From Rhizobiales bacterium 64-17 (GTDB lineage Bacteria > Pseudomonadota > Alphaproteobacteria > Rhizobiales > Xanthobacteraceae), in NCBI GenBank assembly GCA_001899285.1, contig MKWA01000002.1:224055-265955 (forward strand): DNA of 41,901 nt. The letters are read 5' to 3'. The position numbers and the translations under genes were made by a program. Shown here in pieces: positions 1 through 41,901 of the stretch (position 1 is the stretch's first letter; every line of letters starts with the position of its first letter). The notes beneath the pieces were generated by a model, which ran no database searches, had not been told where the DNA came from, and was given only the letters and a program-made list of their open reading frames with translations.

Positions 1-341
1 CACCCGTAGCCGCACAGGAAGAAGGTCTTCCAGTCGCGGTCATTGGTGATGGTGGCGACATCGGTGGAGATTTCGTGGAACGCCGGCAGCTCGTCCTTGC
101 GTTCCAGCACCCGCTCCAGTTCGCGGCGGATCGCCGGGGTCTGCGCCTCGACCTCCTTCGCCCAGGGGAAGGTGGCGTTGTCGTAGACCGGTGGATTGCC
201 GTGGATGGCGTATTTCAGGTTGAGCCGTTCGGCCCATTCGACCACCGCCATGAAGAATCGGGTCACGGCGCTGGTGCGGGCCATGGGCTGCAAACCTTCC
301 GTTCCAAATTCTTGAGAAACGTCAGTATTTTGGCCCGTCAT
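1..341 (-). CDS. Aspartyl/asparaginyl beta-hydroxylase family protein (N-terminal part, cut by window edge)
   Basis: The first 113 residues of a minus-strand gene that runs off the left edge. The stretch with GNPPVYDNATFPWAKEVE, followed by TNDRDWKTFFLCGYG, resembles the start of the Asp/Asn beta-hydroxylase domain, a 2-oxoglutarate/Fe(II) dioxygenase family. The catalytic His residues would lie beyond the window, so activity cannot be judged. Two ATG codons are possible. The one at 341 has a clear GGAG seven bases upstream and is chosen; an internal ATG at 284, 19 codons downstream, also has a GGAAGG upstream. Substrate is unknown; some relatives hydroxylate lipid A acyl chains or protein side chains. 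Family assignment is by motif memory only. Confidence 0.6.
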   Translation of the reverse strand, partial: MTGQNTDVSQEFGTEGLQPMARTSAVTRFFMAVVEWAERLNLKYAIHGNPPVYDNATFPWAKEVEAQTPAIRRELERVLERKDELPAFHEISTDVATITNDRDWKTFFLCGYG

Positions 342-488
342 TTAAAGGCTCCACATGAACAAATCGGTCGGGAACTCGCACCATAGCAAACCGCTGCTGT
401 CCGGGAAAATCGGCCGGTCGCCATTGGCCGCGAGGAGCGCGCTTGGTAGCGTCGTCACGTCATTCCACCCGCGAATCCCGAGTTTTCC

Positions 489-839
489 ATGACCCGATGG
501 CTCTGCGCCGCAATCGCCCTGTTGACGGCCAGCATGCTGTCGCTGCCCGCGGGCGCGGCCGATTATTCGCTCCCGCGCGACCGCGTGGTGACGCAGCAGT
601 CCTGGGTCAAGGCGGCACGGCCGCTGCCGTTTCCGCGCAGCCCGCGGGCACAGGCGGTCTGGGCCGAGGGCGGCTGCTGGAAGATGTGCCAGATCGACTG
701 CACCGACGGTCTTGATCGCGGGGTCGAGGCCGATGGCGATCAGGTCGCCGCGCTTGCGGCCACCAATCTCTGCGACCGGTCCTGCCAGCAGACTTGCCGG
801 CTCGCAGGCGGCCCGCTGTTGCCGCCGATCCCGCAGTGA
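489..839 (+). CDS. Small secreted protein with two C-x3-C-x3-C motifs
   Basis: A 116-residue protein that I do not recognise. It starts with a typical Sec signal peptide: Arg at position 3, a hydrophobic core at about 5-20 and a likely cleavage after AGA at 23, so it should be periplasmic. The mature part has six cysteines in two matching triplets, C63-C67-C71 (CWKMCQIDC) and C95-C99-C103 (CDRSCQQTC), each one helical turn apart, which suggests disulfide-linked helices or metal binding. An overlapping reading frame at 443-715 lacks a signal peptide and is taken as a shadow. No strong Shine-Dalgarno precedes the ATG. The 147-bp gap upstream holds nothing clear. Function unknown. Confidence 0.65.
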   Translation: MTRWLCAAIALLTASMLSLPAGAADYSLPRDRVVTQQSWVKAARPLPFPRSPRAQAVWAEGGCWKMCQIDCTDGLDRGVEADGDQVAALAATNLCDRSCQQTCRLAGGPLLPPIPQ

Positions 840-911
840 CGGGCGTTAAGGTTTCGGCAACCCTGCGCAGGCGACAATGACGCGTTCGTCGCAATCCGGA
901 GCGAGTTTGCC

Positions 912-1202
912 ATGTCCGTGTCTGCCTCTGCCGCGTTGAGCAGCAGCGCGGCCGCGCTTTACGGCAACCTGTCGAGCAGCGTTCCGTGGGCGCAGACGCT
1001 GACCAGTTCGATGGTGTCGGTTTTCGGCGATTCATCCGGCGGCAGCACCGTCGACACGACCGATTATTCGACGGTCTTTTCCGACGCGATCCTCAATTAC
1101 TATTCCGGCTTGAACACGCTGGCCGGGCAAGCGGCGCTGACCCGGATTCAGAACGAGGCGGCCGCGAAAATGAAGGCCAACAGTCTCGACCTGTCCATCT
1201 GA
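912..1202 (+). CDS. Small Ser/Ala-rich hypothetical protein
   Basis: A 96-residue protein without a recognised domain. It is rich in Ser and Ala in the first third, has no convincing signal peptide or membrane segment, and ends in a polar helix-like stretch (QAALTRIQNEAAAKMKAN). The ATG has a good ribosome binding site (GGAGCGAG) about nine bases upstream, which is the main support that the gene is real. It sits alone between the small secreted protein and the MFS transporter gene on the same strand, 72 bp after the former. No function is proposed. Confidence 0.55.
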   Translation: MSVSASAALSSSAAALYGNLSSSVPWAQTLTSSMVSVFGDSSGGSTVDTTDYSTVFSDAILNYYSGLNTLAGQAALTRIQNEAAAKMKANSLDLSI

Positions 1203-1335
1203 CGCCAGGCGGTCAAGGCGCGAGCATGGTTCGCGCACGGCTTGCTGCCCTGCGGTTGTGTCGCATCGGGTCTTCTCAAATATCCTCCGCAAAGCCCGCG
1301 CTTGCGTGTAAGCAGGCGTGGAATCTGGAGTAGCC

Positions 1336-2811
1336 ATGACCACCCGCGACGTCCCGCCGGACCGGCCGTTGCAAACCCTGCCGTCGAACGACCTTTCCTC
1401 GCGCAGCCCCGCTGACGAACCCACCGCAAGCTGGAGCGATCTGCTGACGGGGACCAATGGTGTCCGCGCGCTGACGCTCGCCGGCGGTGTCGGTCTGCAT
1501 GCCATCAATGTCTATATCGGTACGACCATCATGCCGTCGGTCGTCGGCGATATCGGCGGTCTCGATCTTTATGCCTGGAACACGACGATCTTCGTCGTCG
1601 CGTCGATCATCGGCTCGGTCTATGCGGCAAAGCTGCTGCAGCACACCGGGCCGCGGCTCGCCTACATGATCGCGGCGGCAACCTTCACGCTCGGCGCGCT
1701 TGGCTGTGCCGTCGCGCCGTCGATGCCGATCCTGCTCATCGCCCGGTTCGTGCAGGGGCTCGGCGGCGGTTTCCTGTTCTCGCTGGCTTACGCCATGATC
1801 CGCGTGGTGTTCCCGCAAACCCTGTGGCCGCGCGCCATCGCGCTGATATCGGGCATGTGGGGCGTGGCGACGCTGGTCGGTCCGGCCGTCGGCGGCACCT
1901 TCGCCGAACTCGGCGTCTGGCGCGCGGCGTTCTGGTCGCTGGCGCCGATCACCGCACTGTTTGCCGTGCTAGCGACACTGGTGCTGCCACGCCGCAGCCC
2001 GGATCACGATGACCAATCGGCCGTGCCGCTGCTGCAACTGTCGTTGCTGGTGACGGTGTCGCTGGCGATCTCGGCCGGAAGCGCGTCGCCCGAACTGATC
2101 TGGAATGTTGCCGGTATCGCTGTCGCCGCAGTCCTGCTGACCGCGCTCATTGTCGTCGAACGACAAGCGACCAGGCGCCTGTTGCCTGAAGGATCGTTCC
2201 AGCCATCGACCATGCTGGCGGCGCTCTACGGGATGATGTCGTTGCTGTCGGTGACGGTCGTCAGCACCGAAGTGTTCGTGCCGCTGTTCCTGCAGGTTCT
2301 GCACGGCCAGTCGCCGCTCGCGGCCGGATATCTTGCGGTCCTGATGGGCATCGGCTGGACGGTCGGCTCGCTCGGGTCGTCCGGCGCCACCGGAGACCGC
2401 AGCCGCCGCGCCATGCTGGCCGGACCGGTGCTGCAGCTTGTCGGGATGGCGGTGCTGCTGGTGCTGATGCCGCGCGGCGGCGAGGGCTTTTCAATCCAAC
2501 TCGGTGTGATGTGTCTGGCGATGGTCATGATCGGATTGGGTGTCGGCGTTGCATGGCCGCACGTCCTTGCCGGAATCCTCAAGGCGGCGCGCCCGGGAGA
2601 ACGCGATCTCGCCGGTGCGTCGATCACCACGGTGCAACTGTTTGTCGCCGCGCTCGGTGCGGCGCTCGCCGGGATGCTGGCGAATATCGGCGGTCTGGTT
2701 GAGCCGGGCGGCATCGAAGGAACGGCGGGCGCGGCGCGCTGGCTGTTCGGCGTCTTTCTGCTCGGTCCGGTGATCTGTTTGTTCAGTGCCCGCCGCGCGG
2801 CGCGTGGGTGA
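1336..2811 (+). CDS. MFS transporter (DHA2-like drug/solute efflux)
   Basis: A 491-residue inner-membrane transporter of the major facilitator superfamily. A roughly 45-residue cytoplasmic N-terminus is followed by a series of hydrophobic helices from about residue 46 to the end. The segment RFVQGLGGGFLFSL (137-150) and the antiporter-type motif GPAVGG at 182-187 fit the proton-antiport DHA branches. Length and helix density fit a 12-14 helix protein. The ATG at 1336 is preferred over an in-frame ATG at 1318 because it has GGAG correctly spaced upstream. The substrate cannot be read from sequence. Its stop codon lies only eight bases from the stop of the convergent otsA, leaving no room for a terminator. 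Confidence 0.85.
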   Translation: MTTRDVPPDRPLQTLPSNDLSSRSPADEPTASWSDLLTGTNGVRALTLAGGVGLHAINVYIGTTIMPSVVGDIGGLDLYAWNTTIFVVASIIGSVYAAKLLQHTGPRLAYMIAAATFTLGALGCAVAPSMPILLIARFVQGLGGGFLFSLAYAMIRVVFPQTLWPRAIALISGMWGVATLVGPAVGGTFAELGVWRAAFWSLAPITALFAVLATLVLPRRSPDHDDQSAVPLLQLSLLVTVSLAISAGSASPELIWNVAGIAVAAVLLTALIVVERQATRRLLPEGSFQPSTMLAALYGMMSLLSVTVVSTEVFVPLFLQVLHGQSPLAAGYLAVLMGIGWTVGSLGSSGATGDRSRRAMLAGPVLQLVGMAVLLVLMPRGGEGFSIQLGVMCLAMVMIGLGVGVAWPHVLAGILKAARPGERDLAGASITTVQLFVAALGAALAGMLANIGGLVEPGGIEGTAGAARWLFGVFLLGPVICLFSARRAARG

Positions 2812-2819
2812 GACCGCCC

Positions 2820-4253
2820 CTAATACGCCGCCGGGATTCCCTTGTCGGAAAAATCATCGAGCACCGACGGTGCGCGCTGCGGGGCCGCCCGTTCGAGCGT
2901 CGTGAGGAAGTCCGAGAACCACGCATGGATCGACGATTTCCGCACCGCGGCCATCAGCGATGTCCAGCGTTCGCTTCGCTCCGCGTGCGGCATCGCCAGG
3001 GCACCGGCAAGCTTCTCCGCCATGCCGTCAATGTCGTGCGGGTTCACCAATACGGCGGCATCGAGTTCGCGCGCGGCGCCGGCGAATTCCGATAGCACCA
3101 GCACACCCGGATCGCCCGGATCCTGCGCGGCCACATATTCCTTGGCGACCAGATTCATGCCGTCATGGAAGGGCGTGACGAGGCCGATGGCGGCGGCGCG
3201 ATAAAAGCCGGCCAGAATGGGTTGTCCGTATCCCTTGTTGAGATAACGGATCGGCGTCCAGTCCACCTCGCCATGGCGGCCGTTCACAAGGCCGACCTGA
3301 TGCGCGAGTTGATCCTGCAGATTGCAATAGCTGTCGATATTGGAGCGGGACGGGACCGCGATCTGCAGCAGCGACACGCGCCGTTTCAGCCGCGGATGGT
3401 GGGTCAGCATCCGGTCGAAGGTCTGGAAGCGGTTCAGCAGACCCTTTGAATAATCGACGCGATCGACGCCAATCAGCAGCTTGCGGCCCTGCAGGCTCTG
3501 CATCAGGCGGTGCACCTGCGCGTGATCCGAAGCCTGCCGCGCCAGATCGGCAAATTCGTCGGCATCGATGCCGATCGGGAACGCGCCGACCCGGCATGTC
3601 CCGCGTTTGGTCTGAAACACACCGTCGATGCAGGGGATGCCCAGTTCGATCTCGACATAGGAGGTGAAATTGTGAACGTCGTCGGCGGTCTGGAAGCCGA
3701 TCAGATCGTACGCGAGCAGGGCGGTGACGAGTTCGCGATGCTGCGGCAGCGCCATGAAGGTGCCGCGCTCCGGCCACGGCGTGTGCAGGAAGAAGCCGAT
3801 CGGCTCGCGGATCCGCAGTTTGCGCATTTCCTCGGCCATGCACAGGAAGTGATAGTCCTGCACCCAGAAGATCGAATCCGGCTTGGCGAAGCGCAACACC
3901 GCGCGCGCCATGTAGCGATTGATCTCACGATACGAGGCATAATGCTCGTTATCGCACTTCAGCAGATCGAGCCGCGAGTGCAGCACCGGCCACAGCGCCG
4001 AATTGGAATAGCCTTCGTAGTAATTGGCGTAATGCGCCTCCGGCAGATCGACGGTCGCGAGCGCGCCCTTGCCGAGTGCCTCGACCGAGGCGAAGGCATC
4101 GCGATCCTGCGGCTTCTGCACCTTGCCGCTCGAACCGATCCACACCGCGCCGAAACCTTTGACAGCGGGAAGAAGAGCGGATGCAAGACCGCCCATGATG
4201 GGCTCGGCCGCAGAGATTCGCGCAACGCGATTGGAGATAACGACGACTGACAT
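2820..4253 (-). CDS. otsA: Alpha,alpha-trehalose-phosphate synthase (UDP-forming)
   Basis: GT20 glycosyltransferase of 477 residues that makes trehalose-6-phosphate from UDP-glucose and glucose-6-phosphate in the cytoplasm. Diagnostic segments are present in order: ISNRV (6-10), a glycine pair (21-22), WVQDYH (130-135), HTPWP (157-161), DRVDYSKG (264-271), and the nucleotide-sugar site [13 protein letters not shown] (361-373) with LSEFAGAA (387-394). Length is normal for OtsA without a fused phosphatase. It follows treY after an 87-bp gap that contains its own EcfG-type promoter, so it can be expressed apart from the glgE-treY operon. Its partner phosphatase, otsB, is 20 kb away and has the same type of promoter. 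Confidence 0.97.
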
Positions 4254-4282
4254 GGGGATTTTGATTCCGAGGACATGACATT

Positions 4283-4307
4283 AACGTCGCTTCATCGTGT
4301 GCGTTCC
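4283..4307 (-). promoter_or_regulatory. EcfG-type (general stress response) promoter of otsA
   Basis: Read on the minus strand, GGAAC (4307-4303) is followed by exactly 16 bases and then CGTT (4286-4283). This matches the alphaproteobacterial EcfG/RpoE2 consensus GGAAC-N16/17-CGTT. Transcription would start near 4276, giving a leader of about 23 bases before the otsA ATG at 4253. Orientation and position fit otsA exactly. Confidence 0.75.
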
Positions 4308-4340
4308 AAATTTTTGCCGCGATTGCGAAAAAATCGCTGC

Positions 4341-7043
4341 TTATGCGAACAGTGGCGCGGAACTGAGCACGACAGCCGGATCATTGTGCAGAATCTCCGC
4401 GAGAGTGAGCGATCGCTCGCGTGTAAGCTCGTCATTGCGCAGCACATTGTACCGCGGAACTTTTGTTCCACGCGGGATCACGGTCTCTGGTGAGGTTTGC
4501 TGCCGCGAGAAACGGCGAGTGACGATCACCAGCACCTGATGTTGTCGATAGAGTCGCGTAAATGCGACGTAGCGGTCATCCACGAGTGGAACCGGCTGAT
4601 AAGTTCCGAAACGAAACGTATCCGGGAACTTGTTGCGCAGTGTCAGCAAGCGCCGCGTGACATGGAACTTGAAAGCTTCCGAGTCCCACGCGCTGGTCGC
4701 CGCGTCATCGTCGAACAGCGCACGCCGTGCGGCGAAGTCGACCGGCCGGCGATTGTCCGGATCGACCAGCGAGAAATCCCACAGCTCGGTTCCCTGATAG
4801 AAATCGGGAACGCCGGGCAGCGTCGCTTTCAGCACGAGTTGCGACAGGCTCGCCGCCGCGCCGTGGCGGGCTGCGCGTGACGCGAATGCCGACATGGATG
4901 CGATAAACGCCGCATGGTCGGGCGACAAGATGCGGCGCACGAAGGCGTCGAGGCTCTGTTCGTACTCCGCATCGGGATTGGTCCAACTGGTCTCCTGCTT
5001 GCCTTCGCGCGCCGCCTTTCGCGCATAGGCGGCGATACGGTCGCGATAGCGATCGTCGAGGGGGGTGGACAACGGCCAGGTGCCGAGCAACGTCTGATAG
5101 AGCATGTATTCATGCGCGGCCGACGGCATGCGCCGGCCATCGCGAGCCGTGACGGCCACGGCATTGATGTCGCGCCAGTGCGCGACCGCCTCCGTCCACG
5201 CCGGCGCCAACTCCGCGAGCATCAGGATGCGCATCCGCGTATCCTCGCCGCGCTTGGTGTCGTGGGTGGCCGTTGCGGTGAGGCCGTGCGGGGTCGTCTT
5301 CTGCCGCCGCTGCATCAGCGCATGGAAGTCGTCGGTATCGAGAGGCCGCGCATCCGGCGAACCACCGACCTCATTGAGCGCGATCAGCCGCTGGTCGCGG
5401 TAGAACGCCGTATCCTCCAGCGCCTTCGCCATCAACGGGCCGGTGAACTGCTGCAGTCGGAACGCGAACGCGCGGACCCGCGGCGCGCTGTAGCTTGCGT
5501 CTTGCGCCAGATCGAGCGTAACGGCGCCGCGCAGAAATTCAAAGATATCCGGATCGGGTCCGCGCCATCGCTTGCGCGCTCGCGCGATGGTCTGCTCGAT
5601 GATGGTGCGGTCATGCGGCGACGGTCCGGTGCCGGTCACATAGGTCCGGTACACCGGAAATTCTCGCACATAGAGGTCGAGCGCCGCGCGCAGCCGGTCC
5701 TGCGTATAGTCGCGCGTGCTGAAATGGCCGGCGGCGATCCGCGCCAGCGCGCCGGTGAGCACGGTGAACTCGCTCGCCAGCATGGTGGTGAGAACGACGC
5801 CTTTGGCGTCGTCGACCACCTGATGAAACGGCTGGTGTTGTTCGCTGATCTCGTGCCACAGATGGGTGAGGCGAGGCAGACCATCGCCGTCCAGCATCAG
5901 GCGCATGATGGCATTGAGCCACTCGTAGCCCGTCGTTCCGGCGACGCCGGGAAAGCGCGGCAGGGTTTCGTCGCCTTCGAGGATCTTCTCGACAATGATG
6001 TAGAGGTCGGGCTTGCCGAGCTGCCGTGCGAGCTGGTGCAGCCGTCGCGTATATTGCATCGGGTCGCGCAGGCCGTCGATGTGGTCGAGGCGGAGTCCCT
6101 GCAAGCGATCCTCGGCGATCAGCCGCGCGACCAAGGCATGACTGGCGCGGAAGGTGGCGGGGTCTTCCATCCGCAGGCCGGCGAGATCGTTGACGTCGAA
6201 GAACCGGCGATAGTTGATCGCGGAAAACGCCACGCGCCAGAACGCGAGGCGATAATGCTGCCGCTCCAGGAGACGATGCAGCGCGGCGAGCCCATGCGGC
6301 GTATCGGCGGAATAAGCGGTCAAACCGCGGGCGATGATGGCTTCGCCACCGGGAATGGCCGCCAACCGCTCCTTGAACGACGGGGCCTCGCGCCGATCCG
6401 GCGCATGCGGACCATGCTGACTGTCCGCCAGCGCGCGCAACGCACGCCCGGCGTCGGCCTCAGCGGCGCCGGCTGTGGTGACGATCTGGCGCAGGATTTC
6501 CGAATAGCCGGGCGGGCTCACCGGCAGCTTGTGGTCGAAATACCAGACCGCGAAGCTGCCTGTCGCGGCATCATATTTCAGCGTCAGCTCGCCGTCGCGC
6601 AATGCCTCGCCATAGGGCTTGCCGAGGATCGGCAGCAAGACGCCGGGCTGGCGCCGATGCGGCAGCGCATCCCAGGCGATGTCGAACGCGCGCGCATGCG
6701 GCGATTTCGGGCCCCATTCCAGAACGTCGAGCCACCACGCATTGTCGGCAAGGCCAACGCCCATATGGTTGGGGACGAAATCGAGGATCATGCCGAGGCC
6801 GGCCGCGCGCAACGCATCGCTCATGCGCAGAAATCCGGCTTCGCCACCCAGTTCCGGATTGAAGGCGTTGTGATCGACGATGTCGTAGCCATGCGTGCTG
6901 CCGCCGCGCGCCTTGAGGAACGGCGATGCGTAGACGTGCGAAATGCCGAGATCGCGCAGATACGGGACGATTGCCGCAGCGTCGTCGAAGGTGAAGCGGC
7001 TGTTGAATTGCAGCCGATAGGTGGCGCGCGGGATCGCCGTCAT
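4341..7043 (-). CDS. treY: Maltooligosyltrehalose synthase
   Basis: GH13 enzyme of 900 residues that converts the reducing-end alpha-1,4 bond of a maltooligosaccharide into an alpha,alpha-1,1 bond, giving maltooligosyltrehalose for TreZ. Visible motifs: YRLQFN (9-14), HGYDIVDHN (51-59), DFVPNHM (88-94), the nucleophile region GLRLDHIDGL (316-325, Asp320), IIVEKIL (349-355, acid/base Glu352), GTTGYE (369-374), THDTKRGED (593-601) and a late PGVPDFYQGTELWD segment typical of TreY. Length is within the family range. The ATG overlaps the treZ stop by four bases, so translation is coupled. It is the last gene before the gap leading to otsA. Confidence 0.96.
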   Translation of the reverse strand: MTAIPRATYRLQFNSRFTFDDAAAIVPYLRDLGISHVYASPFLKARGGSTHGYDIVDHNAFNPELGGEAGFLRMSDALRAAGLGMILDFVPNHMGVGLADNAWWLDVLEWGPKSPHARAFDIAWDALPHRRQPGVLLPILGKPYGEALRDGELTLKYDAATGSFAVWYFDHKLPVSPPGYSEILRQIVTTAGAAEADAGRALRALADSQHGPHAPDRREAPSFKERLAAIPGGEAIIARGLTAYSADTPHGLAALHRLLERQHYRLAFWRVAFSAINYRRFFDVNDLAGLRMEDPATFRASHALVARLIAEDRLQGLRLDHIDGLRDPMQYTRRLHQLARQLGKPDLYIIVEKILEGDETLPRFPGVAGTTGYEWLNAIMRLMLDGDGLPRLTHLWHEISEQHQPFHQVVDDAKGVVLTTMLASEFTVLTGALARIAAGHFSTRDYTQDRLRAALDLYVREFPVYRTYVTGTGPSPHDRTIIEQTIARARKRWRGPDPDIFEFLRGAVTLDLAQDASYSAPRVRAFAFRLQQFTGPLMAKALEDTAFYRDQRLIALNEVGGSPDARPLDTDDFHALMQRRQKTTPHGLTATATHDTKRGEDTRMRILMLAELAPAWTEAVAHWRDINAVAVTARDGRRMPSAAHEYMLYQTLLGTWPLSTPLDDRYRDRIAAYARKAAREGKQETSWTNPDAEYEQSLDAFVRRILSPDHAAFIASMSAFASRAARHGAAASLSQLVLKATLPGVPDFYQGTELWDFSLVDPDNRRPVDFAARRALFDDDAATSAWDSEAFKFHVTRRLLTLRNKFPDTFRFGTYQPVPLVDDRYVAFTRLYRQHQVLVIVTRRFSRQQTSPETVIPRGTKVPRYNVLRNDELTRERSLTLAEILHNDPAVVLSSAPLFA

Positions 7044-8797
7044 GGCTTGCTCTCGATCGCGGCGTGAACCTCCCAGGGCTGCATCCGGTCACCGGGCGCG
7101 CCACCCCAGATCCAGCGCGAGGATGCGGCCGAAGGTGGCGTCGGCGCAGGGTCGTGCGACAGATTGGCGAGGATGCGTAGCGAAGGCGCGCCGGGCCAGC
7201 GCGCCTCGAGCACGGCGTTGCGGATGATGGCGCGTGCTTTGCCCGCGATCAGATGCGGGATGATCGGTACGATATCCCGGTGCCGCACGGCGAGAAGGCG
7301 GCGCACCAGCGCGAGCCGCTCGCGATGCGGCGTTTTGTTCAGCGTTGACCAGTCGAGCGTCGCGCTGTCGACCGTGGTGCGCGCCAGCGGGTCGGGGACA
7401 GCCCTTGCCGAGGCATAGGCATCGGCGAATTCGCGTCGGCGCCCGTCGCGCACCGCGTCGGCAAGATCGCCGCTGAAATCGCAGAAGAACGGAAACGGTT
7501 CGGTCGCGCCCCATTCGTCGCCCATGAACAGCAACGGCGGCGACGGTGCGAGCAGCAGCACCGACAGTGCACACACCAGTTCCTCGGGCGCCGCCAGAAT
7601 CGTCAGCCGCTCGCCGCGCGCGCGGTTGCCGATCTGGTCGTGGTTCTGCAGGAAATCGACGAACGCCGTCGGCGGCAGGGTTCGGCTCGGCTCGCCGCGG
7701 GTGGCGCCCTCGCGATGCGCCGACGGTTGCCCCTGATAGACAAAGCCCTCGGCCAGCGCGCGGGCGATGGCCGAGGCTGGCTGCGCGTAGTCCTGATAAT
7801 AGCCGCCGGTCTCGGCGGTCAGCAGGACGTGCCAGGCATGATGGAAGTCATCGTTCCATTGCGCGCGATAGGTGCCCGGCGCTCCGGCAGGGTCGAGCAT
7901 CGCGGCGCGGTTGTCGTCGTTTTCCAGCACGAGATGAATTTGCCGGTCGTGTTCACGAGCAAGCGCGGCGACTGCGAGGCTGAGATCGCGCAGCAACTCC
8001 GGTTCACCGGGCATGACGATGGCATGCACGGCGTCGAGCCGCAGCCCGTCGAACCGGTAGTCTCGCAGCCAATGAAGCGCGTTCTCGATCGCGAAGGCAC
8101 GGACTTCGGGGACGCGATAATCGATGGCGCTGCCCCACGGCGTCTGCGCCTCGGTGAAAAACGACGGTGCGTAACGACCGAGATAATTCCCGTCCGGACC
8201 GAAATGGTTATAGACGACATCGAGAAACACCATCAGGCCGCGCTGATGCGCAGCGTCGATCAACGCCTTGAGGTCGTCCGGGCGGCCGTAGCGATGATCC
8301 GGCGCGTAAGGCAGCACGCCGTCATAGCCCCAGTTCCAGCGGCCGGGAAAATCCGCGAGCGGCATCAGCTCGATTGCGGTGATCCCGGTTTCGACCAGAT
8401 GGTCGAGTTTGTCGATCGCGGCACGATAAGTGCCTTCCGGCGTGAAGGTGCCGACATGCAATTCGAGGAAGACCGACGTCTCCCACGGCCGGCCGTGCCA
8501 GTCGTTCGCCATCCAGCGATAGCCATGGTCGATGACCTCGCTCGGTCCGTGCACGTCATCGGGTTGAAACGGCGAAGCCGGGTCCGGCACATCGAGTTCG
8601 CCGTCAATGCGAAAGGTGTAAAGCGTTCCGGCCGCAGCCCCGGGCACAACCAGCCGATACCATCCGTCCTCCGAGCGCGTCATGGGCCGCGTCTTGCCCT
8701 CACTGACGAGAGCGACGTGCCGCGCCGCCGGCGCCCACAGCCGGAACGTCACGCCCTCGGCGCTCAACAGGGGACCGAACCCGCCCGTGCCCGTCAT
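7040..8797 (-). CDS. treZ: Maltooligosyltrehalose trehalohydrolase
   Basis: GH13 enzyme of 585 residues that releases free trehalose from maltooligosyltrehalose made by TreY. An N-terminal beta-sandwich (about 1-105, with FRLWAPAARHV) precedes the barrel. Motifs: ELHVGTFTPEGTY (112-124), GYDGVLPYAPDHRYG (157-171), DVVYNHFGPDGNYL (193-206), nucleophile region GLRLDAVHAI (251-260, Asp255), LENDDN (291-296, Glu292) and NHDQIGNR (385-392, Asp387). These are characteristic of TreZ rather than glycogen branching enzyme. It overlaps glgX upstream by four bases (ATGA) and treY downstream by four, in the same operon. Confidence 0.96.
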   Translation of the reverse strand: MTGTGGFGPLLSAEGVTFRLWAPAARHVALVSEGKTRPMTRSEDGWYRLVVPGAAAGTLYTFRIDGELDVPDPASPFQPDDVHGPSEVIDHGYRWMANDWHGRPWETSVFLELHVGTFTPEGTYRAAIDKLDHLVETGITAIELMPLADFPGRWNWGYDGVLPYAPDHRYGRPDDLKALIDAAHQRGLMVFLDVVYNHFGPDGNYLGRYAPSFFTEAQTPWGSAIDYRVPEVRAFAIENALHWLRDYRFDGLRLDAVHAIVMPGEPELLRDLSLAVAALAREHDRQIHLVLENDDNRAAMLDPAGAPGTYRAQWNDDFHHAWHVLLTAETGGYYQDYAQPASAIARALAEGFVYQGQPSAHREGATRGEPSRTLPPTAFVDFLQNHDQIGNRARGERLTILAAPEELVCALSVLLLAPSPPLLFMGDEWGATEPFPFFCDFSGDLADAVRDGRRREFADAYASARAVPDPLARTTVDSATLDWSTLNKTPHRERLALVRRLLAVRHRDIVPIIPHLIAGKARAIIRNAVLEARWPGAPSLRILANLSHDPAPTPPSAASSRWIWGGAPGDRMQPWEVHAAIESKP

Positions 8798-10864
8798 GGT
8801 TCGCCCGCGAACGCCATCACCGCGCCGGCCGGCGCGTCGTAGGAGGCGCCGCGCTCGAGCGTGAACGGCGCAAACGGATCATCCTGCATGGTGCAGAGAA
8901 TGCGCGACCAGCGGGCGACGTTCGGCCAATCCGGCGCGGTCACGGCGACCGCATTGGCGGCGCCATTGAGGACGAGCAGCAGCGGATGGCCGGTGTCATC
9001 GACCGGCCCCAGCACATAAGCGAGAAAGCGGGCATCGGGAAAGCTCCAGTCGCTCTCGGTCATGGCCGTCCCGGCGGGCGTCAACCACATCACGTCATGG
9101 GTGCCGTCGCCGCGCTCGCCCTGCAGCCAGCGGATCGGCTTGAGCTGCGGGAATGTCTGCCGCAACCGCGTGAGCTGTCCAACGAAATCGGTCATGTCGT
9201 CGGGGCTGCCGGCGGCGCTCCAGTCGATCCAGCCGGTCTCGTTGTCCTGACAATAGGTGTTGTTGTTGCCGTCCTGGCTGTTGCCGACTTCGTCACCGGC
9301 GAGCATCAGCGGCACGCCTTGCGCCAGCATCAGGCAGGCGAGCTGGTTTCGGCGCAGCCGCCGGCGGCAGTCGAGAATCGCGGAGTCCACGGTTGCACCC
9401 TCGGCGCCGCAGTTGGTGCTCAGATTGTCGTCGGAGCCGTCGCGGTTGTCCTCGCCGTTTGCCTCGTTGTGTTTGTGTTCGTAGCTGACGAGATCGGCGA
9501 GGGTGAAGCCGTCATGCACCGTGACATGGTTGATGCTGGCGCGCGGCCCGCGGTTGTCGTGGTTGAACTGTGGCGCCGAGCCGGTCATGGCGCTCGCCAC
9601 ATCGCCGAGAATATCGCCGTCGCCGCGCCAGTAGCGGCGCAGCGCCGAGCGGTATTTGTCGTTCCATTCCGACCAGCCGTTCGGAAAGCCGCCGACCTGA
9701 TAGCCGCCCATGCCGAGATCCCACGGTTCGGCGATCATCTTGATGCCGGCGAGCACGGGATCCTGCCGGATCGCGGCGAAAAACGGCGCGTTGCGGTCGA
9801 ACGCCGGCATGCGCCCGAGTTCGGTGGCGAGATCGAACCGGAATCCGTCCACATGAAAGGTCTCGACCCAGTGGCGCAGCGAGTCGAGCACCATTTGCGT
9901 GACGCGCGGATGCGCGAGCTTCAGCGCGTTGCCGGTGCCGGTGACGTTATCATAGAAGCGCGGATTGTCGGGCATCAGCCAGTAATAAGAGGCATTGTCG
10001 ATGCCGCGATAACACAGCGTCGGGCCGAGATGGTTGCCTTCGGCGGTGTGGTTGTAGACTACGTCGAGGATCACTTCGATGCCCGCGTCATGGAGCGCGG
10101 CGACGGTGCTGCGGAATTCGTGCGCCGCGCTCTCGCGCGCATAGCGCGGCTCGGGCGCAAAGAAGATCAGGCTGTTATAGCCCCAGTAGTTGTGCAGGTT
10201 GCGGTCGACAAGCTGGCGATCGTCGAGAAACAGATGGATCGGCAGAAGCTCGATCGCGGTGACGCCGAGCCGCCGCAGATGCTTGATCGCCGCGGGATCG
10301 GCGAGGCCGCGATAGGTGCCGCGCAACTCCTCGGGAACATCGTGGCGCGTGCGCGTCAGGCCTTTGACATGCGCTTCATAGATGATTGTGTCTTCCCACG
10401 GAACACGCGGGCCGCCGGTCCGCTCCCAGGTATGCGCGGGGTCCACGACAACGGACTTGTACATGTGACGCGCGTTGTCGCGCCGGTCGAAGGCATAGTC
10501 CTCGCTCTTGTGGCCGACGCGATACGCAAGATGCGCGTCGGTCCAGGCAAAATTCCCGCCGAGCTGCCGGCTATAGGGATCGACCAGCAGCTTGTTCGGA
10601 TTGAATCGGTGCCCGGCATCCGGGTCGTAGGGGCCATGGACGCGGTAGCCGTAGAGTTGTCCCGGCGTGACGTTCGACAGATAGCCATGCCAGATGTCTT
10701 CGGTGCGCTCGGGCAGCGCGATGCGCTTGGTCTCGCGGCGGCCTTCCTTGTCGAACAGACACAGTTCGACTTTGGTGGCGTTGGCTGAGAACAGCGCGAA
10801 GTTCGTGCCGCGCCCGTCCCAGGTCGCGCCAAGCGGATAGGGCGATCCGGCGCCAAGCCGGCCG

Positions 10865-13020
<2,156 letters not shown>

Positions 13021-13024
<4 letters not shown>

Positions 13025-16000
13025 GACGGCCGGCCCCCCGCGCGCTCCAGGATGCGGATCACGCCGCCGACCGGGATGTGCAGCCAGTCCGGACGGTTCT
13101 CGATCTCGTATTCGATTTCGTAAAGTGCCTTCTCCAGTTCAAAAAACGCGAGCAGTTGGTGCTGTCCGGCTTCGTCGGCGGGCCACAGCCGGTCGTCGGT
13201 CAGAGCGTCACGATAGCCATTCCACAACGCGGCGGTGAGTTCGTCGCGCAGCGTGCCGAGCCTCCCGGTGAGGATGTTTCGCTCGTCGGCCGACATTTCA
13301 CCCAGCGCCGCGATGGCGGAGGCGGCCGCGTAATCGAGCGAACGGACGAGGCCCGCGACGTCGCGCGCGGCGGGCGCCTTCTGCCGCCGCTCGAGGAGCG
13401 ACCGCTGCGGCTCGCCTTCAAAGTCGAGAATGAACACGTCGTCCTTGGCGATCAGGATTTGTCCGAGATGCAGGTCGCCGTGATGGCGGATTTTCAGGGC
13501 GTGTGGCGGCATTTCGGCAAGACGTCGAATATCGGCGAGCACACGCTCCTGCTGGCGCATCAGCGCGTCGGCGGGATCGGCTTCCGCCGCAGCAGGCTTG
13601 CGCGATGCCAGTTGCCGGAAGACGTTTTCAGCGCGGCCCATCAGCCGGTCGCGCCACTGCGCGAAGTCCGTCGTCGTTGCCGGCTCCGGCGCGAATGCCG
13701 GAATATCCGCGCGGCTTGCCAGCGCCTGATGCAGCTCTGCGGTGCGCCGGCCGATCTGCAGGATCCGCTGCAACAGCGGCTCGCGCTCGGCGCTGTCGGC
13801 CGGCTTCTCGTTGGTGAGAATGTGCTGTTCCTCGGCATAACGTGCGAGGCCGGACGTCACAACCTGCCAGGCGTCGCCCTGGTTCTCGACATAACGATGC
13901 GCCACGGCGAGCGCCGTCGGCTCGCCGTTCTCGATCAGTTCGAGTGATCCCAACATCTGCGGCGTATGCGCGTAAGGCGCGCCATCGCTGAGGAAGCGTC
14001 CCATCTCGATTTCCGGATGCGGTCCGCTCTGGAGACGCCGCAGCACCTTGATCACATATTCATGACCGACGGTCAGCGTCGTATTGGACTGTTCGCGCTG
14101 GCCGGAATTGACGCTGGCAACCTCCGGGGTCGGCATCGCCTTGAAGGCCGCGGTCGGCGTGAACGCCAGTTTGTTATCGCCCGCCGCGATCGTGTCGCCG
14201 CTGTGGAGCTTCGCCAGCAACATGGTGGCGAATTCGCGCTCGCCGCTGCTGTCGAGCAGCGTGCCCTCGCGTGGTCCGCGCCGCACCGCCGCGAGCACCG
14301 CCGACGGATGGCACGGCACGCGGTCGTGCCGTTCCCAGCGGATCGTCAACGGCAACTGGTAGCGTTGTGGCGCATCGCCGGACTGTGCCTCGACGATGGT
14401 CAGCAGGAACCGATCACCGCCATGCTCCAGCGGGATCGCCTTGGCGAGCGTCGCGTCAATGCGGGCCGCCGATTTGCCGGCGAACCAGCGCCGCTCCTGC
14501 AGAAAGCCGGGCAGTACATCCAGTTCCAGCGCGCGCCGCGCGCGCCCGGCGAGCAGCGCATCCCAGCCGTCGCCCATCACCAGCGTGGTCAATTCACGCG
14601 GCAGGCTCGTATCCTGTTGCGACTCCTGGTCGTCGGTAAGCTGGAACCAGAAGAAACCATAAGGCGGCAGCGTCACCAGATAGGGCAGGTCGCCAATGCG
14701 CGGGAAGCGCGTGCGGCCGAGCATTTCCAGCGGGATGCGTCCCTTCCACGGGCTGAGATCAATCTCCGCGAATTGCGCCGAGCGCGACAGATTGGCGACG
14801 CAGATAATCACATCGTCACCGAGTTGCCGGGCGTAGACCAGCACGGCGCGGTTCTTCGGCCGAATGAAGGTCAGCGTGCCGCGACCGAACACCTTGCTCG
14901 ATTTTCGCACCGCAATCAGCCGCTTCATCCAGCTCAACAGCGACGACAGACTGCTCGCCTGCGCCTCGACGTTGACGGCGCTGTAGCCGTAGATCGGGTC
15001 CATGATGCAGGGGAGATAAAGCTGCGCCGGATCGGCGCGCGAGAATCCGCCGTTGCGATCCGGCGTCCATTGCATCGGCGTGCGCACGCCGTTGCGGTCG
15101 CCGAGATAGATGTTGTCGCCCATGCCGATCTCGTCGCCGTAATAAATGATCGGCGTACCCGGCATGGAGAACAGCAGCGAGTTCATCAGCTCGATCTTGC
15201 GCCGGTCGTTGTCCATCAGCGGCGCGAGGCGGCGGCGGATGCCGAGATTGATGCGCGCGCGGGGATTGGCGGCGTAGGTGGTCCAGAGATAGTCCCGCTC
15301 GCTGTCCGTGACCATTTCCAGCGTCAGTTCGTCGTGGTTGCGCAGGAACATCGCCCACTGGCAATTTTCCGGAATCTCCGGCGTCTGCCGCATGATGTCA
15401 GCAATCGGGAAGCGGTCTTCCTGCGCGATCGCCATGTAGATGCGCGGCATCAGCGGGAAGTGGTAGGCCATGTGGCATTCGTCGCCGTCGCCGAAATAGT
15501 GCTGCACATCCTCGGGCCATTGATTGGCTTCGGCCAGCAACACCTTGTTGGGCGCATAGGCATCCAGTTCACTGCGCAGGATCTTCAGGATCTCATGCGT
15601 CTCCGGCAGGTTCTCGTTGTTGGTGCCGTCGCGCTCGCGCAGATACGGCACGGCGTCGAGACGAAACCCGTCGACACCGGTATCGAGCCAGCGCTTCATC
15701 ACCTGCACGACGGCGCTGACCACGCGCGGATTGTCGAAATTCAGATCGGGCTGGTGCGAGAAGAAGCGGTGCCAGTAATAGGCTTGCGCGGTGTCGTCCC
15801 ACGCCCAGTTCGACTTCTCGGTGTCGGTGAAGATGATCCGCGTTTCCTGATACTTCTGGTCGGTATCACTCCAGACATACCAGTTGCGTGCGCTCGATCC
15901 GGGCGGCGACCGGCGCGCGCGCTTGAACCAGGGATGTTCGTCGGAGGTGTGGTTGACGACGAGTTCGGTGATGACCCGCAGATTTCGGCGCTTCGCCTCA

Positions 16001-16308
16001 TGCATGAAGCGCCGGAAATCCTTCATGGTGCCGAATGCCGGATTGATGTCGCCATAGTCGGCGATGTCGTAGCCGTCGTCGCGGCCTGGGCTCGGATAGA
16101 AAGGCAGCAGCCATAGCGTGGTGACGCCAAGCTCCTGCAGATAGTCGAGCCGCTGACTCAAACCCGAGAAATCGCCGACGCCATCGCCATTGGAGTCGGC
16201 AAAGGCCTTGACGTGAAGCTGATAGATGATCGCGTCCTTGTACCAGAGGTCATCATCCTGCTGCGCGGCAGGCGTCGAGGTTGGCGATACGGACGACATC
16301 ATATTCAC
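13021..16308 (-). CDS. treS: Trehalose synthase fused to maltokinase (TreS-Mak)
   Basis: Bifunctional protein of 1095 residues. Residues about 20-560 are a GH13_16 trehalose synthase that interconverts trehalose and maltose: [16 protein letters not shown] (67-82), [10 protein letters not shown] (214-223, nucleophile Asp218), LLAEANQW (257-264, Glu260), RNHDEL (323-328) and [14 protein letters not shown] (383-396). Residues about 580-1095 are a maltokinase (Mak/Pep2), with [14 protein letters not shown] (599-612), the catalytic loop HGDLHLGQ (943-950, Asp945) and metal-binding DFEG (962-965). Together they turn trehalose into maltose-1-phosphate, the GlgE donor. The first codon is GTG at 16308, with AAGG seven bases upstream overlapping the glgE stop. 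In mycobacteria these are separate proteins. Confidence 0.95.
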
Positions 16309-16317
16309 GGCGAGACC

Positions 16318-18318
16318 TTAGGCGTAACAACGGAACAAGAGGGCGGGGTCGTTGGACGTATCAATGCGCAACCGGATGCCGCCCCATTCGAGAAGATGGC
16401 GCTCGCCGGTGACGAGATTTTCGATGGCGCGGATCGGCGCGCGCGCATCTTCCGGCCCGATCTGGATGTCGCCGAAATGGAACCAGAATTCATGTGGGCC
16501 GGGCGATAGCGCGATGGCGACCGCGACCGCATTGGCATGGTCGACCGACTCCTTGACGAAGCCGATCACTTGCGGATCGTCGATCTGCACGAAGGTCAGA
16601 TCATTGGTCTGCAGCAACGCCGGGTTGTCACGGCGGATACGGTTGAGCGCCGCGATATAGGGCTTGATGTTGCCCGGTCTGCTCCAGTCGCGGACCTTGA
16701 TCTCGTATTTTTCTGAATCGAGATATTCCTCGCGACCCGGCAGCGGCTCATGCTCAATCAGCTCGAAGCCGTTATAGATGCCGTAGTTCGATGACAGCGT
16801 GGCCGCGAGCGCGAACCGTGCCTTGAACAGCCACGCCTCGCCGGTCTGCAACTGCACCGGCAGGATATCCGGCGTAGTGACGAAGAAGTTTGCTCGGAAA
16901 TATTCCCGCGTCGGGAAACTCGTCAGCTCGGTCAGGTATTCCTGCAATTCCGCCTTGGTCGTGCGCCAGGTGAAATAGCTGTAGGACTGGTTGAATCCGA
17001 TCTTGGCGAGGCCCTTCATCACCTTCGGGCGGGTGAAGGCTTCCGACAGGAAGATCACGCTTGGCTCGCGCAGCCGCACCTCGCGGATCATCCATTCCCA
17101 GAACGGAAACGGCTTGGTGTGCGGATTGTCGACACGGAAGATGTGCACGCCCTGTTTCACCCAGAACAGGATCACGTCGCGCAACGCTTCCCACAGCGCG
17201 ATCCGGTCGGCGCAATAGAAATCCGGATTGACGATGTCCTCGTATTTCTTCGGCGGATTCTCCGCATAGCGGATGCTGCCGTCGCTGCGGCGGGTGAACC
17301 AGTCGGGATGCTGTTTCAGCCACGGATGATCCGGCGAGCACTGGATCGCGAAGTCGAGCGCCACCTGCAGGCCGTGTTGGCGACAGGCGGCGACAAAACG
17401 CCGGAAATCGTCGAGCGTGCCGAGTTCGGGATGCACCGCGTCGTGGCCGCCATGCGTACTGCCGATTGCGTACATGCTGCCGGGATCGCCCGGCGCGGCC
17501 TTCACCGCGTTGTTACGGCCCTTGCGGTTGGTCTCGCCGATCGGATGGATCGGCGGCAGATAGACGACGTCGAAACCGAGCGTCGCGATATCCGGCAGCC
17601 GGGCGATGCAATCGTCGAACGTCCCGTGGCGGCCGGCGACCGTGCCCTGACTGCGCGGCACCATCTCGTACCACGCACCGGCGCGCGCGATCGGCGGATC
17701 GACCAGCAGCGGAATAACGCCGCGAGTCAAATCCGGACGCTGCGCCGGCGTCCGCAATGTGTCGGCGAGAGCATCATCGAGCAATGCGGACGGATCGCTA
17801 TCCTGCTGCGCGGTTCGGATGGCTTGCGATACGCGCGGGTCTTGTCCCGCCAACTGGCGGGCCAGCATGATCCCTTCATCGCGTTCGAGCGTCGTCGGCA
17901 GGCCCGCCTTGCGCTTGAGCTGGATTTCTTTGCGCCAGGTGGCGAACTGATCGGACCACGCCTCGACGGTCAGCAGATAGTAGCCCGGCTGCTGCGGCGT
18001 GAACCGCGCGTGCCAGCGATCATTGCTGACGAACTCCATCGGCACGCGCTGCCAGTCGGGGTGATCTTCGCGGCGCCACAGCAAGGCGGCGGCGAGCACA
18101 TCATGTCCCTCGCGAAAAATATCCGCCCAGATGTCGACCGGTTCGCCGGCGATCCGTTTGGCCGGATAGCGGCCGCCATCAATGCTCGGATAGATATCCT
18201 CGATGCGGAACCGCGGGCCGGTCGGATCGGCAGGCGCGACATCCAGCGCCGCGACGCCGGGGGAAATCTCAGCAATGTCCGGAGGTTGGGCTGCCGAGGC
18301 TGCCCATGGCTGCCGCAT
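16318..18318 (-). CDS. glgE: Alpha-1,4-glucan:maltose-1-phosphate maltosyltransferase
   Basis: GH13_3 enzyme of 666 residues that adds maltosyl units from maltose-1-phosphate to the end of an alpha-1,4-glucan. The N-terminal sandwich domain contains FRIEDIYPSIDGG (37-49). Other hallmarks are YEMVPRSQG (217-225), PPIHPIGETNRKGRNN (255-270), the nucleophile segment FRVDNPHTKP (394-403, Asp397), FLSEAFTRP (423-431, acid/base Glu426) and VTTPDI (480-485, Asp484). These line up with Streptomyces GlgE numbering with a constant shift of three. The frame stays open to 18852, but the ATG at 18318 has AGGA upstream, gives the normal length and clears malQ on the other strand. It leads the operon. Confidence 0.96.
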   Translation of the reverse strand: MRQPWAASAAQPPDIAEISPGVAALDVAPADPTGPRFRIEDIYPSIDGGRYPAKRIAGEPVDIWADIFREGHDVLAAALLWRREDHPDWQRVPMEFVSNDRWHARFTPQQPGYYLLTVEAWSDQFATWRKEIQLKRKAGLPTTLERDEGIMLARQLAGQDPRVSQAIRTAQQDSDPSALLDDALADTLRTPAQRPDLTRGVIPLLVDPPIARAGAWYEMVPRSQGTVAGRHGTFDDCIARLPDIATLGFDVVYLPPIHPIGETNRKGRNNAVKAAPGDPGSMYAIGSTHGGHDAVHPELGTLDDFRRFVAACRQHGLQVALDFAIQCSPDHPWLKQHPDWFTRRSDGSIRYAENPPKKYEDIVNPDFYCADRIALWEALRDVILFWVKQGVHIFRVDNPHTKPFPFWEWMIREVRLREPSVIFLSEAFTRPKVMKGLAKIGFNQSYSYFTWRTTKAELQEYLTELTSFPTREYFRANFFVTTPDILPVQLQTGEAWLFKARFALAATLSSNYGIYNGFELIEHEPLPGREEYLDSEKYEIKVRDWSRPGNIKPYIAALNRIRRDNPALLQTNDLTFVQIDDPQVIGFVKESVDHANAVAVAIALSPGPHEFWFHFGDIQIGPEDARAPIRAIENLVTGERHLLEWGGIRLRIDTSNDPALLFRCYA

Positions 18319-18348
18319 GGTTCTTGTTCCTGTAATGGGCCATAGGAG

Positions 18349-18373
18349 AACACGCTGCGCTGCAATCGGTTCC
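18349..18373 (-). promoter_or_regulatory. Probable EcfG-type promoter of the glgE operon
   Basis: On the minus strand GGAAC (18373-18369) is followed by 16 bases and TGTT (18352-18349), one mismatch from the EcfG consensus GGAAC-N16/17-CGTT and with the same spacing as at otsA and otsB. The predicted start, near 18342, is about 24 bases before the glgE ATG. The GGAAC is one arm of a palindrome (18369-18383, GTTCCGCTGCGGAAC), so a GGAAC also faces malQ. No acceptable -10 is found at N16 or N17 on that side (CTCT, TCTT). Inference from pattern only. Confidence 0.5.
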
Positions 18374-18432
18374 GCTGCGGAACGGAATGCGGGGTGCCGC
18401 TCTTGTGAAGAGGCGAAGAATAAAGGGTTTCC

Positions 18433-20193
18433 ATGGTCGATCCGGCCGAGGCGGCACGATGGGGCATCGCGCCGGGGTTTCATGACGTGTTTGGCGTGTG
18501 GCACGAGACGACGCCGCGGGCGCGCGAGGCATTGACGACGGCAATCGGCCGCGGGCGTATATCCCCGGCGGATGCTGTGCAGTCCGGCGATGCGACCCGT
18601 GCCTATCAATGCGGCGACCGCCGCATGTGGGGGCTGGCCGTGCAGCTTTATGCGCTGCGGTCGTCCCGCAACTGGGGCCACGGCGATTTTGCCGATCTCG
18701 CGGCGCTGGTCGACATGCTCGCGCCGATGGGTTGCAGCGCAATCGGACTCAATCCGCTGCATGCGCTGTTCCTCGAGCGGCCGGAAGATGCCAGCCCGTA
18801 TTCGCCGAACAGCCGCATCTTCCTCAATCCGCTCTATATCGCTGTCGATCACGTGCCGGATTGTCCGGATGCGGCGTCGCTGGGCATCGCCGCAAAGTTG
18901 GCCGAGGTCCGCGCAGCCGATCAGGTCCGCTATGCCGATGTGGCCGCATTAAAGTTGTCGGCGTTGCGGGCCGGATATCTGCGCTTTCGGAATGACGCAC
19001 ATGATGCGCGGCGCGGCGACTTCGAGACGTATCGTGCGGAAGGGGGCGAGGCGCTGCAGCGTTTCGCCGCGTTCGAGGTATTGCGCCGCCGGTGTGGGCC
19101 CGCGCCATGGTGGGAGTGGCCGCCGGATTGGCGGCGGCCGTCATCACCGGCGATCGCGCGGTTGTTCGACGATCCGACGCCTGAAGACGATCCGCTGTTT
19201 CACATCTATTTGCAGTGGCTTGCGGCGCGTCAGTTGCAGCAGTGTCAGGACCACGCGCGGCGGCGGGGGATGCCGATCGGCCTCTATATCGATCTCGCGG
19301 TCGGCGTCGATCCGGCGGGCGCCGATGCGTGGAGCGCGCAGGACGAGATGCTGACCGGCGTGTCGGTTGGTGCGCCGCCGGACGAATACAACCGCGCCGG
19401 GCAGAACTGGGGGCTGACCGGTTACAATCCGCAGGCGCTGATCGCGTCACACGGCGAGCCGCTGCGTCGGATGCTCGATGCCGTCATGCGTCATGCCGGC
19501 GCGATCCGCATCGATCATATACTCGGATTGATGCGACTTTTTCTCATTCCGCGCGGGACGACGGCCGCCGACGGCGCCTATGTCGGCTATCCATTCGCGC
19601 TGTTGCTCGACGTGATCGTCGACGAGAGCCTGCGGCGGTGCTGTGTCGTCATCGGCGAGGATCTCGGCACCGTGCCGGACGGTTTCCGCGAAGCGCTCGC
19701 GCGGCGTGGCCTGTGGTCTTATCAGGTGATGCTGTTCGAGCGCGAGCATGGCGGCGGCTTCCGTCATCCGTCGCATTATCGTGCCGACGCGCTGACCACC
19801 TTCAACACCCACGATCTGCCGACCTTCGCCGGCTGGATCACGGGCCACGATCTGCGCACGAAGCGCGCGCTGGATATCGATCCGGGCGAAAGCGACGAGG
19901 CGCGCGCACATTCACGATCCATGCTGGCCGCCGCTATCCGCGGCATGGGCGAGGGGATCGATGGTGTCGCCGCGTTTCTGGCGCAGACTCCGGCGCGGCT
20001 GGTGATGGTGGCGCTTGAGGACGTGCTGGGTCTTGAAGATCAGGTCAACATTCCCGGCACGACCAGCGAGCATCCCAACTGGCGGCGGCGCGTGCCGCTC
20101 GACGTGGACGCGCTGGCTCGACACGAAGGCTTGAAAAGCGTCGCGGCGATCTTCGCTCAGGCCGGCCGCGCGCCCGATTCCGCGAACGACTGA
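18433..20193 (+). CDS. malQ: 4-alpha-glucanotransferase (amylomaltase)
   Basis: GH77 enzyme of 586 residues that transfers alpha-1,4-glucan segments between maltooligosaccharides and releases glucose. It is transcribed divergently from glgE. Motifs: LYALRSSRNWGHGDF (72-86), SPYSPNSR (121-128), GAPPDEYNRAGQNWG (313-327), the nucleophile segment AIRIDHILGL (357-366, Asp361), VIGEDLG (406-412, acid/base Glu409) and NTHDLPT (458-464, Asp461). The ATG has an AAAGGG about six bases upstream. Its 3' end overlaps the convergent PfkB kinase gene by 37 bases. In this locus it would lengthen short oligosaccharides left by GlgP or TreZ so that TreY, GlgP or GlgE can use them. Confidence 0.95.
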   Translation: MVDPAEAARWGIAPGFHDVFGVWHETTPRAREALTTAIGRGRISPADAVQSGDATRAYQCGDRRMWGLAVQLYALRSSRNWGHGDFADLAALVDMLAPMGCSAIGLNPLHALFLERPEDASPYSPNSRIFLNPLYIAVDHVPDCPDAASLGIAAKLAEVRAADQVRYADVAALKLSALRAGYLRFRNDAHDARRGDFETYRAEGGEALQRFAAFEVLRRRCGPAPWWEWPPDWRRPSSPAIARLFDDPTPEDDPLFHIYLQWLAARQLQQCQDHARRRGMPIGLYIDLAVGVDPAGADAWSAQDEMLTGVSVGAPPDEYNRAGQNWGLTGYNPQALIASHGEPLRRMLDAVMRHAGAIRIDHILGLMRLFLIPRGTTAADGAYVGYPFALLLDVIVDESLRRCCVVIGEDLGTVPDGFREALARRGLWSYQVMLFEREHGGGFRHPSHYRADALTTFNTHDLPTFAGWITGHDLRTKRALDIDPGESDEARAHSRSMLAAAIRGMGEGIDGVAAFLAQTPARLVMVALEDVLGLEDQVNIPGTTSEHPNWRRRVPLDVDALARHEGLKSVAAIFAQAGRAPDSAND

Positions 20194-21083
20194 CGCATCC
20201 GCGCGATATCGGCCTGCGTCGGCAGACCGGCTTCGTTGCCGAGCTTCTGCACCTTGAAGGCGGAGGCGGCGGACGCGAAGTTGAAGTGCTCGCTCCAAGC
20301 CTCCTGCGGCCGGGCGAGACGCGACCACAGATAAGCACCATGGAAGATGTCGCCCGCGCCGCTGGTGTCGATGACCTTGTCCGAGGGGACGGCGAGGGCG
20401 GGTGTCACCTTGTCGCCACTGTCACCCTCGTACCAGAGCAGGCCGTACTCGCCGCGCGTGACGCCGCCGACCTGGCAGCCGCATTGGCGAAGATAATCGA
20501 GCATCTGCGCGCCGGAGAGATTCATCTGTTCGCAGAACCGCTCCGAGACGATGGCGACATCGATAAATTTCAACACCGCGTCGGTGTTGTGGCGCACGCT
20601 GCCCCCGTCGAGCGAGGTGAGGACACCCGCCTCGCGACACAGCCGCGCGTAGTGCAAAGCGGCGTCCGGCTGATGGCCGTCGAGATGCAGGCCGGCGAGA
20701 CCACGGACGTCGATCTGCGGATACGGGTCGAGATAGTCGTCGTCGCGGCAGCGCACGATCGCGCGCTTGCCGTGGTTCGGCATGATGAAGGACAGCGACG
20801 ATTCCCTGACGGCGCGGGGATGGATACCGACGTCGTAGCGTTCGGCCATTTCCAGGAACATGCGGCCGAGCCAGTCGTCCGCATGGGTGGCGATCAGATC
20901 GACCGCCATCCCGCCTTCGGCCAGCTTGGCGCAGCAGAACGCCGCCGTGACCGCATTGCCGCCGAACGATACGGCATAATCCTGCGCAACGTATTTCTCG
21001 TCGCCGGTCGGAATCCGATCGGTGAGGAACGTGATGTCGATATAGGTGTGGCCGATAAACAGCGTGCGTAATCGCTCCGTCAT
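20157..21083 (-). CDS. PfkB-family carbohydrate kinase of unknown substrate
   Basis: A 308-residue ribokinase-fold kinase. The substrate-side glycine motif GGNAVTAA is at 41-48 and the ATP/anion-hole signature DTSGAGD is at 239-245, with Asp245 as predicted catalytic base. VTRGEYG (208-214) matches the nucleotide-binding strand-turn. Length is usual for the family. The substrate cannot be named from sequence; adenosine, fructose or ribose kinases all share these motifs. It is the last gene of the otsB-ROK-glgP operon and overlaps glgP by four bases (ATGA), so a role in sugar salvage next to glycogen breakdown is an inference from position. The 3' end runs 37 bases into malQ on the opposite strand. 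Confidence 0.88.
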   Translation of the reverse strand: MTERLRTLFIGHTYIDITFLTDRIPTGDEKYVAQDYAVSFGGNAVTAAFCCAKLAEGGMAVDLIATHADDWLGRMFLEMAERYDVGIHPRAVRESSLSFIMPNHGKRAIVRCRDDDYLDPYPQIDVRGLAGLHLDGHQPDAALHYARLCREAGVLTSLDGGSVRHNTDAVLKFIDVAIVSERFCEQMNLSGAQMLDYLRQCGCQVGGVTRGEYGLLWYEGDSGDKVTPALAVPSDKVIDTSGAGDIFHGAYLWSRLARPQEAWSEHFNFASAASAFKVQKLGNEAGLPTQADIARMRQSFAESGARPA

Positions 21084-23539
21084 GCCGTCACCGGAACCCG
21101 CCAGATGTCGTCCGCATAATCACGAATCGCACGGTCGGACGAGAACCAGCCCATGCGCGCGGTGTTGAGGACGCTCGACGGCCACCACGTGTCGCTATCG
21201 CGCCAGCGTTCATCGAGCATGCGCTGCGCGGCCCAATAGGTGGAAAAGTCGGCGGCAACCATGAAAGGATCATGATCGAGAAGGGATGCGACGATCGGAG
21301 CGTATCGCGTCGGATCGTCGGGGGACAGTTCGCCGCTTTCAAGCGTGTCGATCACGCCGGCAAGCTCGGGACCGACCGCCTGCTCGCCGGCGAAGCGATC
21401 CCGACGCCGGGCCGCGACCTCGGCCGCCGTCAGACCGAAGATGACGACATTGTCGGCACCGACATGATCGCGAATTTCCACGGTCGCGCCGTCAAGCGTG
21501 CCGATGGTGATGGCCCCGTTAAGCGCCAGCTTCATGTTGCCGGTGCCGGAGGCTTCCATGCCGGCGGTCGAAATCTGTTCCGACACGTCCGCCGCGCCGA
21601 CGATGCGCGAGGCGATCTCGACGCTGTAATTGGCAACGAAGACGAGTTTGAGCCGGTCGCCGGTCACTGGATCGTCGTTGATCGTTTTTGCCACGTCGTG
21701 CGCCAGCTTGACGATGAGCTTCGCGCGTTCATAGCTCCCGGCGGCCTTGCCGGCAAAGATCTTCACCCGGCCAGGCCAATCGCGCTGCGGCGCCGCGCGC
21801 ATGGCGCGCCAGAGCGCGATCGTCTCCAGAATATTGAGCAACTGCCGCTTGTATTCGTGGATGCGCTTGATCTGCACGTCGAACATCGCGTCGGGATCGA
21901 CCGTGACACCGACCGAGGCTCGCAGGATGTCAGCAAGCGCAAGCTTGTTCTCATGGCGCACGGCGCGATAGCGCGCCACGAATGCTTTGTCGTGCGCTAG
22001 CGGCTCCAGCCGCCGCAGGGACGCGGGATCGTCGAAGACGCGTGGGCCGAGTTCGTCGCGAATGAGCGCGGTCAGTCCGGAATTGGCTTCATAGAGCCAG
22101 CGGCGGAAGCTGATGCCATTGGTCTTGTTGATAATCCGCGTCGGCGCAACCTTGGCGAGCGCGGCGAACACCGTGTCGCGCATCAGCTTAGTGTGCAGCG
22201 CCGACACGCCATTCACCGCGTGCGAACCGATGAAGGCGAGATGTCCCATGCGCACGCGCTGCTCGCCGGGTTCGTGGATCAGCGAGATCGCCGCGACCAG
22301 ATCGGCGTCGGTGTGTCCGGCCGCCACCGCTTCGTGCAGATGCAGCCAGTTAATCAGGTAGATGATCTGCAGATGCCGCGGCAGTAGCCGACTGAGCAAA
22401 GCCACCGGCCAGCTTTCCAGCGCCTCCGGCAGCAGGGTGTGGTTGGTGTAGCTGAGTGTCGCGCGGGTCACGTCCCAGGCGCGTTTCCAGGAAAATCCGT
22501 GTTCGTCGACGAGAATGCGCATCAATTCGGCAACGGCGATGGCGGGATGCGTGTCGTTGAGTTGTACGGCCGCGTGATCGGCGAGATTGTTGAGGGTGTC
22601 GTGCTCCGTCAGGTGACGGTGGATCAGGTCCTGCAGCGAGGCGGAGGTGAAAAAGAACTCCTGCCGCAGACGCAGCTCTTGCCCCTCGGGGGTGGAGTCG
22701 TCCGGATACAGCACGTCATTGATCGCCTGCGCGCGCGCGAATGCCTCGGTCGTCGGACCTTCGTCGCCACGGCCAAGCGCGAGCAACTGGATCGCCGCCG
22801 CCGGCTGCGCGCGCCACAGCCGCAGCGTGTTGGCATGCCGGCCGCCCCAACCAGGGATCAGCACGTCGTGCGCGGTCGCGGTGATGGTTTCCGCCGGATA
22901 CCAGACGGCCGGCGCGGTTTCCTGGTCGCCGCCGGCATATTCCACGGCGCCGCCAAAATGGATCGGGTAGGCGGTATCGGCGCGCGGAAGCTCCCACGGC
23001 GTGCCGTGCGCGAGCCAGTTGTCCGGATACTCCGATTGCCAGCCATCATGGAAACGCTGCTCGAATAGTCCGTGTTCGTAACGGATGCCGTAGCCGAACG
23101 CCGGGATGCCGAGCGCCGCCATGCTGTCGAGATAGCAGGCGGCGAGGCGGCCCAGTCCGCCGCTGCCGAGTCCGGGGTCTGGTTCGCACAACCGCAACTG
23201 ATCGAGATCCTTGCCGAAGCCGGCAACCGCCTCGCGCATTGCATCGAGCAGGCCGAGATTGCCGAGCGTGTCGATCAGCAGTTTGCCGACCAGGAATTCG
23301 ATCGAGAGATAGTAGACACGTTTGGCCTTGCGCTGCGTCGCGCTGCGTGCGCTTTGCATCCACACGTCGATGGCGCGATCCCGCGCCGCCAGCGCGACCG
23401 CCGTGTACCATTCACGATCGGTCGCCATTTCCGGTGTCGTGCCGAGCGCATAAGCGAGTTTGGTCACGATCGCCTCGCGCAGCGCGCGGACGGCATTGTC
23501 CGCCTGCGTCTGGTGGCGAAGGGTCTGGCGAGACTGCAT
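21080..23539 (-). CDS. glgP: Glycogen/maltodextrin phosphorylase
   Basis: GT35 phosphorylase of 819 residues that removes glucose-1-phosphate from the non-reducing ends of alpha-1,4-glucan using pyridoxal phosphate. Numbering from the chosen ATG: YYLSIEFLVG (76-85), EPDPGLGSGGLGRLA (119-133), QLNDTHPA (326-333), RIINKTNGISFRRW (468-481), IKRIHEYKRQ (557-566) and the PLP site EASGTGNMKLALNG (662-675) with the Schiff-base Lys670. The ATG at 23539 has GAGG about nine bases upstream and is preferred over the ATG eight codons earlier (23563), which has no ribosome binding site. It lies 36 bases after the ROK-like kinase gene and overlaps the PfkB gene by four. Confidence 0.95.
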   Translation of the reverse strand: MQSRQTLRHQTQADNAVRALREAIVTKLAYALGTTPEMATDREWYTAVALAARDRAIDVWMQSARSATQRKAKRVYYLSIEFLVGKLLIDTLGNLGLLDAMREAVAGFGKDLDQLRLCEPDPGLGSGGLGRLAACYLDSMAALGIPAFGYGIRYEHGLFEQRFHDGWQSEYPDNWLAHGTPWELPRADTAYPIHFGGAVEYAGGDQETAPAVWYPAETITATAHDVLIPGWGGRHANTLRLWRAQPAAAIQLLALGRGDEGPTTEAFARAQAINDVLYPDDSTPEGQELRLRQEFFFTSASLQDLIHRHLTEHDTLNNLADHAAVQLNDTHPAIAVAELMRILVDEHGFSWKRAWDVTRATLSYTNHTLLPEALESWPVALLSRLLPRHLQIIYLINWLHLHEAVAAGHTDADLVAAISLIHEPGEQRVRMGHLAFIGSHAVNGVSALHTKLMRDTVFAALAKVAPTRIINKTNGISFRRWLYEANSGLTALIRDELGPRVFDDPASLRRLEPLAHDKAFVARYRAVRHENKLALADILRASVGVTVDPDAMFDVQIKRIHEYKRQLLNILETIALWRAMRAAPQRDWPGRVKIFAGKAAGSYERAKLIVKLAHDVAKTINDDPVTGDRLKLVFVANYSVEIASRIVGAADVSEQISTAGMEASGTGNMKLALNGAITIGTLDGATVEIRDHVGADNVVIFGLTAAEVAARRRDRFAGEQAVGPELAGVIDTLESGELSPDDPTRYAPIVASLLDHDPFMVAADFSTYWAAQRMLDERWRDSDTWWPSSVLNTARMGWFSSDRAIRDYADDIWRVPVTA

Positions 23540-23575
23540 CGGCCGTGTCCTCACCGGTAACATGCGCGGCCCGTG

Positions 23576-24640
23576 TCAGGATTTACGGTTGCTGAACCGC
23601 GCATTGCCGAGGCCCGTGCCGATGGTCAGGACGCCCCAGCCGGCGACATCCCGCATGAAGGGGAGCTGGCTCAGACCTTGCACCACGGCGTCATTGTGCA
23701 TCAACACGGTCGTCTCCTGATCCTCGATGGATGGAATGAGCGCGCACAGATTCTCCGGCAGATGAAAATCCTTTCCGGACCAGTTGCCGGGCAGGTTCTG
23801 CGCGCCGCGATCGATCGAACCGTCGCGTTCGATCACGCCGGGGCAACCGATCCCGATAAAAGGGGCAAGCTCGATTTTCTCCTTCCTGGCAGACGCAATC
23901 ATCTTCTTGAGCATGTCGGAAAGTTTCTCGACTGCGGCGTCGCGCTTGATTTTGTCATCCGCATGGCGCCACAGCACGGATTTCCACACTTTCGCCTTTT
24001 CCAGCGTCGATGATTTCCTCTGATTGAGTTCCACGACGCCAGCGCGGATGTTGGTGCCGCCGATGTCGACGGCGAGAATCGCGTCGTGTCCTCGAAATAC
24101 CCAGGCCGGGGCGAGGTGCACCGCGCCGATCAGTCCGGCTTCATCCGGATGATGCCGGATCGGCACCAGTTCGACGTCGATTCCATCCTCGTGCAGCAGC
24201 AATGTCGACCGATGAATCGCGATCTCGCCGGCACGGCTTTGCCGCATGCCGCCTCCGACGGCGATGCGTTCGGTATCCTGCCATGCTCTGGTTTTGAGGA
24301 ATCGTTTGACGACCACTGTGAGCTCTTGCGCGAATTGCTCGACGGCGGTGTGGACGACGGCCGCCGCGCGCGGATCGTCGTTGATCAGCAGATCGTCGAT
24401 GGCTTTCTTGCTGATCTCGTCGGTGTCCGCATCGCCCACCGGATCGTCGCCGCTCGCCTGACGCTGTGTTTTGCGCACATCGTCGAGAATGTCGCGGAAT
24501 GCCTGCTTGTTGGCGCGGTCGCCGATGAAGCCATCGCCGTCGCGGATTTCGATATTGTAGGAATCGACAATCACCGCCGGCAGTTGCGACGTGCCATGTC
24601 CGGTGATCACGTCTCTTTTCTCTTTGGAATCGCCGCCCAT
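23576..24640 (-). CDS. ROK-like sugar kinase with circularly permuted motif order
   Basis: A 354-residue protein with every ROK landmark but in permuted order. Residues about 1-176 look like the C-terminal half of a ROK kinase, ending in IAVGGGM (126-132) and DEAGLIGAVHL (166-176). Then comes what is normally the N-terminus: phosphate loop DIGGTNIRAG (192-201), GIGCPGVIERDG (263-274), NLPGNW (282-287), catalytic NDA (316-318) and the second phosphate loop IGTGLGN (340-346), a few residues before the stop. The zinc CxCGxxGC motif is absent. All active-site pieces are present, so it is probably active; glucose is a plausible substrate given glgP next door. The ATG at 24640 (GGA upstream) is preferred to an in-frame GTG at 24664. 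Confidence 0.8.
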   Translation of the reverse strand: MGGDSKEKRDVITGHGTSQLPAVIVDSYNIEIRDGDGFIGDRANKQAFRDILDDVRKTQRQASGDDPVGDADTDEISKKAIDDLLINDDPRAAAVVHTAVEQFAQELTVVVKRFLKTRAWQDTERIAVGGGMRQSRAGEIAIHRSTLLLHEDGIDVELVPIRHHPDEAGLIGAVHLAPAWVFRGHDAILAVDIGGTNIRAGVVELNQRKSSTLEKAKVWKSVLWRHADDKIKRDAAVEKLSDMLKKMIASARKEKIELAPFIGIGCPGVIERDGSIDRGAQNLPGNWSGKDFHLPENLCALIPSIEDQETTVLMHNDAVVQGLSQLPFMRDVAGWGVLTIGTGLGNARFSNRKS

Positions 24641-24687
24641 TCCCAGATCCGTTGTTCGTGTCACCGCGCAAACAGAGCGTGTGATCT

Positions 24688-25509
24688 TCAGGAGTGATAG
24701 GCTGTTGCGGCCGGCGCCGTGGCAGCGGACCGCTCGACCAATTCCTCCGCCGCGCGCGCGAGCCAGTCGCGCACCGCATGCGGATCGTCGAAATATCCGT
24801 CCGTGCCGGCAATCCTGCGGCCGACCGAATAACCGAAGCCGCGATAGCGCGGCATGATGGGAAACACCGTCTCGTCGGTCACGTCGTCGCCGATGAAGAC
24901 CGGCCGGCGCCCTCGAAATGGCGGCTGGTTCATCAGATATTCAACACCGGTCGCTTTGGTCAGTCCGGCCGGCTTCACTTCGACGACGAATTTGCCGAGG
25001 ATCAAATCAACGGCGCCGGGCGGCAGACGCTCCTGAATGGCCTGCGCCGTGGCGATCACCTTCGGTCCCAGCTCCGGTGCCAGACGGTAGTGCAGCGCCA
25101 GCGCATAACCCTTGTCTTCGACCAGAACGCCTTTTCCGAGTTTTCCGATGATCGCGAAATCGCGCTTGATCGGAGCAGGAAGAGGCGGCGGCGCAACCCC
25201 GTGATCGGTCGAGATGTCGATGCGCAATTCCGCGCCATGACCGCCGACGGCGGGGAGGACCAGCGGTGAAAACACCAGATCGATATCGGAGACAACCCGG
25301 CCGCTGACGAAAGCCACGGCGCCGCCTAGCGCCCTGTGCAGTGCGCGCAGCGTTTGGATCAACTCGGGTGACGCCCACACTTCGCGCGGCGTCGGGGCGA
25401 AGTCGAGCAGCGTGCCGTCGATATCGAGCAGCAGCGCCGTCGAGCTTGGCGCAAGAGGAAGAATCCGGTCTGCATCGATCGAATCCGGGGGCATGACCGG
25501 TCCGTTCAT
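24688..25509 (-). CDS. otsB: Trehalose-6-phosphate phosphatase
   Basis: HAD-superfamily phosphatase of 273 residues that dephosphorylates trehalose-6-phosphate made by OtsA. Motif I is DIDGT (29-33, nucleophile Asp29). VSGR (68-71) and GGHGAE (89-94) are typical of OtsB. Motif III lysines are around VKPAGLTKATG (178-188), and motif IV is GDDVTDE (207-213). The reading frame is open nine codons upstream, but the ATG at 25509 has GGAG five bases before it and is chosen. It is the first gene of a minus-strand operon with the ROK-like kinase, glgP and the PfkB kinase. An EcfG-type promoter lies 26 bases upstream. Confidence 0.96.
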   Translation of the reverse strand: MNGPVMPPDSIDADRILPLAPSSTALLLDIDGTLLDFAPTPREVWASPELIQTLRALHRALGGAVAFVSGRVVSDIDLVFSPLVLPAVGGHGAELRIDISTDHGVAPPPLPAPIKRDFAIIGKLGKGVLVEDKGYALALHYRLAPELGPKVIATAQAIQERLPPGAVDLILGKFVVEVKPAGLTKATGVEYLMNQPPFRGRRPVFIGDDVTDETVFPIMPRYRGFGYSVGRRIAGTDGYFDDPHAVRDWLARAAEELVERSAATAPAATAYHS

Positions 25510-25534
25510 TCGCGCTCCATTGCAATGCACAGCC

Positions 25535-25559
25535 AACGCAACGCAGTGCGAAAAGTTCC
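25535..25559 (-). promoter_or_regulatory. EcfG-type (general stress response) promoter of otsB operon
   Basis: On the minus strand GGAAC (25559-25555) is followed by exactly 16 bases and CGTT (25538-25535), a full match to the EcfG consensus and the same spacing as the otsA promoter. The start would be near 25528, about 19 bases before the otsB ATG, leaving just enough room for its GGAG. Because otsB leads the operon, the ROK-like kinase, glgP and PfkB genes would be included. Confidence 0.75.
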
Positions 25560-25745
25560 ATTCTGAACTGTGTGGTTGGACCGCGTGGCCGCCACACTAT
25601 TGCCGGTCCCGGAGCCAGGCGACGCCCATCCATGGAAATCATCGCCATCCCGGTTGCTGCGGTGCAACTTAATCGCCGGTTCCGCGTTGGTGGCGCAGCG
25701 TCTTGCCGGGCTCCAGAACAGTGTCATCAGAAAGGGTCTGTCCGC

Positions 25746-25922
25746 ATGTCGATCATCGAGCGTGTCCTGGAGCCGAATTCGACCGATACTCCGACCTGCG
25801 TCTGCGGCGATGATATGCGTCTCGCCAAGGTCGAGCCGCATGGATTTATCGACGACGCGGAAACGCGGGAATTCGATTGCCGCTGCGGCCATCGTCTCAA
25901 GCTGGTGCTGTGGGCATCGTGA
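25746..25922 (+). CDS. Tiny protein with paired CxC motifs (zinc-ribbon-like)
   Basis: A 58-residue protein with CVC at 18-20 and CRCGH at 45-49, four cysteines placed as in a small zinc ribbon. There is no signal peptide, so it is probably cytoplasmic. The frame extends upstream to 25572, but the ATG at 25746 follows an AAAGGG and begins where the sequence becomes protein-like. It is transcribed away from otsB; the 236-bp region between them holds the otsB promoter and no other gene I can support. I recall similar short proteins from Bradyrhizobium annotated as hypothetical. Function unknown; metal binding is inferred only from the cysteines. Confidence 0.65.
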   Translation: MSIIERVLEPNSTDTPTCVCGDDMRLAKVEPHGFIDDAETREFDCRCGHRLKLVLWAS

Positions 25923-26007
25923 TCCGTCGCCAAGCCGCGGGTTCGGTGCGCCTCGGTGAAACCAAGCAAGGCGGGATCGAGGGCCCCAGGAAAAGAGCAG
26001 CGCCATC

Positions 26008-26649
26008 ATGACCGTCATCATCACCGCCTTTGAACGCTCGCCCGACGGCGGCAGGGGGCTGGCGCGCGACACGCGCGTGCGCTGGGCGTTGGAAGAGGTG
26101 GGGCAGGCCTACGATGTTCGCTATGTGTCGTTTCAGGCGATGAAAGAGCCCACGCATCTGGCGCTGCATCCGTTCGGGCAGATTCCAACCTATGAGGATG
26201 GCGATGTTGCGCTGTTCGAGACCGGCGCGATCGTGCTCCACATCGCCGAACGCCACGCGGGTCTGTTGCCGGAGGATGCGAACGGGCGGGCGCGGACGAT
26301 TGCCTGGATGTTCGCCGCGGTGAATACCGTGGAGCCGCCGATCCTTGAACTGGTCACCGCCGTTATCTTCGAACGCGACAAGCCCTGGTCGGAGCAACGC
26401 CTGCCGCTGGTGAAGGACCGCGTTCGCGAGCGGCTGAAACAGCTTTCCGCTCGTCTGGGCGATGCGCAGTGGATCGAGGGAGCATTCAGCGCCGGCGATC
26501 TGATGATGGTGTCGGTTTTACTGCGCTTGCGTGCATCCGGCCTGCTGGATGAATACCCGAATCTCGCCGCCTATGTGGCACGCGGCGAGGCGCGGCCGGC
26601 CTATCGGCGGGCGTTCGCCGCGCAACTGGCGGCAAATACCGGAAGCTGA
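26008..26649 (+). CDS. Glutathione S-transferase family protein
   Basis: A 213-residue cytoplasmic protein with a thioredoxin-like N-terminal domain (about 1-85) and an all-helical C-terminal domain. The family signature is HPFGQIPTYEDGDVALFETG (54-73): Pro60 is the cis-proline, and Glu71-Thr72 match the residues that hold the gamma-glutamyl part of glutathione. The N-terminal active residue is not clear; a Ser at 11 in FERSPDGG is a candidate. The substrate is unknown. It is tail-to-tail with hemB, with only three bases between stop codons. Upstream, 85 bp separate it from the CxC protein gene, and an operon with it is possible. Confidence 0.88.
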   Translation: MTVIITAFERSPDGGRGLARDTRVRWALEEVGQAYDVRYVSFQAMKEPTHLALHPFGQIPTYEDGDVALFETGAIVLHIAERHAGLLPEDANGRARTIAWMFAAVNTVEPPILELVTAVIFERDKPWSEQRLPLVKDRVRERLKQLSARLGDAQWIEGAFSAGDLMMVSVLLRLRASGLLDEYPNLAAYVARGEARPAYRRAFAAQLAANTGS

Positions 26650-26652
26650 TCG

Positions 26653-27729
<1,077 letters not shown>

Positions 27730-27797
27730 TCAATGACGCCCGTGGCGGTCTTTTAGCGCCTCCGATCACAACCCGCCAGCAGGTGTCGCCGGTTCGG

Positions 27798-27826
27798 TTG
27801 ACGAGGCCCGAAGCGCCTTTTAACGA
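27798..27826 (+). promoter_or_regulatory. Candidate housekeeping promoter of the valine-catabolism cluster
   Basis: TTGACG (27798-27803), 17 bases, then TAACGA (27821-27826), oriented towards the acyl-CoA dehydrogenase gene at 27847. The -35 is a full match to the alphaproteobacterial form; the -10 is weak. It lies in the 138-bp divergent region shared with hemB. Confidence 0.35.
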
Positions 27827-27846
27827 TCAGAGGGAAGGGGCCGGCG

Positions 27847-28986
27847 ATGGATTTCGAACTCAGCGAAGAACAGCGGGCATTCCAGGACACGGCGCGCGAT
27901 TTCGCCGTCACCGAGATGATGCCGCAGGCGCGGCAGTGGGACGAGGATGAAATCTTCCCGGTCCAGACGCTGCGCAAGGCGGCCGCGCTCGGCTTCGGCG
28001 GCATCTATGTGAAGGAAGATGTCGGCGGCTCGGCGCTCGACCGCCTCGACGCCGCGGTGATCTTCGAGGAACTGGCGCAGGGTTGCACCTCCACCGCCGC
28101 CTACATTTCCATCCACAACATGGCGGCGTGGATGATCGACCAGTTCGGCGGCGACGAGCAGCGCCGCCGCTTCCTGCCCAAGCTCTGCACCATGGAGCAC
28201 TTCGCCAGCTACTGTCTCACCGAGCCCGGCGCCGGCTCCGACGCTGCGAGCCTGACCACGAAAGCGCGGCGCGACGGCGATCACTACGTGCTCGACGGCG
28301 CCAAGGCGTTCATCTCCGGCGGCGGCCGCTCCGACGTTTATGTTGTGATGGCGCGGACGGGCGACGCCGGCCCGCGCGGCATTTCCTGCATCGTCGTCGA
28401 GAACGGCACGCCCGGCCTGTCGTTCGGCGCGCAGGAGAAGAAGCTCGGCTGGAAATCGCAGCCGACCGCCATGGTGCTGTTCGAGAATTGCCGCGTGCCG
28501 GTCGCGAACCGCATCGGCGAGGAGGGGCATGGCTTCCGCATCGCCATGGCAGGGCTCGACGGCGGACGGCTGAACATCGGCGCCTGCTCGATCGGCGGCG
28601 CGCAGTTCTGCCTCAACCGCACCATTGACTATATGAAAGAGCGCAAGCAGTTCGGCACGCGCCTGTCGGAATTCCAGGCGTTGCAGTTCCGCGTCGCCGA
28701 TTATGCCACCGAATTGGAGGCGGCACGGCTGATGCTGCATCGCGCGGCGGTCGCGGTCGGCAACAAGGACGGCAACGCCACGCGGCTGGCGGCGATGGCG
28801 AAGCGGATTGCCACCGACACCGGCTTCGAGGTGGTCAATGGTTGCCTGCAACTGCATGGCGGTTACGGCTATCTGCGCGATCATCCGATCGAGCGGGTGC
28901 TGCGCGACGTGCGCGTGCACCAGATCCTCGAAGGCACCAACGAAGTGATGCGGCTGATCATCAGCCGCCAGATGTTGGGGAACTGA
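27847..28986 (+). CDS. Acyl-CoA dehydrogenase, probably isobutyryl-CoA dehydrogenase
   Basis: A 379-residue FAD enzyme. It starts with the usual [18 protein letters not shown] helix and carries [12 protein letters not shown] (119-130) with the substrate/FAD contacts, [12 protein letters not shown], the arginine-rich [14 protein letters not shown] segment and the C-terminal [18 protein letters not shown]. Glu362 in that segment is in the place of the catalytic base of short-chain dehydrogenases. Isobutyryl-CoA as substrate is inferred from the downstream 3-hydroxyisobutyryl-CoA hydrolase and 3-hydroxyisobutyrate dehydrogenase, which complete the valine route; 2-methylbutyryl-CoA or butyryl-CoA remain possible. 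A strong GAAGGGG precedes the ATG. The next gene starts one base after its stop. Confidence 0.9.
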
Positions 28987-28987
28987 C

Positions 28988-29422
28988 ATGCTCGCCGCCA
29001 GCGGACAACTCGCCTTGATCGCCGCCGCGCTGTTCACCGGCGCGGCGCTGTACATCACCGTCGCCGAGCAGCCGGCGCGGATGCGGCTCGATGCGCCGTC
29101 GATGCTGGCGCAGTGGCAGCCGAGTTATGCGCGCGCCGCGATCATGCAGGCGGCGCTGGCGATCCTCGGCGGCGTGTTCGGACTGCTGGCATTCTTCATC
29201 GCCTATGACTGGCGCTGGGTGCTCGGCGCGGTGCTGATCCTCGCCAACTGGCCGTATACGCTGTTCGTCATCATGCCGACCAACCGTCAGCTTAAATCGC
29301 TGACGCCGCCGCAGGCCGACGACAGCACCCGCGATTTGATCCGCCAGTGGGGCCTCCTGCATCTCGTCCGCGTCGCGCTCGGCGCGCTGGCGACGCTCGA
29401 ATTCCTGTGGGCGCTGAATTGA
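28988..29422 (+). CDS. DUF1772-like membrane protein
   Basis: A 144-residue protein with about four hydrophobic helices: roughly 5-25, 55-75 and 75-95 in two close segments, and 125-143. The motif EQPARM near 27-32 after the first helix, and PTNRQLKSL near 98-106 after the third, are the pattern of the DUF1772 (anthrone oxygenase-like) family. No catalytic role is known for bacterial members. It is packed between two valine-catabolism genes: its ATG is one base after the dehydrogenase stop, with GGGGA upstream, and its stop lies just before the start of the hydrolase gene. That suggests co-translation but not function. Confidence 0.75.
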   Translation: MLAASGQLALIAAALFTGAALYITVAEQPARMRLDAPSMLAQWQPSYARAAIMQAALAILGGVFGLLAFFIAYDWRWVLGAVLILANWPYTLFVIMPTNRQLKSLTPPQADDSTRDLIRQWGLLHLVRVALGALATLEFLWALN

Positions 29423-29427
29423 GCGGC

Positions 29428-30483
29428 GTGACAGAACAAGCATTCGACGAGATCCTGTTCGCGCGCGAGGGCGCGGCCGGCATCATCACGCTAAACCGGC
29501 CGAAGGCGCTCAACGCGGTGACGCATCGCATGGTCGGCGCGCTGCAGGCGCAACTCGATCTGTGGCGCGACGATCCGGCGGTGTCCTGTGTGGTGTTGCG
29601 CGCCAACGGCGAGAAGGCGTTTTCCGCCGGCGGCGACATCCGCGCGCTCTACGATCTGGGCAAGGCCGGGCAGTACGAACAGGCCCTGTCGTTCTGGCGC
29701 GACGAATATCTGCTCAATGCCGCGATCCGCGATTACCCAAAACCGTACATTTCGCTGATCGACGGCATCGTCATGGGCGGCGGCGTCGGTATCTCCGTCA
29801 ACGGCCGTTACCGCGTCGCCGGCGACAGATTCCAGTTCGCCATGCCGGAGGTGAGCATCGGCTTTTTCCCCGATGTCGGCGCGACCTATATTCTGCCGCG
29901 CCTGCCGGGCCTGCTCGGCACCTGGGCGGCACTGACCGGCGATCGCATCCGCGCGAACGACGCCGTAGCGTCCGGCGTCGCCACGCATCGGGTCGCCTCG
30001 GCGCGGTTCGACGACCTCCTGGCGGCTCTGCGTGACGGCATGCCCGCCGAAACCGCGCTCGCGCGCTGCGCCGCGCCGCCCGCATCGCTGTCGCTGCCGG
30101 TCGGGCTGATTGATCGTTGTTTTGCCGCCGACCGGGTCGAGGATATTCTCGCGGCGCTCGATGCGGTGGCCACCACGTCGGACGTGGAGGGCGATTTCGC
30201 CCGTGCCGCCGCCGCCACGATCCGAACCAAATCGCCGACCAGTCTCCGGCTCGCGCTGGCGCAGATGCGCCGCGGCCGCGACTGGACCTTCGCGCAGGCG
30301 ATGCGCGCCGAATTCCGCATCGTCTCGCGCGTTGTCCATGATCACGATTTCTACGAGGGAGTGCGTGCGCTGATCGTCGACAAGGACAACACCCCGCGCT
30401 GGCAACCGGCGGCGCTCGCCGACGTGACCGATGCCGCGATCGAGCGCCACTTCGCGCCGCTGCCGCGCGAGTTGCCGCTATGA
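29428..30483 (+). CDS. 3-hydroxyisobutyryl-CoA hydrolase (enoyl-CoA hydratase/isomerase family)
   Basis: A 351-residue crotonase-fold protein that fits the HIBCH group, which frees 3-hydroxyisobutyrate from its CoA ester in valine breakdown. ITLNRPKALNAV (20-31), FSAGGDIRALYD (65-76, oxyanion hole) and GIVMGGGVGISVNGRYRVA (113-131) are typical; MPEVSIGFFPDVGA (139-152) supplies the catalytic Glu141 and Asp149. The length of about 350 separates it from 260-residue enoyl-CoA hydratases. The frame is open to 29347, inside the upstream gene. GTG at 29428 (or TTG at 29419, overlapping the preceding stop) gives the standard N-terminus; neither has a strong ribosome binding site, so translation is probably coupled. 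Confidence 0.92.
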   Translation: MTEQAFDEILFAREGAAGIITLNRPKALNAVTHRMVGALQAQLDLWRDDPAVSCVVLRANGEKAFSAGGDIRALYDLGKAGQYEQALSFWRDEYLLNAAIRDYPKPYISLIDGIVMGGGVGISVNGRYRVAGDRFQFAMPEVSIGFFPDVGATYILPRLPGLLGTWAALTGDRIRANDAVASGVATHRVASARFDDLLAALRDGMPAETALARCAAPPASLSLPVGLIDRCFAADRVEDILAALDAVATTSDVEGDFARAAAATIRTKSPTSLRLALAQMRRGRDWTFAQAMRAEFRIVSRVVHDHDFYEGVRALIVDKDNTPRWQPAALADVTDAAIERHFAPLPRELPL

Positions 30484-30929
30484 TGGATCCGGTCGTTCCC
30501 GATGCCAGCCGCGCGCTGGAGCCGGTCCGCGCCGACGAGGGGCGGGTGGTGGTCGGTGGCTGGACCCGGCGGCTGATCCTGTTCCTGCGTGTCATGGCCG
30601 GGCTCGCCATGATCAAGGGCCTCTATCACTGGGCGCGGCTGTGCGGCATCGGCGTCGCGCCGGACGATGTGTTCGAGGCGCATACCTCGCCGTGGCAGGT
30701 GGCGACGATCTTCTTCGCGGTGATCGATCTTGTTGCCGCGGTCGGGCTGTGGCTCGCGGCGCCGTGGGGCGCGGTGGTGTGGCTCACCTCGATCGTGTCG
30801 ATGATCGCCGTCGAAATCCTGTTTCCGCAGGTGCTGGGCGGCGGCAGCATCGTCACCTTCGCCGAATTCCTGTTGCTGCTGGTTTACCTCTGGCTCGCGT
30901 TGAAGGCGGCGGGCGAGCATCCGGGTTGA
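30480..30929 (+). CDS. Small four-helix inner-membrane protein (possibly DUF6163)
   Basis: A 149-residue protein with a polar N-terminus of about 28 residues, then roughly four hydrophobic segments (about 30-47, 72-95, 98-116 and 124-143). The pattern RLILFLRVMAGLAMIKGLYHW (30-50) is like a family I recall from Rhizobiales as DUF6163, but this is from memory and uncertain. The ATG overlaps the stop of the hydrolase gene (ATGA), so the two are translationally coupled. It precedes the 3-hydroxyisobutyrate dehydrogenase gene by 85 bp. No function is known. Confidence 0.72.
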   Translation: MMDPVVPDASRALEPVRADEGRVVVGGWTRRLILFLRVMAGLAMIKGLYHWARLCGIGVAPDDVFEAHTSPWQVATIFFAVIDLVAAVGLWLAAPWGAVVWLTSIVSMIAVEILFPQVLGGGSIVTFAEFLLLLVYLWLALKAAGEHPG

Positions 30930-31014
30930 TCGAAAGATCAAGTCGTTCGGATGACTGACAACGCGAAAAAATTGCGGCAGCATGCCGCTCACAACAGCAA
31001 GAGGGGAGGCGACC

Positions 31015-31902
31015 ATGGCACGGATCGGATTCATCGGGCTCGGCAATATGGGCGGGCCGATGGCGGTCAATCTGGTCAAGGCCGGGCACACGGTCGCGGG
31101 CTTCGACGTGACGCCGGACGCGGTGACGCGGTTTGCCGGCGCGGGTGGCGCGACGGCGAAAAGCGCGGCGGAGGCCGCCGCCAATGTGGATGTGATCGTC
31201 ACCATGCTGCCGGCCGGCGCGCATGTGCGTGACATCTATCTCGGCGACAAAGGACTGATCGCGCTGGCGAAGCCCGGTACGTTGCTGATCGATTCCTCGA
31301 CCATCGACGTGGACAGCGCGCGCGCAGTCGCCTCGGCCGCGCAGGCGAAAGGTCTGCTGATGGTCGATGCGCCGGTGTCGGGCGGCGTCGGCGGCGCGCA
31401 AGGCGGCACGCTCACCTTCATGGTCGGCGGCAGCGATGAGGCGTTCGCCAAGGCGAAGCCGTTTCTCGAACAGATGGGCAAGACCATCGTGCATGCCGGC
31501 GGGCCGGGCAACGGCCAGGCGGCGAAGATCTGCAACAACATGATCCTCGGCATTTCCATGATCGGCGTGTCGGAGGCGTTCGTGCTGGGCGAGAAGCTTG
31601 GCCTCGATCCGCAAAAGCTGTTCGACATCTCGTCGAAGTCGTCGGGCCAGTGCTGGTCGATGACGAGCTATTGCCCGGTGCCGGGCCCAGTGCCGACATC
31701 GCCGGCCAACCGCGATTATGCGCCGGGCTTCACCGCGGCGATGATGCTCAAGGACTTGCGGCTGGCGCAGGACGCGGCGAAGACCGCGGGCGCCAACACG
31801 CCGCTTGGCGCCGACGCCGCGAAGATTTATGCCGCCTACGCCGAGGGCGGGGAGGCGGGCCGCGATTTCTCCGGTATCATCCGCTATCTGCGCGCGCGCT
31901 GA
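31015..31902 (+). CDS. mmsB: 3-hydroxyisobutyrate dehydrogenase
   Basis: A 295-residue NAD-dependent beta-hydroxyacid dehydrogenase that oxidises 3-hydroxyisobutyrate to methylmalonate semialdehyde, the step after the hydrolase upstream. The Rossmann motif GFIGLGNMGGPMA is at 5-17. Substrate-binding DAPVSGGVGGAQGGTL is at 118-133. The catalytic lysine is Lys171 in GNGQAAKICNN (166-176). The frame opens at 30982, but the ATG at 31015 has GGGGAGG upstream and starts directly at the nucleotide-binding strand. Methylmalonate-semialdehyde dehydrogenase is not in the window. The stop codon lies inside the first copy of a 20-bp tandem duplication. Confidence 0.95.
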   Translation: MARIGFIGLGNMGGPMAVNLVKAGHTVAGFDVTPDAVTRFAGAGGATAKSAAEAAANVDVIVTMLPAGAHVRDIYLGDKGLIALAKPGTLLIDSSTIDVDSARAVASAAQAKGLLMVDAPVSGGVGGAQGGTLTFMVGGSDEAFAKAKPFLEQMGKTIVHAGGPGNGQAAKICNNMILGISMIGVSEAFVLGEKLGLDPQKLFDISSKSSGQCWSMTSYCPVPGPVPTSPANRDYAPGFTAAMMLKDLRLAQDAAKTAGANTPLGADAAKIYAAYAEGGEAGRDFSGIIRYLRAR

Positions 31903-31932
31903 TCGCAAGAAACGCGCGCTGATCACAAGAAA
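31893..31932. repeat. 20-bp tandem duplication spanning the mmsB stop
   Basis: CGCGCGCTGATCGCAAGAAA (31893-31912) is followed directly by the same 20 bases with one G-to-A change (31913-31932). The first copy contains the last codons and TGA of mmsB; the second is non-coding. It looks like a recent local duplication. Confidence 0.85.
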
Positions 31933-31950
31933 ATAGAGCACGCTCTCTCC

Positions 31951-31987
31951 ACGTCATGCGCGGACGTGTTCCGCGCATCCACGTCTT
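31951..31987. repeat. REP-like palindromic element
   Basis: A 9-bp stem, ATGCGCGGA / TCCGCGCAT (31956-31964 and 31970-31978), with a 5-base loop, flanked by ACGTC and CCACGTCTT. Flanks, stem length and loop length match the two hairpins at 38034-38111, so these belong to one dispersed family. Confidence 0.7.
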
Positions 31988-32003
31988 CTTTTCCGCCAGC
32001 ATG

Positions 32004-32020
32004 GCCGTTCGAAGAACGGC
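32004..32020. repeat. Perfect hairpin GCCGTTC-GAA-GAACGGC
   Basis: Seven-base perfect stem with a three-base loop, directly after the REP-like element. No T-tract follows on either strand, so it is not a typical terminator; it may be part of the same repeat family. Confidence 0.5.
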
Positions 32021-32082
32021 GTCGCTTCGTTTGTTTGTGGCGGGTATCCAAGTTTAGCTCAATTCGATCCGGCCACGTTAAG

Positions 32083-32098
32083 AACCGGACGTCCGGTT
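32083..32098. promoter_or_regulatory. 16-bp perfect palindrome, candidate operator
   Basis: AACCGGACGTCCGGTT is fully self-complementary and is followed by TT. It could be a binding site for a dimeric regulator. It could also act as a weak terminator (six-base stem, ACGT loop, T4) for transcripts coming from mmsB. It lies 315 bp upstream of ldtR. Confidence 0.4.
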
Positions 32099-32233
32099 TT
32101 GTGGGGGGCGAGCGGCTGTGACAGCGCGCTTGATCCGAACGGAGCACAGTTCAGCGCCGCGTTCCCGCGACCTGGACGTGTTTCGCGAGAACCGAATGAG
32201 AACATCGGCGCGGAACAGTGAATCAAAGATTGC

Positions 32234-32258
32234 AAAAACCCCTCTATTTGAGGGGTGA
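32234..32258 (-). terminator. Orphan intrinsic terminator on the minus strand
   Basis: Read on the minus strand: ACCCCTC, loop AAATA, GAGGGGT, then TTTTT. The 7-bp stem is perfect (32238-32244 with 32250-32256), and the U-tract follows directly. The plus strand has no T-tract after the hairpin. No minus-strand gene lies upstream of it between here and ldtR, so it would end a short unannotated transcript. It is enclosed by an outer inverted repeat, GTGAATCA (32218-32225) / TGATTCAC (32265-32272). Confidence 0.5.
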
Positions 32259-32412
32259 AACGGATGATTCACCGTTGCAAATAAAGCTTATCTTTATCTT
32301 GTTATTTAATCCGATTTTAGACCGCCCCTTTTAAAAACGTCGACAGAACCGGAGCGGGGAAACAGGGCCTCGCAACTGGTCAGAGACAAAGAGTCAAACA
32401 GGGGCAAGTCAC

Positions 32413-32928
32413 ATGAAAGCCGTCGTCAAGGCGGTCGAACCGGCGACAGATCGCGAAGCTCGGTTCGATCATATCCGTCCGTATTATCTCGAAGCACTGA
32501 CGCTGGTGGAGCGGCTGCATCGCCGCCTGCTCGACGTCATCAAGGATGAGTTCGATCGCCGGGGACGGGCGGACATCAACTCGGTGCAGGCGCTGCTCCT
32601 GTACAATATCGGTGACAAGGAACTGACGGCGGGTGAGCTGCGCACGCGCGGCTACTATCTCGGCTCCAACGTCTCCTACAATCTCAAGAAGCTGGTTGAG
32701 ATGAACTATCTCGATCACCAGCGCTCGCGGGTCGATCGCCGTTCGGTGCGCATCAAGCTGACGCCGAAGGGTCAGGAAGTGCGCGACATCGTCGAGCACC
32801 TCTATCAGAAGCACGTGCGCACGGTTGAGCAGGTCGGCGGCATCAATGCCGACGAGTTCTCGACGCTCAACAAGTCGCTGCACCGGCTGGAGCGGTTCTG
32901 GACCGACCAGATTTTGTATCGTCTGTAA
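32413..32928 (+). CDS. ldtR: MarR-family winged-helix regulator LdtR
   Basis: A 171-residue DNA-binding protein. The winged helix spans about 40-125, with the recognition region TAGELRTRGYYLGSNVSYNLKKL and the wing around DHQRSRVDRRSVRIKLTPKG; flanking helices would form the dimer. The whole protein resembles the Rhizobiales LdtR, known in Liberibacter and Sinorhizobium as an activator of an L,D-transpeptidase gene and of stress tolerance. No L,D-transpeptidase gene is in this window. The ATG has AGGGG about ten bases upstream. A strong terminator follows, so it is transcribed alone. Long repeat-rich upstream DNA suggests complex control. Confidence 0.88.
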   Translation: MKAVVKAVEPATDREARFDHIRPYYLEALTLVERLHRRLLDVIKDEFDRRGRADINSVQALLLYNIGDKELTAGELRTRGYYLGSNVSYNLKKLVEMNYLDHQRSRVDRRSVRIKLTPKGQEVRDIVEHLYQKHVRTVEQVGGINADEFSTLNKSLHRLERFWTDQILYRL

Positions 32929-32960
32929 TCCGATCCTCCGTTACGGACGCGAGAGCGACT

Positions 32961-32990
32961 GGCCCCGGCGCGAATGCCGGGGCCATTTTC
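32961..32990 (+). terminator. Intrinsic terminator after ldtR
   Basis: Perfect 9-bp GC-rich stem GGCCCCGGC / GCCGGGGCC (32961-32969 and 32976-32984) with a 6-base loop, followed by ATTTTC. It is 33 bp after the ldtR stop. Confidence 0.85.
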
Positions 32991-33031
32991 GTTCCGGCCG
33001 CCGCCGATTATCATCGTGCCGGGGAGCGGCG

Positions 33032-33226
33032 ATGAGCGATCAGCGCGAAATTTATTTCGAGTTCACCGTGGTCGGCGCTCTGGTGAAGGTCGCGGCGATC
33101 GATTCCGCCACCGCGACCGAGGTCGCCGTGATGGGTCCGGCGACCGCGAGCCGAGCCGATCTGGAGCGGCTGGCGGCGCAGAAGCTGCGTGCCCGGCTTG
33201 CCCGCGTTGCGGGGGAAACCCGCTAG
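33032..33226 (+). CDS. Small conserved protein upstream of glyA (possibly DUF6898)
   Basis: A 64-residue soluble protein with a beta-strand-rich first half (EIYFEFTVVGALVKVAAID) and a basic helix at the end (LERLAAQKLRARLARVAG). The ATG has GGGGAG about seven bases upstream. I recall short proteins of this pattern next to glyA in many Rhizobiales, named DUF6898; that name is from memory. The frame continues upstream into the ldtR 3' end, but the start at 33032 is clear. No function is known. It is separated from glyA by 178 bp that hold a candidate promoter. Confidence 0.72.
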   Translation: MSDQREIYFEFTVVGALVKVAAIDSATATEVAVMGPATASRADLERLAAQKLRARLARVAGETR

Positions 33227-33296
33227 ATATGGGGCATTACCCTATCGTCTGATGCCATTGCTGGCGGTTTTCCTCCTCCTCCGCCGGGTTCCCGCC

Positions 33297-33325
33297 TTGG
33301 CGCGGGAGGGGGCGATGTGCTATGG
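33297..33325 (+). promoter_or_regulatory. Candidate promoter of glyA and the riboflavin operon
   Basis: TTGGCG (33297-33302), 16 bases, then GCTATG (33319-33324), close to the alphaproteobacterial housekeeping pattern. The -10 merges into a 12-bp palindrome, ATGGCGCGCCAT (33322-33333). A small hairpin, ACGGCG-CTTT-CGCCGT (33353-33368), lies in the leader. No known riboswitch fold was recognised. Confidence 0.35.
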
Positions 33326-33404
33326 CGCGCCATCCCGGATTTTGCCCGCCCGACGGCGCTTTCGCCGTGCCGCGCGCGCATGGTCCTTCTGACACGAGAG
33401 CATC

Positions 33405-34706
33405 ATGACGGCCGCCCCTTCGCCTTCGCAGACCCAGTCCATGTTCACCCAGACGCTCGCGCAGAGCGATCCGGAGCTTTACGACGCGATCGGCAAGGAA
33501 CTCGGTCGCCAGCGCGACGAGATCGAGCTGATCGCCTCGGAGAACATCGTCAGCCGCGCGGTTTTGGAAGCGCAGGGCTCGGTGCTCACCAACAAGTATG
33601 CCGAGGGCCTGCCGGGCAAGCGCTATTACGGCGGCTGCCAGTATGTGGATATCGCCGAGACGCTGGCGATCGAGCGCGCCAAGAAGCTGTTCGGCTGCAA
33701 CTTCGTGAACGTGCAGCCGCACTCCGGCGCGTCGGCCAATGCCGAGGTGTTCTTCGCGCTGCTGCAGCCCGGCGACACCTTCATGGGGCTCAATCTCGCC
33801 GCGGGCGGGCATCTCAGCCACGGCATGGCGATCAACATGTCCGGCAAGTGGTTCAAGCCGGTGCCGTATAACGTGCGCCGCGAGGACCAGCGCATCGACA
33901 TGGAGGAGGTGGAAAAGCTCGCGCAGCAGCACAAGCCGAAGCTGATCATCGCCGGCGGCTCCGCCTATCCGCGCGTCATCGACTTCAAGAAATTCCGCGA
34001 GATCGCCGACAGCGTCGGCGCGCTGCTGATGGTCGACATGGCGCATTTCGCCGGTCTCGTCGCCGGCGGCGCGCATCCCTCGCCATTCCCGCACGCGCAT
34101 GTGGTGACGACCACCACCCACAAGACGCTGCGCGGCCCGCGCGGTGGCATGATCCTCACGAATGACGAGGATCTGGCGAAGAAGCTCAACTCGGCCGTGT
34201 TCCCCGGCATGCAGGGCGGCCCGCTGATGCACGTCATCGCCGCGAAGGCCGTGGCGTTCGGCGAGGCGCTGCGGCCCTCGTTCAAGACCTACGCCAAGAA
34301 CGTCGTCGAGAACGCCAGGGCGCTCGCCGAGACGCTCAAGAGCAAGGGCTACGACATCGTCTCCGGCGGCACCGACACGCATCTGATGCTGGTCGATCTG
34401 CGGCCGAAGCGCCTCACCGGCAAGGTCGCGGACCTCGCGCTCGGCCGCGCCCACATCACCTGCAACAAGAACGGCATCCCGTTCGATCCGGAAAAGCCGA
34501 CCATCACCTCCGGCATCCGTCTCGGCACGCCGGCCGGCACCACGCGCGGCTTCGGCATCGCCGAATTCCAGCACGTCGGCGAACTGATCTCGGAAGTGCT
34601 CGACGTTCTCTCGCAAAAGGGCACCGACGAGGATTCGCTGGTCGAGGCCGCGGTGCGCGACAAGGTGCAGACGCTGCTCGCCCGTTTCCCGATCTATCAG
34701 GGATAA
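33405..34706 (+). CDS. glyA: Serine hydroxymethyltransferase
   Basis: PLP enzyme of 433 residues that converts serine and tetrahydrofolate to glycine and methylene-tetrahydrofolate. Motifs: [19 protein letters not shown] (41-59), [17 protein letters not shown] (61-77), [10 protein letters not shown] (103-112), [13 protein letters not shown] (210-222) and the PLP site [16 protein letters not shown] (233-248), with Lys240. An in-frame Met at 13 is an alternative start; the first ATG gives the usual length for Rhizobiales. nrdR starts nine bases after the stop, so it heads the operon glyA-nrdR-ribD-ribE, probably continuing to thiL. Confidence 0.97.
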
Positions 34707-34715
34707 CGCCAAGCC

Positions 34716-35219
34716 ATGCGCTGCCCGAGCTGCGGAAGCCTCGACACCCAGGTGAAGGACTCGCGTCCGACCGAGGACGCGAACGCGATCCGCCGCCGCC
34801 GTGTCTGCATCTCGTGCAATTTCCGCTTCACCACCTTCGAGCGCGTGCAGTTGCGCGAACTGACGGTGATCAAGCGCAACGGCCGCCGCTCGCCGTTCGA
34901 CCGCGACAAGCTGATGCGCTCGGTGCAGGTTGCGCTGCGCAAGCGCCAGGTCGATCCCGAGCGCGTCGAGCAGATGGTCTCCAAGATCGTGCGCGAGCTG
35001 GAAAGCCTCGGCGAGAACGACGTGTCGTCGGAAACCATCGGTGAATCGGTGATGGCGCATCTGCGCGAGCTCGACGACGTCGCCTATGTCCGCTTCGCCT
35101 CGGTCTATCGCAATTTCCGCGAGCCGCAGGACTTCAAGAACGCGCTCGACGAATTGTCGGGCAGCGATGACGAGAGGGACGGCGCTGACGCGCCGCCCGC
35201 AAAGCCGGAACGGAAATGA
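34716..35219 (+). CDS. nrdR: Transcriptional repressor NrdR
   Basis: A 167-residue regulator that represses ribonucleotide reductase genes in response to nucleotide levels. The zinc ribbon uses Cys3, Cys6, Cys31 and Cys34 (MRCPSC and CISC), preceded in the loop by [16 protein letters not shown]. The ATP-cone domain spans about 49-139 ([16 protein letters not shown]). A polar tail of about 20 residues ends the protein. Its stop overlaps the ribD start by four bases. The glyA-nrdR-ribD order is typical of alphaproteobacteria. Confidence 0.97.
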
Positions 35220-36340
35220 ACGACACCACGACCGCCGCCGATCCCGCGCAGGATCAGCGTTTCATGCAGCTCGCGCTGTCGCTGGCGCGGCGCGGCCTCG
35301 GCAACACCTGGCCCAATCCGGCGGTCGGAGCGGTGCTGGTGAAGGACGGCGTCGTCATCGGCCGTGGTTGGACCCAGCCGGGCGGCCGCCCGCATGCGGA
35401 GACCGAAGCCTTGAAGCGCGCGGGTCGCGGGAAAGCACGCGGCGCGACGCTCTACACGACGCTCGAGCCGTGCTCGCATCAGGGCCAGACGCCGCCCTGC
35501 GTCGACGCGCTGATCTCCGCCGGCGTCGCCCGCGTGGTGTCCGCCATGGAGGATCCCAATCCGAAGGTCGCGGGGCAGGGCCACGCGAAGCTGCGCGAGC
35601 GCAACATCGCCGTCGAGATCGGGGTCGGCGCGGAGGAGGCGCAGCGCATCAATGCCGGTCATGTCCGCCGCATCGTCGATCATCGTCCGCATGTGCTGCT
35701 CAAGCTCGCGGTCTCGTCCGACGAGAAGATCGCCGCCGCCGGCGGCCGCCGCGTCGAGATCACCGGCGAGGAAGCGCGCGAGCGCGTGTTCATGCTGCGC
35801 GCCATGAGCGACGCGATCCTGGTCGGACGTGGCACCGTGATCGCCGACGATCCGGTGTTGACCAGCCGTCTGCCCGGCATGGAGCAGCGTTCGCCGGTGC
35901 GCGTCGTGCTCAACGCCAAACTGAATATCCCGCTTGCCAGCGCCGTGATCGGCACCGCGCACGATGTGCCGGCCTGGGTAATCGGTGATGTCGCCGCGTC
36001 GCAGATCGCGGAGGACGTATTGCGCGGCAAGGGCGCGGAGGTGATCCGCGTGCCGGCGCAGGACGGACTGTTCGACATCGGCGCGGTGCTCAAGCTCCTG
36101 GCCGAGCGCGGCGTCACCCGGCTGATGGTCGAAGGCGGTGCGGCGGTCGCGACCTCGCTGCTCAACGCTGGTCTGATCGACGAGGTGATCCTGCTGCGCG
36201 GCGGAAAGCCGATCGGTGCGGACGGCCTGCCGCCGTTGCGCGGCCTGCCGCTCACCGCGCTGACGCAGGCGCCGCGGTTCAAATCGCTCGGGAGCGAAAA
36301 ACTCGGCGACGACACGCTCGAACACTGGGTGCGCGGCTGA
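35216..36340 (+). CDS. ribD: Bifunctional riboflavin biosynthesis deaminase/reductase
   Basis: A 374-residue enzyme carrying out steps two and three of riboflavin synthesis. The deaminase domain (about 12-150) has zinc ligands in HAETEAL (60-66) and [11 protein letters not shown] (85-95). The NADPH-dependent reductase domain (about 155-370) begins at [17 protein letters not shown] and includes [19 protein letters not shown] and [13 protein letters not shown]. The ATG overlaps nrdR by four bases; the last base of its TGA is the A of the ribE ATG region, so all three are coupled. Confidence 0.97.
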
Positions 36341-36945
36341 TGTTCACCGGGATCGTCACCGACGTCGGCGAGGTGCTCGCGGTCGAGCCGCGGCCCGGCG
36401 ATCTGCGCCGGCTGAAGATCGCGACGCATTATCCGGTCGACGAGATCGCCGATGGCGCGTCGATCGCGTGCTCCGGCTGCTGCCTCACGGTGGTGGACAA
36501 GGGCATCACCGGCAATCGCCGCTGGTTCGCGGTCGATGCGGCGGCGGAAACGCTGGCGGTGACGAATATCGGCGCCTGGGCGGCCGGTACGCGGATCAAT
36601 CTGGAGCGCTCGCTGCGCATCGGCGACGAACTCGGCGGCCATCTCGTCTCCGGCCATGTGGACGGGCTCGCCGAGATTCTGGAGCGCGAAGATCATCCGG
36701 AGACGGCGCGGTTCACCTTGCGCGCGCCCTCGGCGCTGGCGCGGTTCATCGCGCCGAAAGGGTCGGTCGCACTCGACGGCATCTCGCTCACGGTGAACAC
36801 GGTCGCTGACGACACGTTTTCGGTGCTGATCATCCCGCACACCTTGCAGGTGACGACGCTGGGCAGCCGCCGCGCCGGCGACCGCATTCATCTCGAGATC
36901 GACCAGATGGCCCGCTATGCCGCGCGGCTGATGGAGCGCGGTTGA
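36340..36945 (+). CDS. ribE: Riboflavin synthase, alpha subunit
   Basis: A 201-residue enzyme that dismutates two 6,7-dimethyl-8-ribityllumazine molecules into riboflavin. It consists of two lumazine-binding repeats, about 1-96 ([18 protein letters not shown] at 44-51) and 97-193 (LGGHLVSGHVDG at 98-109, LDGISLTVN at 145-153). Length and repeat spacing are normal. The start codon overlaps the ribD stop. Some databases call this gene ribC. Confidence 0.97.
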   Translation: MFTGIVTDVGEVLAVEPRPGDLRRLKIATHYPVDEIADGASIACSGCCLTVVDKGITGNRRWFAVDAAAETLAVTNIGAWAAGTRINLERSLRIGDELGGHLVSGHVDGLAEILEREDHPETARFTLRAPSALARFIAPKGSVALDGISLTVNTVADDTFSVLIIPHTLQVTTLGSRRAGDRIHLEIDQMARYAARLMERG

Positions 36946-36983
36946 CCCTCTGGCGGGGGTGCCGCAGCCTTAATCAAGCCAGC

Positions 36984-36998
36984 CTTGTCGGCGACAAG
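36984..36998. repeat. Hairpin in the ribE-ribH gap
   Basis: CTTGTC-GGC-GACAAG, a perfect 6-bp stem, in the 92-bp spacer between ribE and ribH, the only sizeable gap in an otherwise overlapping run. No T-tract follows, and the FMN riboswitch core is not recognisable, so it may only affect mRNA stability or translation. Confidence 0.4.
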
Positions 36999-37037
36999 CC
37001 CCCTTGGTAACAGGGCGCGGTTTCTCAGGAGTTTTCC

Positions 37038-37520
37038 ATGCCCCGGCCGAAGCGGCGCGCATCCCCCGTCAAGCGTCAGGCAGCGCGTCTGCTGATCGTC
37101 GAAGCGCGCTATTACGAAGACATTGCCGACCGGCTGCTCGCCGGCGCGACCGGCGCGCTGGAGCAGGTGGGGGCGCAATATGATGTCGTGACCGTGCCGG
37201 GCGCGCTGGAGATCCCGGCCGCCATCGTCATCGCCGCCGACAATGCGGCGCGGGCGGGAGAGCCTTACGACGGCGCGGTCGCGCTCGGCTGCGTCATTCG
37301 CGGCGAGACGTTCCATTTCGAGATCGTGTCGATGGAATCCGCGCGCGGGCTGATGGACCTGTCGGTCGCGCATGGCTTCCCGGTCGGCAACGGCATTCTC
37401 ACGGTCGAGAACGAGAAGCAGGCCAAGGCCCGCGTCGGCGGCCGTCACGGTGACAAGGGCGCGGAGGCCGCGCGCGCGGCGCTGTCGCTGATCGCGCTCA
37501 AGCACATGAGCGCCGCATGA
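37038..37520 (+). CDS. ribH: 6,7-dimethyl-8-ribityllumazine synthase
   Basis: A 160-residue enzyme that condenses 5-amino-6-ribitylaminouracil with dihydroxybutanone phosphate to give the lumazine used by Rib[12 protein letters not shown] (53-63), [13 protein letters not shown] (83-95, catalytic His93) and [13 protein letters not shown] (113-125) are conserved. A basic N-terminal tail of about 15 residues precedes the fold. The ATG has AGGAG upstream. Its stop overlaps the nusB start by four bases. Confidence 0.97.
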
Positions 37521-38002
37521 GCCGCGGCGACGATAAAGGCCCGCCCAAAGCCAACCGCCGCGGCGCGGCGCGGCTCGCGGCGGTGCAGGCGCTCTACCAG
37601 ATGGACATCGCCGGCACCGGCCTCAACGAGATTTTGGCGCAGTTCGAGAGCCACTGGATCGGCCGGGAGGTCGAGGGCGAGCAGTATCTGCCGGCGGAGG
37701 GTGCGTTTTTTCGGGAGATCGTGCGTGGCGTGCTCGACGACCAGCGCCGCATCGATCCGATGATTGACGAGGCTCTCTCGCGCGGCTGGCCGCTGCGGCG
37801 GATCGAGACGGTGCTGCGGGCGGCGTTGCGCGCTGGTGTGTACGAACTCGACAAGCGCCGCGACATTCCCGCGCGCGTGGTCGTGAAGGAATATGCCGAC
37901 GTCGCCGCCGCGTTCGTCGAGCGCGACGAGACCGGCCTCGTCAACGCGGTGCTCGATCAGCTCGCGCGGCAGTTGCGCGGCGAGGAATTCGAGCGGTCGT
38001 AA
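37517..38002 (+). CDS. nusB: Transcription antitermination factor NusB
   Basis: A 161-residue all-helical RNA-binding protein that with NusE assembles on boxA of rRNA operons. The N-terminal [18 protein letters not shown] arginine-rich helix is the RNA-binding part, and the C-terminal [18 protein letters not shown] and [10 protein letters not shown] segments are family hallmarks. It is directly coupled to ribH, as in most proteobacteria. A 161-bp gap with REP-like hairpins separates it from thiL. Confidence 0.96.
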
Positions 38003-38021
38003 GAGGCGACACGATTACAGC

Positions 38022-38117
38022 CTCTCCACCGTCATGCCCGCGCTTGTCGCGGGCATCCACGTCTTTTTTACAGCTAAGCAAGTCGTAGATGCCCGGAACA
38101 AGTCCGGGCATGACGTG
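38022..38117. repeat. Paired REP-like hairpins between nusB and thiL
   Basis: Two facing hairpins: ATGCCCGCG / CGCGGGCAT (38034-38042, 38048-38056) and ATGCCCGGA / TCCGGGCAT (38089-38097, 38103-38111), each with a 9-bp stem and a 5-base loop. CCACGTCTT follows the first, and the outer GTCATG/CATGAC ends are inverted. The first copy shares flanks with the element at 31951-31987. This is the layout of a bacterial interspersed mosaic element. Confidence 0.8.
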
Positions 38118-38163
38118 GCGAGAGCTACGCTTCGAACTGACAACCCGCTATGCTGCCCGCAAC

Positions 38164-39150
38164 ATGGCGAAATCCCCCATCTCAGCCGAAGACGACTTCA
38201 TCGCGCGGCATTTCAAGCCGCTGGCGATGGCCCCGGGTGCGCTCGGGCTCACGGACGATGCGGCGGTCTACACACCACCGCCGGGCCACGACCTCGTTCT
38301 GACGAAAGATGCGCTGGTGGCCGGCGTGCATTTCTTTGCCGACGATCCGGCGGAGCGCATTGCGCGCAAGGCGCTGCGGGTTAACCTTTCCGACCTCGCA
38401 GCAAAGGGCGCGATGCCGGCCGGTTTCCTGCTGGCGCTGGCGCTGCCGCCGGAGACCGGCGAAGAGTGGGTCGCGGCGTTCGCGCGCGGACTTGGCGACG
38501 ACAGCGCACATTACGGCTGCCCGCTATTCGGCGGCGACACGGTGCGCACGCCGGGCCCGGTGACGATTTCGATCACAGCGTTCGGCCTGGTGCCGTCCGG
38601 TCACATGGTGCGTCGCGCCGGGGCGCAGCCCGGCGACCGCGTGATGGTGAGCGGCACGATCGGCGATGCGGCGCTGGCGTTGCGCGTGCGGCGCGACGGG
38701 CTCGCCGTATCGGACGCTGCGCGGGCGCATCTGCGCGAACGCTATCAACTGCCGCGGCCGCGCACGGCGCTGACGGTGGCAGTCCGCGAACATGCCTCGG
38801 CAGCGATGGATGTGTCAGACGGACTGGCGGGCGATTTCGCCAAGCTGTGCCACGTCTCCGGCGTGTCGGCGCGCGTCACGCTCGCCGATGTGCCGTTGTC
38901 GGACGCGGCGCGCACCGTGATCGCGCAGGATGAGGCTTTGCTGGAAACCGCTTGCACCGGCGGCGACGACTACGAGATCGTCTGCACCGTGCCGCCGGTA
39001 AAGCTCGCCGCTTTTCGTGCGGCCGCCGCGTCGGCCAGAGTGCCGGTCAGCGAGATCGGTGAGATCGTCGCGGGCGAGGGCGCGCCGCAATTCCTCGGCG
39101 CAGACGGCCAGCCGGTGGCGTGGCAGCGGCTGTCGTTCAGTCATCTCTAA
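38164..39150 (+). CDS. thiL: Thiamine-monophosphate kinase
   Basis: A 328-residue enzyme that phosphorylates thiamine monophosphate to thiamine diphosphate. Mg-ATP contacts: DDAAVY (31-36), DALVAGVHF (49-57), RVNLSDLAAKGA (72-83, with Asp78) and FGGDT (122-126). AMDVSDGLAGDFAKLC and TGGDDYEIV lie in the C-terminal half. The frame opens at 38089, but that start would translate through the REP-like hairpin; the ATG at 38164 gives the normal N-terminus, although no good ribosome binding site is seen. It is probably co-transcribed with nusB. Confidence 0.95.
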   Translation: MAKSPISAEDDFIARHFKPLAMAPGALGLTDDAAVYTPPPGHDLVLTKDALVAGVHFFADDPAERIARKALRVNLSDLAAKGAMPAGFLLALALPPETGEEWVAAFARGLGDDSAHYGCPLFGGDTVRTPGPVTISITAFGLVPSGHMVRRAGAQPGDRVMVSGTIGDAALALRVRRDGLAVSDAARAHLRERYQLPRPRTALTVAVREHASAAMDVSDGLAGDFAKLCHVSGVSARVTLADVPLSDAARTVIAQDEALLETACTGGDDYEIVCTVPPVKLAAFRAAAASARVPVSEIGEIVAGEGAPQFLGADGQPVAWQRLSFSHL

Positions 39151-39175
39151 CGTGCGGGTGAAGCGTCGCATGCTT

Positions 39176-39217
39176 CTCTTCCTTCCCCCTCCCGTACACG
39201 GGAGAGGGAAGGAAGAG
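39176..39217. terminator. Long near-perfect inverted repeat after thiL
   Basis: Two 20-base arms (39176-39195 and 39198-39217) that pair with a single mismatch around a two-base loop. The left arm is pyrimidine-rich (CTTCC...CCCT) and the right arm purine-rich. It starts 25 bp after the thiL stop. No T-tract follows on the plus strand, so it may be a dispersed repeat or an mRNA-end stabiliser rather than a classical terminator. Confidence 0.5.
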
Positions 39218-39289
39218 CGCCAGCGCAAAAAGGCGTAGCCGGGTTGGAGTCCCCGCAGCCACCCTGTTAGGGTTCGCCGCCATCACGTC

Positions 39290-40540
39290 ATGTCCATAGC
39301 CACATCCATGCACGACACCACCGCCGCTCCGAAATCCCTGCCGGCCTATCGGCCGCGCGCCGACTACAAGCAGGTGCATCGCCGCTTTCCGACGACCGCC
39401 TGGCTGCGGCGCAAGGCGCCCGCGCATGTGCCGCTGTTCGCTTTTGAGTACGGCGATGGCGGCGCCGGCTCCGACGTCGGCATTGATCACAACTGGGCAG
39501 CATTCGACGCCTTCAAGTTCGTGCCGCGCTATGGCGTCACCAACAAGCTGCCGCCGGTGGAAACGACGCTGTTCGGCACGCGCTACAATGCGCCGTTCGG
39601 CGTCGCGCCCATGGGCGGACCGGCACTGGTCTGGCCCGGCGCCGACAAACTGTGCGCGCGCGCCGCGCAGGCGGCCGGTGTGCCGTATACGCTCGGCGTC
39701 GCCGGCGGCGCGACCATCGAGGAGATCGCGGCGATCGCGCCCGATGTGTTCTGGCTGCAACTCTATCGTTTCTCGCGCGACAATCACAAAATCGGTCTCG
39801 ATCTGGTGCGCCGCGCGGCTGCGGCTGGCGTCAAGACGCTGACACTGACACTCGATGTGCCAGTGCGCACCACGCGCTCGCGCGAGGCGCGCGCCGGGCT
39901 CGCCAACGAGTTTCGCCCGAATGCGCAGATGCTGTGGGAGATGATCCAGCGTCCGGCCTGGCTGATGGCGATGGTGCGCCATGGCATGCCGCGCTTCGCG
40001 ACCTTACGCGATTATTTGCCGGCGGGAGCGGGGACCAACGACACGATCCGTTTCGCGCGCCAGGAGATGGGCGGTGCGTTCTCCTGGGACGAGATCGCGC
40101 TTTATCGCGAGCACTGGAAGGGGCCGATGCTGCTCAAGGGCATCCTGCATCCGGCCGATGCGGAGAAGGCGATGGCGCTCGGCGTCGATGGTATCTGGGT
40201 GTCGAACCATGGCGGGCGGCAGATCGAGGCGCTGATGCCGGCGATCGATTGCCTGCCGGCGATCGTGCGCGCAGCGGGCGGCAAGGCGACCATCCTGATC
40301 GACAGCGGCGTGCGCAGCGGCCACGACGTGGCCCGCGCGCTGGCGCTCGGGGCGGATGCGGCCTTCGCCGGCAAGGCGTTCCTGTGGGGGCTGGCGGCGC
40401 TCGGTGATCGCGGCCCGGCGCATGTGATCGACCTGTTCATGGACGAACTGACTTCGTCGCTTGGCCAGATCGGCGCCCGCTCGCTGGCGGAGGCGCGGGA
40501 GGCCACGCTGCGGCATCCGGGGGCGTTCGCGGCGGGCTGA
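39290..40540 (+). CDS. FMN-dependent alpha-hydroxy-acid dehydrogenase (L-lactate dehydrogenase-like)
   Basis: A 416-residue flavoenzyme of the LldD/glycolate oxidase family, which oxidises an L-2-hydroxy acid to the keto acid. FEYGDGGAGSD (52-62) is the N-terminal active-site stretch; APFGVAPMGG (101-110), WLQLY (155-159), LTLDVPVRTTRSREARAGL (186-204), LLKGI (281-285) and SNHGGRQIE (305-313) follow, with catalytic His307 and Arg310. DSGVRSGHDV binds the FMN phosphate. It resembles the lactate dehydrogenase/mandelate dehydrogenase branch; the exact substrate is not determined. A second in-frame Met at 7 is an alternative start, and no clear ribosome binding site favours either. Confidence 0.92.
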   Translation: MSIATSMHDTTAAPKSLPAYRPRADYKQVHRRFPTTAWLRRKAPAHVPLFAFEYGDGGAGSDVGIDHNWAAFDAFKFVPRYGVTNKLPPVETTLFGTRYNAPFGVAPMGGPALVWPGADKLCARAAQAAGVPYTLGVAGGATIEEIAAIAPDVFWLQLYRFSRDNHKIGLDLVRRAAAAGVKTLTLTLDVPVRTTRSREARAGLANEFRPNAQMLWEMIQRPAWLMAMVRHGMPRFATLRDYLPAGAGTNDTIRFARQEMGGAFSWDEIALYREHWKGPMLLKGILHPADAEKAMALGVDGIWVSNHGGRQIEALMPAIDCLPAIVRAAGGKATILIDSGVRSGHDVARALALGADAAFAGKAFLWGLAALGDRGPAHVIDLFMDELTSSLGQIGARSLAEAREATLRHPGAFAAG

Positions 40541-40669
40541 CAAAACGGCTGTCATCCCAGCCTCCTGATTTCGGCAATGGTGTTCCCCTGAGGGGCCGTA
40601 TAGAAGGCCATCATTCCACCGCTGACAGAATGTCGCGGGTTCGGGGAACAGGTCCGGGGGACCATGCCG

Positions 40670-41887
40670 ATGTCGGCTGTCGAGACCGTCACGAAACCTA
40701 TTGTCGACGATGACCGGCTGGCGCGGCGCAATGCGCTGGTGCTCGCGGTCGCGCAGGCGCTCGCCGGCGGCAACAACACCGTCATCGTCGCGACCACCGC
40801 CATCGTCGGCGCCATGTATGCGCCGGACAAAGGCCTGGCGACGCTGCCGATCACCATGATGGTCATCGGCATGTGGGTCGGCACCTTGCCGGTCGGCTAT
40901 ATGGCGCGGCGTTTCGGCCGCCGCTTCGCGCTGCAGGTCGGCACCATTTTCGGCGTGCTCGCCGGGCTGATCTCGTGCGTCGCGGTGCTGCAGGGTTCGT
41001 TCGCGCTGATTCTCGCCGGGACGTTCTCGGGCGGGCTCTACGCGGCCGCGCATCAGTCCTACCGGTTCGCCGCGGCGGATACGGCGAGCGAGGCGTTCCG
41101 GCCGAAGGCGGTGTCCTGGGTGCTCGCCGGCGGGTTGTTCGCCGGGCTGATCGGGCCGCAGATCGTCATCTTCACCAAGGACATGTGGCCGCCTTACCTG
41201 TTCGCCATGACCTATCTGGCGCAGGCGGGCGTGGCGTTGCTCGCCGGTGTGGTGCTGGTGTTCGTCCGCATTCCGAAGCCGGTGGTGCAGGCACAGCAGG
41301 AGGCGGGGCGTCCGCTGTCCGAGATCGTGCGCTCGCTACGCTTCGCCACGGCGGTCACCTGCGGCGTCGTCTCCTATGCCGGCATGAACATGATGATGAC
41401 GGCGGCTCCGCTCGCCATGGTCGACTGCGGCCACACTGTAACTGATGCGAGCCTGGCGATTCAGTGGCATGTCATCGCGATGTATGGGCCGAGCTTTTTC
41501 ACCGGGTCGCTGATCCTGCGGTTCGGCGTGACGCGTGTGATCTCCGTCGGGCTAGCGCTGCTGCTCACGGCGGCGGTGGTCGGACTGTCCGGGCTCACTG
41601 TGGGGCACTTCTGGGGATCGCTGATTCTCCTCGGCGTCGGCTGGAACTTCGCCTTCATTGGCGCGACCACCATGGTCACCGAGTGCCACCGCCCGTCCGA
41701 GCGCAACCGGGTGCAGGCGTTCAACGACTTCCTGGTGTTCGGCAGCATGGCGATCGGTTCGCTCGCGTCCGGCAAAATTCTCGCCACGCTGGGCTGGGCC
41801 TTTGTAAATGAAGTGTTTTTCCCGCTGATCGTGATCGCCGCGACGATGCTGCTGTGGCTGTCGCTGTGGCGGCGGCGCGTGGCCTGA
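40670..41887 (+). CDS. MFS transporter
   Basis: A 405-residue inner-membrane protein with about 12 hydrophobic segments, complete in the window. The loop between helices 2 and 3 reads GYMARRFGRRFAL, the conserved MFS motif with basic residues. A second cytoplasmic region near 200-225 (RIPKPVVQAQQEAGRPLSE) separates the two halves. It resembles YfcJ/YcaD-like or nitrate/sugar-type MFS proteins only in general layout; the substrate is unknown. The ATG at 40670 has GGGGG correctly spaced, whereas for the ATG two codons earlier (40664) the same site is too close. The 123-bp upstream gap holds only a short CCCCTGAGGGG palindrome. Confidence 0.87.
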   Translation: MSAVETVTKPIVDDDRLARRNALVLAVAQALAGGNNTVIVATTAIVGAMYAPDKGLATLPITMMVIGMWVGTLPVGYMARRFGRRFALQVGTIFGVLAGLISCVAVLQGSFALILAGTFSGGLYAAAHQSYRFAAADTASEAFRPKAVSWVLAGGLFAGLIGPQIVIFTKDMWPPYLFAMTYLAQAGVALLAGVVLVFVRIPKPVVQAQQEAGRPLSEIVRSLRFATAVTCGVVSYAGMNMMMTAAPLAMVDCGHTVTDASLAIQWHVIAMYGPSFFTGSLILRFGVTRVISVGLALLLTAAVVGLSGLTVGHFWGSLILLGVGWNFAFIGATTMVTECHRPSERNRVQAFNDFLVFGSMAIGSLASGKILATLGWAFVNEVFFPLIVIAATMLLWLSLWRRRVA

Positions 41888-41901
41888 CCGGTTTGCCGAC
41901 G

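Follow-up and report, generated by a model that had tools for sequence, protein, structure and literature searches.

The genes for trehalose-6-phosphate synthase (otsA) and trehalose-6-phosphate phosphatase (otsB) lie 21 kb apart on the minus strand of the window, the whole 41,901-nt stretch of Rhizobiales bacterium 64-17 DNA analysed here, which raises the question of whether the two are placed under one stress regulon and by which sigma factor. A preliminary description had reported GGAAC-N16-CGTT upstream of both genes, and this was confirmed at 4307-4283 and 25559-25535, both on the minus strand, with exactly 16 nt separating GGAAC and CGTT in each case. The features concerned are the following.

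4283-4307, minus strand: EcfG-type promoter box of otsA, GGAAC-N16-CGTT, sequence GGAACGCACACGATGAAGCGACGTT, 29 nt before the otsA ATG
2820-4253, minus strand: otsA, trehalose-6-phosphate synthase (TIGR02400 at E 2.5e-166; its 553.9 bits narrowly miss the cut-off of 564.85)
25535-25559, minus strand: EcfG-type promoter box of otsB, GGAAC-N16-CGTT, sequence GGAACTTTTCGCACTGCGTTGCGTT, 25 nt before the otsB ATG
24688-25509, minus strand: otsB, trehalose-6-phosphate phosphatase (TIGR00685 above cut-off; PF02358)

The otsA start was taken as the ATG at 4253. The mechanically called otsB start, a TTG at 25536, shares bases with the box, and an in-frame ATG at 25509 was preferred. The -35 GGAAC, the 16-nt spacing and the -10 CGTT of a sigma-EcfG (ECF15) promoter were all present at both genes; a 17-nt spacing is also accepted for such promoters. 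A simple consensus scan, which provides weak evidence, detected no sigma-70-like promoter near otsA or otsB. The two boxes very likely serve as promoters recognised by EcfG, the general-stress sigma factor.

As one match alone proves little, it was considered whether two background matches had simply happened to fall before otsA and otsB. Within the window, GGAAC-N15..18-CGTT gave 5 matches against a shuffle mean of 1.24 (5 was reached in 2 of 100 shuffles), and two of the 5, at 77-105, were set aside as a single self-complementary place requiring an 18-nt spacer. A GGAAC-N17-CGTT match before glgX (10940-10965, minus strand) was rejected as a promoter and looks like background, lying inside the 3' end of the glgB coding sequence; in congeners L153, L154 and L156 the corresponding codons spell the same protein pattern (G-N-x-G-x-V-S-x-V), and the protein thus accounts for its conservation. 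The genome-wide scan that the preliminary description had proposed returned 113 matches to GGAAC-N16/17-CGTT versus 79 for the reversed pattern, and much of the motif at genome scale, including many individual matches, is thus background. The motif was nevertheless concentrated at promoter positions: 20 of 30 sampled sites lay outside called genes, compared with 3 of 30 reversed-pattern controls, and a same-strand start was found within 150 nt of 14 of the 30, compared with 3 of 30 controls. These values depend on a crude gene caller trained on 14 window genes, which misplaced the otsA start too far in (4145), and the sample includes three strict window sites, without which the counts become 18/27 and 11/27, respectively. 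Some sites precede genes for ferritin/Dps-like, GCS2, PepSY, DUF6496 and glycine-zipper lipoprotein products, all kinds of gene known from EcfG regulons. The genome-wide rate was 0.0009-0.0012 matches per 100 nt, of the same order as the one in 262,144 per spacing calculated in the preliminary description, and about 0.001 matches are expected per 100 nt of DNA; both boxes, moreover, stand just before two partner genes.

Comparison of orthologues, also proposed at the outset, bore most directly on this point for otsA. GGAAC-N16-NGTT preceded the gene in 39/39 sampled family orthologues and the reversed pattern in none, the 39 loci (self + 10 + 28) having been chosen by match score, with 221 of 391 family genomes matching in the search that gave the 28. 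Other spacings were scarce within 300 nt of otsA at the 38 non-self loci (N14, 2; N15, 0; N17, 1; N18, 0; N19, 4). The first base of the -10 was T in 20 orthologues, C in 16, G in 2 and A in 1, so 23 of the 39 carry a -10 other than CGTT. Because the box was kept in every sampled orthologue, chance is untenable for otsA. Where OtsA is of the canonical type, about 45% identical (loci L044-L062), a box was found within 300 nt in 3/19 only, and strong conservation is therefore limited to OtsA of the window type.

For otsB, conservation held in part. The gene is the first of a presumed operon, the remaining members of which are listed below.

23576-24664, minus strand: gene 2, ROK-type sugar kinase homologue, apparently circularly permuted (PF00480)
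21080-23563, minus strand: gene 3, glgP, glycogen/alpha-glucan phosphorylase (TIGR02093 above cut-off)
20157-21083, minus strand: last gene, PfkB-family sugar kinase (PF00294)

In the ROK-type protein, PF00480 positions 2-142 align to residues 197-360 and positions 191-292, weakly, to residues 80-186; a single-sequence structure prediction of this protein was uninformative (mean pLDDT 33). Among 14 relatives fetched, otsC preceded otsB in 13, and an EcfG-type box was found at the head of the otsCB or otsB unit in 12, against a background of 0.017 per 300 nt; the other 2 lacked a box before otsC. Immediately upstream of otsB, by contrast, a box was seen at only 10 of 41 non-self loci, 5 of those 10 being inside otsC; these counts derive from 44 loci, 12 with a box, after removal of self and two duplicate genomes. 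A binomial estimate for otsB took 11 of 41, a locus with two sites having entered twice, and since species of the same genus inherit sites in common, such probabilities come out too small in any case. The motif was thus seen more often at the unit head than directly before the gene, and across genera the otsB box recurs functionally without being one site by descent. No otsC match was detected in the window, nor in the genome at E 1e-20, and otsB directly follows its box. Given the scarcity of background matches, the enrichment at otsB unit heads and the constancy of the otsA box, a coincidental origin of the two boxes is considered very unlikely, and the reading as EcfG promoters is retained.

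The stretch between the two genes contains a further row of glycogen and trehalose genes, ending at otsA, and a divergent malQ.

18349-18373, minus strand: probable third EcfG-type box, GGAAC-N16-TGTT, in the divergent glgE-malQ gap; the glgE ATG follows after 30 nt
18433-20193, plus strand: malQ, 4-alpha-glucanotransferase, divergent from glgE (PF02446)
16318-18318, minus strand: glgE, maltose-1-phosphate maltosyltransferase (PF11896)
13021-16308, minus strand: treS fused to maltokinase (TIGR02456 and TIGR02457 above cut-off)
10865-13024, minus strand: glgB, branching enzyme (TIGR01515 above cut-off)
8794-10911, minus strand: glgX, debranching enzyme, with a tentative start codon (TIGR02100 above cut-off)
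7040-8797, minus strand: treZ (TIGR02402 above cut-off)
4341-7043, minus strand: treY (TIGR02401 above cut-off)

The glgE start was placed at 18318 rather than at the mechanically called 18852, as the extra N-terminus of the latter is antisense to malQ. The box at 18373-18349, with its -10 of TGTT, had been missed in the preliminary description. A box with GGTT occupies the same place before glgE in congeners L154 and L156. Across 30 glgE loci (self and the best-scoring; 75 of the 149 genomes gave a match), a same-strand box lay within 350 nt of glgE at 12 of the 29 others and was absent at 17; the opposite strand of the gap carried more boxes (18/29 with N16), making the glgE direction of the third box less certain. 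This box probably heads the glgE-treS-glgB-glgX-treZ-treY(-otsA) row as an EcfG promoter; across genera it is not one site by descent. The proposal of a single regulon is supported for otsA and otsB by sequence and comparison, and is amended in that the glgE-to-treY row is probably included through the third box.

This row also offers another account of otsA expression, namely that the gene is mainly read through from the glgE-treY row, with its own box a minor or internal promoter. The gene follows treY on the same strand after a gap of 87 nt, within which the otsA box lies 33 nt downstream of the treY stop; no hairpin resembling a terminator turned up there in a simple scan, and the head of the row carries an EcfG-type box of its own. 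However, the otsA box was kept throughout the 39 loci while the preceding gene changed (treY in 4 and otsB in 14, with neither of the two detected in the other 21). This indicates that the box itself is under selection. Predominant read-through is therefore regarded as a minority possibility, with perhaps one chance in several of being correct, and otsA may be read through from treY in addition to being transcribed from its own EcfG-type promoter.

It was also possible that the boxes are used by a different ECF sigma factor whose -35 resembles that of EcfG. The genome has seven more ECF-like proteins matching EcfG, the best being 41% identical and followed, as read from the list of open reading frames, by an apparent membrane-type anti-sigma gene. 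The genome, however, encodes EcfG, NepR and PhyR together (phyR/nepR-ecfG locus), the EcfG protein passing the cut-offs of PRK12540 and PRK12547, and its own nepR-ecfG promoter carries GGAAC-N16-TGTT, 63 nt before the inferred nepR ATG. Furthermore, the otsA boxes co-occur with NepR in 37 of the 39 genomes of the otsA sample (over cut-off in 36, and in 30/30 of the complete, clean ones). For Rhizobium etli and Sphingopyxis granuli the EcfG motif is reported as GGAAC-N16-CGTT (PMC3892343, PMC7083833), to which the otsA and otsB boxes are identical in -35, spacing and -10. TGTT and GGTT, the variants found at glgE and in orthologues, both belong to the -10 boxes reported as frequent in Sphingopyxis. 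Use by another ECF factor is thus judged very unlikely, and EcfG remains the favoured sigma factor.

Unlike the motif reported for those species, the otsA promoters considered here contain a conserved GATGAA-like element in the spacer. GATGAA occupies positions 12-17 of the otsA box, inside the 16-nt spacer, and its conservation was unexpected and specific to otsA: ATGAA stood in register in 32/39 orthologues and 10/16 representatives, compared with 1/30 N16 sites of this genome (otsA itself), across which the spacer is unconserved, and 0/12 otsC/otsB-head sites. Information content was 0.8-1.3 bits per position across the element, compared with 0.1-0.6 over the 15 nt that precede the box; values of 0.7-0.9 bits were also seen at positions 7-8 and 27-28. 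The element should not be a leader reading frame, since transcription is expected to start further downstream. We tentatively suggest, at rather low probability, that it could be a second otsA-specific signal, either a site for an additional regulator or a DNA feature by which EcfG is tuned. Such a signal would act on top of general-stress control and would have moved with otsA through genome rearrangements; the plain alternative is conservation through shared ancestry.

Taken as a whole, the otsA and otsB boxes are, with high confidence, best explained as promoters read by sigma-EcfG (ECF15) in the general stress response of alphaproteobacteria. In stressed cells, NepR would be captured by phosphorylated PhyR and EcfG thereby released, a partner switch established in related bacteria. 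RNA polymerase carrying EcfG would then initiate a few bases beyond CGTT, so that the leaders of otsA and of the otsB operon would be short, and otsB-ROK-glgP-pfkB would be read as one predicted operon from the otsB box. The third, probably weaker box would increase expression of the glgE-treS-glgB-glgX-treZ-treY row, from which transcription might continue into otsA, so that three trehalose routes (OtsAB, TreS and TreYZ) would respond together. We infer sigma binding, start points, stress induction, operon structure and the partner switch in this genome, and the EcfG-type stress control proposed originally for otsA and the otsB unit is supported by sequence and comparison only.

The control of trehalose genes by EcfG, which the preliminary description mentioned for several Rhizobiales, is in print for Bradyrhizobium diazoefficiens, where otsCB, otsA and treS are under sigma-EcfG control (Ledermann et al. 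2021, PMC8092242). The otsA/otsB boxes described here are very likely a further instance of that published wiring, and to a specialist they represent confirmation rather than surprise. As in the organisation described there, otsB and otsA belong to separate units, here each with an EcfG-type box, and treS is EcfG-controlled in that species; sampled family relatives sharing its otsCB-otsA arrangement had boxes before otsC in 11/13 and before otsA in 13/13. Unlike in B. diazoefficiens, otsB of the window lies 21 kb from otsA at the head of a row with the ROK-like protein, glgP and the PfkB kinase, no otsC heads the otsB unit in this genome, and otsA follows treY as the final gene of the glgE-treS-glgB-glgX-treZ-treY row. 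What is new and open to testing is the spacer element of otsA, together with the split otsB-ROK-glgP-pfkB unit lacking otsC. To judge by the third box, the glycogen-based routes (GlgE/TreS and TreYZ) may share the same regulon in this genome, and, as the EcfG box stays while the neighbourhood changes, comparison indicates that having otsA under stress control is a settled trait of the family.

Matching EcfG-type promoters, for the general-stress sigma factor that acts with the regulators NepR and PhyR, had been proposed before otsA and otsB in the preliminary description, and both boxes were found on the minus strand, close to the respective start codons. A third box was seen before glgE. The sequence and position of each were read directly from the DNA:

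4307-4283, minus strand: otsA box, GGAACGCACACGATGAAGCGACGTT, 29 nt upstream of the otsA ATG (4253)
25559-25535, minus strand: otsB box, GGAACTTTTCGCACTGCGTTGCGTT, 25 nt upstream of the otsB ATG (25509)
18373-18349, minus strand: glgE box, GGAACCGATTGCAGCGCAGCGTGTT, 30 nt upstream of the glgE ATG (18318), within the gap that separates glgE from the divergent malQ

The otsA box sits within the 87-nt treY-otsA gap, at the end of the co-directional row glgE-treS/maltokinase-glgB-glgX-treZ-treY-otsA. OtsA matched TIGR02400 slightly under its cut-off, and OtsB matched TIGR00685 and PF02358. Behind otsB, the ROK-like gene follows after 23 nt, glgP after 12 nt and the PfkB kinase gene with a 4-nt overlap, and because of these short distances the four-gene operon claimed earlier, otsB-ROK-glgP-pfkB, is credible. 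The ROK-like protein (23576-24664, minus strand) looks circularly permuted, with profile positions 2-142 at residues 197-360 and positions 191-292 at residues 80-186 (E 0.0024, under the family cut-off). Eight relatives align with it over the full length (57-61% identity), and among five N-terminal halves run against Pfam, two gave a weak ROK match and three none. A GGAAC-N17-CGTT match in the 3' end of glgB (10940-10965, minus strand), 28 nt upstream of a putative glgX start, was rejected, its conservation in congeners being explained by GlgB codons.

The genome-wide scan suggested at the outset returned 113 matches to GGAAC-N16/17-CGTT, compared with 79 for the reversed pattern (the motif read backwards), which corresponds to about 0.001 matches per 100 nt of DNA. 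Position was assessed for the first 30 matches of each pattern in contig order, with genes called by a simple codon-based method that had been trained on 14 genes of the window. Motif sites were concentrated outside called genes (20/30, versus 3/30 reversed sites; Fisher P 1e-5), and a same-strand start lay within 150 nt of 14/30 motif sites versus 3/30 reversed sites (Fisher P 0.003). With the window's own three sites dropped, the motif values were 18/27 and 11/27, respectively. Judged by position, the pattern is a genuine signal of promoters here, with background matches among its sites.

The regulator genes are present in the same genome, where nepR (PF18557, 62 bits) adjoins a divergent phyR and an ECF sigma gene whose product scored over the cut-offs of PRK12540 and PRK12547. 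GGAAC-N16-TGTT stands upstream of nepR, 63 nt from its inferred ATG, and more strict boxes stand upstream of small neighbouring genes. In other parts of the genome, a box stands before one ferritin/Dps-like and one GCS2-family gene, and also before genes encoding one PepSY and one DUF6496 protein; one further box precedes the gene for a protein with an LNHRVKN stretch, read as an HWE-type histidine kinase, the first 90 residues of which gave no match in a Pfam scan. The next-best sigma match (L211, G000:C1 near 173357, near the contig end) is 41% identical and EcfG-like, and the gene after it resembles one for a membrane anti-sigma factor rather than nepR.

Conservation was strongest before otsA. 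Among 39 sampled window-type otsA orthologues (54-100% identical; 10 loci from one search, 28 from a second, and the self locus), GGAAC-N16-NGTT was kept within 160 nt upstream in all 39, and the reversed pattern occurred in none. The counts for other spacings within 300 nt at the 38 non-self loci were N14 2, N15 0, N17 1, N18 0 and N19 4. The first -10 base was T at 20 sites, C at 16 (hence CGTT in 16/39), G at two and A at one; -10 boxes reported for Sphingopyxis include TGTT and GGTT (PMC7083833). The preceding gene varied (treY 4, otsB 14, neither detected 21, in loci reaching at most about 1.5 kb upstream and in one just 152 nt). NepR was present in 37/39 of these genomes, in 36 over the cut-off, and the two genomes with no match have completeness values of 69% and 74%. 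The canonical OtsA type, about 45% identical to the window type, had a box within 300 nt in only 3/19 loci. Both OtsA types occur in two congeners (G011 and G022, loci L154 and L156), the window type behind treY and the canonical type beside otsB at a separate genomic site.

At the otsA box, the spacer was also partly conserved. Across 16 representatives, with each genus contributing one or a few, the GGAAC and GTT elements reached 2.0 bits and the 15 nt upstream 0.1-0.6, with 0.8-1.3 at positions 12-17 (GATGAA) and 0.7-0.9 at positions 7-8 and 27-28. ATGAA was in register at 32/39 otsA sites, at 1/30 N16 sites of the window genome (the otsA site itself) and at 0/12 boxes heading otsC or otsB. 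Since every plausible start point is downstream of GATGAA, this element should not belong to a leader peptide. The conserved spacer is most simply put down to shared ancestry; it may instead be a second regulatory signal.

For otsB, boxes recurred more at the head of the unit than directly before the gene, where a box within 300 nt was found in only 10/41 non-self loci, five of them within otsC. In otsCB-otsA genomes otsC heads the otsB unit, and it preceded otsB in 13 of the 14 relatives fetched. A box lay 91-221 nt upstream of the first otsC match in 11 of these 13, with none at that place in the other two, and the single relative without otsC had its box before otsB, so that a box heads the unit in 12/14 (-10 CGTT in seven, GGTT in five). 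No otsC match was obtained in the window genome at E 1e-20. The function of the box appears to recur; the site does not, since spacers differ between genera.

The glgE box, a probable EcfG-type promoter, is masked by the mechanical ORF start at 18852, because the N-terminus from that start runs antisense to malQ. G011 and G022, which share the otsA-to-malQ gene order (proteins 51-74% identical), have a box at the same glgE position, but with GGTT. A box was found within 350 nt upstream of glgE in 12/29 other sampled loci, three with CGTT. The other strand of the gap carried, within 300 nt, an N16 box in 18 of these 29 loci (L165-L193; 13 of the 18 with CGTT) and an N17 box in one, pointing to malQ or, in L173 and L193, to otsA. 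At L172 and L174 the same-strand and opposite-strand matches form a single near-palindrome, and GGTT matches therefore deserve less weight. By this distribution, the gap tends to carry EcfG-type boxes facing either way, those that point away from glgE being the commoner.

At these boxes EcfG would be predicted to bind, with transcription start sites and stress induction to match. EcfG control of trehalose genes is already known from B. diazoefficiens, in which sigma-EcfG controls otsCB, otsA and treS (PMC8092242), and is not new in kind; the wiring is alike, whereas the gene order of the window genome is rearranged. EcfG promoters would drive otsA and otsB-ROK-glgP-pfkB, as in the single stress regulon first proposed, and probably the glgE-to-treY row too, such that general stress would raise the trehalose routes together.
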